Source: Spinacia oleracea (Eukaryota; Streptophyta; Magnoliopsida; Caryophyllales; Amaranthaceae). From it: a DNA stretch of 64,000 nt. The translations under genes were made by a program, and so were the position numbers. The notes under the pieces are model-generated. The model was given only the letters and a program-made list of their open reading frames with translations. It ran no database searches and was not told the origin of the DNA. Positions 1 through 64,000 of the stretch are shown piece by piece; position 1 is the first letter of the stretch; the number at the start of each line of letters is the position of its first letter. The DNA is taken from NCBI RefSeq assembly GCF_020520425.1, contig NC_079487.1, forward strand, positions 86,061,141 through 86,125,140, given 5' to 3'.

Positions 1-338
1 AGCAACCGTACTGCATATGTTGAATCGAGAGTGTTAAGACCCGACCACAAGATTAACTCGTGCTCTAGATACTTTGAATACTTTAATTGTTGATGATGTT
101 TTAATTGATTTTGAAATATGAATATGGTGAACCATTGCCCTAGATATTTTAGTTTGTTTTCCTATTTATTTTAGTTTAAACATTCAATCCTAAATTTCGT
201 GACATTGTTAGTTCCGCCATACCTTGTAAGCTAGATTTAAATAGCCATCTCTTTGTGGATTCGACCCTACTTACCATGCTACATTGTTAGGAGGTTTCAT
301 TAGGATTTTATTTTTGACGGGTGTACGACAGCCTATCA
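1..338 (+). repeat. Element A 5' LTR, 3' portion only
   Basis: Bases 1-338 match 9223-9547 of the 3' LTR nearly base for base, and window base 1 corresponds to 9223. The left copy has an extra 13 bp near 290-302 beside the GTTAGGA string, a small indel between the two LTRs. It ends in TATCA, directly followed by the primer-binding site. Confidence 0.93.
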
Positions 339-343
339 AGTTT

Positions 344-362
344 CTGGGGTCGTTGCCGGGGA
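344..362 (+). other. Element A primer-binding site
   Basis: CTGGGGTCGTTGCCGGGGA lies five bases after the LTR end. It resembles the TGGCGCCGTTGCCGGGGA site typical of Athila/Tat elements, which as I recall pairs with tRNA-Asp. Two or three mismatches suggest decay. The leader continues to the gag start at 476. Confidence 0.7.
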
Positions 363-475
363 GACGGATATATTCTATTAGTTTTAGTTTGCTTATTTGA
401 ATTGTTTCCATTGTCTCATTGGAGCTTTTAGTTCCAATTGAGGCAATTTTCACTGCGTTTTCTTGTCTGTTGTTT

Positions 476-1920
476 ATGCCTAGGTCTGCTAGAACGGGTA
501 ACTTGGTTCCTCCCGATCCCGATCCCCATCTGGTAAGAATCTTTGACAACTAAAAAAGAAACAACAGAAGAAGAAGCAGTCAGGTTCTCAAGACTCACAG
601 ACTCCACCAAGTCACACGATGTCTAAATCCCTGAAATCATATGGGGTACCTTCCTCGAGCACTGGGCTTGCGATGCCAACTATCGAAGCAGTCAACTTTG
701 AGATCAAGCCAGCTCTAATCTCCATGGTCTCACAAAATCAATATGATGGTCATCCATCTGATGAACCCACCAACCACCTGCAAAGGTTCAACCAACTATG
801 TGGCACTATCAAGCATCAAGGGGTTACTCAAGACCAAATGAAGGTTATGTTGTTTGGTTTTAGCGTTCGTGATAAGGCTTAAACATGGTTGAATGATGTA
901 AAGGAGATAGAGTGGAGTGCTATTTCACAGGCCTTTCTGGAAGAATTTTTTCCGCCCACCAAGACTGCTGAAATAAGGCACAAGTTGACTACATTCACGC
1001 AAGAACCTAGAGAGTCACTTCGAGAAGCCTGGGATAGATTCAAGGCATTGCAGCGGTCGTGTCCGCATCACAATATTGAAAATGGTTCTTGGTTCAAATT
1101 TTCTACCATGGTTTGCAAGATGAAACAAAGAACACGGTTGATTCTGCTGTTGGGGGTGTTTTTCTTGACAAAGAAGTGGATGCATGTTATGATTTCCTTG
1201 TCAATCTTGATGCCAATCACTATAGCGCCACCAAAACCACATCTAAAAGGGGCAAGATGGACGTTGATTCTTATACTCTATTGTCCTCACAAGTGGCAGC
1301 CTTGAACCTAAAGATCGATGCTTTGAAGGCCCCTCAGTCTGGTACTCCCCCAATGAGTATCAATGCTATGTCTAGTGTAGCTCCAGTGACAAGTTCTTAC
1401 TGTGAAGTATGTGGCATCCAAGGTCACTTTGGTCATGAGTGCTCTTATAGTCTATAGGATACCACGCAAATGGAACAAGTGAATGCTTTTCAACAGAGGC
1501 AACCCAATGACCCATATTCCAACTCATACAATCCAGGTTGGAGGAATCATCCAAATTTCTCATATCAGAGCAACAATGTTCAAAATCTTCAACCCCAGCA
1601 ACAATGGTCACAACCACAGTTCCATCCACCTCAGCCACATGTTGCTAGGCCTCCATTTCCACAAGGAGCCTCATAATGCTCCCCCGGGGTTTAATAGACC
1701 CCAGCACCAAGGCTATCAGCAACAACCTCCGCAGAGCAATGCTACTCAAGAGCCTAACATGAGTGATTTGTATAAGCTCATAGCAAATATGCAGAAGACC
1801 TCAGAGATTTCTCAAAAGAACCACGATGAGAGCATAAAGGAGTTGAAGAATCAAAATAGAATGTTGGAGAACCAAGTTGCTCAACTCGCTGATACTTTGT
1901 CAAAAAGGCAACCGGGTAAA
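476..1920 (+). pseudogene. Element A gag, N-terminal part (decayed)
   Basis: The probable start is the ATG at 476 (MPRSARTGNLVPP...), from which the frame is lost within about 25 codons. From 619 a Gag-like reading continues with several breaks. A TAA interrupts it at about 880, just before a WLNDVKEIEWSAISQAFL segment. The retrotransposon Gag core (LEEFFPPTKTAEIRHKL, LREAWDRFKALQRSCPHH) follows. A CCHC zinc knuckle (CEVCGIQGHFGHEC) sits near 1409-1450, and a Q/P-rich stretch follows it. A coiled-coil-like tail (ELKNQNRMLENQVAQLADTL) ends at the solo-LTR insertion. Gag packages element RNA into particles; this copy cannot make a full-length protein. Confidence 0.85.
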
Positions 1921-2667
1921 TGATAGAGCGTCGCCAACCTATCAAATAATAACCTAACTCGGTCTTCCTAACTAAGTAGAAAGGGTAAGAAAGGGTCGAA
2001 CCCAAGAGAGGCTATGAATCAACCACCAAATGCTATCGAATATAAAAGCTAAGTCAAGTCGGGGGTGTTTTGATTTGTTGAGAGTTCTACACTAATTAGG
2101 ACAAACTAAGATAATTAAAGGATGAAAATTCAATTAAGAGGAACTAAGGTACGGGCAACACCACTCAATTTAATCATGAACGGTTCAAAAGCATGAGGAT
2201 TAGAAGCAATGTTAGGGAATAAATTAGTGGATAGTCATCTAAGGCACCTAACTACTCTATCGAGCTAGAAAGGATAACTTGATCATGAACTACAACCTAT
2301 TTTCATGGTGCAAAACATGAATTCAAGCAATAAAACGTAAGTTACGATGACAATATAATCCCATAGACTTGGAAGCCCTATTTTCATGGTCTTTTAGTCT
2401 AGCAATCAAAAGGGAGCCTACACTCAAATTCATCTTTCGATCCTTGGTTGAGGAGACTAGAAATAAGTCTAAATGATGATCAAACATGAAGACTAGCAAT
2501 AAAACCCTTTCAATCAACTAATAAACTTCCCACAATCACTAAAATCCCACATGCATAAATCAATTGTTCATGACTCAAAAGAGGGGTTCACCCGAACCCT
2601 AGAAATTTACTACTCACAATCCATGGAAATCAAACCAACAACAACAATAATCGAGCAATACATGATA

Positions 2668-2925
2668 CTCCCTCTGTCCCTTAATACTCGCACCGTTTTG
2701 ACTTTTTGCACTATTCACATAATTCACTTTGACCCTATTTTATTTCTTGTATATAAAAAAATGTTAGTATATAATATAGTGTTGGCTTCATCTTAATATA
2801 TATTTTCAAAATATTAAATTTTTTATAAGTTTTTATAATATGTAGTTAAAGATATTGGTGGTCAAAGTTGTGCATCGGCATGCGTGTCCAGTCAAAACGG
2901 TGCGAGTATTAAGGGACGGAGGGAG
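2668..2925. mobile_element. Stowaway-like MITE (Tc1/mariner superfamily)
   Basis: The 258-bp element has 35-bp terminal inverted repeats (2668-2702 and 2891-2925) beginning CTCCCTCYGTCCCTTAATAC, with a single mismatch between arms. It is flanked by TA dinucleotides (2666-2667 and 2926-2927), the expected Tc1/mariner target. It is non-coding and AT-rich inside. It is the youngest layer of this nest, sitting in a solo LTR that sits in element A. Confidence 0.95.
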
Positions 2926-3258
2926 TAATAAGTTGATAAAGATTAATGAAAATCAATAAGTAAGAACAAGAATTGAATAATACCACTACTTGATTAATTG
3001 AAATAAAAAGTAGAGAAGTTAGAGTTTACAAATGAAGCTTCAATGGAGGAAATTGCTGAAAATGTTGAATTACAATCTTGATTCTTGATCTTGAAGTGGA
3101 AGATTAATCTAAATAAGCAAGTAAATTAAACTAACTAAGTGTTTTTTCTAGAGAGAGAATCTGAAAATATGAGAGAGCGTATTCTAAGTTCTAAGCCAAA
3201 AACGATAATAATCCCCTCAACATTGGGGAATCCGTCAAAATTAAAAAATCGCAGAACA

Positions 3259-3412
3259 CGTCGTCCCGGGCGGGACGAGAGAGCTGGGGCAAAATAACAA
3301 AGAGTTCCAGTAGCAAAATCCCGCCCGGGGTAAAATTCGTCGCAGGCGGGATGCCTTGTCCCGGGCGGGATGATTCTTTGTCGCGGGCGGGATGAGTCTT
3401 CTCGCGGAAAAT
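3259..3412 (-). repeat. GC-rich word array in the Athila-type solo LTR
   Basis: At least five variants of a CCCGGGCGGGA word occur within 150 bp, for example TCCCGGGCGGGA at 3263 and 3358 and an inverted TCCCGCCCGGGG near 3319. The surrounding LTR is AT-rich. The words are partly self-complementary and could fold into hairpins. Confidence 0.85.
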
Positions 3413-3868
3413 CGAACATAGCCTGCTTCAAATGGCCATAACTTCTTCGTTACTCGTCCAAATAAGTCGTGTGACCACTCGTTGGAAATCTCTTGGAATA
3501 AGCTTTCATCTCCAACTAAAATCACAAGAAAATATTAAGTAAAAAAAATGTTATTCTCGTTTTAGTATGGCAGTTGTGCACAAGTTCGACTCCTTGGCTT
3601 TTCCGGTTTCTCCGGCTCTTTTCTTGGCTCTTTGGCTCATCAAAATGCTCGTGGATCACCAGATACCTACACAAAGGGAAAGGAAACAAGGGACACAAAG
3701 AAAAACAAAGAAGAAAAAGGCCTAAAAACTATAAAAACTAGTGAAACTAAGAAAAGTAAGAAAAAAATGGAAAAAGTAAGGAAAAAGAGATAAAAATCCA
3801 CTAAACTAACACTAAAGTCCACCTAAAAACACCATACTTAGTGGGTTAAAAACCCACTTATCAGTAAA

Positions 3869-4853
3869 CTTCCAGGGCAATCTACGCCGTCTCAAAATCA
3901 CACTAGAGAGAGTGCTTGTGCCATTATTCTTCGGAGTGATACTACATATGATGCCCCCTCGTAACCTACTGATTGTATGGATTTTGAAAAGGGGAGAGAG
4001 GAGGCTAGAAGGACGAAGGAAAGAGTTAAGGAGAAGGTTATTGACGATTCTCCCCCTTTTGTTCTTCGATTGCCATTTCCTCATCGAAAAAATAAGTCAA
4101 AGGGTGATTATCAATCTGGTGAAGAGGCATATGTTGAAAGGAAGACTGTGGATGTAGGGGTTGAAACCTCGGGTGTTGAGAATTAAATAGAGAAGAAGGA
4201 AAGCGACAAGGAGAAGGTTACTGATTTTCCCCCTTTTGCACCTACACTACCATTTCCTCACCGAATTCAGAAAAAAAGGTTGATCAACAGTTTGGTAAGT
4301 TCTTGGCTATGGTCAAGAATCTCGAGGTAACGATTCCTTTCACTGATTTAATATCTCAGATTCCTATGCATGCAAAATATTTGAAGGAATTAATCACTAA
4401 GAAAAGGGATCTTGGTGGTGTAGAGAGTTTCTCTAATTGAGGAGTGTAGTGCTATGTTACAAAACAAGTCTCCTCCTAAACTAAAGGACCCCAGTAGTTT
4501 CTCCATCCCTTGTCATATAGGTGCTTTATTCATTGATAAGGCTCTATGTGATTTAGGTGCTAGTGTGTCCGTCATTCCCCTCTCTATTTATAAACACTTG
4601 AACATGAGAGAATTAAAATGTACCACCATTACTCTTCAAATGGCCGACCATTCTATTAAACACCCCTTAGGTGTTTTAGAAGACGTCCTCGTGAGAGTAG
4701 GTAAATTCTATATTCCTGTTGACTTTGTTGTGCTTGACATAGTAGAGGACACCCAGATTCCAATAATCTTAGGAAGACCATTCCTTCATACCGCGGGGCA
4801 GTTATTGATGTTAAGAAAGGAAATCTAACCTTGACTGTAGGGGATGACAAGGT
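3869..4853 (+). pseudogene. Element A gag C-terminus and protease (decayed)
   Basis: The Gag reading resumes after the solo LTR. A proline/basic linker block (PPF...LPFPHR) appears twice, near 4051-4083 and 4228-4262, suggesting a short internal duplication. The retropepsin-like domain follows at about 4454-4853: LQNKSPPKLKDPSSFSIPC, then the active-site motif ALCDLGASVSVIPLS (Asp at about 4552), and PIILGRPFLHTAG near its end. DLGAS instead of DTGA is usual for Athila proteases. The stop at 4188, frame breaks near 4300 and a one-base shift near 4800 make it non-functional. The copia-type solo LTR follows immediately. Confidence 0.85.
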
Positions 4854-5996
4854 TGTTTGGTTATGAATAATACAAACAATATAATTCATGTGAAAAAACC
4901 ATAAAGCCAGGAAACCAAATTAATTGCCACATAGTCAATGAGTATAATTAAGGTTACATACAATGTGATGCGTGCCTTCCATAGCTGCTCCAGAACCAAA
5001 CAAGAACAAGTCTTTAGAGCTCCAAGTGTTGCCCCTCCGTAGAAAGTCCACAACACGTTCGGATCCGCCTTAGGTTCAACCAACTAGGATATTACTCAGG
5101 TTTTATGCACTCGGGTTAGGCTATAAACTATGTTCTCTCTTGAACAAAATATATGTAAAGAATATGATTTTGATGTATATAAATTATGAGGGCTAGCCTC
5201 ATATTTATAGAGTAGGAAATAAGGAATTTTAGTCTTACTTGGAAACCAATTACCAATCCCATTAGGATTGGACGCCGGTGCTGGGCTTCGCGCCTAGTGC
5301 TGTACGCTCGGCCTTTTGCTTGTCGAGCGATGGGCCGGCTAGCTTGCCGGCTTGTCGCTCGTCGAGCTTCCGATTCATTTTTTCGATTCCGGGATCTATT
5401 TCCGTTTCGAACAAACATTTACATTTCCGTTAATATTTTCGATTCCGGAAATAATTTCCTATTCCGACAATATTTTCGATTCCGGTAATATTTCCGTTTC
5501 CGGTAATATTTCCGATTCCTGCAATATTTCTATTTCCGATAATATTTTCCGATACGATCCCTGTTTCCGTTTCCGGCAACATCTACGACTTGGATAATAT
5601 TTATATTTCTGTCATGAACCGTATTTCCGTTTCCGGCAATATCTTTATTTCCGGAATATTCTTTACTTTGCCTTTTGATAATTTCAGCTCCCACTAGAAC
5701 CGAGATCCGTCATTTCCAAATGATCATAAATAGAGTACTTAATGAATAATATATTCACTTTAAATACTTGATCTGTTCACGTGCTATTTGTGTGACCCTA
5801 CGGGTTTAGTCAAGAGTAAGTTGTGGATTAATATTATTAATTCCACTTGAACTGAAGCGGCCTCTAGCTAGGCATTCAGTTCGATCACTTGATTACACTG
5901 AATTGTTAACTTGTTAATTAATACTAAACCGCATTTATTAGACTTAGAATTAAATGCATTAAATGCAAAATTGGACCAAGGGCATTATTTCCTTCA
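4854..5996 (-). mobile_element. Copia-type solo LTR, minus copy
   Basis: The 1143-bp segment is flanked by perfect AAGGT duplications (4849-4853 and 5997-6001). On the minus strand it begins TGAAGGAAATAATGCCCTTG and ends ATAACCAAACA. It matches the plus-strand solo LTR at 16412-17810 along most of its length but has a much shorter GC-rich island (about 5270-5380). A TATAAATA box lies at 5202-5209 on the minus strand. The assignment to Ty1/copia rests on the 5' terminal sequence and is from memory, since no internal domain is present. Confidence 0.9.
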
Positions 5997-6001
5997 AAGG
6001 T

Positions 6002-6239
6002 GACCTTTAGCTTGTCTCATGTGATGAGAAGTCCAATGCAAGAAGTTTCTTATTCTTTGATGGCCTCTAATGCTAAGTTTCCTCATTCCAATTCTACAAA
6101 TTTTTCAAATAATGCACTTGGCTTGAAAGGGTTTGCAGGTGATGATGATCTTGGAGATGCAGTTGATGCTAGTCCAAAAGTTGGAACAAGAGGTTCAGTA
6201 CTTGATGGCACCCGATTTGGTGCCCCTGATCAGTTGTAA
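6002..6239 (+). pseudogene. Element A protease-downstream tail
   Basis: The reading continues from the pre-insertion VGDDKV string into TFSLSHVMRSPMQEVSYS, which corresponds to the segment just after the protease in Athila polyproteins. It ends at a stop at 6237-6239, after a stretch I do not recognise. Reverse transcriptase should begin soon after this point in an autonomous element but is absent. The coding capacity therefore ends with Gag and protease. Confidence 0.75.
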
Positions 6240-7780
6240 GTTTTCTCTTCCCCTCACTTTGGTTTTACTGTCGTGTTTTGTGCAGTGGGGACACTCCATC
6301 ATTCTAGCTTGGGGGAGGGATATTCTATTCTTTATTGCTTTCTTAGTGTAATTTTATCGCTTTTATAGGTGTTGTACGCTTTGTACCATTCATTAGGGGT
6401 GGGAGTTTACGTGCAACAGAAAGAATGTACTGCTTTCTTAGTGATATTGACCAAATTTAGTTGCATTTTTACTTGCATTCATATGTTTTCATACCATGCA
6501 TGTTATATTTGACTTTCAAACCGTGTCCGGACTTTACTTGACTCTCTCGAGTTTCTTTTGAACTTAGCTATGATTCTGAAATTCAGTCGGTTGTGATATA
6601 CATTGATAACTACTTGGCATTGTGTGAACCAATTGAATGGTATGAGGTAAGATATTGGTCTCGTGTCAAGAATAGCTAGCCAATTATCTTGTAGGTCACC
6701 TTACTATGTGTTTGTGTGATTGATGTACTTGTTATCGTATGATTTTGGTTTGAGATTCATTAGTAGTTCAGTTGCAACTCACGCATGCCACGTATGACAG
6801 AGGCCATTCTCTTAGGAAACCTTCAGACGATTTCAGAAACATTAGTTCCTGCCTTTCATACCCATGTTGTAACCTTGTCCGTTTATTCTTTTAACTCCAC
6901 AAATTGAGCCCTATTAGCCCCGTTGGTTACTTGTCCCGAGTCTATCTAAGGGGAGCTTCGATGTTCGTAATGGTTTCATTGATGTTGATTGATTGGCTTA
7001 CTAAGCTAATAGTTCGTGGTTCGAGGCTATGGTTGGATATGTGGTTTAGAGATGGTGTATATAATTGTTGGCACTCAAGCTAGTAATAGTTAACATTATT
7101 ATTTATTCCTTTACTTTCATTTACGTCATTTTACTTTGTTTCAAAAAAAAAAAAAACCAGAAAGAAAAAAAAGAAAAAAAAAGAGAGAAAATTAAAGAAA
7201 AATTTAAAATATGTCTTTCATTTTTGTATATAGTTTGAAGGCAAGGAAAGGGGATTGAAGAAAGATCATTGACATTAATATGTTCTTCCCCTTGGTTATA
7301 ATTTGGTTGATTGTTCGGGTTTCATGGTGCGATGGAGTTGGATCTTCAGCATCATCACGCCGACACGTATAGTTCACCTTTGCTCCCCAAGTTAGACCTT
7401 ACTCTCACTTTTTCCCAAATTATATCTTACCCTTTCTTTGTACCTAGCCCCATTACAAGCTTATTGTAAAGACCTCTTGATCGGTATGTTTCTTTTGTGG
7501 TTGAGTGAAAATTGTTTCTTGCTATTGTCATCTTACCCCGTTACGTCATATATTTATATTCTACAAGGTATGCGCCGACGACTACCTTGATTGAGAACAG
7601 TTTTTGGCTAAGCTTGGTTGTTTCAATTGCGAATCATGATTCTTTGTGGTTCTATTTGTGTCCGAGCTAGATTTTTGTCTCAATAACTTTGTTTTATTGT
7701 TTGCTCGAGAGTTGAGTAGGTTCTGTTCAGGTTCAATGAAAGTCATGTGCATCTCATTTCGCTGTCTTCGGTTTAGCATT
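6240..7780 (+). other. Element A non-coding 3' internal region
   Basis: No protein domain can be read in any frame. A purine tract AGCTTGGGGGAGGG at about 6308-6321 resembles an internal polypurine tract. An A-rich stretch occupies 7143-7200. Long non-coding 3' regions are common in Athila/Tat elements, and this one may have replaced the lost RT-integrase block. Confidence 0.6.
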
Positions 7781-7793
7781 GCTTGGGGGAATT
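7781..7793 (+). other. Element A polypurine tract
   Basis: GCTTGGGGGAATT lies immediately 5' of the 3' LTR start TGATGAATCA. It is the expected primer for plus-strand DNA synthesis and fixes the LTR boundary. Confidence 0.8.
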
Positions 7794-8264
7794 TGATGAA
7801 TCATATTTGTATAGGGTATTTTAGGCACATTGAGGTTGCATTTCTAGGCATTCGTCTCATTTTAGCCGCATTTAGAGTCGCATTTGCATAAGTTGTCGTT
7901 ATTGTACTCTATTACGCCCCGTTCTTGTTTTCTTTAAAATTTCAGGTGATTTTACGGTCATTTGGAAGCTTATGAGGTGTTCAAAATTGATTTGGATGAT
8001 GAACGAATGAGATGTTGACTCGAGGATCATTACATGTATCTTGGGATAATTTTGAGTCAACAATGAAGCTAAACGTTATTTTTCTAAGCATCAAAACGGA
8101 CAAGCGTTCACTCTTTTGATGATATCTCAAGTTTTACATATTGGAATGAGACGATTTTGATTGGCCTAGAAAGTAGGCTTAAAGAGCTTTCCAACGATAG
8201 GTCACACATCCCTAGGGGCATTGTAGAACGAGAGTTATGACGTAAACAAAACGCTTAAACATCC

Positions 8265-8600
8265 AGCGAGGGATGGCTCGACAGCCACCGAGAGATCTCT
8301 CGCCATCCCTTGCACGCGAAACCCAGCACCTAGCCAGCTGGCACGCTTGCTTGTCAATCCCTAATTATGTTGTCTCTGCATAGCCCGTTGGCAATCCAAC
8401 GTAGGCGCTGGAGTTGCCGCCCACCATGCTTCGTCGCGCACAAATCCCAGCGAAGGATCTCTCTTCCAGCGAGGGATCACTCGGACCAGCGAGAGATCTT
8501 GCGCCAATGCACTAGGCCTTGCTACTCAATGCCTCCCCTATGAAAGCATGCTACAGCTCCTCGCCGCGCACTCTCCCCACGAGCGATGGCCCGATGCAGC
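8265..8600 (+). repeat. GC-rich word array in the A LTR
   Basis: Variants of CAGCGAGRGATC recur: CCAGCGAGGGATG at 8266, ACCGAGAGATCTCTC at 8287, CCAGCGAAGGATCT at 8448, CCAGCGAGGGATCA at 8467, CCAGCGAGAGATCT at 8486 and CAGCGAGGGGTCTT at 8597. CGAGAGATCTCTCG is a perfect palindrome. The array is upstream of the LTR TATA box. Confidence 0.85.
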
Positions 8601-8769
8601 GAGGGGTCTTGCTTTCCGCTTCGTTGCTCCTCACACACACGCCCTTGTGCATCTCTTGGATGGCCCGGTCGTGCACGGATTTCATTGCCACATCATCGTC
8701 CATCAACCAATCATTGACGACTTCTATTATTTATTTATTTATTTATTTTATTTTAGAATTTAGGAAGCA

Positions 8770-8777
8770 TATAAATA
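8770..8777 (+). promoter_or_regulatory. TATA box of the A 3' LTR
   Basis: TATAAATA sits in the LTR about 170 bp downstream of the GC-rich array, a position consistent with the U3/R boundary of a plant LTR. Confidence 0.6.
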
Positions 8778-9547
8778 CTTCAAAGGATGCTTTTATTTTC
8801 CCTTATGTTTTACTTTTCCCATAATTCATTTTTCACGTCATTTTCTATTATTCTCTCTTCTATTGTTGAACCCTAGATTTTCTCCACATTCCATTAATGT
8901 AACTCCTTGAGGTATTATTAGTTTCTCTTTTATTTATTTTATTTATTGCTTTTAATTATGTTTTCATTCTTAGACTTATTTTTCATTGTTTATTTCATGG
9001 TTGAGTAGATTATTTCTAGGGTTTGGGAATCCATGTTTATATTATGAATCTTTATTACTATTGTTGATGGTTTCATTATTCATTGATATTTATAGTTGAT
9101 TAGGTTTATATCTTTTATCTTTGCAATCTGATCAATTGTTTGGTTAATTCTTGCTAATAGGGTTTAGAATCGAAAGATCGACTTTTAAAGGCTTACCTAC
9201 AACTAGCAATTCTGATTATGTTAGCAATCGTACTGCATATGTTGAATCGAGAGTGTTAAGACCCGACCACAAGATTAACTCGTGCTCTAGATACTTTAAA
9301 TACTTGAATTGTTGATGATGTTTTAATTGATTTTGAACTATGAACATGGTGAACCATTGCCCTAGATATTTTAGTTTGTTTTCCTATTTATTTTAGTTTA
9401 AACATTCAATCCTAAATCTCGTGACATTGTTAGTTTCGCCATACCTTGAAAGCTAGATTTAAATAGCCATCTCTCTGTGGATTCGACCCTACTTACCTTA
9501 CTACATTGTTAGGATTTTATTTTTGACGGGTGTACGACAGCCTATCA

Positions 9548-11447
9548 CTTAACTTTCCTAATTTTGCTCGGTTCCCTTTTCTTTTCAGGCGTGGTTTTGG
9601 GATGCTCACTTCATCCCTCTCCCATGGCGGATAATGTTATCTTCTTTCCCTTTCCCTTTCCTTTTCCCTTTTCGTGCTTCCCTTTTCTTTTCCCCCGTAT
9701 TTCTCTTCTCCCATTATGGATTTTTGATATATGCTTCACTATATAGCAAGGTATTCCATAAATACGTTTGATATTTTTCAGACTCAAGGGTTGGAGTATG
9801 ATTAGAAGGTTCTTCTTCCATTGATAAAGAGGTTTTGAAGGATGTTGTTGCCTAATTTAATGTTTCCCAGTTTCTGATTAATCGTCCTAGGGTTTTTTCT
9901 CGCGTCAGAGATACCTTGATCAAGAGGTATAAATGCTATTTTTGTTTGCATTTTAGTAATGTTGATATCTAGGGTTAGGGTTTTTATCTGTTTCTCTTTT
10001 CCCTGTCCATCGCTCTTTTTTTTTATGATTTTTGCATCTCCCATTCTTTACTCCTTCGTCCTCTTTAATTATACCTCCTCCATTTTCAATTTGAATTGGA
10101 TTTGAATTGATTTTTTTTTTGTCTTTTCTTGTAAATATTTGATAGTGAGAGTACAAAGTTTACAACAAAACAATTCCCGAGTGCAAGAAGTTGCTGAATC
10201 GATTAGTCGTTGATGAAGCATGAATCGTTATGCATCCTGATACATGAAAATGCTTCAGCTGTTTTGCATTGATACTTTTCTAATTAAGTTATAAGTTTTA
10301 TCATTGATGTATTTTGATTTGGTTATATTGTTATAATTTTTGTTGTTTCTATAATTCTATTGTTAATTGTCAACTTGAGGGTTCCAATTTTGAAAGGGTT
10401 CTATGAATTTTTTATCTATTAAAGTTGTGTTGGTTAGATTGTTCGTGTAAAACTTTATTCTATTGTTATCAATATTGTTTATATAGGACTATTTTTTTTT
10501 GTGATTGTTGTGAACTCTGTGAATTTTTACCATTATTGAAGGGTTTGAGCTAGGATCTTTACTCCAACTTTTAAGAATTAACAGAGTATACTCAAGGTTA
10601 GGTAGTAGAATGATAATATTTACTTTTGATTCCTATGAAATTTGGTGTTTTACTTTTGTTATCTTATCATGGTTATTTCTTATAGGTGGTCGTGGTTGCA
10701 AATGTAAATACGCTAGCAATTTTCGGGGCCTTTAAACACTTTTCATGATGATATCAAATGACATATAGGTATCATTATTTTTAAAATAAGATACTGTCTC
10801 TAATCATATATAGTCATAATTAAATGGTTGTCCCTAAATATACGTCGTTTTAGAAACAACATTTTATGCTGCCTCTAATTATATTTCGAGACAAAACCAT
10901 ATGGTTGACCCCGACTTTTTATTTTGCCTCTAATTATATTTTGAGGCAAAATTATATGGATGCCCCTAAATGTATAGTGTCTTTAGAATCAAATTTTAAT
11001 ATTGCCTCTAAATATATTTTGATGCAAGATTATAGGTTAGCCTCTAATTATATTTTGGGACAAGAATATACAGATGCCTCTAATTATATTTCGAGACAAT
11101 AATATGTGGTTGCTTCTAATTATATTTTGAGGCAAAGATATATAGTTGCCTCTAATTATAGTTTGAAGCAAGTATAAATGGATGCCTCTAATTATATTTT
11201 GAGGCAACAATATGGGGTTGCCTCTAATTACATTTTGAGGCAAGGATATATGGTTGCCTCTAAATGTATGAGCTTTTAGAAGCAACACATTGTGTTGCCT
11301 CAAAAAAGGTCTTTTAGAGGCAACCCCTAATTAGCGACGGACTTATTAGAGGCATCCACTTTTTTGCTTCAAAAACCCATTAGAGGCCAAATCCCTATTT
11401 TTAGAGGCAATTATGACTTGCCCCTGTATCCGATTTTTCTAGTAGTG
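9548..11447. mobile_element. CACTA-1: right end of a CACTA transposon (left end outside the window)
   Basis: The right terminus at 11436-11447 reads, on the minus strand, CACTACTAGAAAAATCGGAT, the expected CACTA tip. It is preceded by a dense subterminal repeat array. The inward sequence (9548-10860) is AT-rich, with a pyrimidine run at 9644-9715 and no readable transposase. No left tip is found between 9548 and 10860. The simplest reading is that element A inserted inside this CACTA and the left tip lies beyond base 1. The candidate 3-bp duplication is AGG at 11448-11450, which cannot be confirmed. Confidence 0.75.
10865..11410. repeat. CACTA-1 subterminal repeat array
   Basis: About a dozen copies of GCCTCTAATTATA and its partner TTTTGAGGCAA occur in direct and inverted orientation, spaced 25-60 bp apart. 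Arrays of this kind near CACTA tips are transposase-binding regions. The same GAGGC word continues into the last 60 bp before the terminus. Confidence 0.85.
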
Positions 11448-11599
11448 AGGATGACTCCCATCTCCCTATGCGCTCTGCCGCAGCTTATTAAGGTACATGC
11501 CTCATTTATTATTTTAGGAATGCAAAATAGATGGACGGTTCTATTCCAGTATTTTCTTACTGTCATTTTTTTTGCAGCTATGGGCCTTTAACCACAACT

Positions 11600-11720
<121 letters not shown>

Positions 11721-11769
11721 TAATGTACTCGTAATTTCACATATTTCGGAGATGCACACAACAATATTG

Positions 11770-11935
11770 TTGCGCCTGAAACTTGGCGCAAAAAGTTGTT
11801 GTGCGTGAGTCGTAGAGTGAGTAATTATAGCTTTGGAGGCCAGGCGTAGCAAAATTTTAGCGCAATGGGTCCTACGAGAGAAATATCTAGCGCTGGCTTG
11901 TGTGCGCAACACTTATTGTTGCGCGGGTTTGCTTC
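11770..11935. repeat. Element B hairpin words, intron locus
   Basis: TTGCGCC-TGAAACTT-GGCGCAA (from about 11778) is a perfect 7-bp stem. TGCGCAACA-CTTAT-TGTTGCGC (near 11904-11927) has a perfect 8-bp stem. Further GCGCAA and AGCGCT words lie between them. The corresponding intron of element C carries the double hairpin at 53084-53143. Confidence 0.8.
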
Positions 11936-12978
11936 ATTTCACTTTCTTTTGCGAATGCTACGATTACTGATTAATTCCTGTGTATTTCAGATATGGCTCA
12001 TGGAGAGTTTAAGGTTGCTGGAGGTTTATGCAAATCCTCAGATATGACAGTAGGTAGTGGTTGCATCATGGGGAAAATGAGGCCGAGTGGACCTCCTATT
12101 TCACCCACGACATTTATTCCATTAAGTGGGTGATACCGTGGTGGAATCTACATTCCATGGTAGGCGGCTCAGAAACCGTCCTTTATAAAAGACTGATCGG
12201 GTTGAGAGAACCTACATATATTTTTTCGTATCAGGTCCTAAGACAGTACGGTATGAGGCAGATCATACCTTTTGCGGATACTACACCACCAAATATAACA
12301 ATTTTCCCACAGAAACGTATCCTTTCATGGGAAAAGTACTATATAGACTTACCCCATTGGACTGTTGCCGTAGACGGGAATATTTATCTTTCTAAGAGTT
12401 ACAAGATCTTGATGAGTTCTGATGATATTGCTTAAAGGGCCAAGGCTCGAGATAATGAACCGGCTGAATTATTTCACTCACGGGGCAGGCCCAAGTATGA
12501 CCATGCTAGACCTTCTAGGCCTCGAGAGGCTAACTCTAGACCTCCCATGAGGCATTCTGACCGCAAGCATAAGGGAGATCATAACCGTTCTGATTCTAGA
12601 CCCTGGAGAGCACCCGTTGAGCGTGCTGTGACTGCGCCCAAGAAGGCTGTGGGGATTTCTACTAGAAATCGCCACTGTGAGAAGAGTAAGAAACAGGTGT
12701 GGGTGGAGAAGGTTCAAACTCATATTGCCAAGGTGATCAAGGCTCTGGCCGTGATTGCACCTATTTCAGTTACTACTCCTGTACCTGAGACTGAGTTGGT
12801 GATTGGTCTTGAAGCTGCTAAAGTTACCGAGGCTCTGGCGACCATGGAAGTGGGTGCGAAAGAGCCTATTATTTCCATGAACATTGATGTAGGAATGGTA
12901 GAGAAGCCATCTGGTGCAACTTTTGCAAATGCCGACCTCTACAAGATTTTGTTTTCTGACGGTGTAGAATTAGAATAG

Positions 12979-13589
12979 TGTAATTCTTAGGCGTTTGTAG
13001 GGTGCATGTGCCCTTTCATTTTTTGATGTCTATTATTTTCTTGTACTTAGTTTTTTCCGTTAGGTTTGCAAACTTCATTTAAATTTCAATAAATGATTTT
13101 TTCTTTGTTTTCATTTCCGTCCTTGCTTGTAGACTTACAAATGAAATATTATTATTTTGGTCATTGATCGTGAACTTATAGAATTTTGCAAATTATGCGG
13201 ACCGAATCCACTTGGATTTCCTACGTATCCGCCTTAAGAAAGATTGATTTGGAATCAGGTCATGTGTAGTTCTAGCTAGAAAAGGAACTTCTAGATGCAG
13301 AATTTTAAACAAATAAGCTTAGATGAAATATTATTGTCAAATTTGGTTAAAGTTTGGGCAAAAATTTAGAATTATGTACATGTACCCCCCAAGTGTTCAA
13401 TTATTTTCCGTAAGTACATGCAGAAAATATTCGACCACTTTTGAGCCTAAGCATCAGCAATTTGCACACAGAAGTGGGCGCAAATATGTTTTTGCCTCAA
13501 TAAGCATGCGTTGAAAATTTATTGCGCTTGGCTTCCTGCGCGAAGGTTTTTTGCGAAAGCATGGCAGCGCAAAGAATTTCATGCGCCTG
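12979..13589. other. Element B intergenic region between the convergent genes, left part
   Basis: An AATAAA at about 13089 is a likely poly(A) signal for the plus-strand antisense gene. From 13455 the sequence carries GCGC words (GGGCGCAAATA, TTGCGCTTGG, CTGCGCGAAGG, CAGCGCAAAG). It is otherwise AT-rich and non-coding. Confidence 0.55.
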
Positions 13590-13597
13590 CCTGCAGG

Positions 13598-14457
13598 TAG
13601 GGGTGTGCATGGTCCGTTCCGGACCGGAAGTTGGACCGAAACCGGACCAGAATTGGACCGAACCGGACCGGACCGAAGGATTCCGGTCCAGTCCTCGGTC
13701 CTTGAAAAACATCAATTCCGGTTTTCCGGTCCGGTCGGGGTAAAACCCGGAAATTTCCGGTCCCGACCGGTGACCCGGTTCATTTATAAAAATAATATAT
13801 TATAGTGTAAAATATAACATATGATAATACTCTAATGTATGCAAAACTTTTTTGGCATTACAAAAATAAATAAAGTTGTTCTTTCGTCTCCCTTGTTCCT
13901 ATTTATGTACGAAGTACTTACTACTTATTAAAACCAAGACGTGTTATTCATCGAGTACTACTCGTTTTTTTTTCGTTTGGTATTTATACAATGATATTGA
14001 TGTGCATTGTTGATAATTGATATGCATATGTTGAAGTTCTTTCTTTTCACTTGTCTTGTTTTAATTTCATTATTTTCTTTTGCGTGCGCTACTTAATTTT
14101 CACTAATTAATAAATTTAACTTTTAAATTTATATGACTAACTTTCGGATATAATTTTATTTGAAATTATTTAGTGACTAAAAGATTAATTTATATTCCAG
14201 GTTGTACATCATACAAGTTAAAAATCGCCATAAAAAGGGCAAAAGTTACAAGTTATACTCGTAAATGCCAAAAAAATTTATAAAATAGGTCCAAGCCGGT
14301 CCAGACCTGGACCGGACCTGAAAAATCCGGTTTTGGATCGGACCGGACCGAATGATTTCGGTCCGGTCCTCGGTCCAAGAAAATTGAAAATTCCGGTCTA
14401 CCGGTCCAACCGGTTCCGGTCCGATCCGGTCCGGGTTTGGACCTGCGCACACCCCTA
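13598..14457. mobile_element. hAT-type MITE with GGTCCGG-rich arms
   Basis: The 860-bp element begins TAGGGGTGTGCA and ends TGCGCACACCCCTA. It is flanked by perfect 8-bp duplications CCTGCAGG (13590-13597 and 14458-14465), the length expected for hAT. Both arms (about 13610-13785 and 14285-14450) are packed with GGACCGG/CCGGTCC words in inverted orientation, while the centre is AT-rich. No transposase is present. The target CCTGCAGG is itself a perfect palindrome inside B's word array. Confidence 0.92.
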
Positions 14458-14465
14458 CCTGCAGG

Positions 14466-15287
14466 GCGCAAGGCTTTTGCTGCGCCAGGGTGATACACAT
14501 TGTTCTTTTTCCAATTTTGCGTAGATTTGGTTCTTTTTGCAAACTTTGAGACAATCATGTCGTGCCCTTATGAATTTTTCTAACGAATTTTTGATGCTTT
14601 GCAAATCTTTTTGGACTTTGAGTGTGAAATGCTCAATTTTCCGATTTTGATTTTTCTATTCGCGACTTAAGACTGTTCCAAAAATGGAATTAGTAAGAAT
14701 GAGATAGGGCTTTCTTTTTGTGGGTATTGGGGAGGCATATTGTCCTCAACTCCCAGTGTCGTACTAAGTGTTTTTATTTTTGTGGGCGAAAACCTTTGGT
14801 TGTTGTTGTCCATTTGTGTGGGTGTAATTTTGGGCTATTCTTTTTGTTTCTTGGTTAACTCCATGTCCAAAGAAGGTATAGGCAGAAGTTATGGCTTTTT
14901 TTTTTTCTCTTCCTTTGGCTTTTTTTTTTTAATTCAAGAATGAGGAAGGTTATGGCTCTTTTTTTCTTTGTATTTTCTGGCTTCTTTTTTGGGTCAATGA
15001 AAGGGATGAAATTGGTTTTTCTGTCTTTAACTCACTTCGGAAGATTGAATGAATCTCCGCTGGCGGGCCTAGAGTGGACCCTTAATTTATATTTCTTTTC
15101 ACTTCACAAATTATCTTTTTAATTATCGTTAACTTGTGAAAACAGTGTGGACTTAAGTTGCTGCCTTTATTGAATTTAAATTAAAAAATAAAAAAGTACA
15201 TCGAATAAAAAAGTTGAGAATTGAAATGGTCTGGGTAGCGACTTAAATAAATAGGTTTGCATGCTAACTACTTCTAGACTCTTTGAC
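14466..15287. other. Element B intergenic region, right part
   Basis: The word array resumes directly after the MITE (GGCGCAAGGCTTTTGCTGCGCC, 14465-14486, a stem with GGCGCA and TGCGCC arms). A GCCTTTATT at 15163-15171 reads AATAAAGGC on the minus strand, a probable poly(A) signal for gag. Poly-T runs occur at 14895-14930. No coding domain is visible. Confidence 0.6.
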
Positions 15288-16984
15288 TCAGACGTCAGAT
15301 TGGTTCTTGAAGAATTTTGGTCCTTCTACAATAGCTATTTTTAACTCGATCCCTCTTGAATTGATCCATTTAAGTGATTTGTACCATCCGTGCTTGGCCT
15401 CTTCTGCCGTGGTGGGTCATGGAACTATTAACCTGGTAGGATTGAATTCTTCGTGTTGCAGGGAGGTGATAGCAGCTTTGTATCCTAGTTACCTCAATTC
15501 GTCGAATAGTAACCGTAAAGCCTAGGCGTCCAAGGTTTCTTCGGCGTCAGATTTAGTGTTGGTGAGGTGGGGTGCCTCGTGCAACATGTGGCAGTCATGG
15601 AAAATCCCTAATCCGAGCTTTCTTATGCCATCCTGAATGAGTGGTTCAGGGAAGCTATAGCAAGGGTACTCCTCTCCTTCGCGTACGAACATACCGTTTA
15701 GAGTCCGTAGGTATAACGGCAAGGGAGTTCCGAGTCCATTTTTAACTTTAGCCTTTTTGAGGCATAAATGTGATAGGTGTTGGATTATATCGTCTTCTGT
15801 TGGCTCATAAACCAAGCTGAAAGAAGTCGAAGTGCTAGGTAAAGGGAGGTAGATGGTTCTTGTCTCCCTTAGGCCTAATGGCATTCCAAGGAGATAGCCT
15901 TGGGATACTAATATGTTAAGAATGATTTGAGATGCATGAGGGTCCAAGAATGTTGGGTCGTACTCTTCGATGACTTGCACTGCGTCGTCTATTTAAATCC
16001 GTACAAGTCTTCTTTAGCGCCGGTCATTTCGACCGCAGAGCAGCTGACATCGAGAGGTGGGGCGTGTATGGCCATGGTCACTCTGTTATGGTTAAATTTG
16101 ACCATTTGGTGCAGAATTGACGCTCTTCCCCCATATCATGGAGCCAAGGGAGTCCTAGTAGGAGGTCGAAAGTGGGTTTGATGCCACTATCTGAAATTCT
16201 GTAGTTCGTGCTACAGGCCCAGTTTGAATGGCAAGATTAATTTTGCCAAGCACTGGTCTTCTAGAGTTGTCATTGGCTCGTCTGCCTTGGGTTGAAGGCG
16301 GAAAATCACTGCTATCAAATCTCAAGAATTGAACGGTTCGTAATGGGTAGAGATTGACAATCGAACCATTTCCTACGAGTCCCAGTGGGATGTTTGACCT
16401 TTGCATCATCCTGAAGGAAATAATGCCCTTGGTCCAAGTATGCATTCCATGCTAAGTCTAATAAATGCGGTTCAGTAATAATTAAACAAGTTAATAAATT
16501 CAGTGAGATCAATTGAGCTGAATGCCTAGCTAGAGACCGCTTCAGTTCAAGTGGAATTAATAATATTAATCCACAGCTTACTCTTGACTGAACCCGTAGG
16601 GTCACACAAATAGTACGTGAACGGATCAAGTTTTTAAGTGAATATATTAATCATTAAATACTCCATTTATGAACATTCGGAAACAATGGATCTCGGTTCC
16701 AGTGGGAGCTGAAATCGTCAAAAGGAAAAATATAGAATACTCCGGAAATGATGATATTGCCGGAAACGAAAATATGGATCATGACGGAAATATAAATATT
16801 ATCCAAGTCGTAGAAGTTGCCGGAAACAGAAACATGGTTCGTATCGGAAAATATTATCGGAAATAGAAATATTGCTGGAATCGGAAATATTGCCAGAAAT
16901 GAAAATATTGTCGGAAAATATTAACGGAAACGTAAATATTTGTTCGAATCGGAAATGAATTCCGGAAACGAAAAACGAATCAGA

Positions 16985-17270
16985 AGCGCGACGTGCGAAC
17001 GCTCGACGAACGAGCTTGCGAGACGCAAGGCCTAGCGCAAGCGCCAGGCCCAGCGCACAGCAAGCCCGCGCGGAGCAGTTAGGCATGGGCCGAGCAAAGG
17101 CAGCAGCACCCAACGAGTGGGTCGCGTGCTGCTTGCTGCCACACCCAGCGCGCATGGGCCGAGCAAGGTAGCAGCGCCCACTCATGGGATGCGGGCTGCG
17201 TGCTGCATGACCAAGCAACGTGGGCTCAAGGCCACACGTGCAAAGCCTTGGCCTGCTAGGTTGCTTGCGA
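16985..17270 (+). repeat. GC-rich island in the copia-type LTR
   Basis: The island is much more GC-rich than its surroundings and full of repeated words such as ATGGGCCGAGCAA (17084 and 17153), GCGTGCTGC and CCCAGCGC. It lies about 170 bp upstream of the LTR TATA box. The minus copy of this LTR retains only about 110 bp of it, which accounts for much of the length difference between the copies. Confidence 0.8.
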
Positions 17271-17438
17271 GTCAAGTAATCGTTTTTTCCTAATTCTACT
17301 GAAATTAGATGTTTCAGGTAAATCTGAAATACTTAGTATTTGATTAACCCTAGAATTCTAATGTTATTAATTAATTAGAATCCTAATGGATTTAGTTAAT
17401 CGATTCCTAGTAGGATTCAAACTCCTCTATTTCCACCC

Positions 17439-17446
17439 TATAAATA
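17439..17446 (+). promoter_or_regulatory. TATA box of the copia-type LTR
   Basis: CCACCCTATAAATATGTGG provides a clear TATAAATA downstream of the GC-rich island. The minus copy keeps the same box at 5202-5209. Confidence 0.65.
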
Positions 17447-19671
17447 TGTGGTTCATGATCACAATTTATAATGCAATTTAATATACTATTCTAACACATT
17501 AAATTCAAGAGAGAATTTAATACTGCCTAACATTATTGTGAGTTTCCTGAGTGCACATAAAACCTTAGAGAATATTCTAGTTGGTTGAATCTAAGGCGGA
17601 TCCGAACGTGCTGTGGACTATCTACGGAGGGGCGACGACATTTGGAGTCCTATACTTGTTCTTGTTCGGTTCGGGAGCAGCTACGGAAGGCACGCATCAC
17701 ATTGTATGTATACTAATTATGCTAATTGACTATGTAGAAATTAATTTGGATTCCTGGCTTTATGGTTTTTCCGCATGAATTATATTGTTTATATTATTCA
17801 TAACCCTACACATCCAACCACTAGGTAGAGTGTCTTGTTGTGGGCACTCCCTTCTTTAGGTAAGTCTTTCGTAGTAAAGACCATTGTCCGTTCTTCAATG
17901 TCACTGGTCACGTGGTTCATCAATTAATCTGGTGAGATGTCAGTGGGAACCGAAATCTGATCCAGCAAGCGGATTAGCTTTTCACGTTGCTCTTTAGAAG
18001 TACAAATTAAGTCCCAAATGGTGATTTTCTCTTTGGTCCTTTTCAGTTGCTTCAAGAGTGGATTTTCTATGACTTTAGCAACGGTAGTGGGCCGTGTATT
18101 TTCAGAAGTCTGTCGGACGGGGATATCATTCGCGGGAGGCGGATGGATTTCTGGCTGGTATACCCTTCTGGACCGAGTTAGATTAGCAACTTTGGTTTCT
18201 TCAGAGGGAGGGTCGAAGAACGATGCCACGTGCTAGGTTTCAGTGAAGTAGTCTTGGCCTGTAGTTTGAGACAAATAGACGTCTTCGACATTGTCGTCCC
18301 ACATGCCTCATATTTCACCAGAAATGCCTAAAGTGGGAAATGTGGCGATAGGCTCTCCTTGAGGAGTTTTGTATACTATGGGGTCAAACTTTTTGCTCTC
18401 AGGGTAGTCTAAGGAAATGCGACAAGAGACTAAGGGACTCTTGTTGTTGCTTGGTTTTCTAGCGTCAGGTAAAGGGATTAATTCGTCCTCTATCATGTCT
18501 TGGATTGTGTTCTTTAGTGCCAACAATCCTCGGTGTCGTGACCATTGCCCCTGTGATATTTCCAGTGGGCGCCCCCAAACCAATAATTTATTCTTGGTTG
18601 CGAGGTCACGCGTTGGTCCAATTGGAGCCATTTTGCCTTAAGAGACTAGCCTTTTATAGGCTTGAGTAAGAGTTGACCCAAGTGGAGTGAAATTTCTATT
18701 CCTGGTCAATCTTTCGATCTTTAGAGGAGAATTATCCTCGATGACATGAACTTCTTGTGCTTGGGAAGATTTACCCTTTCTGTACGAGTTATTTCCAGGC
18801 GCGTATGTAGGCTTAGCAGCATTAGCTTGAGTACTTTTGAAGAGGTCGTCCTCTATTTTGATACCTACATCATAGATTCTTTTGATGGAATCCAAGCCCA
18901 AGTACCTAACGTGTTGTTTGTATGTTGGGTCCAAGTTGTCAATGAACTTTTGGACTAGCTCAGATTCAGGAGGCCTTTGGATCAGCTGGGCCGCCTGGTT
19001 TCTCCATCGAGCGAAGTAGGTAGTGAAAGAACTTCTAACTCGCATATGGTTACTTGGAAGTAAATGTAAGATGAGTATTGCTGGATGAAGATGTTGACAA
19101 AATCCTCCCAAGTGGGGGAAGGTTTTGGGGTCCTGGTGGTACGTAAAACCATCGAAGTGGAATTGGTTCCAAGGACATAGGGAAGGCGAGTAAGTACATT
19201 GACTTGTCCACCTTTGAGGTTCATGGCATTTACAAAGCTTAAAATGTGGTTCCGGGGGTTATCCGTCGCTTGAAAATTTTGTAAGTCCAATGAATTGAAC
19301 TTTTCTGCTAGTTTGCGAGAAATGGGTTTTGGGTCGAGTGAGAAGTATTTGCTTCCCATGGTCTGTTGGAGAACCATTTTCTCGATCTTCTTTTCCTTAT
19401 CTAGCTTATTTTGGGTTTGTTGAGCTTCCAGGGATGGGTTTTCCAAACGTAACTGCTCCATAACGGCAACCATTTTTGCCAGCGGGGCTTGTACATCACC
19501 GAGCGACATGATTACAGTTGGTGTAGGATCAAAGTGAAGTTGGAAGACATGAGACCCTGGAAAAGGAGAATGATGAACTGAGTTTGGTGTTACTGACTCT
19601 TGTACTGAGGTGAAGGGTTCAAGACGCGATAGTCGTTGGTTTCCAGAACGATGCCAAGTAGCATAACCCAT

Positions 19672-21063
19672 CCTATGTATAAGACATGCTAGATTTAGGA
19701 TTTCAGATTGTACGTGGGAGGAACTTAGTCTAGACTCGGGATTCTTTTCTTTGAAAATGGTTTTCGAAAACTTTTCCTTTATTTCTTGCTCTGTGAACGT
19801 TAAAATTATTTCGCTAGCATGACGTTATTAGGCCGCGCATTAGTGTTATTTAGAGGTTAATAACGACTTATTAATCAATTTTATTTATTGCGTATATTTT
19901 AAGAAGTCAATTTGTACGAGTTTTTTTTTTTCTCATTCCAATTTGTCAGTTGCTTATATTTTACTTAATTAGGCCCTTTGCTTGAGCGTAGTACACCCAA
20001 ACATTCAGCGTTCTGGCACGAAAGTATAATTCGCGTATATTAGCGTTTGAGGTAATGTGTAAATGCCATTTGGATTAATTTCATGACTCATTCGATTAAC
20101 GTAATTCCATAAAAATGAGTACTGTACAATTTTAAATTTGCACCTTATTTTTGGATGGAAATTTTTAACTAAACCAACGTATCGTTTAGCACGAATGCGT
20201 TTTGGTCGTTTGAATTAGTTGCATATATTTTTTGACTTCGTAAACGTACAAAATTAATTCTGGTATAGTAAAGTGTGCGTTATTAACTTCTTGCGCAAAG
20301 CACTGTGTGTTAGCGATTTTTCGCTCACAAAGCTAGGCGCAAGGAGATTGTTGCGGTTGCCTGCTGCCTGCTGGCGAGGGTAATTTCTCACGCCAAGTTG
20401 CAGGTTCACTTAATTTTTTGGTACCAGAAGTTTTCTTCCTAGTGTAAAATATTTCTTGCGCCGAGGTGTGCGCGTTGGAATTCTTTTGCACTGACCGGAA
20501 TGGCGTGGAGATTTCCTGCGCTCAATTCTGACCTTAGGCTTATTAGTTTGGTTTTTAATCGATTCATAACTAACTATTTATTTTTCAAAGTTTTAAGCAC
20601 CTTTATTAATAATCCTTTTTATTTTAATATCGTTGACTTCAAAACTTTGCGTTCGATTGAGTATTTTAAAACATAACACATAATTTCTAAACGAAACTAA
20701 CATCGAGCATGATTTTGCGGAATTTAAATGTGCACATTTTTTTTCCTTAATTTCAATTATGCATTCATTTATCTTATTTGCTTTGTTTAATCTTAATATG
20801 AGTGAGTAGTTTAATTTCTAGGGTTTAGGGGATCCATGAATGCAAGATTGGGATTGGATTGGCCGGATTTAATGCTTGATTATTAAATTATAATTTCTAT
20901 AGCTTGTTTTAATTGTTCGTCAATTCTGTTAGGCCAGATTATTTTGATTGATTTTGATTAATCTTTGATTATGCGCCGAGAGGTATAAATCTGATGTTTT
21001 TTTATCTTTTGCTATTAGATAGGAATTAGTTCTAATAAATTGTGAGAAATTTAGGCGGCTACA
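19672..21063 (-). repeat. Element B 5' LTR and leader remnant
   Basis: The 80-100 bp upstream of gag match the leader of element C (CGAGTCTAGACTAAGT and the CATAGGATGGG region). The far edge at 21063 reads TGTAGCCGCCTAAATTTC on the minus strand, immediately after a PPT belonging to the copy to the right. The segment therefore seems to be an LTR shared by two tandem copies or a recombined junction. I could not find the PBS or the 3' end of the LTR. GCGC word clusters lie at 20288-20525. Confidence 0.55.
20288..20525. repeat. Element B hairpin words, leader/LTR locus
   Basis: Words include CTTGCGCAAAGC, AGCGATTTTTCGCT (a 5-bp stem), AGGCGCAAGG, TTGCGCCGAGGTGTGCGCG and CTGCGCTCAATT. The locus lies upstream of B gag, like C's leader and LTR loci. 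Confidence 0.7.
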
Positions 21064-21345
21064 GTTTGCCCCCACTTTAATTGAGTCTGGTTAAGACGAT
21101 GATCAAAGTATTGGTAGACGGAGTGCGTGTGGAAATTCAGTCTGAATAAGACCAAATTTAGGCGAGGATCTCACGAGCCCACGAGTGATAACCTTTGAAT
21201 TAAGGGTCATCACTAGGAATGTCAGTAATTCCCTCACGAGTCATTGGGAAGTTGTTGACCTGAACTGATACTTCTCACGGAGTCATTGAAGACGTTCAGA
21301 CGGTGAATATAGTTTTTCGAAAACAGGTACTTAACTAATTTTGTA

Positions 21346-21815
21346 TTATATTAGTGACATTTTATTAAAGAGGAATGTGCAAACCTCAGACTTTTCGGAG
21401 TAAATGACATTCTTATTAACGAGGAATGAATAAACCTCAGAAAAGATTCGCGTTCTACGTTCTGTAATGACTTTTTTTTTATTAAAGAGGAATGAATAAA
21501 CCTCGGAAAAGATCTGCGTTCTGCGTTCTGTACTGACATTTTTATTAATCAGGAATGAATAAACCTTGGTAAAGATATGTAATCTGCAATCTGTGATGAC
21601 ATTTTTATTAGCGAGGAATGAATACACCTAGGAAGGGATCTGTAATCTGCAATCTATGATGACATTTTTATTAACGAGGAATGAATAAACTTCGGAAAAG
21701 ATCTGTAATGAGGAATGAATACACCTAGGAAGGGATCTGTAATCTGCAATCTATGATGACATTTTTATTAACGAGGAATGAATAAACTTCGGAAAAGATC
21801 TGTAATATGCGTTCT
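21346..21815 (-). repeat. Tandem repeat of about 62 bp in the 3' UTR of the B-type element
   Basis: About seven units each contain GACATTTTTATTAACGAGGAATGAATAAACC followed by a variable GATCTGTAATCTGC tail. Unit starts fall near 21356, 21405, 21468, 21534, 21597, 21659 and 21757, and one larger segment is duplicated near the end. A different tandem repeat occupies the same place in element C, fitting the known hypervariable 3' UTR of this lineage. Confidence 0.88.
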
Positions 21816-22192
21816 GCAAAACGGATTTTTGTTTTTTCAGAGTAACTGGTAATTTTTATATTTTGGAAAATGGAGTTTAAACTTAGTAAACAGAAATACG
21901 ATTTTGAAAGAGTTTTAAAACTTAATCATTTTTCTTATTTTTGAATATAAAAAATCATAAGATAAAAAGAATGTTTTTTTGAATGTCATTACCTAAATGG
22001 GTCACAGTTATTTCCCGGAATTTCGTTGTCTGCAAGTGGACCAACGGGATAAATTATTATTTTCGAAAATAATAATTTGAAAAATCGTTACTCTTTCCGG
22101 AGGAAGGAAATGGAGTAAATTTAACAGTTATTTGCGGTATACGAAGGGCAAAGTGGCCCAACATTTTCTACAGACAGAATATTTGTGCGCCA

Positions 22193-22243
22193 AAAATTTC
22201 TATAGCGTGGGACTTGAAACGCTAGAAATTTCTAGAGCGCCCC
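22193..22243. repeat. Element B-type hairpin word upstream of the antisense gene
   Basis: The locus carries GCGCCAAAAATTTCTATAGCG, then AAACGCTAGAAATTTCTAGAGCGCC. TAGAAATTTCTA is a perfect palindrome and GGCGC/GCGCC words bracket the locus. It is upstream of the antisense-gene start region, the same relation as locus 54027-54085 in C. Confidence 0.65.
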
Positions 22244-22456
22244 GTCTCTATGTACGGGTTCCATAATAATTTTCGCCATTTCAGCGTTGTTGCTGCTCGC
22301 ATTTCTTCACTTATCTCTCGCCATTTTTGCTAGAGTTTTGCTGTTTTCTTTACCAAATTCGTTCCCAACTCGTCCTAGACCACTAATATGCAAGTAATTT
22401 TGGATTTCACTAGATTTTTTTGATTGATTTTGAGTAAAATTCTTGTAGGAATTTAT

Positions 22457-25120
22457 TGTAATACCCCGAACTTTCAGGTATATATTTTAATGATTATTTT
22501 TGGTAATTTAAATTAATTGATATTACAATAATAAATTTCTGATTTTCTAAACTGGTTTTATTGATTTTAAAAATAAAAAAAATAATAAAAATTGATTTTA
22601 AATACACTAATGAAACCCTAAACCTATCCTAAAGTATAAATATTTGAGCTATACCCATTTTGCCGTGATAACCCCCAAACCCTTGAAAGAGAAAAATATA
22701 TTAGGTCACCTACACCTTCAACCATAATCAACATCCTATTCTTTATTTCAATCATAAATACAAATTTTGTTGCCTAAATAACAAAACCCAAAAACCTCCA
22801 TCATTCATCTCTCTTTGGTGCCCTCGTGTTGTTTTCCTGCCAATGCTAGCTACCCCGGCGAGCCAGTAAACTAAATGAGGTTGTCGCAGGTTGTATCTTC
22901 CCTTGTTCCATTTTGCATCTCCTTTTCAATCATACAGTAGCATATTTTTGAGAAGCATCTATAGCAATCTATCTAATTATTTATTTTAGTTTGAGCCTTG
23001 TGTTGATTTGGTTTAAGAAATAAAGAAATGATTTTGGGCGGAATTTATGAACTTCAATTGTTTTATGTTTTATGATAGAAATTTACATTATTCTTTTGAA
23101 AGTTTTATATCAATACAATAAACCTCGTTAACTCTTGGTCGTGAGAAATTGGGCCCTTCAAGTTGCATTATTCTAGTAATTGAGAGTCGCTACTCCTTGT
23201 AAATAAAGGTTAAAGCATAAGTCTAATTTAGGCTCGTTAATTTTGTGCAATCGTAGACGGAGGATACTTAGGGGGCTACGCAAGAGAACTACTAGTTTGA
23301 GTACGTGCGCGTTCAAGGTAATTTTCAATGTCCATCATCTATAGATCCCGTTAGAAAAATTATTTTGGACATGTTTATATGTTATTATGTGTTAAAGGAG
23401 ATTAAGTATGATGTAGGTGAATTATATGTGAGTTGGGTTTCACGAGTACTTTTAATACTAATAACATTGTGGAAAGGTTATTTAAACTATGTACTATATA
23501 GTATATATACTTGTTTTATGAAAAGATTGGTTATATAAGCCTTAGTTCCTTACGAACTGAAGTGTTAGTATTACATAGCTTGGCCTGGTGTAAGGAGCTT
23601 GCACGTTGACATAATTGCTATTATGTAGTTGGTGTATGATAATCTTTGTTATGAGATACATTGGCGGACTATGCGTTGAAATAAAGTGATTAAGTTGGTA
23701 ATCCTCTATTGTGACTACTTGTATTATTGTGTTTCGACCTTATTAAAATACTAATGACTTAAAGTGTAATCTCAGAGGGAAAAGCCCGTAAGGGTTAGGA
23801 ACAAGTTGTCCTTCTAGATGTTGTTCTATCGGTGCACTTTAGTGGAGACCCGGTAGGCTTCTAGTAGGTTTCTATTATTCTGTATTAAACTTTCTGTTTA
23901 GTCTTCCTCCTAATTCTATTGGTGCGCGGTCGTGGAGACCCATAGTTAATTAGTGAGGGGTGTGCACACTAGGGACATTCGGTACTCATCTTACTTTGGC
24001 CATTCTCAAGGGTTACGCGCGACCCTTAGCGTTCTCTTTCCCTCACTTAATTAATATTGATCTTATGTGATAAGTTTAATAATGGAGTTATTAAATCGGT
24101 ACTTGTTGTTTAATTATTTATTTTAAGTACTCAAAACGTTTTCAAACTAAAATTATTTATTTTACGGGATGGAGTTGGAATTACTCAGTTTATCTGATTT
24201 TTGGGAGTTTGTCTCTCTTGTCTCGTTTCTATTTATTTTTGCAGGTTGGTAAAGGTACTTGGCTACGAGTGAGGAGACGCTTAGAATAACGCTCAAATTG
24301 ATTTGGGTTTTTTTTTTTAATTTTGGCCCGATTTCTTGCAATTGTTTGCTTGTATATGATATTTGCAACATGTATAAGTGTTCTAGCATATTGATTTTTA
24401 CAAGTTCGTTGATTTTGGGTAATTTTTTGAGCTTGCTCAAAATTAGCCCCTAAGTGTGCCTATGAATTGATGTTGGGATACAATGTAGGTGTTCTTGGCT
24501 TATTGCTTGCGGTTTACATGGTCTATGAGTGATAGAAAATGCATGAATTTTGTATTGGAGTTTTATGACCAATTTTACATGCATGTATGAGTTTACTACC
24601 ATTTTTGAACTTAGTAGCATGTCCATAATCAGGAAGATTGTTTGATTCCACTAAAGCAAGTTTGCTGTGAATCTGAGTACTTGGATTTTTTTTAGGAATA
24701 GTATGTGCTATTTGCTCGGTTAAGATATGATACCTTACGGGTTTTTTCGTATTTTACGAAATTAGCATGTTAGATGGACATACTACTACTACTTCTGAGG
24801 AGGAGGATACCTCAGACTACGTGGTGGAGCCTCAGGTGCGTACTTTGCGTCCTGCGAGGTGTGATCATGCTGACATGAGCATCGCAGGGGTCCACTGCTA
24901 GTCCTTCTTTGGGCCCTTCTACTTCACGGGCGAGCCCGACCCTAAGGAGGAGCCTTCTTAGATGGGCCCTCTTGAGTTTGAGGGAGTAGACCTGCACTAT
25001 GATTTGGGCCACCATGCGGTGTCTCGTATCCGGGCAGGTAAGGCTGAGTCAGATACTCATTGTCGGTGCTAAGGTCGGTCGGTCGTTTCGATAAGCTGCA
25101 TACGAAGACGCGGGAGGCGG
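22457..25120 (+). mobile_element. Unclassified LTR-like block (F), possibly a chromovirus LTR and internal fragment
   Basis: It begins TGTAATACCCCGAACTTTC, a start very like the chromovirus LTR at 26815. A TATAAATA lies at 22636, and a transcribed-leader-like region follows. No TTACA end or TGGTATCAGAGC-type PBS was found. The stretch 24775-25120 looks like decayed coding sequence (for example TSEEEDTSDYVVEPQVRTLRP with later stops), but I cannot assign it. It may be a truncated element interrupted by LTR E at 25121. Confidence 0.4.
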
Positions 25121-26814
25121 TGTAACACCCCAATAATTCCTTACGCGTATAAAACCATTTTCCAACTTAAAATAAAGGAATTACTAAAGTATTACCGCCA
25201 CCGTGATAACGGCTAAGGCTAGTACAAGAATTACAAAACGGAATTAACTAACTTTCAAAATAATAAATAACAGTTAATGGCCTCCATAAAATTTGGAACC
25301 ATAACGGTCCAAACCAAAATACTTTAAAACAAATCCATTAACTAAACTTGAAATAGTTATTGTCTAGACTAATTAAATAATTAGAGTTTAAAACAATGCA
25401 AGTAAATATACTCTCTCAATCAACCCTTGAAAGATTACTTGGCCTGCAAGTCACCTCTAAAAACCTGTTTATTGATAATCTACTCCCCAACAATGCAAGT
25501 ACAAATGATAGTTCATCATAGGGTCATTATGGAAAAGGCCATGACTAAAACACAAAGCACGTAATCAGCAAAAGCTGAGTACTACAAGCTAAAAGGAATC
25601 CTAAACTAACATGCTTCATTCCAACAATAATAATAATTGAAATGCAAAAGCCAACTAATAAACAATAAATCATGAAGACAAGACTCGGCTCAAGATACGA
25701 CTCTTGAATCATAATTTAATTAGAATAAGTATTGAACGGTCCCAAAAAGAAAAGTCGATTCGGAAAGGTGTTGGGAGGTAACTAAACACCAAAAGAATAA
25801 AAGTAACCCATGTCGTACCATACTGACGGAATTCCAGCGCATAAAAAGAACGAAACAACGTCTTGTATCACTCGTATGACTATAGCCCCTTGGCGTGATA
25901 CTCCCCCCATAGTTCATACTCAAGGTATCTACGTTCCAAGAGTTTTGAAGCTTATTCGGATTGCACTTTACATTTATTAATATTTTATTTGAAATTCGAA
26001 TCGAGACACAACAGAATAAGGAATTTAATAAACCAAAAATAAGAAAACGCTTCTTTTAGAATCATTAGGACCTGTGATCAATACATTCAAGAATCAAATG
26101 AAATTACCCCAGGTTCTATCTCAACATAATGTTGAGTCCACGACATGCATGTTAACATGCGGGTTATGCACTAGGCACGAAAGTTTCTTAATTCAATTCA
26201 CCTTGACTCTTTAATGAATACCCTACATATGCGGTGGCTTACGTGAGCAGACCCTTCATATGTGGTTACTGAAATAGTGCAACAAGGCACGAACAAACTT
26301 GGCTCATAAAATGCTAGACCTTACATACAATATCATAAATCATTCCTTGCATGCGAATAAACCATACATGCATAAAACTTACTTTTACTATCATGCTTGC
26401 TATTTAAATTCAACAAACATAACCCATCATAACATGCTCGTTCACTTATTCAAACATGAATACAATAATCCAAGTAAACATGAATCACAACATATAAACA
26501 TAACATGTATTCACATGAATTAAGTTGGTCACCCTAAATTTAGATACCTTGAATATCTAAGTAAATGAGCCATTTTATGATTCAATCCACTAAGTTAGAA
26601 GTCTCCCCCAACCATTAAATAAATAAAACTTAATTATTATCCATGTTCATTAAATATCCAACAACTTTATTTAGTTTTAAATCACTTGAATTAACTAGAA
26701 ATTCATCGTTGATAATAAAAATAATAATTCTAATTAACCATTTAAAACCCTAGAATGAAATCTAATTAATTTCATGCACAAAACCATTAAAAATCGACGC
26801 TTTGATACTTAAAA
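25121..26814 (-). mobile_element. LTR E (chromovirus family of D), 3' part on the minus strand
   Basis: It starts TGTAACACCCCAATAATTCC, the reverse complement of an LTR 3' end. It matches the end of the D LTR (29580-29714) through CCGTGATAACGGCTAAGGCTA and the following region, with many more differences than D's own two LTRs. It is interrupted at 26814 by element D (duplicated target TAAAA) and resumes at 62408. No internal region precedes it, so it is a solo or truncated LTR. Confidence 0.85.
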
Positions 26815-29714
26815 TGTAATACCTCGTATTTTTCTGTATTTATAAATATATTTTATTATATTTATAAAGTATTTTTATGAATTTAATTTCATTTAATGAG
26901 GATTTAATGTGTTTTTATCTTTAATTAATTGAAGTATTAATTAATTACGAAAACTGTATTTTTATTAAATAAATTCAACGAATTTATTCAATCCGGAACT
27001 ATTGGTTCGTATTTTGAAAACGAATTTAATTTAATCAAAGCCCAGTTAAAGTTCCATGATCAAACCCAACAAGGCTTGCAAGGATTAATTTTAGTTAAGC
27101 CCGAAAGCAAGCCCAACTCAAAACTCCCAAAACTTAGCCCATGTGGAGGGGACAAACTATGAATACACCCCCTCATTAAACCCTCACAAATTTTCAGAAA
27201 TCTCTCTCTTCTCTCTCCTCCTTGAGGCACTACCTCCCTCCTTCGTCCGCCCTTGCCTTCGGCCCCAAGCAACGAGCGTTGCTTGGCTCGCTACTAGCTC
27301 GAGTGTCGTGCCTGCTTGCCTCGCCCCACCTCGCAGCCCCACAGCGCCCAGCCCTCGTGCTGCTGTTGCTGCTTGCGCACTTGCGTTCTCCCACTCTTGC
27401 CCAGCACCTCGCGTGCCCTCGTCCAGCGCGCAGGCCGTCGCTGCCCTCTCGCCCACGCTGTGCGCGCTGCTTGTGTGCGCTGCCCGCGTGCTGTGCGTGT
27501 GTTGTTGTGTCGTTGCTCCGTCGCTCCCACACACACAACACATCAATTGTTGTGTGTGTGTGTTGTTGATTGGTGATAATCAAATTGTATACTTTTGAAC
27601 TTTTAATTTTCAGTTTTTAAATTGTTTTAATTATTTATTTATGATTATTTAATTATTTGGGTTATTTAGATTGATTGGAACGGTTATGAACACCGTGTTT
27701 TAATATTTAGTATTCGAATTGATGAGATTGGTTTTTGATTCAAAGAATCATAACTTTCAGATTTAATGATTAATTAAAGTGTCAATTTTTAAGGTCAAAA
27801 CATGGTTTTATTAATAATCTATTAGTAGGATTTTAATTCAAAGTGTTTAATAGATTGATTCACATAATTTAATGACGATTTAAATTATGGGAATCAACTT
27901 AAATTTTCAGATTGTTTATAAGCTTTAAAGAGTTGATTTTTAATGATTTTAAAGCTAAAAAGTCAATGTTTTTATGTTAGGACTCGAGTTGACTATTTGA
28001 GACTATTAATTTAACGAATAACGATTAATTTCTAATTAAACCAAGGGTTTTAGTTTCTTAAATAGTTGCTGGAAATTTAGTAAACATGATTAATAATTAA
28101 GTTTCTCCTTTGTGTTTAATTTATAGGAGTTGATTTCTAGTGAGTCGTGATTCGCACAGTGGCCCCAGTACTTAGGTATTCCAGGTACGTACAAGACTAG
28201 GGTGACCACCCATTCCTTGAGGACTTTGTGAAGTGTATTGAATGCGAATCATGTGAACTTATATGTTGGGAATTCATGTTTGATGTGTAGACAAGCATGT
28301 GATTATTATTATTGAATCTATGTGAACGAGCATGTTATGAATTGGTTTATGCTTATAGATTCTGTTGAACTATCATGTTATGGACTTTTATAATCGTTGA
28401 ATTATGTCAAGCATGTTGTTCAAGTTGGTATGCATATATGAGTATTGCGCATGCAAGTTATTATGATTATGCTATAGTACGGGATGTCTAGCATATGTTG
28501 AGCCTATTGAATATTGTCGGAGTGCATTGTTTATTCTACCTCAGGGGTAGAATATGTTAGAGAGTCTATGTGAATTGAACTAAGGAGAATTCGTGCTAAG
28601 GGCACACCCCGCTTGTTAATGGGCAATATCGGGTTATCTCAAACAGTGTTTTTGAGAAGGAACAATGGGAGTAATTTCACTTGAGTCTATGTTTGATCAA
28701 AAGTCCTAAAGGATTAAAATGAAGTGTCATTGTTGAGTTGCTTCATTGCTTAATTGTTTGCATGTTATGTCTTGTGTAGAGTCTTGAGTCGCCTTGAACA
28801 TAACATACTAATTAACGTAAAGTGTAACTCGAATGAGCTTCAAAACTCTTGGAACGTATATACCTTGAGTATGAACAATGGGGGGAGTCTGGTCGGAGAA
28901 CTTGTACTCCTTGAATGATACAAGATGTTGTTTCATTCTTTCGTTTTAGGCCGTTGTGCATTGGAATTATGTCGGTATGGTCCGACTGTCGGTAGGAGTC
29001 CGACTTGTTATTATTTGGTGTATGGTGGGCTACCATCGCCCTTTTCTTTCCTTTTGAGGATACTTTATTTTACCCGTTCGAAGCTACTTCTTTATTAAAT
29101 TGTGAGTCAAGAGTTGCGTCAAGTGTCGAGTCTTGTCTCCATGTTTACTTGTTTATTAATTGGCTTTTGCATGTGGATTATTAATTCTTTGAGTGAAGCA
29201 TGTTAGGATAGAATGTTATTCTAGCTTGTTCGTACTCAGTTTTTGCTGACTTCGTGCTTCATGTCTTTTGGTCATGGCCTTCGCCTTAATGACCCTATGA
29301 TGATCCATCATTGCATTTGCGTTGTTGGCGAGTAGATTTTAATAAAGCAGGTTTGTAGAGATAACTTGCGGGAGAAGTTATCATGGGATTCGTGTTGAGA
29401 GTTTAATCTTCCGTATTTTATAAACTCTATTTAATTTTATAGTCATGATTATCGTTACTACTATTGCTATTATGGTTTGAAACTTAGTTAATGGATTTTA
29501 TAAACTATTTGTTACTTTGGTTTGGGCCTTGATGGTTCCAAGTTGTTTTAATGACCATTAAATATTTAATATGTTTTGAAAGTTAGTTAATTCCGCTGCG
29601 TAATTCTGGTAAATAGCCTTAGCCGTTATCACGGTGGCGGTAATATCTTGGTAATTCCTGTGTTTTAAGTTGGATAATATTTTATAAAAAGCAAGGAATT
29701 ACTAAGGTGTTACA
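26815..29714 (+). repeat. Element D 5' LTR
   Basis: The 2900-bp LTR pairs with 59487-62407. The probable TATA box is mutated here (CTATGAATACACC near 27158), whereas the 3' LTR keeps CTATAAATACACC (59849). A GC-rich stretch at 27230-27540 follows the promoter and contains CACACACAACA/TGTTGTGTGTG arms. A strong splice donor CCAG|GTACGTAC lies at 28184-28185, within the region expected to be transcribed. The long open readings at 27143-27598 are side effects of the high GC content. Confidence 0.93.
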
Positions 29715-29716
29715 AA

Positions 29717-29735
29717 GTGGTATACTAGAGCTTAG
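29717..29735 (+). other. Element D primer-binding site
   Basis: Just after the LTR end the sequence reads GTGGTATACTAGAGCTTAG. This is close to the TGGTATCAGAGC site complementary to initiator tRNA-Met used by most chromoviruses, with a small insertion. A partly repeated GTGGTA motif follows at 29770 and 29818. Confidence 0.6.
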
Positions 29736-30544
29736 TTTCATTCCTTCTTTGTAGTAAGTAATACTACAAAGTGGTAATCGGAGACTAAGGCTGCCTTGTA
29801 GTAATCTATACTACAAAGTGGTATTTGCGGAACTTTAGGATTTTTGAAAATTGTTTTCCTAAAGTCAAAATGCTATTTTGAGTAATCAATATTTTGAAAA
29901 GCCAAATACTAATTATTTTAATTTATTTAAAAATTTATCAATTTTATTTAATATTTTCGAATTTATTAAATTCGAATAAGGTCGGATTAGATTTTCGAAA
30001 GTCCGAATTTCTTTTTCTTTTTCGGATTATTTTATTTTATTTTCGGATTTTTCCAAAATTTTCGAATATATATATATGATAATAATAATACTATTTTTTC
30101 CGAATTTAAAATAAAAATAAAAATTCTTCTTCTCTTTTTTCCGAATTATTTATTTATTATTTTCGGAAAATAATATAATTAATTAATTAAATTATTCGAT
30201 TAATTATTTTAATTTTCGAATTTAATGTTAATAAATTCGTGTATATTTGAAGTTATTTTTTAAAATTAATTTCGAATTTTTTTACTTATTCTAAGTGAGG
30301 AAAGGGTAGATTAAGAAGGGCATATTTAGACTAAGTATGCATTTTAAACCAAGTGTATATGTGATTATGTCTTGATTATGTGATCTTTAAGTTGATCATG
30401 TTCATGTTGCTTTATGTGATTAATTGCATCACGATTCATGATTAAGCATGTACTTGTGCATTGAGATTGTATGGCTCCACGAACTTACTTTGTTTTTGAA
30501 ACACTTTAGTAAGACTTTCTAGTTGTTGATTTTCAGGATTTAAG
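29736..30544 (+). other. Element D leader, non-coding
   Basis: This is a very AT-rich stretch with many TTCGAATTT words and no domain. It ends with a good splice acceptor, GATTTTCAG at 30528-30536, nine bases before the ORF1 ATG. Confidence 0.5.
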
Positions 30545-31219
30545 ATGTTGCTTTCAAAGTACGCAAACCTAGGACACCTAGAGAAGCTAGATTGTGAAAC
30601 CCCGCACACCTACGTGCAGAATATTGAGTTTGCTTGCAACTATTTTGTGGCAGTGCAGAATCTGCCTGAACTAAGGAAAAAGGATGTCATGGCCGAAATG
30701 GTTATTCATTGTTTGCCTCATAGGAACCCATACATAGGCCTGAAGCAACGATTTAAGGATATGCATTCTGCCAGTGGCCTTCCTAATTACTATAAGTATG
30801 GTACTCCAGATGGTAGATGGAGGTATGACATGGAGATTATGACCACTATTCTAGAGATGGTGGAAGATAGTTTTGAGGATGGTAAGATGGTGGCAAGTGT
30901 CCACAACACACAGTTTAGTAGTGATACGGAAACCCAGATGGATGAGGATAGTGATGACGATGTTGTTGAGATTGAAAACCCTAATCCTATCATTCCTGAA
31001 CCTACTATTGAGATCCCTAGCGACACAAGAATTGAGCCTGAAACTAATGATGAGGTGAACAGTGAGCTACAACAGAATAATGAGGATATGGAGTATGAAT
31101 CTGATCCGGAGGAAGACTTGGATGATTTTGATGATCCTAATGATCAAGACTTTACCCCGGAGCACTACAAGGAGAGAAATGATCGTCAAGATGATTCTAG
31201 CATTTTAAGACTTTTATAA
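30545..31219 (+). CDS. Extra ORF upstream of gag in chromovirus D
   Basis: This uninterrupted 224-codon ORF starts MLLSKYANLGHLEKLDCETP. Residues 1-100 look globular, with hydrophobic and charged segments including NIEFACNYFVAVQNLPELR and MAEMVIHCLP. Residues 120-224 are strongly acidic and low-complexity (DEDSDDDVVEIE, EYESDPEEDLDDFDDPNDQD). I do not recognise the family; a distant resemblance of the first half to Gag-type helices is only a guess. A splice acceptor just upstream suggests expression from a spliced RNA using the LTR donor at 28185. It is odd that this frame is intact while the neighbouring gag and pol contain several stops. Confidence 0.6.
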   Translation: MLLSKYANLGHLEKLDCETPHTYVQNIEFACNYFVAVQNLPELRKKDVMAEMVIHCLPHRNPYIGLKQRFKDMHSASGLPNYYKYGTPDGRWRYDMEIMTTILEMVEDSFEDGKMVASVHNTQFSSDTETQMDEDSDDDVVEIENPNPIIPEPTIEIPSDTRIEPETNDEVNSELQQNNEDMEYESDPEEDLDDFDDPNDQDFTPEHYKERNDRQDDSSILRLL

Positions 31220-31665
31220 TGTAATAGCTAGTGCTTAAATTTTAGTGAAGTAATAAAGTAGTAAGCTACTAATTATGGTTTTAGTAGTTAATTTGATGGT
31301 TTCTCGAATAAATTACGATCCAAAGGATGTTTATCTTCTCATTGAAGCAATAAAAGTTTAGAGTTCTTTCTTTTACCTCTAATTCCAAGTTTTACGTTCC
31401 CTTTGAGCGATTATCGCAAAAGAATTTCATGTATTTCTTCAATGAAATTGTAGTTGTAAGGTGGTTCAATTTTTCACCACTTAAGCGTTATGGTACGGAT
31501 TAAAGCGGGAATTGGCCCAACAGTAGGCGCCAATCTTGCCTTAAGGGTCCGAAATTTTCATGCATGTTGTGCTAATTGTGTGACTTGTTAGTGCAATGCT
31601 TTGGCAAGGTAGTGTCCAAACCCAGTTGTTAAAGTTAGTCTTTTGTTTTATTCAGGAGAAGGGAA
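31220..31665 (+). other. Spacer between ORF1 and gag of element D
   Basis: No coding domain is visible. A splice acceptor TTTTATTCAG at 31646-31655 lies ten bases before the gag ATG, mirroring the arrangement upstream of ORF1. Confidence 0.5.
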
Positions 31666-32850
31666 ATGACTACCCAAGGGATTTCCGATGTGGTTAGGCA
31701 ACTAGCTGAAGTAGTGCAGAACTTAGCACAGAATAGGAATAACCAGGGAATTGATCCAGCTGGTGAGATGTTTAAGAAGGTGGCACGGAGTAAGCCTCCT
31801 TTGTATCAAGGGGAAGTAGATCCAACTGTACTTGAGAACTGGCTAAGGGAGTTCGATAAGCTTATCCTAGCTGTGAAACGCCCAGAAAACCTTAGGGCCA
31901 ATAGTGCGGTGTATTACCTTAGGGGAGAAGCTGTTTGTGGTGGCAAAGGTGTGAGAATGCTTTAAGAGCTAAACCTGGATTTGGATGGGAATAATTCAAA
32001 GTAGCCTTTAGAAACAAGTTTTATCCACTATATCCGAAGAAGCAGAAAGCCCAAGAGTTCATCGAGTTGAGAATGGAAGGGATGTCTGTAACTGAATACT
32101 ATTCCAAGTTCATAGAGTTGTCTAGATTTGCACCTGGAGTGGTGGCAACAGAGGAGCTTAGAGCTCAGAGATTTGGGAGTGGATTAACCATGGATTTGAA
32201 AATTGATGCTTGCTGGAGAGACCTTTACATCTCTTGACACCCTGTACGGGAAAGCTGCCCATTTGTATGGTCTGCAGCAAAGGAAGAATGGAACTGGTGA
32301 AAAGAGGAAGGATGTTGGTAGTCAAAACCAAGGTGGTGGCCAACAGAATCAAGGGAACTTTAAGAGAAACAAGGGAAATAATCATTTCCAGTTCAAGGGA
32401 AATCGGGGTGGAAACAAAAATAATTTTCACAACAACAATGGAGATAAGAACCAGTTTGCAGGGAATGGAACGAGAGTCTATGAGTGTAGATGTTGCCATA
32501 ATAATCACCCAGGACGGGACTGTAATGGAAATCAAGTTGTCTGTAGGTTCTGTGAGAAACTAGGCCATAGAGAATTTGAGTGTTGGGCCAAGAATGGGAA
32601 ACCCCACCAAGGCAACCGCCAGAATAACAACCAGAATAACTAGAACCGGAATGGAGGAAACAATGGTGGAAACCAAAAGGGTTACCAGAATGGTAACAAT
32701 GGCAATAATGGCCAGAGTAATGGAAAGCCTGGGGGAAACTATGAGAAAAATGGGAACCGAAATACCAATGGAAATGCCAATGGAGGTGGCTATAACAAAG
32801 GAGTTTCCCAAGGAAAGCTGGATGTAATCACTAGGCAAGAAACTAAAAAC
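31666..32850 (+). pseudogene. Element D gag (decayed)
   Basis: It starts MTTQGISDVVRQLAEVVQNL. The Gag core follows (YQGEVDPTVLENWLREFDKL, ENLRANSAVYYLRGEA), is shifted near 31935, and is recovered through a region encoding FYPLYPKKQKAQEFIELRME. From 32203 the frame covers an N/G/Q-rich tail with two zinc knuckles. CRCCHNNHPGRDC has a shortened CX2CX3HX4C spacing, and CRFCEKLGHREFEC is canonical CX2CX4HX4C. A TAG at 32641-32643 interrupts the Asn/Gly repeats. Gag would form the particle and bind RNA. Confidence 0.85.
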
Positions 32851-33234
32851 TCGTCTGACGTCATAGCTGGTACTTTTTCTATTAACTCCATTTTAGTTAA
32901 AGTACTATTTGATTCTGGTGAGACTTATTCATTTATATCAAAGGGTATCTTAGAGAAGTTAGAGTTTAAAGAACCCGGAGAGATTGAAGTACCCATAGTG
33001 ATACCAACCGGTGAGATTGTGAAGTGCACTAAGATCCATAGAAATGTACCTTTAACCATAGCCAAGACTATATTCTTGTCTAGCCTAATCGATTTTGAGT
33101 TAGGAGATTTAGATGTGATTTTGGGAATGGATTGGTTGGCAATGTTCAAAGCCAAGATTGAATGTGAGAAGCAGAAGATCCACTTGAAGTCTAGTTTAGG
33201 AAATGTCGTCGTTTTGAGAAACCTAGAAGTGTAG
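32851..33234 (+). pseudogene. Element D protease
   Basis: The retropepsin-like domain follows gag in the same frame: FSINSILVKVLFDSGETYSF carries the active-site Asp-Ser-Gly at about 32919, and LGDLDVILGMDWLAMFKAKI is the typical second half. DSGET in place of the usual DSGAT changes a conserved small residue next to the catalytic site. The frame runs into a stop at 33232 because of a one-base shift, after which pol continues in another frame. Confidence 0.82.
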
Positions 33235-33248
33235 GAATCATCACGGCA

Positions 33249-34554
33249 ATGGAGCTCGTGAAGTTAGTACATAAAGGGAACCCTGTTTTCTTATGCAATG
33301 TGAGAGACTTAGAACATGTGATGAAAGAGCAACCAGAGGACATTGCAGTGGTAAATGAGTTCTTGGACGTGTTTCCGGAGGAGATCTCGGGAATGCCGCC
33401 CAATCGACCAATTGACTTTACCGTATACCTATTACCCGGAACTGCACCTATCTCGAAAGCCCCATACTGGATGGCTCCGGCGGAAATGAGTGAGTTAAAA
33501 GGTCAACTTGAGGAATTACTAGGGAAAGGTTATATTAGACCAAGTGCATCGCCTTGGAGAGCGCCAGTCTTGTTTGTGAAGAAGAAGGACGAAAGTATGA
33601 GACTCTGTATAGACTAAAGGGAGCTCAATAAGGTCACAATCAAGAATAAGTATCCTTTGCCTAGGATAGATGATCTGTTTGATCAATTGAAAGGAGCGAG
33701 AATGTTTTCAAATATTGATTTGAGATCAGGTTATCATCAGTTGAGAATCTCAGAGCACGATATACCAAAGACTGCATTTAGGACTAGATACGGTCATTAT
33801 GAGTTCACAGTTATGCCCTTTGGATTAACCAATGCGCCTGCAATTTATATGGACTTAATGAACCGAGTATTCCATGCATTCTTGGACAAGTTTGTAGTGG
33901 TTTTCATAGATGATATTCTAGTATACTCCAAGAGTGAGGAGGATCATGCGGAACACTTAAGGTCAGTGTTTAGTACCCTGAGAGACAACCAGTTGTACGC
34001 CAAATTCTCGAAGTGTGAATTCTGGCTGGAGAAAGTTGCATTCTTAGGACATTTTGTATCCAAGGAAGGAGTTGCTGTGGACCCTGCAAAGATAAAAGCT
34101 GCTAGTTAGTGGCCTACACCTAAGAGTGTCACCTATATTCGAAGTTTTCTTGGTTTAGCGGGTTATTATAGACGCTTTGTGCAAGATTTTTCTAGAATCG
34201 CCAAACCAATGACAACCTTGATGAAGAAGGAAGTGAAGTTTGAGTGGAATGACCAGTGTGAGGAGGCGTTCCAAGCTTTGAAGACGCGATTGACAACCGC
34301 GCCGGTGTTAACCTTGCCAGATGAGAGTGGTACCTATGATGTATATAGTGATGCCTCTAAGAATGGCTTAGGGTGTGTATTGATGCAGAACGGGAAGATG
34401 ATTGCGTATGCATCAAGAAATTTGAAACCGTATGAATCCAATTACCCTACCCATGATTTAGAGCTAGCCTCCATAGTGTTTGCATTGAAGATATGGAGAC
34501 ACTATCTGTATCGTGTGAAATGTAGGATATTCACGGATCATAAGAGTTTGAAAT
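33249..34554 (+). pseudogene. Element D reverse transcriptase and N-terminal RNase H (split by C)
   Basis: RT is recognised from YIRPSASPWRAPVLFVKKKD through [15 protein letters not shown] and [15 protein letters not shown] to the catalytic FIDDILVY, whose two Asp are intact. RNase H follows with [36 protein letters not shown] and FTDHKSLK, so its acidic residues are present. In-frame stops occur at 33615-33617 and 34107-34109. At 34554 element C interrupts the RNase H frame, which resumes at 57505. Three separate breaks prevent a full polyprotein. Confidence 0.92.
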
Positions 34555-35013
34555 TGTAGACACCTACTTTTGTCCCCATTCCCGAAAGGGAAAGGTTCGA
34601 TGATGAAAGCATCAATCTCCACTTGACAACGCATCTCCAATAAAATAAACGAATCTCAATTCCCCTTTTCATTTCACCCAAAACCTGCTATTTATGGAAA
34701 CCTGCTAAAAATAGTAACTGCCGTAATAGGCAGCTGTTAAAAGTGGCAAGTCATAAATGATAGAAACCTGTAAGAATTAGGTGTTGCACTCCAACCTAAA
34801 TCCTAAACGAGATAGAAAACTGCGAGAATCCTATTCCTAATATGATTCGGAAATAAGAGTTACGTATTAATTAAAATCCTAACGAGCCTAGAGTTCGTAA
34901 CGGGCCCAGACGCATTCCGTCATAAAATTGATACGCACTAAAAGACTCGATTAAATCTCAAACTCTACGGATTTCAGGAATCCGAATCTGACTAAAGAAA
35001 ACAGCCTAGACTC

Positions 35014-35085
35014 TATTTTCAACGCCTGGCTCTGGGCGCCAAAATCTTCGGCGCCCATGCCTGGGCGCTGAAAATACCTGGGTAC
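35014..35085. repeat. Element C double hairpin, locus 1 (5' LTR)
   Basis: TTTTCAACGCCTGG pairs with CTGGGCGCC-AAAA, and TTCGGCGCCCA pairs with TGGGCGCTGAAAA, giving two consecutive imperfect stems. The 3' LTR copy (56497-56560) is closer to perfect. Confidence 0.85.
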
Positions 35086-35149
35086 GTGTTTTTTCCTAAT
35101 TCTTTGTGGATTAGAACTTTGCAATTCTATCTTTCCACGAACTCTTCCC

Positions 35150-35158
35150 TATAAATAG
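35150..35158 (+). promoter_or_regulatory. TATA box of the C 5' LTR
   Basis: TATAAATAG follows the hairpin words by about 65 bp and lies about 596 bp into the LTR. The same sequence occurs in the 3' LTR near 56633. Confidence 0.7.
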
Positions 35159-36017
35159 ACCCCTAAATTCAACGTGAAAAGAACACACACAACACATAAT
35201 TATATTCTGAGTATTGACTCCAACCCTTAGCCTAAGCCTCACGCTGCGAAATTGTTCACGCGTTCTGTCGCAATCGATCCATAAATCGAACAGAACGTAT
35301 CCTGTCCCATAATTGAGATTCGTTAAATAAAAATGAGAAATAGCAAAGTCAAAGTGGTTAGTTTTCTGAGAACCGTGACGCACCTCTCAAGGGTGCGTCG
35401 TAATGTGTCCCTTTTCGATGATTTAACTGCTTTCCTCGCCCTTTTTATGAACTGTTAAACTAACTAAATCTGATTGTTCTATCACGCCTAACAAATATAA
35501 TATTTTTGGGAAATCGGATTATCATGCTAGGTCCCTTAATGCTACTTAAATCAGATAATCACGATCGAATTAGTATTATATGTTGCATATTGCTAAAATC
35601 AACTCAGATTAGTTTAATAGTTAACGCATGTCCCTTCAATTATTTATGCTGAGCTAGTAAGGATATCCTGCCTCTGGAGTTATCGACGAGCGAAGTACTC
35701 CTCTCGGTAGTTACAGTCCCCCGAACCCTCAATCTCTACCTTGCGGGTGTATGTTGAGAGATCCCCACACCAGGGATCACAAGGGAACCTACGGCCGTCG
35801 TGGTCAAACATAATTGCACTCCCTTTATGTCACGATAACCGGGTTTTGTCAGTTTTTCTCATTGTCGTTAAAAACTGAATGGCGACTCCTATATTACTAG
35901 TCAATTGGGTGTAAACTCACAGGAAATCCAATTACACTTGATTGAATAAAAAGAATCGTCACACCCACGAGGGACGAGGTCACGCATTAGCCTCGTGCTT
36001 TTTCGACCCCCTCACAG

Positions 36018-36036
36018 TGGCGACTCCACTGGGGAT
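36018..36036 (+). other. Element C primer-binding site
   Basis: TGGCGACTCCACTGGGGAT starts two bases after the LTR end. This wording is characteristic of Tat/Ogre-type elements. I recall tRNA-Arg as the primer for that group but cannot verify it here. Confidence 0.75.
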
Positions 36037-37237
36037 AGTGAAGGAAATACTCGTGCTTGTAGGTAATCAAAATAGCCGAAGGGTGAAACGATCCTACCCC
36101 GCGTTTATTTCCCCATCAAGTTGGGACGACCTGAAAATCAGCATATTAATGTGAACGGGCAGAATCGCATAACGAATCTCGGCTCCCTCGGGAGTTGGGA
36201 CTAAGGATACCTTTTTCCGCCAATAGGGGGGTGCATACGCCGCGCATGTTGCCCACTCGGTACTTGTGCAGGTAGTACACCTATCCCGAACCCAATCGCT
36301 CGCTCAATAGGTCCCTCTCGCCTGCATGCCCCTTTGGCTTGCACTTGCGGGTTGGCCTCTTGAGCGAAATTCGTCTGTTGAAGACACTACCTCGACCGGG
36401 GCATGTGTTGGATCTACGATAGAAGCGGTACCAAGCCAGGCGCAAATAAACTACCCATAGAAGCCTATCATAAACTACGTGGCATATTTAATTTTCAAAT
36501 CCATGTTTGTAATGTAGTTATGTGTAGAGAAATATGTGATTGTGTGCGACAAACTATCCTAGAAAACCAACGACCTTAAAAATTGCCCAAACATTCATAG
36601 ACTAATTTGCCAAAGAGTTATACCGAAACACGTGTTCCGCAAACCCGAATGATCGCCACAAAAATGAGCGACGCTCGGGATGGCCTGTAACGAATCCCAC
36701 AAACGCTGCCACGCATAAAGGACGTTATTAGGCAAGCACGCAAATCGAAGTCGCCTAAACAGAAGAAAAAAAACGAGAACCAGCCAGGGACGCATTTTCA
36801 ACGCCCCTGGCTGGGCGCCAGAAATTCTCACGCCCCTCGCTGGGCGCTGAAGTTGCTGCTTGGCCTTCTGGTCAGGCGCAGCAGCCTCGGTGCCCGCGCG
36901 AAAGGAAAATACGTAGCGCAAAAAATGTTCATAAAAAGAATTGCTACGAGGGCGTAAGAAAAGCACTCGATTTCAAAAGCGACTCGCGAAAAAATTAATA
37001 ACTCTTTGTGTCGTTGTTAGGCCTCCTACGACGACAATGCTCGGCACCAAAACCGAACATGCTAATGACTATGAATGTCACACGGGCAAGTGTTTCGAAA
37101 ATCCAAAAGAATGACCAAAATAAAAAAAAACCCAAAAAGTGTACCGACAAAAGGAAAAGTGAAAAACCAATTTAGAGAGTCGAAGTCTAGACTAAGTAAT
37201 GCTTGAAACTTTGGGAACCTAAACTTTAGCTTATCTC
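36037..37237 (+). other. Element C leader
   Basis: The 1.2 kb of untranslated sequence contains the double-hairpin word at 36794-36852. Its last 80 bp (CGAAGTCTAGACTAAGTAATG...) are shared with element B. No coding domain is visible. Confidence 0.6.
36794..36852. repeat. Element C double hairpin, locus 2 (leader)
   Basis: TTTTCAACGCCCCTGG/CTGGGCGCCAGAAA is followed by TTCTCACGCCCC/TGGGCGCTGAAG. The architecture is the same as in the LTR locus, about 390-440 bp upstream of gag. Confidence 0.85.
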
Positions 37238-39788
37238 ATGCGTAGGACTGGTCCTGCCACTTGGTGCCGATCAGGGAATCAACGGTTAGTGCGTCTCGAA
37301 GATACACCGCCAACGTCAGGTTTAGTGACTCCAAGCTCCGTCTGTCATCCCTCATTTCAAGGATCTCCGCTTCCCCAACCTCGATTCGCACCTTCAAACA
37401 TGTCCATCGAAGATTTGCAAGAGCAGATGGCTCAAATGACCCGACTCATGGGCCAACTGAAAATGGAAAATGAAGCTTTAGCGGCTGCGCAAGCCAAAAA
37501 TGACCTCGATAACGAGAAGAGGATTGAAAAAATGGTCCTACAGCAAACCATGGGGAGCAAATACTTCTCCCTCGATCCTGAACCTTTTCCTGGCAAACTA
37601 CCAGAAAAGTTCAGTTCATCTGACTTACCAAAGTTCAAAGCCACGGACAACCCCCGTGATCATCTCCTGAGCTTTGTGAATGCCATGAACTTGAAAGGCG
37701 TGGACAAATCCATGTATTTACCTGCCTTTCCTTTGTCCTGGGAACCCGTGTCGCTCAAATGGTACTATCACCAGGACCCTAAGCTCTTCCCCACTTGGGA
37801 AGACTTTGTCAATGTCTTCATCAAGCAATACTCGTTGAACATGGATTTCCAAGTCACCATGCGCGAGCTGGAAGTTCTCTTCCAAAAGAAAAATGAGGGT
37901 TTCACGACCTACTTTGCTAGATGGAGGGACCAGGCGGCCCAACTAATCAATAGGCCTCCCGAAATAGAATTGGTCCCAAAATTCATTGACAACCTAGACC
38001 CGGCTTACAGACAACACCTTAGGTACCTGAGACTTGACACTTTCAAAAGAGTTTATGATGTGGGAATAAAGATCGAGGACGACCTCGCCAAAACCGTACA
38101 AAGCAAACCCACATATAAAAACAACACCTACAATCGGGGTAACACATCCCAAGCCCAAGAAGTCCATGCTGTAGAAGAGACTCCCGCCCGAAGAAGCCCT
38201 GGAAGATGGGTCCGAGATCAAAAGTTTGCCCCACTCGGGTCGACTTTGGTACAAGCCTTTGAAAGACTAACCAATCAAGGAAAGTTGAGACCTATAGGCC
38301 CCACCCGTGACCCTCCTGTCAAAAGCAAATATTGGGTCAAAGGTACTTACTGCAAATTCCATCAAGGAAATGGGCATGACACTGAAAACTGCTGGAATCT
38401 AAAACATACGATCCAGGACATGATAGAGGATGAAGTGATACCTCTCCCTAATGTTGGCAAACCCAACAACAACAAGAGCCCACTCGGCTCTTGTCACATC
38501 TCTCTCGACCAACCAGAGAATTTCGACCCCACGGTGTATATTACACCTCAAGGTGCACCACTGGCTGTGGTCCCTATGGATCGAATCGAGAGAGAAGTGT
38601 GTGGTGTGTGGAATGATGATGCTGAAGATATTAACCTATCTCAAGTGTCGGGCCAGGACCTCTTCACTGAAACTTGGCCCGGGTATGCTCTCATTGACAC
38701 CACCCCTCAGGAGCCCGAGGTCGACAACCTCACCCGATCCGGAAGAATATACCAACCGGATATTCACCCACCTCCTATGGACGACATCCCGGTTAGGAAA
38801 ACTCTTGAGAATGGACGGCACGCCACCGTCGCAGAAGTCATTGAAAATCCTCTCCTGAAACAACTGAAAAGAACCAAGGCCGAGATTACCATCCGGGATC
38901 TCATGTGCACTTCAAAGGAACATCGCGAAAAGATTATTCGCTCACTTGACCTCATCTCAGTACCTACAGATATCACACCTGACTCATTGGTTAGCCATGT
39001 CATGAGAGATGCCGGAGAAAAAGCCATAGTTTTCACTGATAAAGACTTACCCAAAGAGGGGGGTGCTCACAATAAAGCCCTTTACCTAGTGGTTGGATGC
39101 AAAGGACAAAACATCCCCCTAGCGCTCGTAGATAATGGTTCGGCGGTTAATGTCTGCCCATTGCGAACCGCCCATTGCTTGGGGCTAGGAAACGATGACT
39201 TCCAAACCTCCACGCAAGGGGTACGAGCTTATGATAACTCCCGAAGGCCTGTATTGGGAAAAATCAACCTTACCATACAAACCGGGCCTGTGGCACGCAC
39301 CACGGAGTTTCAAATAATCGACATCAAGCCCACTTTCAACCTCCTCTTGGGGCGACCTTGGCTCCATGACTTAGGAGGTGTGGCTTCTACCTTGCACCAA
39401 ATGGTTAAACTTAACCATAACGGGGTAATACTAGAAATCCGCGCCCCTCCTCTCGACGTCAGTTGCACTATGGTTGGAACGGCCGAAACTGCAGACGACC
39501 TTTACGGGTTTCAAATGGAAGAAACAATCCAGTTCATTGAAGACTATGATCCAGCATTCCTAGATCCGCATGCATCCCGAGTCATCCCTAGAATGCTGTT
39601 AGCTCAAGGTTATTTCCCAGGAACCCCATTGGGCATAAGGAAGAAGGAATACACATTCCATCATTTTCCCGACAAATCTGCTCCCTTTGGCTTAGGCTAT
39701 GAACCAACGGAGGAAGATATTGCTGACCGCCTGTCTAGGCTACGCCTTAACAAAGCCAAACAAACCACCCTCCTTCCCCCGTATCAAA
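37238..39788 (+). CDS. Element C gag-protease, 5' part (interrupted by CACTA-2)
   Basis: The frame is open for about 850 codons up to the insertion. The first ATG (MRRTGPATWCRSGNQRL) matches the start of B. A coiled-coil-like segment lies at residues 60-100 (MAQMTRLMGQLKMENEALAA). The Gag core follows at about 105-310 (SKYFSLDPEPFPGKLPEKFS, TTYFARWRDQAAQLINRPPE). A CX2HX4HX4C knuckle-like motif (CKFHQGNGHDTENC) lies near residue 373. The protease has VDNGSAVNVCPL with its Asp near residue 631 and FNLLLGRPWLHDLGG. A C-terminal module (FIEDYDPAFLDPHAS, LGYEPTEEDIADRLSRL) precedes the break. Apart from the transposon the frame is intact, which suggests a young element. Confidence 0.88.
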
Positions 39789-39812
39789 CACTAGTAGAAA
39801 AAACCCTTGTTG

Positions 39813-40010
39813 CAACCCCCTTGTTGCAGCGTACAAGTATTAATACGCTTCAACAACCAGTCGGTCAACGCGGGTCAAACCCTTTAAAGGGTTGTTGCAG
39901 CGTACAAATTAATTGCCCCCTGCAAAAGAGATTTTTGCAGCGTACATAATAAAAGCCCCCTGCAATAGGCCTTTTATTTTGCAGCGTACATGGTAAAAGC
40001 CCCCTGCAAT
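39813..40010. repeat. CACTA-2 left subterminal repeats
   Basis: Words TTGCAGCGTACA and GCCCCCTGCAA recur at about 40-70 bp spacing. The right end (44060-44455) has the same words, mostly as inverted pairs. Confidence 0.88.
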
Positions 40011-41493
40011 AACATATTTGTAAATTTTTTTCGCTGCAACTTTAACTCAGACCAAACATTTCTATCTCAAATCACATAGCAGCGAATATCCCACGTACTC
40101 TCAGTACTCCCTTCTTCTTCTCTCGGCTTACCCTGCTTCTCGCCGGTGGTTCTCACCAGTGGTCGTCGCCGCTGGGTGTCGCCCGTCGCCGGTGGTACTC
40201 CAGCAAGAGTCTATTTAACTTCCTCGCCTCTCACTGGTGGTTCCCTACTCGAAAAAACAACCGGCGAAGTCATTCCCTGCTCGGAAAACTAAGCTATATC
40301 CAGACTCTATCTCCTCCTATAGTTCGTTTGTCTTTGCTATCTCAATTCGTAAGAAACGTCGTCGATTGCACAGGTATATTTCTAATCTATTCGTCAATTA
40401 ACATGTCTGTGGTGTTGGGGTTTGTGTATGGTTCAAATCGCCAGATCTGGAGTTGATTTAGCAACTTTTTGTATGTTGGTGTATACCTATTATTTTTGGT
40501 CCATTTCGTTAATTGTTTGGGGGAAATGATTGGTTTTTTTTAGGGTTTGTTCGAATGATTGAGTTCTTTTAGGGTCTGTTCGAATGATTGGGTTTTTTTT
40601 GGGTTTGTTAAGTATAAGATACTTCCAAATGATTTTTTTGGGGTTTTAATCATAGATGCACGATCGTGATTTGTGGAAATGTGTTCTGTGTAATATTTGT
40701 TCTGTCCAGTTCGTTTGAGAGTTGTTGATTTAATCTAATTTTTGTAGGACGATTTGATCTAGTTTTTGTTTTCTTTTACTGAATTTCGTGACAAATTGGT
40801 ACAATTGTGTGAAATTGGCAGAAGATTTGTGGGTTGAGACAGCAATGGGTGGATCCCTTATTTATGAGGATAGCAAATTTGCTAATATTGGCAATATCGC
40901 AGTATGAAGGGTAAGAGATCATAATTTTCCTGTATTTCAGTTTTAATGTTTCTTCTTTCACTTGCCTTCTCTGAGCTGGTTCTGTGAACTAGATGTAAAA
41001 TATGTTAATCTTTGCTGTGCATAATTTCAGAATTTAGGACTTTCAGTTCCATAAGTACCTAATCCGGTTGCAATATGGTAGGTGTATGGATAAGGTTGAT
41101 TTTCTTGTAGTAAGAGAAACGATAACTTGTTCTTTAAGATAACAAGGTGTACATGCTCAGGCTGTTTGACTGTTGGAGTCCCCTAGTCCTAGGCAGTATG
41201 TAATTTCCTTTTGTTTTCATTGTGTGCTTATCTGTGGTAATATGACATGGGGGATGGATGGGAAATGGCGATGGAGAGGCAAGTGATGGAGGAGGGATTG
41301 CGGGAATCAGACCCATACCTTCAACTGTTATTGGTGAATTGGTGTCAGTATATACATAGTGAATTATATTCAATGTTTTTTACTCTAGAAATACTACTGT
41401 AGACTCTATACTTGAATAAATGAGCTAAGAATCACTGAACAAATGACCCAAGGATCACTTTCTTACCGTGTGATTGTTTTGTTATATCTTTAG

Positions 41494-41614
41494 GCAACTG
41501 GCAGAGTCTGGTGCACATGTTGTCATGGCTGTGAGGAATCCTAAAACAGCTAATGAGCTGATCCAAAAATGGCAAACTGACTGGTCTGGGAAAGGCCTTC
41601 CTCTAAATATTGAG
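41494..41614 (+). pseudogene. Captured exon of a FOREVER YOUNG-like short-chain oxidoreductase
   Basis: The exon is bounded by ATATCTTTAG and GAG|GTACTA splice signals. It encodes QLAESGAHVVMAVRNPKTAN followed by ELIQKWQTDWSGKGLPLNIE. This matches the Rossmann-fold part of plant FEY-like/WW-oxidoreductase-type dehydrogenases as I remember them. It is 121 bp, so its phases fit the next exon. Upstream exons with the TGxxxGIG cofactor motif are absent, so it is a fragment carried by CACTA-2. Confidence 0.85.
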
Positions 41615-42196
41615 GTACTAAGAACTTGTTTGATTTGTCTTAGACATTATGTCCAGGGAAGTTTCTTGTTTCTGTTATCCAGGTAATTGGTATGACACCG
41701 ACACCCTGTTTGGTTACATGTTTTTTAATGTTTTCGTTTTATTTCAACAAAACATGTTCAGACAAATTCAAATAAAATGAGGTTTTTTCATACAATTTCA
41801 GACAATTTCACAAACAAAGAAGCAATTTCAGATACTTTTAAACAAGTTCAAATTATTTCTGATAATTTTAAATACGTTCAGATAAGTCAGGCAATAAGTT
41901 GAGTCAAACAATGACATCGTTGACAGTTCGTTTTATTGTGAAACATTGCATATATGTAAATTAATTCTTTCTCATTGTTTTTGTTTGCCACCCTTTTTAT
42001 GTGCTAATGAATATGTGTTAATTCAACTTTTTCATCGTTGGCATGTATGATATTCTGGGGTTTTAGTACGAGCAACTAATTAGAGGACTTTATGTTTTTC
42101 TTCCCTATAAATGGGGGAGAGAAAAGATAGAAGTCTCATTTTACATCCAACACTACTTCGTTGCTGAAAGATTAGCTTTTAATCCTTCCTTTGTAG

Positions 42197-42314
42197 GTTA
42201 TGGAACTTGATTTGCTATCTTTGGACTCTGTTGCGCAATTTGCAGAAGCCTGGAATGCAGGATTAGGACCTTTGCATGTACTAATAAATAATGCTGGAAT
42301 ATTTTCCATTGGAG
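42197..42314 (+). pseudogene. Captured next exon of the FEY-like gene
   Basis: After TCCTTTGTAG the frame reads VMELDLLSLDSVAQFAEAWN, then AGLGPLHVLINNAGIFSIG, ending at a GGAG|GTTCG donor. LINNAG is the conserved NNAG motif of short-chain dehydrogenases. The reading continues exactly from the preceding exon across a 582-bp intron. The open frame and intact splice sites indicate a recent capture of genomic DNA rather than a retrocopy. Confidence 0.87.
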
Positions 42315-42610
42315 GTTCGTTTCCTTATTACTTGTATATCCTTTCCCCTGATATTTGCTACAGGATAACCTTAGTCATTGTCATGGTCTTTTCTATTTTA
42401 TGTTCTCACCACTTGCTTTTCTGCCTCCTTTTTGCGAATGCAACTTTCTTGTAAATGGGAACTTTTTTATGGTTGGAACACTATCATCACTTTTTTTTAA
42501 AAAAAAAAAACTCCCTATGTCCCAAATTACTTTTTTAGACTTTCATTTTTATTTGTTCCATATTGGTTTTTACAGTTCTATTTCGATAAATGTCTCACTA
42601 TTATTATAAT

Positions 42611-43630
42611 GACATTTTCGCTCCAAACTATGAACTAAAGAACCTAAGGACTCATTTTAAACTTACTAAATGTTTTATATGCTTATTTTTAACTTTCTAG
42701 AACTCATTCCAATCCATTTATGCATATTTAAGGCTCATTGTGTCGTTATAGGTCATATTTAGGCTAAAGTGCCATTTTCGCTCCCAACTTTGAACTTAAG
42801 AACCTAATGACTCATTTTAAACTTATTATATGATAAATATGCTTAGTTTTAAGTTTCTAAGACTTATTCTAATCTATTTATGCACATTTAATGCTTGTTT
42901 TATCGTTATAGGTCATATTTAGGATAAAATAAGGCATTTTCGCTCCCAACTTTAAAATAAAGAACCTAAGGACTTATTTTAAACTTATTACATGTTTAAT
43001 ATGCTTAGTTTTAAGTTTCTAAGACTTATTCTAACTACTTATACACATTTAAGGCTTGTTTGGTCGTTATAGGACATATTTAGGCTAAAATGACATTTTC
43101 GCTCCCAACTATGAACTAAAGAACCTAAGGACTCATTTTAAACCTACTAAATGTTTTATATTCTAGTTTTAACTTTCTAGGACTCATTCCAATCCATTTA
43201 TGCCCATTTAAGGCTCATTGTGTCGTTTTAGGTCATATTTAGGCTAAAATGACATTTTCGCTCCCAACTTTGAACTTAAGAACCTAAGGACTCATTTTTA
43301 AATTATTATATGATTAATAAGCTTAGTTTTGAGTTTCTAGGACTTATTCTAATCTACTTATACCCATTTAATGCTTGTTTGATCGTTATAGGTCATATCT
43401 AGGCTAAAATAAGGCATTTTCGCTCCCAACTTTAAAATAAAGAACCTAAGGACTCATTTAAAACTTATTACATGTTTAAGATGCATAATTTTAACGATCT
43501 AAGACTCGTTCCAATCTATTTATGCACCTATAGGCTCATTGGGTCGTTATAGGTCATATTTAGGCTAAAATGACATTTTCGCTCCCAACTTTGAACTAAA
43601 GAACCTAAGGACTCATTTTAGACTATTAGG
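42611..43630 (+). repeat. Tandem repeat with three-monomer higher-order structure in CACTA-2
   Basis: Seven monomers start with RRCATTTTCGCTCC at 42611, 42771, 42933, 43092, 43251, 43413 and 43572, with spacings of 160, 162, 159, 159, 162 and 159 bp. Three types alternate, differing after CTCC: CTATGAACTAAAG (or a close variant), TTTGAACTTAAG and TTTAAAATAAAG. The order is A-B-C-A-B-C-A, giving a 480-bp higher-order period. It lies in what would be the intron after the captured exons. Confidence 0.93.
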
Positions 43631-43718
43631 ACATTGTCGTTAGTTTCTTGAATGTTAAAATGTGATATTTAATTTGTATTTAATCTAATGTTTAATTTAA
43701 ATTTCTGTTTTTGTAAAG

Positions 43719-43840
43719 GTCTACACTCCGAGGATTGCGCCTTATGCGAGGAATTTGATGTGGTTCGTGAGCAATGGGCTAAGTTTTTTACCAGCAAGTA
43801 TTTATTATTGGCTTTAGCGCGCTTGATCGAGTTGGTTTAG
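43719..43840 (+). CDS. Possible terminal coding exon of CACTA-2
   Basis: After the acceptor TTTTTGTAAAG an open stretch reads HSEDCALCEEFDVVREQWAK followed by FFTSKYLL, ending in TAG at 43838-43840. A similar final exon (VRDMWVEYLLKQK) occurs near the right end of CACTA-3. I suspect remnants of a CACTA protein C-terminus, but the exons are too short to be sure. Confidence 0.35.
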
Positions 43841-44059
43841 TTGTTATAGAATAAATTTTATATTAAAATGTATGTTTATGTTGAAATTGGAACATATATT
43901 TAAATGTAATATGTGCACTTTGGTTTTGGGATATATAGTATACAAAACTCCAGTTGTTGTTTTTATATTTGTTATACAGGTTGCGTTATTCTATTATTGT
44001 TTTGACAGGTTTCTATATTTGGTGCAAGGCACTCTAGGTATCCCTAAACAAAATTAGAA

Positions 44060-44455
44060 TTTTCCCGCCAAAAGTGCTTTTTTGCAGCGTACATATATGT
44101 TGTACGCTGCAACAAGGGAAAAAAATTTCGCAAAAATTCAGACTTGTTGCAGCGTACAAATAAATGTACGCTGCAAAAAATTGAGTAATTCAGAGTTGTT
44201 GCAGCGTACAAATAAATGTACGCTGCAAAAAGTTGAGTCTTTTGCAGCGTACATATATATGTACGCTGCAACAAGTCCAAAATTTTGCCAATTTTTTGGC
44301 ACTTGTTGCAGCGTACATCTAAAAGCCCGCTGCAACAAATCACTTTTTGCAGCGAACATTGTACGCTGCAACAAGTTCAGACTTGTTGCAGGCCCCCCAG
44401 TTGCAGCATACGATGTACGCTGCAACAGGGGTCTAAAAGCCCGCTGCAATAAGGG
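44060..44455. repeat. CACTA-2 right subterminal repeats
   Basis: At least six pairs of TTGCAGCGTACA and its inverse TGTACGCTGCAA form small hairpins, for example TTTGCAGCGTACATATATG/TGTACGCTGCAA. Such paired sites are presumed transposase-binding sites. Confidence 0.9.
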
Positions 44456-44473
44456 TTTTTTCTACTAGTGAAA

Positions 44474-44856
44474 GGACCCTTAACAGGATGTTCGTTCGGG
44501 AAGGAGAAGAACACCCATGCTGTGATTTCCCTGAACCCTTCGTTCAGGATGGCTTGCTAAAACCCGGATTTGAAATTTTCCATGACTGCCACACCTTGGA
44601 TGAGGCACCCCACCTCACCAAGACTAAAACAGCTGAAATATTGGACAACCAGGCTCTATGGACATTGTTTAACGAATCGAGGCCTATGGAGAACGAGACT
44701 GTGATGACTACCCGGTTAATCTCTCCTGCATCAACACTAGAAGAGGTCGAGAACGGATGGGTGAAGACATATCAGTGGGTCAATGCAAAAGGAATGGAAT
44801 TCAAGATGAGTACCGGTGAAGGACCGAAGTTTTATGAGACTAAACCCCAGGCTTGA
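44474..44856 (+). CDS. Element C gag-protease, 3' part
   Basis: The frame resumes after CACTA-2 with RTLNRMFVREGEEHPC, continues through FHDCHTLDEAPHLTKTKTA and VKTYQWVNAKGMEFKM, and ends GEGPKFYETKPQA with TGA at 44854-44856. Element B ends with the same module (GIELKIAIVEGPKFF). In autonomous Tat elements polymerase domains would follow the protease; here only a poly(A)-like AATAAAGGCGTA (44999-45010) follows. Confidence 0.85.
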
Positions 44857-46199
44857 GCCATATAGAGCACCATTAGTAAAAAGCGCCTAGTAGTTCTTTA
44901 GATTGATAGAAAAAAAAAATAGAGACTTTAGATGGTCCTAAGGCCCCTTAGGATATAGGTTAGTTTTATTTCAGTGTATTTTCCTTACTTTCCAAATCAA
45001 TAAAGGCGTAATATTTCTCCTAAAAAGTTTTATTCTAACACTAAATAAACACCAAATGTACTTGCAAAATACAAAAATAAAGAGGCGGCCCACTGCAGGC
45101 CCAACAAACAAAGCCCACTCGGTTTTGAATAGTGCCATGGGAACCAATTCCCGAAACCCACAAAATAAACCACACTATCCCATTCATATCCCCAAAACAA
45201 CCTAAAAAGCCCAACCAGTGTCATCATAAGAGTCAATCCATGCAACCCAGAATCAAAGGAAATCAAAATCCAAAACAATGCAAATGTTACCAAAAAAAAA
45301 ATCATAAAACATAGATTCCATCATACCCTTCACTAACAACACGCACTTCAACCCTCCTCAAAAGCCTACACAAAGATCTTCATATCTTCCACACCCTAAC
45401 TCCATTTTCAAAACTGTTTCGAGTCACGAATAGAAAAAATTAATCCGGACAAAAATGCATTTCACGCTAACAATAAAAAAAGCCTCCAAAATAGCCTCAA
45501 AACTGACTTTAAATACGAGCAAAAATCAAGGCACAAAAAAAAAAAAATGCAAGAACATGTGAAGCAAAGCGTCAAAAATTGACCGCCCAAGTCATTTTCA
45601 GCGCCCAGGGCTGGGCGCCGAAATTTCTGACGCCCCAGCCTGGGCGTTGAAACTCTCGGCCTGCCAAAAGTTTTCTTTTCGAAAGTGCTCGTCATTTTAT
45701 CCGCACACAACGGAAAAATAACGAACACTTGGGGGGTACAGTACGTATCCAAATAGGTTTACCAAGAATATAGCTATACAAATTAATCGAATTTTACGCG
45801 ACCTATGGCAAAAAAAGAGAACGACAGATGAAAATAATGATAATACTTCACTCATTTGACCGATTAAGTAATATGTTTCCACCTCAGGGCATATCTACCG
45901 AAATCCGGCATACTAGAACTTATTCTAAAGCTAGAACTACGCGTGACCTGATTCTGACAAGATACGTAGGCAATCCTTACCAAGGATTCGGTCCAATAAA
46001 AAAAAAACAAATATTCTTTGTGCAAAAAAGTGTTAGATATATAAAATACATAAAAAAGAGGAGAAACAAAAATAAATGAAAATGAAAAATAAAAATACGC
46101 CTTTATTGAGAAATAATAACAAGGAAAACAAAGTGCTAGGAATAAAAACAAACACAACTGAAATAAATAGAGGGCACCTACACCCTAGCAAGAACTACA
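44857..46199. other. Element C intergenic region between convergent genes
   Basis: This 1.3-kb non-coding stretch contains two identical 12-mers AATAAAGGCGTA in opposite directions. The one at 44999-45010 (plus) serves gag, and the one at 46096-46107 (minus) serves the antisense gene. Both look like poly(A) signals. The double-hairpin word at 45594-45653 lies between them. Confidence 0.65.
45594..45653. repeat. Element C double hairpin, locus 3 (between convergent genes)
   Basis: TTTTCAGCGCCCAG/CTGGGCGCCGAAA forms a nearly perfect 13-bp stem. It is followed by TGACGCCCCAG/CTGGGCGTTGAAA. Confidence 0.88.
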
Positions 46200-47125
46200 C
46201 TACTCTAGTTCTTCCGGATCATCAAATAAAGTCTTGTAGAGGGCAATGTTCGCAGGATCCACCCCCACAGTCTTCTGCGCTGCCCCAATATCAATCTCCA
46301 TAAGAACCGGCTCCTGGACACTAACTTCCAAAGATGCCAAGGCTTCAGAAACATTCTCAGTTATAGCCCGCTCAGCCTCAAGGGCACAGACAATGGTAGG
46401 AGAAGGATTATTATCATCAGCTAGACTAGCCGATGTTTCTACAGGCAGCTGAGCCTTCCTGACCCATACGTTGTTCCGGCGACGATCTCCGCGAGAGCTT
46501 GCATTTCTTTTAACAACAGCAGGCCCCTTCATGTTAGGCATCTTTTTAGGACTAAAATTGAAACGGGGAGGAACTTCCTTTCGCTTTCGATCAGGACGAG
46601 CTTTCACAGTCTTAACACTATAGGTACGAGGTCTGGCAGAATCAGGACCCTCATACTTAACACGAATACGAGGTATCAAAAGCTCAGCCGGCTCCCCATT
46701 ACGAGCCTCGGCCCTCACATCTTTATCATCCGAGCTCATCCACAACTTGTAGTTTTCAGAAAGACCCACAAAGCCATTTGTAGCTACGGCCCAACGCGGG
46801 AGACCATCATAATACTTAGCCCACGCTAGGACCCGTGTTTGTGAAAAGGCCGCTACCTTAGGTGGTACCGTATCAGAAAAGGGGATAGTCTGCCTTAAAC
46901 CATATTGACGCATGACTCGGTAAGGGAAAATATAAATGGGACGAGATAGCCCCAACAAAGAAACATAAACCGATACATCAGAACCCCCTCTCATAGTAGT
47001 CAAACCCCACCATGGTGCCACCCACTTAATAGAACAAATGCCATAAGTAAGAAAGGAGGTCCATTCGGCCTCGTCCTGGCCTTGGTGCAAGTACTTTCGG
47101 TTACCCAAAGCTATAGGGCGATAAT
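46200..47125 (-). CDS. Element C antisense gene, exon 2 C-terminal part
   Basis: Continuing from the short exon piece at 52964-53018, this part reads YRPIALGNRKYLHQGQDEAE, then SFLTYGICSIKWVAPWWGLT and IPFSDTVPPKVAAF. It ends LYKTLFDDPEELE at 46200. A basic central stretch (RKRKEVPPRFNFSPKKM) could bind nucleic acid or act as a nuclear signal. The final 60 residues are acidic. Element B's exon 2 is clearly homologous but decayed; here the frame is intact apart from the CACTA-3 insertion. Confidence 0.82.
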
Positions 47126-47139
47126 CACTACTACAAAAA

Positions 47140-47480
47140 TGGGCAAAGAGACCCTTAAGAAGAGACCTTTTGAACGACATAGTGGGTCTCTTTCATATAT
47201 GAGATCTAATATTACAGATAGTGGATCTCTTACGTATAAAATGACAACTTTTAAAATTTGAGGGAGAAAAATATAGACCCGTTATTTGAGTTAACAGGTC
47301 TCCAGTATATAAAAGGACGAAACAAGAGACCTCTTTTTAAAATAACCGGGTCTGTAATATAACACATGGCCCACCAGGTTGTTGGAAATTACGTAATTAA
47401 AGAAGAGACCTGTCAAAAAACAGATAACAGGTCTCCACTTTCCTAGGATTTATCCCACGCGAAACCAATTCACCCTTTTT
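47140..47480. repeat. CACTA-3 left subterminal GAGACC repeats
   Basis: AAAGAGACCC, AAGAGACC and their inverse GGGTCTCTT recur about every 40-60 bp. A denser matching array lies at 52500-52945 at the right end. Confidence 0.85.
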
Positions 47481-48479
47481 CACTTTGCCTCTTTTCTTCT
47501 TCCCTCGAAATAAAGGTTAGGGCGTACTGTTCCATTGGCGACCTCACCACCAACGGCGACCTCACCACCAATGGCCTACAAATTTAGGTTTTTCTTCTCA
47601 TCAATCTCTTCTCTCTTTAATTTTTATTTTGAATTTCTGAATTAATTTCTTGTAGGTTATTTCGATTTTAATTTGTATTATCTGCTACAATTTTAGGTTT
47701 TATTCTGAAATTTTCAACTTCAATTGATGTTTGATGGTATTGATGTTTGATGATTTCAACTTCAATTTGTATTATCTTCTATTTAATTGATGTTTTATGA
47801 ATTTATGGTACTTCAATTGAAATTTTCATCTCTCTGTTCCTCTGACTAGAATAGTAGTTGTGGAGCAAATAAAAGTCTTTAACATTGTCAGTTGTAAGTT
47901 GTAACCCGTGGATCCTTTGAGCCTCTTGGGTAATATAAAGCTGCTTGTTTTTCCGCATTGAAATTTCGATTGAATTTGTTATAATATGTTGGTGATTTTC
48001 CAATTAAATGTAAGGGTCAACCACATTTTTTTTAATTTTATTTTCCTGATATTATTTGATAAGATTTATCCCTTCTTCAAAGCCATGTCTATTGCTACTT
48101 CGATCTGTAGAAGTTCATCTCAGTTCTTAAAGGGTTGCTAAAGCATTTGGAAGAGGCATACTGTTATATTTTGCTCATATTCAGTGCAAGTGTAGTGAAT
48201 AGTTTTTCTATACTCTTTGACAAAAAAATATATGAAAATTTGAAAGTATTCTATTCAATGTCCCAAGTTCCCAGCAACTCCTTTCCTTAAATGCAGAAAT
48301 GAGGAGGCTTCTGGAATTAAGAACCATGGAATTCTAGTCAATTATCTAGTTTCTTCCCGAACTAGGTTTTTCTGCAGAAAAGATGTCTGGTTGTACGAGA
48401 GTCGAGAAGCGTTTGTTTAAGTTTAAGAGATTGCCACATTTGCTTAGTAGATATCTTTATTTTTCTGTGTAAAGTAGTC

Positions 48480-48800
48480 CAACTCTCGTAAAGCAGCCTG
48501 CAGGCCGTAAGTTAGAAACCATCCTAGAGATGTTATGCTGGCGAAGCATATACAAGTATATTTGTGTGTATATTTGGGGATATTTTTCTGTGTATATGTA
48601 GGATGGTGTTTTATTAATTTTAATTTCCTTCCGCCCCTCCAAGAACAAACTATAGTCTTTATTTTTGTGGACACTGAATTCTGAATTATGTCCAATGTTT
48701 GTTATGGCTAAATTGGTTTCATAAAGCAGCCCGCAGGCCGCAAATTAGAAAAGTATCCTAGAGATGCTAGGTTGGCCAAGCATAAGTATTTTTGTTGCAC
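48480..48800 (+). repeat. Pair of diverged 75-bp repeats in CACTA-3
   Basis: TAAAGCAGCCYGCAGGCCG...AGAGATGYTA...AAGCATA occurs at 48490 and again at 48724. Another dispersed pair, GTGCAATAGCTAGNTTGGAG, occurs at 49739 and 50532. These are internal duplications of intron-like DNA of unknown origin. Confidence 0.7.
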
Positions 48801-51133
48801 AGTTGAAACTTTTCGTTTTTGATTTATTATTTTTGGAGATATTTTTCTTTGTATATCTGACAATGTTTTTTCTTTATTTAGTCTGTTTTTGTTCTACTTC
48901 ACACACTATTCTTTGCTCTGCTGATATGATTTTTTGCTCTAATGTGCTGAGTTCTGAATTGATTTTCTGTTCTGCTAGCTATAATGAACCTGATTTTATG
49001 TAAGTAACCTGATCTGATCTGATTTCCTGTACACAGATCAACAGTGTGTAAACTATTTTTGCTAGTAAGTTGGGATATATAACCTGATATTGGTTAATGT
49101 GATGTTTTGTTTGGAAGATCTACATGTCCCAGTTTCATTGCCACTCTTTTCTTTGTTTCCATGTTGTTGGTTGTTGTGCTGGTATTGTCTTGTCAACGCT
49201 ATCCTAATTTAGTTGCATAATTGGTCGTAACAATCTTCCCATTAGTATTTTCAAACATACTATTACTTGTTCCTTTTCTCTGTTGGTGCCTATTGTGGTA
49301 ATTATTTCTCTCATATTTGTTGGCAATTTCTGTTGTAAAACCGGCTTTACGGTACAAGCCGTACTTATTTGCTCATTTGAAGTTTCCCAGATTAGAAAAA
49401 AAACGAGAGAGCTTGTACAATACAAGTGGTTGTCTAAGAACTGAAGCATCAGTTCACCTTTCAGGGTGTGAGAACTACTAATACTATGTGTGCCGCTATA
49501 TGATCGAGATTTTAGAATAAGAGTATTATGGATTCCGGACCAGATATCATTTATCACTACTTGCAAAATTTTTGGTTATTATCAGGTTTTAACCATTAAA
49601 GTAAACAAGGTATTCTGTTTTAACCAAAGAGTTAGGAATCAAGCTGTGGTTTGTTCTACTATTGCTGCTGTTGTTTCTTTTTAAGTATTGCTTCACATTG
49701 AATGTTGTCTTGCAATACCTAGTTTGATGTGTTTATAGTGCAATAGCTAGATTGGAGTTTGTTATTGCAACAGGTCAGTGCTCAAATGCCCAACGTAATG
49801 CAAGGATATGGTTCTGCATACATTCTGTCCAGTTTTGGAAGAATTTTTCTTGCTTCCTTTTTGGCTTCTAAAGTTAAACCCTTAACTCAGACCCTAAGCA
49901 GTTAATTTTGTGGCCTCTTCTTATCAGCCTTATCCAAGTATTTTAAATCTAAGTAAAAGTCTCTAAAAGCCAAGAGAATATGCATAGTAAGATAGTATGA
50001 CCGGGCACATAAATTTGATAAAATCCAACTTGTTTCTCATATAACGTTAACGCTCTCAGTCTCACCTGCTTTTATAAGAAACTGCTCATGTGTAGCAGTG
50101 TGAGTGGAACTTAGGGTGCCTTTTACAGCTATCCTTGGTTTTATGTGAGCCTTTTTTGTCGAAAAGATGAGCTGCAAAGTGTTTATAGAATAATTTAGTT
50201 GGATAAGAATCAGTTATCTATCTCTTGATTCACACAGTTCTCTTTGTTGATATGTAGCTGCCAGATTATTTGTCTGTTTTAGAGATTTTTAATAATGATG
50301 TGCCTTATATAGGTTGCATCAGGATTAAACACTAGACGATTCCACCTATGGAAAGCTCCTACGCCTAATAATGGCTTATGCCGCTGTTCCTACTTTGAAT
50401 TATGAGTTATGAATTTGCTGCATGAACATATAATAGGTTGTGAAAATTGTAGTCATGCTCCTTGTTTTGACATGGTCCTCCTTTGCCCGTGCTTGGACTT
50501 ATAGTGCAATATCTAGTTTGATGTGTTTATAGTGCAATAGCTAGTTTGGAGTTTGTTATTGCAACAGACCAGTGCTTAGTGGCTATTGTTTTAGTTGTTG
50601 TGACTTGTGATCACCTGCTTATGCTCTCAAACAGTTTAATTGCTGATTGAGGAACATTTCCTGAATAACACAGCATACCAGGTGATATAAAGATGCAGCT
50701 ACCAGTCATAAATATTTTGTATTAACAATAACTTGCAATGAACTATACCCAGACTTGGACTAGCATGGTTTTTGGAAAGTGACCTGGTCTAAATAGCTTT
50801 TTTTTAACCAGTTTGGTCTCCAGTTAGATTTCCATTGGCTTTGGCCGACTGTTTCAGGCCTGAATTTATGTGAACTAGCAATAACATTCTTCTCTGCAGA
50901 GTGAATATGCAGAGAATCTGTTTCACTAACATTAGGAGCTAGGAGCTCAAATATTTATCGATTGCTATAACATGCAGGTTTATTATGAGAAAATGGTTAC
51001 ATTCATTCCTATTTGTCTAGATAGGGCTTAAGATTTAGGACTGTGGAATTAGTTTGGGAAGGGTTAAGGTATTGATCGTCTGAAAAGTTAATTAAGAGTC
51101 AACTGTCAAGGTGAAAAGTTAAGTGTCCGCCAG

Positions 51134-51289
51134 TTAAGACATCACTCTTTCTATCTCCAGTAGAACTTCTTTCATTGGAGGTCTTCTCTTCTCATCTAAG
51201 TTCAAACATTGTTTTCCAAGATTAGCAATGGCGAGAAACTCTTCCTCTGAACCCTCTTGGAGGACTTGTGAACCAGTAGCCTGTAACTT
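51134..51289 (-). pseudogene. Captured 3' end of a wall-associated-kinase-like receptor kinase
   Basis: On the minus strand the frame reads VLQEGSEEEFLAIANLGKQC, then LNLDEKRRPPMKEVLLEIER, and ends VMS with a stop at 51134. This is the last kinase subdomain of WAK-type receptor kinases, with the conserved CLN...RPxMKEV...LE pattern. Only about 50 residues are present, with no catalytic motifs. It lies about 20 bp from the GLR fragment, in the same orientation. Confidence 0.83.
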
Positions 51290-51307
51290 TTGTTTTGTTG
51301 GTGGCAG

Positions 51308-51466
51308 CTAGGATCTTTGAGTGACTGTCACAAATTGACGGAAACCATTCTTAATTGGAACACCAATCTTTAACCTGTTGCCATTTCGTGAAACTACCCA
51401 ACCTTTGGGAGAAGATTTAGCCCCTCCCAGCCATATGATGGATTCAAGGCTAGCCATAGCAGAGGC
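51308..51466 (-). pseudogene. Captured fragment of a glutamate-receptor-like (GLR) gene
   Basis: On the minus strand the frame reads ESIIWLGGAKSSPKGWVVSR, then NGNRLKIGVPIKNGFRQFVT. This matches the start of the ligand-binding domain of plant GLR channels (IIWPGG...PKGW...LRIGVP...F..FV). The WPGG Pro is replaced by Leu. A stop ends the frame at 51308. The fragment is one exon piece without the pore or other lobes. Confidence 0.83.
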
Positions 51467-51949
51467 ATGTTTGCCATATGATGGACTCAAGGCTAACCTT
51501 CAAAGAGGCATGTTTATTGCTATTACTTGATACACAATCTAGGAACTAGTACCATGACACTAAAATCTGGACAATTTTCAGGAGTGTAGGCTGATTTTAC
51601 ACCTTCGCCTTTATTTGTTAAAATTTCTTGCTTGAAATAAAATCTAGGAACTAATACCATTGCAACAAAACTGGAGAGTAAATTTCAGGCATGTTTAGCA
51701 TATTATACTGCAATTTTGTTCCAGTAACAGATATGTGGACTGTACTTCTGCACTCTGCAATTACCTGTAAGGGCTGTGACTGCAATTACCTGTAAGGGTT
51801 GTAACTTTCGAATGTTGCAGTTGCCCTTGGCCTACAACCTGAACCACCCCCCTTAACAATTTTTTTTATTTGAGGCTTTACCTATTTTGTTAACGATTAT
51901 AGAACAATATATGCATTTGTTTTACTACTAATTATGCTACTTATTACAG

Positions 51950-52072
51950 TTTTCTGAAGAAACATATTCATCGGAAAATGTGGATGAGGTTAGAGACATG
52001 TGGGTCGAGTATTTGCTCAAGCAAAAAGCGGATCAAGAAAACAAAGTTGATGGTATGGAAATAACTCCATGA
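51950..52072 (+). CDS. Possible terminal coding exon of CACTA-3
   Basis: After the acceptor TTATTACAG the frame reads SSENVDEVRDMWVEYLLKQK, then ADQENKVDGMEITP and a TGA at 52070-52072. It resembles the 43719 exon of CACTA-2 in position and in the VR-x-x-W core. It may be the C-terminus of a lost CACTA protein. Confidence 0.35.
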   Translation, partial: FSEETYSSENVDEVRDMWVEYLLKQKADQENKVDGMEITP

Positions 52073-52499
52073 GTTTCGGTTCCAATTATGATAAATTGGT
52101 GTGAATGATTATATTTTGGAATTGATTTTTGTTTTACGTTTTTGGAAATTGCAATGTAAAGCTTTGACGTTTATGCAAATTACAGTTTATGTAAAGCTTG
52201 CGTTTTGAGCATTACTTGTGGGAAATATATTTTTTTTGGTAATATATGGATTATGGAATTGTTCTCGAATTGTTACAAATTATTTATTATAGCAGGTGTG
52301 GTTTTGTGCGTTTGATACCTGCTGGCTGGTATTTATAGAGGTATAAACGCAGGTGTAATGTGTATATTAATGCGGTGTCTGCTGGCCGGTAGTTTAGAGG
52401 TGTAAACGCAGGTTGAATATGCATATTAATTCTGAATATATTGTTGATCGACCTGTATTATTCTGCTATTATCGATTTCTTTTGTTTTTTTTTTAAAAA

Positions 52500-52945
52500 A
52501 AAGGTTGTCAAGAGACCCGTCAGGTGTAATAAAGGCTCTCTAGTTATAATAATAAAAAATTCAAAGAGACCCCATATCTAAGATATTAGGTCTTAATTTG
52601 TAAACAAAAATAATAATAAAAATAACAAAGAGACCCCCTATCTATATATGAGGTCTTAACTTCTTTAATAAACAAAAATAAAAATATTCAAAGAGACCTC
52701 CTATCTTACTTATGGGGTCTGAACATTTTAAAAAACAGATCTACCATCTCTAATAAGGGGTCTCTTTCCCTTCTAAAATATTTTCACCAGCTTTTACATA
52801 AGAGACCCTCTTTCTTACGTGGGGGGTCTCTAGCTTTTAACAAACAGACCCCCTCTCGATGAGGGGGTCTCTTTATCAAAGAGACCTGTGAGATAGAGAC
52901 CCCTTGAAAGGAGATCTCTTTAGCCATTTTGGAAGGGTCTCTTTG
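52500..52945. repeat. CACTA-3 right subterminal GAGACC repeats
   Basis: At least ten AGAGACCC or GGGTCTC words occur in both orientations, several forming hairpins such as AGACCCCCTCTCGATGAGGGGGTCT near 52845. Confidence 0.9.
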
Positions 52946-52963
52946 CCCTTTTTTGTAGTAGTG

Positions 52964-53018
52964 AATGTTTAGGATCGGCAGGAGCTTCCAAAAGTCTAAG
53001 CCGTTCCGCAAGCCAAAT
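52964..53018 (-). CDS. Element C antisense gene, start of exon 2
   Basis: The exon follows the acceptor TTTTTGCAG and reads IWLAERLRLLEAPADPKH before CACTA-3 interrupts it. Element B has the same exon start (IWLMESLRLLEV), so the splice site is conserved. Confidence 0.8.
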
Positions 53019-53212
53019 CTGCAAAAACAGGTACGATCAAATCAAAAGAATGAAAAGAAGGAAAAAAACGGTTCCTGGGGCGCAGTTTCAACGCCCAGGA
53101 CCAGGCGCCGAAAATTCCAGCGCCCAGCCCTGGGCGCTGAAACTCAGTCCCAGGAAAAAGAAATATATGCAAAAGGGACGTATACGTGCGCAAAGAAAAA
53201 TCGCGCGATTAC
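53019..53212 (-). other. Intron of the element C antisense gene
   Basis: The 194-bp intron begins CAG|GTAATC and ends TTTTTGCAG|ATTTGG, in phase 0. It is mostly occupied by the double-hairpin word (53084-53143). The intron in B occurs at the same codon boundary. Confidence 0.78.
53084..53143. repeat. Element C double hairpin, locus 4 (antisense-gene intron)
   Basis: GTTTCAACGCCCAGG/CCAGGCGCCGAAAA is followed by TTCCAGCGCCCAG/CTGGGCGCTGAAA. It fills much of the 194-bp intron. Confidence 0.88.
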
Positions 53213-53854
53213 CTGCAGTAATAGGGGGCTTCCCTCAAAATGTTCAGATTTGGCATCCTTCTTCAGCTCATCCGCACTCAGCAAAGTCTCGGCAACAACC
53301 AACGGCATGATAGAATAGCAACTTTCCATCTGGCTAATCAAGGGGATCAACCTTATGTCACCGAACTCACCATTGTTATTCGACAGCAAATAATGATTCA
53401 ACAAGAAAAATACAAGGGCTCGGATGTTCAATTTCTGTTCGGTCATGTTCTTACTAGGCCTAAAATAATGTTTTACAAGTTTTGCCAAGTTAACCTTATC
53501 ATCTACAACAATTTCAGCAAACATGTTATCATCTAGTCCTATGAAAGCCCTTATGGTTGTTTTACCCTCTTCAATAGTGTCAGGGGTAACAGGAGTAGCA
53601 TTAGTAGGATAACCAAGGATTGCAGCAAATTCATCGGGCAAAGGACATATTTCATTGCCCCAAAAGGCAAAAACATGATGATCAGAGTCCCAAAAGCTTA
53701 GGGCAGCATGCAGAAAGTTATAATCAATATTAATTTGTTGTAAGCCTAAAAGTGCCTCTAAGTGGTATTCTTTTAACAAAACCTTTTCTGTGGGAGTAAG
53801 GGCCTGTAGCCAACGCCTAACAGTCCGTTGGAGTGAGAAAGTAGGGATCGACAT
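53213..53854 (-). CDS. Element C antisense gene, exon 1 (plant-mobile-domain-like)
   Basis: The 214 codons start at MSIPTFSLQRTVRRWLQALT. The core LHAALSFWDSDHHVFAFWGN, then EICPLPDEFAAILGYP, follows the pattern of the plant mobile domain family (hydrophobic stretch, FWD, F...G...P-x-x-E/D-E/D). That family is found in host MAIL/MAIN-type proteins and in extra ORFs of Tat-lineage retrotransposons. A TATA box lies 85-93 bp upstream, so it should be transcribed opposite to the element's genomic RNA. The frame is intact up to the splice donor. Its function in the element is unknown; regulation or chromatin interaction is a guess. Confidence 0.8.
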
Positions 53855-53938
53855 GGCAAAAGCAATGAGTAATTAAAAACAAAGCAAAAAGAGAGAAAGA
53901 ATTTGAGAGTGGTGGAAAATAAGGACGTATCTAGCCCC

Positions 53939-53947
53939 TATATATAG
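53939..53947 (-). promoter_or_regulatory. TATA box of the element C antisense gene
   Basis: On the minus strand CCAGCTATATATAGGGGC provides a strong TATATATAG about 90 bp upstream of the ATG at 53854, followed by a pyrimidine-rich leader. The hairpin word at 54027-54085 sits just upstream. Confidence 0.75.
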
Positions 53948-54984
53948 CTGGACGCACCCAGTGACATCCTGATCCCATTCGGAAACGTGTTAGGAAATCC
54001 GAAAGTCAAATATCACCAGGAAAAGACTTTCAGCGCCCACGGCTGGGCGCCGAAATCTTTAACGCCTGGCCTTGGGCGGTGAAAATGCAGCCCAAGGCCC
54101 AGATTTCCCAAAACACGGAACAGGAAGGGACTTAAAACCGTGTTGCTAAACACGAGGCCCTATTGCAAGTAGGATCAAGCCCAAAGCACCTTTAGCTCCC
54201 AAACAAGCAAAAAAAAAAAATTAATAATAAACATTAAAAACTTGGTCAAAAACTTAGACTCTTCTCAGAAAATTCTTATGTACACTTTTCAAAAAACAAG
54301 TTAAATATCATGGTCATTCTTCGAAACACCAAAAATCTGTATCGTTAAGTCGTTGGTCTTCCAAATAAAAAATGTTTGTGTGTTAAAGAATTAACCCGGG
54401 CCAAGCTAAAGCCGATGTCGCCCGAAAACTAAAGTCGCACTCCACGGCTTCGCTAAAGTAGCACACTACTATAAAAGGTCGCTCGCACATACGAGCATGA
54501 CCCCAAACATGATTACAAGATCCGAAAAACGACCGACGAGCCCCAGTGCTTGGGGGCTCGCGGAAAATAGACTCCAACAAGGAGCGCACGATCAAAATCA
54601 CATTCCCGGACTGCGCCATACACCATATCATGTTTGGATATCTCAAAAAAAAAAAGAACAACAACAGGTTCGACCTCATCGAAAGGACGTCACTGACACT
54701 TGTGCACGGTCCTCTGATCAAAGACCAAGTCGAGTCGTAAAGGCTAGCTCAAAATCACGAAAGCAGACGGTCGCAAGACAAAGGTCCGTCTGAACACGTT
54801 GTCAGCCCACGTTCAGGTTACAACTAAATTCGAGCATCCCTCGAAAGAATTCGCTCTTGCAAGAATGAATAAAAAGAAATTCTCAAAAGAAATCGCAAAG
54901 AACCAAAGAAATAGGAACTTGCCCATCTTTAGTCGGCAAGATCGCGTCACAAACCACGCGAGTTCCCAAATCAAAAAATGAATT
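53948..54984. other. Element C region upstream of the antisense gene
   Basis: No coding domain can be read. It contains the double-hairpin word at 54027-54085 and scattered A-rich tracts. It probably combines the antisense promoter with the sense 3' UTR. Confidence 0.5.
54027..54085. repeat. Element C double hairpin, locus 5 (upstream of the antisense promoter)
   Basis: TTTCAGCGCCCA/CTGGGCGCCGAAA is followed by TTTAACGCCTGG/CTTGGGCGGTGAAAA, about 80 bp upstream of the antisense TATA box. Confidence 0.86.
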
Positions 54985-55530
54985 CAGGGACGTCCACCCT
55001 TAGCGGACAGGGCTCGCCCACCTTCAGCGGGCGGGGTCTGCGTCACTAGCCGCGCAGGTCCTCAGTTTTCGAAAAAATAAAGTCTTCAAATTTAAAATAG
55101 GCTCGCCATCTTCAGCCGGCGGGGTCTACGGCGCAAACCACGTAGGTCCTTATTTTCAAAAAAGCAAAACAAATTTCAAAATAGATTCGTCCACTTCTAT
55201 CGGACGGGGTGTCCACCCTTATCGGACAAGGTTCGCCATCTTTAGCCGGCGGGGTCTACGTCACAAACCGCGTAGGTCCTTATTTTCAAATTTCAAAAAC
55301 AGATTCGTCCACTTCTATCGGACGGGGTGTCCACCCTTAGCGGACAAGGTTCGCCATCTTTAGCCGGCGGGGTCTACGTCACAAACCGCGTAGGTCCTTA
55401 TTTTCAAATTTCAAAAACAGATTCGTCCACTTCTATCGGACGGGGTGTCCACCCTTAGCGGACAGGCTCGCCATCTTTAGCCGGCGGGGTCTGCATCACT
55501 AACCGTGCAGGTCCTTAGTCGCTGCAGCGA
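54985..55530 (+). repeat. Tandem repeat of about 118 bp in the element C 3' UTR
   Basis: ATTCGTCCACTTCTATCGGA recurs at 55185, 55303 and 55421 (118-bp period). Each unit also contains GGTGTCCACCCTTA, CGCCATCTTTAGCCGGCGGG and ACGTCACAAACCGCGTAGG. Earlier units are shorter and more diverged. Inside each unit smaller GGCGGGGTC words repeat. It occupies the place where the B-type copy has its 62-bp repeat. Confidence 0.92.
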
Positions 55531-56021
55531 TAACTTTTTCTGGTTTTCCCTTTTCCAAAATTAAAAAGATTGGTTTTCCGTTTTTTCCAAAAAAGAGCGA
55601 TGTGCTGGATTTTCCTTCGTTTTACGTCCCATAAAAACAAGGGGGTTTTCTCGTTTAGCTAGCCCTGAAAATGAGAATTTTTAAAAAAACACTTTTACCT
55701 CGTGATTGGGCTTGGCCAGGCCCAATTACACTTTATAGCTTTGATTTCGAAAACATTTGTAGCTACTCCCAATGACAAAGTGAGGGAGTTTCTACGCACC
55801 TCTAGATCCTTCCAATGACAAAGTGAGGAAGTTTCTATACTATCAGTTGACAAATCCCAATGACACGTGAGGGATATGTCGACATTTCAAGTGATGACCC
55901 TTAAGTCAAATGTTATCACTCGGGGGCTCGTGAGACCTTCGCGAAACAGGTCACATACATCATGGCTTGTGTGACGCACTCCGTCTAATACTTTGACCAT
56001 CGTCTTACTCCAAGACTCAGT
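55531..56021 (+). other. Element C 3' UTR end
   Basis: This non-coding sequence has a duplicated CCAATGACAAAGTGAGG phrase (55769 and 55816). It matches the 3' end of the B-type copy at 21081-21310 on the opposite strand. Confidence 0.6.
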
Positions 56022-56037
56022 CAAAGTGGGGGCTAAC
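56022..56037 (+). other. Element C polypurine tract
   Basis: AAAGTGGGGGCTAAC directly precedes the 3' LTR start TGTAGACACC. The B-type copy has AAAGTGGGGGCAAAC at the same place. Confidence 0.85.
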
Positions 56038-57499
56038 TGTAGACACCTACTTTTGTCCCCATTCCCGAAAGGGAAAGGTTCGATGATGAAAGCATCAATC
56101 TCCACTTGACAACGCATCTCCAATAAAATAAACGAATCTCAATTCCCCTTTTCATTTCACCCGAAACCTGCTATTTATGGAAACCTGCTAAAAATAGTAA
56201 CTGCCGTAATGGGCAGCTGTTAAAAGTGGCAAGTCATAAAAGATAGAAACCTGTCAGAATTAGGTGTTGCACTCCAACGTAAATCCTAAACGAGATAGAA
56301 AACTGCGACAATCCTATTCCTAATATGATTCGGAAATAAGAGTTACGTATTAATTAAAATCCTAACGAGCCTAGAGTTCGTAACGGGCCCAAACGCATTC
56401 CGTCATAAAATTGATACGCACTAAAAGACTCGATTAAATCTCAAACTCTACGGATTTCAGGAATCCGAATCTGACTAAAGAAAACAGCCCAGACCCTATT
56501 TTCAACGCCTAGCTCTGGGCGCCGAAATCTTCGGCGCCCAGGCCTGGGCGCTGAAAATACCAGGGTACGTGCTTTTTCCTAATTCTTTGTGGATTAGAAC
56601 TCTGCAATTCTATCTTTCCACGAACTCTTCCCTATAAATAGACCCCTAAATTCGACGTGAAAATAACACACACAACACATAATTATATTCTGAGTATTGA
56701 CTCCAACCCTTAGCCTAAGCCTCACGCTGCGAAATTGTTCACGCGTTCTGTCGCAATCGATCCATAAATCAAACAGAACGTATCCTGTCCCATAATTGAG
56801 ATTCGTTAAATAAAAAGGAGAAATAGCAAAGTCAAAGTGGTTAGTTTTCTGAGAACCGTGACGCACCTCTCAAGGGTGCGTCGTAATGTGTCCCTTTTCG
56901 ATGATTTAACTGCTTTCCTCGCCCTTTTTATGAACTGTTAAACTAACTAAATCTGATTGTTCTATCACGCCTAACAAATATAATATTTTTGGGAAATCGG
57001 ATTATCATGCTAGGTCCCTTAATGCTACTTAAATCAGATAATCACGATCGAATTAGTATTATATGTTGCATATTGCTAAAATCAACTCAGATTAGTTTAA
57101 TAGTTAACGCATGTCCCTTCAATTATTTATGCTGAGCTAGTAAGGATATCCTGCCTCTGGAGTTATCGACGAGCGAAGTACTCCTCTCGGTAGTTACAGT
57201 CCCCCGAACCCTCAATCTCTACCTTGCGGGTGTATGTTGAGAGATCCCCACACCAGGGATCACAAGGGAACCTACGGCCGTCGTGGTCAAACATAATTGC
57301 ACTCCCTTTATGTCACGATAACCGGGTTTTGTCAGTTTTTCTCATTGTCGTTAAAAACTGAATGGCGACTCCTATATTACTAGTCAATTGGGTGTAAACT
57401 CATAGGAAATCCAATTACACTTGATTGAATAAAAAGAATCGTCACACCCACGAGGGACGAGGTCACGCATTAGCCTCGTGCTTTTTCGACCCCCTCACA
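56038..57499 (+). repeat. Element C 3' LTR
   Basis: The 1462-bp LTR is aligned end to end with 34555-36016 with about 20 substitutions and no indels noticed. It is followed by the GAAAT target copy and the resumption of D's RNase H frame. Confidence 0.96.
56497..56560. repeat. Element C double hairpin, locus 6 (3' LTR)
   Basis: This is the 3' LTR counterpart of locus 1, with TTCGGCGCCCAGG/CCTGGGCGCTGAAAA as the second stem. The first stem differs from the 5' LTR copy by a few substitutions. Confidence 0.88.
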
Positions 57500-57504
57500 G
57501 AAAT

Positions 57505-59319
57505 ACATTTTGACACAGAAGGATTTGAATATGCTCCAACGAAGGTGGTTGGAGTTAATCAAGGATTATGATCTGGACATTCAATACCATGAGGGAAAAG
57601 CCAATGTAGTTGCAGATGCCTTGAGTAGGAAATCAAGTCATAGTGTGAATGCGTTAGTAGTTGCTAACGAGCTGTGTAAGGACATGCAGCGATTGAATCT
57701 AGAAATAGTGAGTGGAGAATGTCTTGAGGGAATGATGAATGCCTTAACCATCCAGCCGTCGGTATTTGATGAAATCAAGGAGAACCAGGCTGGTGATGTT
57801 AAGTTAGAGCGGATCAAGGAAAATATTTAGCAAGGAAAGGAGATGGATTTTAAGATCCACGATGATGGAAGTTTGAGGTACAAAGGACGATGGTGCGTGC
57901 CTCAAAAGTGTAGTGAACTGAAGGAAAAGTTGATGAGAGAAGGTCACAATACACCATTTCTGTTCACCCGGGAGGTGATAAGATGTATAAGGATATGAAA
58001 AAGGTCTATTGGTGGCCAAGAATGATAAATGAAGTGGCTGAATTTGTGGCAAGATGCTTGACTTGTCAGAAGGTTAAAATTGAGCATAGGAGACCTCAGG
58101 GAAAGGTCCAACCTTTAGAGATTCCGAGTTAGAAGTGGGATTGTATCTCAATGGACTTTGTCACTTGTTTACCCAAGTCGAAAAGTGGAAATGACACCAT
58201 TTGGGTAGTAGTGGATAGGTTGACTAAGTCGGCAGTGTTCATACCAATGAAAGAAACCTGGAAAATGGAACAACTTGCCAAATCTTACATAAAACATGTA
58301 GTGAGATTACATGGAGTTCCTAAGGATATCGTATCATATAGGGATTCTAGGTTCCTTTCGAATTTCTGGAAAAGTGTGCAGAAGAACTTTGGTACGAAAT
58401 TGAAAATGAGTACAACGTTCCATCCAGCCACAGATGGACAAACCGAAAGGACTATCCAAACCTTAGAGGATATGCTAAGAGCTTGTGTGATTGACTTTCA
58501 AGGAGGATGGGAAGATAGCCTAGACCTAATTGAGTTTTCATACAACAATAGCTATCATGCCAGTATTGGAATGGCACTATTCGATGCTTTGTACGGGCGA
58601 AATGCAGAAGTCCCTTATGTTGGAATGACATTAGTGAAACCGTTGTACTAGGTCCCCAAATGATAGGGGACACTATGAATCAGGTTAGGACTATTCAATC
58701 AAAAATCCAAGTCGCGCAAGATCACCAAAAGAGCTACGCAGACTTAAAGCGTAGGGATGAAGAGTTCCAAATAGGCGACAAAGTGTTGCTAAAAAGGTTT
58801 CACCAATGAAGGGTGTAATGAGATTTGGGAAGAAAGGAAAGCTAAGCCCAAAGTATATAGGCCCATATGAGATCCTGAAAAAGGATAGGGAAGGTAGCGT
58901 ATAGATTAGCCTTGCCCATGGACTTGCATAGAGTGCACAATGTGTTTCATGTATCTCAGTTGAGAAAGTATGTCCCGGACAAGTCTCATGTACTGCAACC
59001 GGAGACCATAGAGTTAGACCAAAGTTTGACATTTGCGGAAAGACCTGTCAAAATCCTTGATAGCAAAGTACGTAGTACACGGACTAAGGATGTTAAGATT
59101 GTTAAAGTGTTATGGTCTAACCAAGAATTTGAGGAAGGTACCTGGGAAGCCGAGGAAGAAATGAGAAAGAAATATCCCGAGCTTTTCCCGAGGTTAGTTG
59201 AGTTACGGGGCCGTAAATCGTTTTCTTTAAGGGGGGTAGAGTGCGGTAGAATTTCGCGCTTTTTACCTTATTTACCTAATTTTCCCCTTACGGTATGCCT
59301 AATTTGTTGTTTTCAGTGA
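57505..59319 (+). pseudogene. Element D RNase H end, integrase and chromodomain (decayed)
   Basis: After C the frame resumes with [20 protein letters not shown] and [12 protein letters not shown], the end of RNase H. A stop follows at 57828. The integrase zinc-binding segment (DMKKVYWWPRMINEVAEFVA, CLTCQKVK) precedes a TAG near 58130. The catalytic core includes [26 protein letters not shown] and [14 protein letters not shown], so D, D and E are present. After a stop at 58649 and frame breaks, the C-terminal part reads HNVFHVSQLRKYVPD. A chromodomain follows (PVKILDSKVRSTRTKDVKIV, EGTWEAEEEMRKKYPELF). The chromodomain is thought to guide chromovirus insertion to heterochromatin. Confidence 0.92.
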
Positions 59320-59470
59320 AGTTTCACTGTTTATTGTCATGTTGAATTACGTAAAGAGTACAACAACTAAAACTTTTACGAAGAAAACGCACTAAAGTCT
59401 CATAAAATCTCAAGTCTAGTTTTTTTTTTAAATTGTTATTTCTGTGCCCAAGTTTCGGGACGAAACTTCT

Positions 59471-59486
59471 TTTAAGGAGGGTAGAC
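59471..59486 (+). other. Element D polypurine tract
   Basis: TTAAGGAGGGTAGAC lies immediately before the 3' LTR start TGTAATACC. Confidence 0.75.
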
Positions 59487-62407
59487 TGTAATACCTCGTA
59501 TTTTTCTGTATTTATAAATAGATTTTATTATATTTATAAATTATTTTGTTATATTTATAAAGTATTTTTATGAATTTAATTTTATTTAATGAGGATTTAA
59601 TGTGTTTTTATCTTTAACTAATTGAATTATTAATTAATTATGAAAACCGTATTTTTGTTAAATAAATTCAACAAATTTATTTAATCGGAATTGTTAGGTC
59701 GTATTTTAAAAACGAATTTAATTTAATCAAAGCCCAGTTAAAGTTCCATGATCAAACCCAACAAGACTTGCAAGCATTAATTTTAGTTAAGCCCGAAATC
59801 AAGCCCAACTCAAAACTCCCAAAACCTAGCCCATGTGGAAGGAAAAAACTATAAATACACCCCCTCATCAAACCCTCACAAATTTTCAGAAATCTCTCTC
59901 TTCTCTCTCCTCCTTGCAGCACTACCTCCCTCCTTCGTCCGCCCTTGCCTTCGGCCCCAAGCAACGAGCATTGCTTGACTCCCTGCTGGCCCGAGTGTCG
60001 TGCTTGCTTTCCTCGCCCCACCTCGCAGCCTCGCAGCCCCGCAGCGCCCAGCCCTCGTGCTGCTGCTGCTGTTTGCGCACTCGCGTGCTCCCTCTCTTGC
60101 CCAGCACCTCGCGTGCCCTCGCCCAGTACCTAGGCCATCGCTGCCCTCTCGCCCACGATGTGCGCGCTGCTTGTGTGCATTGCCCGCGTGCTGTGCGTGT
60201 GTTGTTGAGTCGTTGCTCCGTCGCTCCCACACACGCAACACATCAAGGTTTGTGTGTGTGTGTTGTTGATTGGTGATAATCAAATTGTATACTTTTGAAC
60301 TTTTAATTTTCAGTTTTTAAATTGTTTTAATTATTTAATTATGATTATTTAATTATTTGGGTTATTTAGATTGATTAGAACGGTTATGAACACCGTGTTT
60401 TAATATTTAGTATTCGAATTGATGAGATTGGTTTTTGATTCAAAGAATCATAATTTTCAGATTTAATGATTAATTAAAGTGTCAATTTTTAAGGTCAAAA
60501 CATGGTTTTATTAATAGTCTATTAGTAGGATTTTAATTCCGAGTGTTTAATAGATTGATTCACATAATTTAATGGCGATTTAAATTATGGGAATCAACAT
60601 AAATTTATGATTGTTTATAAGCTTTAAAGAGTTGATTTTTAATGATTTTAAAGCTAAAAAGTCAATGTTTTTATGCTAGGACTTGAGTTGACTATTTTAG
60701 ACTACTAATTTAACGAATAACGATTAATTTATAATTAAACCAAGGGTTTTAGTTTCTTAAATAGTTGCTGGAAATTTAGTAAACATGATTAATAATTAAG
60801 TTTCTCCTTTGTGTTTATAGAAGTTGATTTCTAGTGAGTCGTGATTCGCACAGTGGCCCTCGTACTTAGGTATTCAAGGTACGTACAAGACTAGGGTGAC
60901 CACCCATCCCTTGACGACTTTGTGAAGTGTATTGAATGCGAATCATTTGAACTTATATATTGGGAATTCATGTTTGATGTGTAGACAAGCATGTGATTAT
61001 TATTATTGAATCTATGTGAACGAGATGTTATGAATTGGTTTATGCTTATAGATTCTGTTGAACTATCATGTTATGGACTTTTATAATCGTTGAATTATGT
61101 CAAGCATGTTGTTCAAGTTGGTATGCATGTATGAGTATTGTGCATGCAAGTTATTATGATGATGCTATAGTACGGGATGTCTAGCATATGTTGAGCCTAT
61201 TGAATATTGTCGGAGTGCATTGTTTATTCTACCTCAGGGGTAGAATATGTTAGAGAATCTATGTGAATTGAACTAAGGACAATTCGTGCTAAGGGCACAC
61301 CCCGCTTGTTAATGGGCAATGTCGGGTTGTCTCAAACAGTGTTTTTGAGAAGGAACAATGGGAGTAATTTCACTTGAGTCTATGTTTGATCACAAGTCCT
61401 AAAGGATTAAAATGAAGTGTCATTGTTGAGTTGCTTCATTGCTTAATTGTTTTCATGTTATGTGTTGTGTAGAGTCTTGAGTCGCCTTGAACATAACATA
61501 CTAATTAACGTAAAATGTAACTCGAATGAGCTTCAAAACTCTTGGAACGTATATACCTTGAGTATGAACAATGGGGGGAGTCTGGTCAGAGAACTTGTAC
61601 TCCTTGAATGATACAAGACGTTGTTTCATTCTTTCGTTTTAGGCCGTTGTGCATTGGAATTCCGTCGGTATGGTCCGGATGTCGGTAGGAGTCCGACTTG
61701 TTATTATTTGGTGTATGGTGGGCTCCCATCGCCCTTTTCTTTCCTTTTGAGGATACTTTATTTTACCCGTTCGAAGCTACTTCTTTATTAAACTGTGAGT
61801 CAAGAGTCGTGTCAAGTGTCGAGTCTTGTCTCCATGTTTACTTGTTTATTAATTGGCTTTTGCATGTGGATTATTAATTCGTTGAGTGAAGCATGTTAGG
61901 ATAGAATGTTATTCAAGCTTGTTCGTACTCAACTTTTGCTGACTTCGTGCTTCATGTCTTTTGGTCATGGCCTTCGCCTTAATGGCCCTATGATGATCTA
62001 TCATTGCATTTGCGTTGTTGGGGATTAGATTTTAATAAAGCAGGTTTGTAGAGATAACTTGCGGGAGAAATTATCATGGGATTCTTGTTGAGAGTTTAAT
62101 CTTCCGTATTTTATAAACTCTATTTAATTTTATAGTCATGACTATCGTTACTACTATTGCTAGTATGGTTTGAAACTTAGTTTATGGATTTTATAAACTA
62201 TTTATTACTTTGGTTTAGGCCTTAATGGTTCCAAGTTGTTTTAATGACCATTAACTATTTAATATGCTTTGAAAGTTAGTTAATTCCGTTGCGTAATTCT
62301 GGTAAATAGCCTTAGCCGTTATCACGGTGGCGGTAATATCTTGGTAATTCCTGTGTTTTAAGTTGGAAAATGTTTTATAAAAAGCAAGGAATTATTAGGG
62401 TGTTACA
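59487..62407 (+). repeat. Element D 3' LTR
   Basis: The 2921-bp LTR is highly similar to 26815-29714, with several small indels including an extra TTATATTTATAAATTATTTTG-like unit near 59530. Its TATA box CTATAAATACACC at 59849 is intact. It ends GTGTTACA at 62407, followed by the TAAAA duplication. Confidence 0.94.
59849..59858 (+). promoter_or_regulatory. TATA box of the D 3' LTR
   Basis: CTATAAATAC is followed by a pyrimidine-rich TCTCTCTCTTCTCTCTCC leader. The 5' LTR copy has TATGAATA instead, so only the downstream LTR keeps a canonical box. Confidence 0.65.
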
Positions 62408-62412
62408 TAAAA

Positions 62413-63640
62413 CGAATCTGAAATTTATTATTGATTATCATAATTAAAATTGACATCAACTTATGCTAATCAATTAACCATATGAGTTTGATTAAAAACC
62501 CTAATCATGGAATATAATTAAAACCCTTAAAATCAAAAAAAATCCATGATTTATTAATTAAAACCAAATCTGAAAATTAAGTCTCCAATCCGTACTTCAT
62601 TGTCCAACAATCAAACATAAAACTTGTAACTTTAATCATCAACCATAGCAATTCCAAAACAATTTATTAAAACAATGATAATTTAAATAGAGGAGAATGA
62701 TAATTAATTTCATGCATAAAGCCATAAAAATCGACGCTTTATTACTTAAAACAAATCTGAAATTTATTATTGATTATCATAATTAAAATTGACATCTAAT
62801 TATGCTAATCAATTAACCATATGAGTTTAATTAAAAACCCTAATCATGGGATATAATTAAAACCCTTAAAATCATACAAATCCATGCTTTATTAAAACCA
62901 AATGTGAAAATTAAGTCTCCAATCCGTACTTTATATTATCCAACAATTAAACACATAAGTCGTAACTTTAATCATCAACCATAATAATCCCAAAACAATT
63001 TATTAAAACAATGATAATTTAAATAGAGGATAGATAAGAGGAACAAAAACACACCGGCCGGTCAACAATAAAGGGGCACAACAAGGATGTTGGAGAGGAT
63101 GGTGCACAGTCGTGCACGGAGGAAGAAGAGCAGCGGCACGGGCTGCTGTCGTGGCTCATGGCCAAGGGAGAGGAGAGACAAAGAAAAATACCAGGATTTT
63201 TACAGAAATATCATAAACGGGTTTCTCATTCTTCAACCCGGTTGCTGCAAATTTCTTCAACTCGTTTGCCGAGTCAGGGGCGGGTTGGGGTTTAGGCGCA
63301 AGTTTTAATGAAGAAGATGACCATGAAGAAGAAGGGAAATTTTTGAGCCTTTAGAAACGAGCTTCGAGGTCGGAAGGAAGAACAGAGTGAGAGAAAGAAG
63401 AGAAATTAATGGTGGGATGGAGGTTTACCCCTTTAAGACGCCATCTCAAATGACAGTTTAGTTTGAAACCAAACCGCCAATTGAGTTGGCGGTTCAGTGT
63501 TGAACCGGGAAAAAAAATTCTCTTTACCTTGCTGGCGTGGACAGTAGAGTGGGAAATAAGGGATAATGTAGCGTATTTTGGGAATTTATGGATCTTCAAG
63601 CAATATTGAAGGAAATCGCTCTCATTTTTCCCTAAATGCT
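62413..63640 (-). mobile_element. LTR E, 5' part (right-hand side of the element D insertion)
   Basis: The sequence continues the minus-strand LTR broken at 26814: the words CATGCAYAAARCCATWAAAATCGACGCTTT occur on both sides. It includes a 339-bp tandem duplication and, further right, a GC-richer transcribed-leader-like region (63040-63310). The outer LTR edge is not certain; AATGCTACA near 63633 is one candidate. The open reading at 63087-63308 shows no protein features. Confidence 0.6.
62415..63030. repeat. 339-bp tandem duplication in LTR E
   Basis: AATCTGAAATTTATTATTGA occurs at 62415 and 62754, and the following roughly 280 bp (for example TCATCAACCATA, GATAATTTAAATAGAGGA) repeat with about 8 percent differences judged by eye. 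The 5' part of the first unit lies at 26760-26814, left of element D. Confidence 0.88.
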
Positions 63641-63943
<303 letters not shown>

Positions 63944-64000
63944 GAAAAGTTGTGTCTCACCCTTTGTTTCCACAACCCCCAACTCAAGCATTTACTTTTG

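Follow-up and report, generated by a model that had tools for sequence, protein, structure and literature searches.

Organisation of element C

The window analysed is a 64,000 nt stretch of the Spinacia oleracea genome (GCF_020520425.1, NC_079487.1:86,061,141-86,125,140, forward strand), and all coordinates given here are relative to it. It contains an LTR retrotransposon, designated element C, which is approximately 12.4 kb long once its two nested CACTA-type inserts are discounted. Its features are as follows:

34552-36017, + strand: 5′ LTR, 98.57% identity to 56035-57500
35150-35157, + strand: TATA-like box TATAAATA, putative LTR promoter recognised from sequence, downstream of the LTR palindrome
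37238-39788, + strand: gag reading frame (weak Pfam Retrotrans_gag match), ending at the nested CACTA insert
39789-44470: nested CACTA-type DNA transposon 1, delimited by terminal inverted repeats and junctions, with a 3-bp duplication AAA
53854-46200, − strand: whole span of the antisense gene by protein alignment, lying before the 3′ LTR
46200-47125, − strand: 3′ part of the antisense PMD/DUF7745 gene (P0008, 91% identity over 47123-46203)
47126-52963: nested CACTA-type DNA transposon 2, within antisense exon 2, with a 3-bp duplication AAT
52964-53018, − strand: start of antisense exon 2 (P0001/P0005 alignment, splice acceptor)
53019-53212, − strand: antisense intron, 194 nt (the P0001 alignment connects exon 1, up to 53213, to the exon that starts at 53018)
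53213-53854, − strand: antisense exon 1 (Pfam DUF7745 3.1e-5 and PMD 0.0052, both under the curated cutoffs)
53939-53946, − strand: TATA-like box TATATATA, putative antisense promoter recognised from sequence
54987-55540: tandem repeats upstream of the 3′ LTR (repeat families D5, D6 and D8)
56035-57500, + strand: 3′ LTR, pairing with 34552-36017 at 98.57% identity

The gag frame matched Retrotrans_gag with 22.1 bits (E 1.8e-4), below the Pfam cutoff of 24.1, and also matched Ty3_capsid weakly and below cutoff; these weak profile matches suggest that element C is Ty3-like. No reverse transcriptase was seen in a Pfam scan of the gag frame and the two long antisense frames. PMD and DUF7745 were the sole Pfam matches of the antisense gene, in which the TRP28 domain was absent. 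P0001, a spinach protein related to exon 1 (90% identity), passed the Pfam cutoffs for both DUF7745 and PMD.

A relative of element C, L110, encodes an antisense gene that is unlike that of C, and both genes belong to the PMD superfamily. The start codon of the L110 antisense frame lies ~640 bp past a TATA-like box, so the position of the L110 promoter is a guess. The DUF1985 profile matched the L110 gene with an E value of 3.6e-4, below cutoff, and four of seven relatives of this gene at E ≤ 0.0025, all below cutoff; none of five C-type queries matched. The predicted structure of P0011, an L110-type antisense protein, had a mean pLDDT of 46.8, and no convincing solved structural relative of it was found.

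Six copies of a palindromic word in element C

A 60-mer skeleton, CGCC-N8-GGCG-N13-CGCC-N8-GGCG, occurred exactly six times in the 64 kb when both strands were considered, and not once in 200 dinucleotide shuffles of element C. The word is composed of two adjacent dyads with four alternating half-sites, TTTCARCGCC / GGCGCYGAAA. All six copies are listed on the + strand:

35014-35076, + strand: U3 of the 5′ LTR, with its end 74 bp short of the start of TATAAATA
36793-36855, + strand: leader, from LTR to gag (leave-one-out E 8e-11)
45593-45655, + strand: between the convergent sense and antisense genes (leave-one-out E 6e-17)
53083-53145, + strand: antisense intron, within 53019-53212
54025-54087, + strand: upstream of the putative antisense promoter, at a distance of 79 bp from its TATA-like box
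56497-56559, + strand: U3 of the 3′ LTR (predicted fold −45.6 to −46.3 kcal/mol)

There is one word per place in element C, at five kinds of place which have little in common apart from the word itself. Each site was nevertheless recovered by a profile built without that site (E 8e-11 to 6e-17 in a 1-Mb search space), the intron copy scoring slightly better in reversed orientation. None of the recognised genes contained any of the six copies. Frames of 98-128 residues, measured from stop to stop, run through the copies in the leader, the convergent region and the intron; the sole sign that these frames are genes is one predicted protein, P0010, on a 596-base contig. The distance from the end of the word to the TATA-like box downstream is 74 bp at the LTR, 79 bp at the antisense gene of C and 19 bp at that of L110; we infer these boxes to be promoters.

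Occurrence of the word across the genome

A half-pattern of the word had 24,405 + 24,074 exact matches genome-wide, whereas the same pattern read backwards had none; a pattern for the LTR site had 2730 + 2730 matches against 0 for its control. The 100 matches listed, which were selected by the half-word pattern and therefore favour intact copies, represented 94 loci. Assignment of these loci by flank alignment placed 94/94 in a single element group, at nine sites that recur within it. The likeness of L021-L027 around the convergent site carries no weight here because these loci were picked by the word itself. In 20 hand-placed 10-kb stretches over C1 and C2 the word was found once, damaged, in an LTR of element C's family, and one further match of 4.8 bits was taken as chance. 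The initial annotation had placed six copies of the motif outside coding sequence, and these observations bear this out, with positions that are fixed and specific to the family. A common repeat independent of the family, which it had named as the alternative, was rejected on the strength of the listed loci.

Outside this element group, the long pattern had no matches in viral_contigs, and a gag query against other sequence collections yielded no confirmed relatives. A looser pattern gave 19 matches in genome_contigs, all in records with bacterial titles, which were taken as chance. Element B was rejected as a second system with the word, as its LTR holds weak similar words only. A literature search with six 13-letter words listed two papers, both on animal topics.

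The number of dyads per LTR varied from one to three among the other LTRs examined, and some copies had deletions inside the word. Relatives that differ in gene content retain it: L111, which has no gag homology, carries the word in the leader and at places of the convergent and upstream types, and the kinds of place recur in L110 despite its unlike antisense gene. Recombination exactly at the hairpins was considered and rejected, the homology between C and L110 stopping ~250 bp short of the hairpin.

Sequence conservation

The conservation alignment comprised 77 distinct rows after 8/100 sequences, including all four of site S, were dropped. The CGCC/GGCG cores were nearly invariant and spaced ~14.5 bp apart. 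Core columns 10-13 and 22-25, which are CpG-rich and lie outside the search pattern, differed in 8/616 cells, compared with 111/924 cells in the remaining arm columns and 162/616 and 179/462 cells in the loops. The core was more alike than both 40-bp flanks at all eight sites that had rows. The loops were not always the more variable part: loop 1 equalled the core in likeness at the leader site, and both loops surpassed it at the second convergent site.

Five other copies chosen by exon-1 similarity alone shared 141/144 core positions with the window, a sample of only five copies and three core changes in which one intron copy was broken by another repeat. Elsewhere in these copies identity to the window was 0.85 for the rest of the intron, 0.92 for the surroundings of the promoter and 0.97 for exon 1. 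As most copies are probably dead, likeness among them partly reflects descent.

An alternative reading is that the word is a functionless passenger, which spread within the element through template switching or gene conversion and has since been retained by descent. Such an origin would fit the sharing of one word by six places that otherwise lack marked homology, as well as the one to three dyads and the internal deletions. We nevertheless consider it rather unlikely, given that the CpG cores are more alike than their flanks and that the same kinds of place recur alongside an unlike antisense gene.

Predicted folding and covariation

A fold of the whole word can include the folds of its two halves, so that the outcome of comparing them is almost predetermined; the shape of the best fold and a comparison of named pairs were therefore used. 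The predicted best fold was one hairpin of ~29 bp in 77/77 distinct copies, and the one-hairpin pairs beat the two-stem pairs in 74/77. Predicted folds ranged from −19 to −50 kcal/mol on the sense strand. The antisense strand folded better in 60/77 distinct copies, including 14/14 at the leader, and the intron copy in antisense pre-mRNA was predicted to average approximately −49 kcal/mol.

Doubly changed pairs in the 77 distinct rows were as frequent as in shuffled controls (8 vs 8.3 for the two-stem fold and 12 vs 12.8 for the one-stem fold), and clear covariation was absent on 6, 55 and 77 distinct rows with either fold. RNAalifold gave a covariation term of 0.14, with one pair showing a double change. 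The number of one-stem paired cells in the 55-row set was matched by 14/500 shuffles (22/500 for the upstream site), and in the 77-row set by 36/300 (29/300 within sites); the two-stem value in the 77-row set was matched by 27/300 and, within sites, 20/300. No Rfam family matched at gathering thresholds. As judged from the aligned copies, what is conserved is the sequence.

The two-stem architecture with partly compensating stem changes described by the initial annotation was therefore not upheld: the predicted best fold is a single hairpin and the stem changes do not clearly exceed the controls. Of the two outcomes that it had set against its own proposal, the lack of covariation was found, whereas random positions were not.

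A hairpin signal in the sense genomic RNA, acting in packaging, dimerisation or reverse transcription, could draw on the stability of the sense-strand folds, on the fact that every site falls within the 3′ LTR or in the stretch from the LTR promoter up to it, on the sites kept by L111 and on weak hints of pairing such as the 14/500 value. The packaging or dimerisation role originally proposed is hard to reconcile with the better folding of the antisense strand, most consistently at the leader, although genomic RNA is sense. The shuffled controls and the Rfam result also argue against an RNA signal. We regard it as unlikely, an RNA role being retained because both strands form very stable predicted hairpins.

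Transcribed stems might alternatively feed Dicer and so give rise to small RNAs that silence the family. The stability predicted for the intron copy would suit such a source, and an excess of small RNAs over palindromic Sirevirus regions has been described in maize (PMC10760457). The element would, however, gain nothing by conserving such a site, and small RNA production may be a by-product of some other role, which makes this explanation very doubtful.

Comparison with known systems

Double-hairpin elements of organelle genomes are GC-rich, mitochondrial, repeated in non-coding DNA and dispersed as units. The spinach word likewise forms GC-rich hairpins repeated in non-coding DNA, but it is nuclear and its positions are fixed within an LTR element family.

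The RM boxes of Sireviruses are described in PMC2829016 as palindromic repeated LTR motifs of 10-20 bp, mostly with a CGG-CCG core and in at least 8 copies. Like them, the spinach word is palindromic, CpG-forming and non-coding, lies in the LTR upstream of a TATA box and has further copies upstream of an internal gene. It differs in being a 60-bp double dyad with a CGCC/GGCG core, present once per LTR in C (one to three dyads elsewhere) rather than clustered, and in an element that appears Ty3-like from weak gag matches, whereas Sireviruses are Ty1/copia.

In VANDAL DNA transposons, VANC, a DUF1985 protein, binds a 9-base non-palindromic motif that forms dense same-orientation tandem arrays (PMC5735166; PMC10398659). 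VANC targets, as described there, resemble the spinach word in being family-specific and in their enrichment in the non-coding parts of the element, introns and upstream regions among them, and in both cases the element encodes a protein of a possibly related domain (PMD versus DUF1985, the latter below cutoff in some spinach relatives). The host of the spinach word is an LTR retrotransposon, there is a single palindromic word per place in element C, and binding to it is hypothetical, whereas VANC binding has been demonstrated.

Element C resembles the Retand/Tat elements of PMC11963269 in the antisense gene that separates its coding part from the 3′ LTR, in the tandem repeats that precede this LTR and in the non-autonomous members of its group. 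Its group carries PMD-superfamily antisense genes, whereas 97% of Retand clusters are described as carrying TRP28 antisense genes. In the text of that paper accessible to a word search, 'hairpin' was absent and 'palindrom' occurred only in a cited title.

PMD proteins have also been linked to a promoter DNA motif in host genes: the 'DOWN' motif marks genes needing MAIN/MAIL1, direct recognition being one hypothesis (PMC7156037). The spinach word lies in a transposon, and the two were compared by description rather than by letters. The word, which is most likely a regulatory site acting on the DNA level, resembles both Sirevirus palindromic boxes and VANC target motifs.

Proposed function

We put at about even the chance that the palindromic word is a sequence-specific regulatory binding site acting at the DNA level, and consider this more likely than an RNA structure. 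Protein binding was among the options of the initial annotation and is in line with the conservation of sequence. This reading follows from the likeness of the CpG core beyond what the search pattern requires, with flanks less alike; from words upstream of TATA-like boxes at the LTR and at two unlike antisense genes; from five kinds of site that are unlike except for the word, yet are cross-found by profile; and from the nine recurring sites and the words kept in L111 despite its lack of gag homology. The variable number of LTR dyads, three in some and one in others, also supports it. The leader, intron and convergent copies, however, lie away from any known promoter, which argues against it.

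Under the DNA-site reading, the word would be recognised by a nuclear protein acting as a dimer or oligomer, both close to the two promoters (LTR and antisense) and at the remaining non-coding gene borders. Binding, and an effect on transcription, are our inference; the effect might be to set the element's transcription or to protect it, the word serving for instance as an enhancer, boundary or anti-silencing site. Candidate binders are a factor of the host and the PMD-superfamily product of the antisense gene that the element itself carries.

A more specific version, which we hold to be distinctly unlikely, is that the word is the recognition site of this antisense protein. Such a protein would spread over the non-coding parts and keep the LTR and antisense promoters unsilenced, a VANC-like anti-silencing system of independent origin in an LTR retrotransposon, in which gene cassettes would have been swapped while the target word stayed. 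A strict one-to-one pairing of protein and word is disfavoured, as two very different antisense genes, of the C and L110 types, accompany the same word.

Tens of thousands of exact half-matches are present in a crop genome, and in all loci read the word is tied to fixed gene borders of a high-copy retrotransposon group. If the word is a binding site, it would offer a handle on the transcription of two opposed genes by such elements and on how they deal with silencing, as well as a definite target for asking what role antisense PMD genes play in Ty3/gypsy elements.

The word in element C

The window lies at C1:86061141-86125140 of the spinach genome. Element C, an LTR retrotransposon in it, carried six copies of a 60-63 bp palindromic word: in both LTRs, in the leader between LTR and gag, between the convergent genes, in the intron of the antisense gene and upstream of the putative antisense promoter. 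These are the places named in the initial annotation, and there were no others: the skeleton CGCC-N8-GGCG-N13-CGCC-N8-GGCG was found at all six and nowhere else in the 64 kb, and in 0 of 200 shuffles of the element. Leave-one-out profiles recovered each omitted site with E values of 8e-11 to 6e-17 (1-Mb search space). CpG density was 81 per kb in the word versus 31 in the element. The intron position was supported by P0001, a spinach relative 90% identical to the element C antisense protein, which joined the exons flanking the word; the intron borders, GT at 53212 and AG at 53019, also support it. Among predicted proteins from short ENA contigs, P0004 ran through the intron site as peptide and P0010 through the convergent site.

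Features of element C
34552-36017 and 56035-57500: LTRs, 98.57% identity
39789-44470: nested CACTA-type transposon with 3-bp target duplications
47126-52963: nested CACTA-type transposon with 3-bp target duplications, interrupting exon 2 of the antisense gene

Without both nested transposons element C measured about 12.4 kb. Its gag frame showed weak Retrotrans_gag matches, and no reverse transcriptase was seen in the frames scanned (gag and two long antisense frames). The antisense gene was of the DUF7745/plant-mobile-domain (PMD) kind; its own exon 1 scored under the curated cutoffs and P0001 over them, and its proteins had matches among Spinacia oleracea entries, including P0006. The transposon at 39789-44470 contained seven tandem units of ~160 bp (42558-43644), together with many inverted copies of the TGTACGCTGCAACA word close to its ends.

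Genome-wide distribution

The half-pattern RCGCC-N6-TGGGCGNTGAA gave 24,405 + 24,074 exact matches genome-wide (894 Mb) and its backwards control 0 + 0; as a single palindrome may count on both strands, there are fewer places than matches. Successive matches were spaced like the element layout (e.g. C1:1488532, 1492670, 1494317, 1495257 and 1497625). The 100 matches listed, which came from one strand of 2.7 Mb at one chromosome end and are not a random sample, were cut out as 94 loci. With the word masked, the flanks of 94/94 loci each aligned to one of nine sites, all with E of 1e-6 or lower, which supports fixed positions of the word in the element family. Reference flanks were taken from the window (five) and from L110 and L111, two relatives of element C (four); the latter produced four self-matches among the 94 loci (L092, L093, L102 and L137).

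Loci assigned to each word site by masked flanks (of 94)
LTR: 24
Convergent: 15
Leader: 14
Intron: 11
Upstream: 8
Second convergent: 7
D1: 7
S: 4
D2: 4

Location of the D1, D2, S and second convergent sites within elements with C-type LTRs was shown in L110 and L111 only; from 100-200 bp of flank, we infer the same for their other loci. In 200 kb from 20 hand-spread places, the word occurred once, damaged, in an LTR of element C's family.

Sequence constraint and predicted folding

The alignment input was 100 sequences (the 94 loci and six window copies), of which eight, including all four S copies, were left out for gaps or missing halves. Among 77 distinct rows, the CGCC/GGCG core in columns 10-13 and 22-25, which lie outside the search pattern, was off the majority in 8/616 cells, compared with 111/924 in other arm columns, 172/462 between the stems, and 162/616 and 179/462 in the two loops. 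Pairwise identity per site was 0.93-1.0 in the core and 0.44-0.92 in the 40-bp flanks (lowest at LTRs with an extra dyad, where alignment is bad), and the core was more alike than both flanks at 8/8 sites. However, loop 1 of the leader site equalled the core in likeness, and both loops of the second convergent site exceeded it.

A query with exon 1 of the antisense gene returned 2313 candidates. Six loci were cut out from the 40 listed, one being the window itself; the other five kept the upstream word in 5/5 and the intron word in 4/5, another repeat being joined within the intron word of the fifth. With gaps counted as differences, core identity of these five to the window was 141/144, and identity was 0.970 in exon 1, 0.919 in the promoter region and 0.850 in the rest of the intron. 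At L114:1-1222, another common repeat terminated within the intron palindrome, as if inserted.

As the word consists of four alternating half-words, two short hairpins or one long hairpin are both possible. The two consecutive stems described initially were not favoured: a single hairpin was the best predicted sense fold in 77/77 distinct copies (antisense 75/77), and with named pairs it was better than two hairpins in 74/77 (antisense 71/77) and in 6/6 window copies. The antisense strand folded better than the sense in 60/77, with no ties. Nor were compensating stem changes clearly borne out: double-change pairs numbered 8 versus 8.3 in shuffled alignments for two stems and 12 versus 12.8 for one. 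Paired cells were 0.793 versus 0.790 shuffled for two stems (as high in 27/300 shuffles and 20/300 within-site shuffles) and 0.768 versus 0.763 for one (36/300 and 29/300). With an earlier set of 55 rows, 14/500 shuffles reached the one-stem paired share and 217/500 the double changes. Covariation is thus not clear, and pairing is weakly hinted at.

Relatives of element C and a candidate role for the word

The LTR of L110 was 97% like that of element C, and its antisense gene was different (PMD, E 9e-12).

L110:3713-4561: different PMD-superfamily antisense gene in an element with a C-type LTR

This combination suggests that gene cassettes were exchanged. The best relatives of the L110 gene were spinach entries named MAINTENANCE OF MERISTEMS-like, and no C-type protein matched it. 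On the strand of this gene, the word stopped 19 bp short of a TATA-like box (TTTAAATA); the frame's start codon followed about 640 bp beyond the box, and a further copy of the word lay on the convergent side. L111 lacked gag homology and, in its middle part, any frame of at least 120 residues; it kept words at the leader, two convergent-type places, S and the LTR (this copy half deleted). Ahead of its 3′ LTR (54987-55540), element C had small hairpin-like words (GTCCACCCTTAGCGGAC) repeated in tandem, as did L110 and L111.

The word is conserved in sequence without clear covariation, has dyad symmetry and has copies upstream of three TATA-like boxes, which makes it a candidate DNA-binding site. 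Its presence with two unlike antisense genes argues that a host factor, or a protein acting across subfamilies, would bind it. Sireviruses are already known to carry palindromic boxes upstream of the TATA box in their LTRs (PMC2829016). In the accessible open-licence literature, searches turned up neither the word nor a comparable double dyad dispersed through Ty3-like elements, and the available text of a spinach repeat survey (PMC7840529) had no match to 'palindrom' or 'hairpin'.

A link between PMD and the word is suggestive. The PMD proteins MAIN and MAIL1 have roles in silencing, and genes bearing a promoter motif depend on them (PMC7156037; PMC5418596), PMD clades occur in gypsy elements and an anti-silencing use of MULE-captured PMD is speculated (PMC5418596), PMD was the commonest atypical domain in one survey of plant gypsy elements (PMC9289625), and DUF1985 is carried by VANC, the anti-silencing proteins of VANDAL DNA transposons (PMC5735166). 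The DUF1985 profile overlapped PMD in 4/7 relatives of the L110 gene, each time under its cutoff. Such matches, on the same residues as PMD in P0012 and P0018-P0020, hint that PMD may be related to the DUF1985 domain of VANC proteins. L110:3713-4561 also matched this profile, again under the cutoff.

In element B, a second, related element in the window, the LTR region (20250-20560, minus strand) held several weak words resembling GGCGCAAGAAAT and AGCGCAGGAAATCTCCACGCC, which may represent a remote or degenerate version of the word site. Between its convergent genes (13610-14430) were repeated GGACCGGACCGAA/TTCGGTCCGGTCC palindromes, perhaps an unrelated small transposon.
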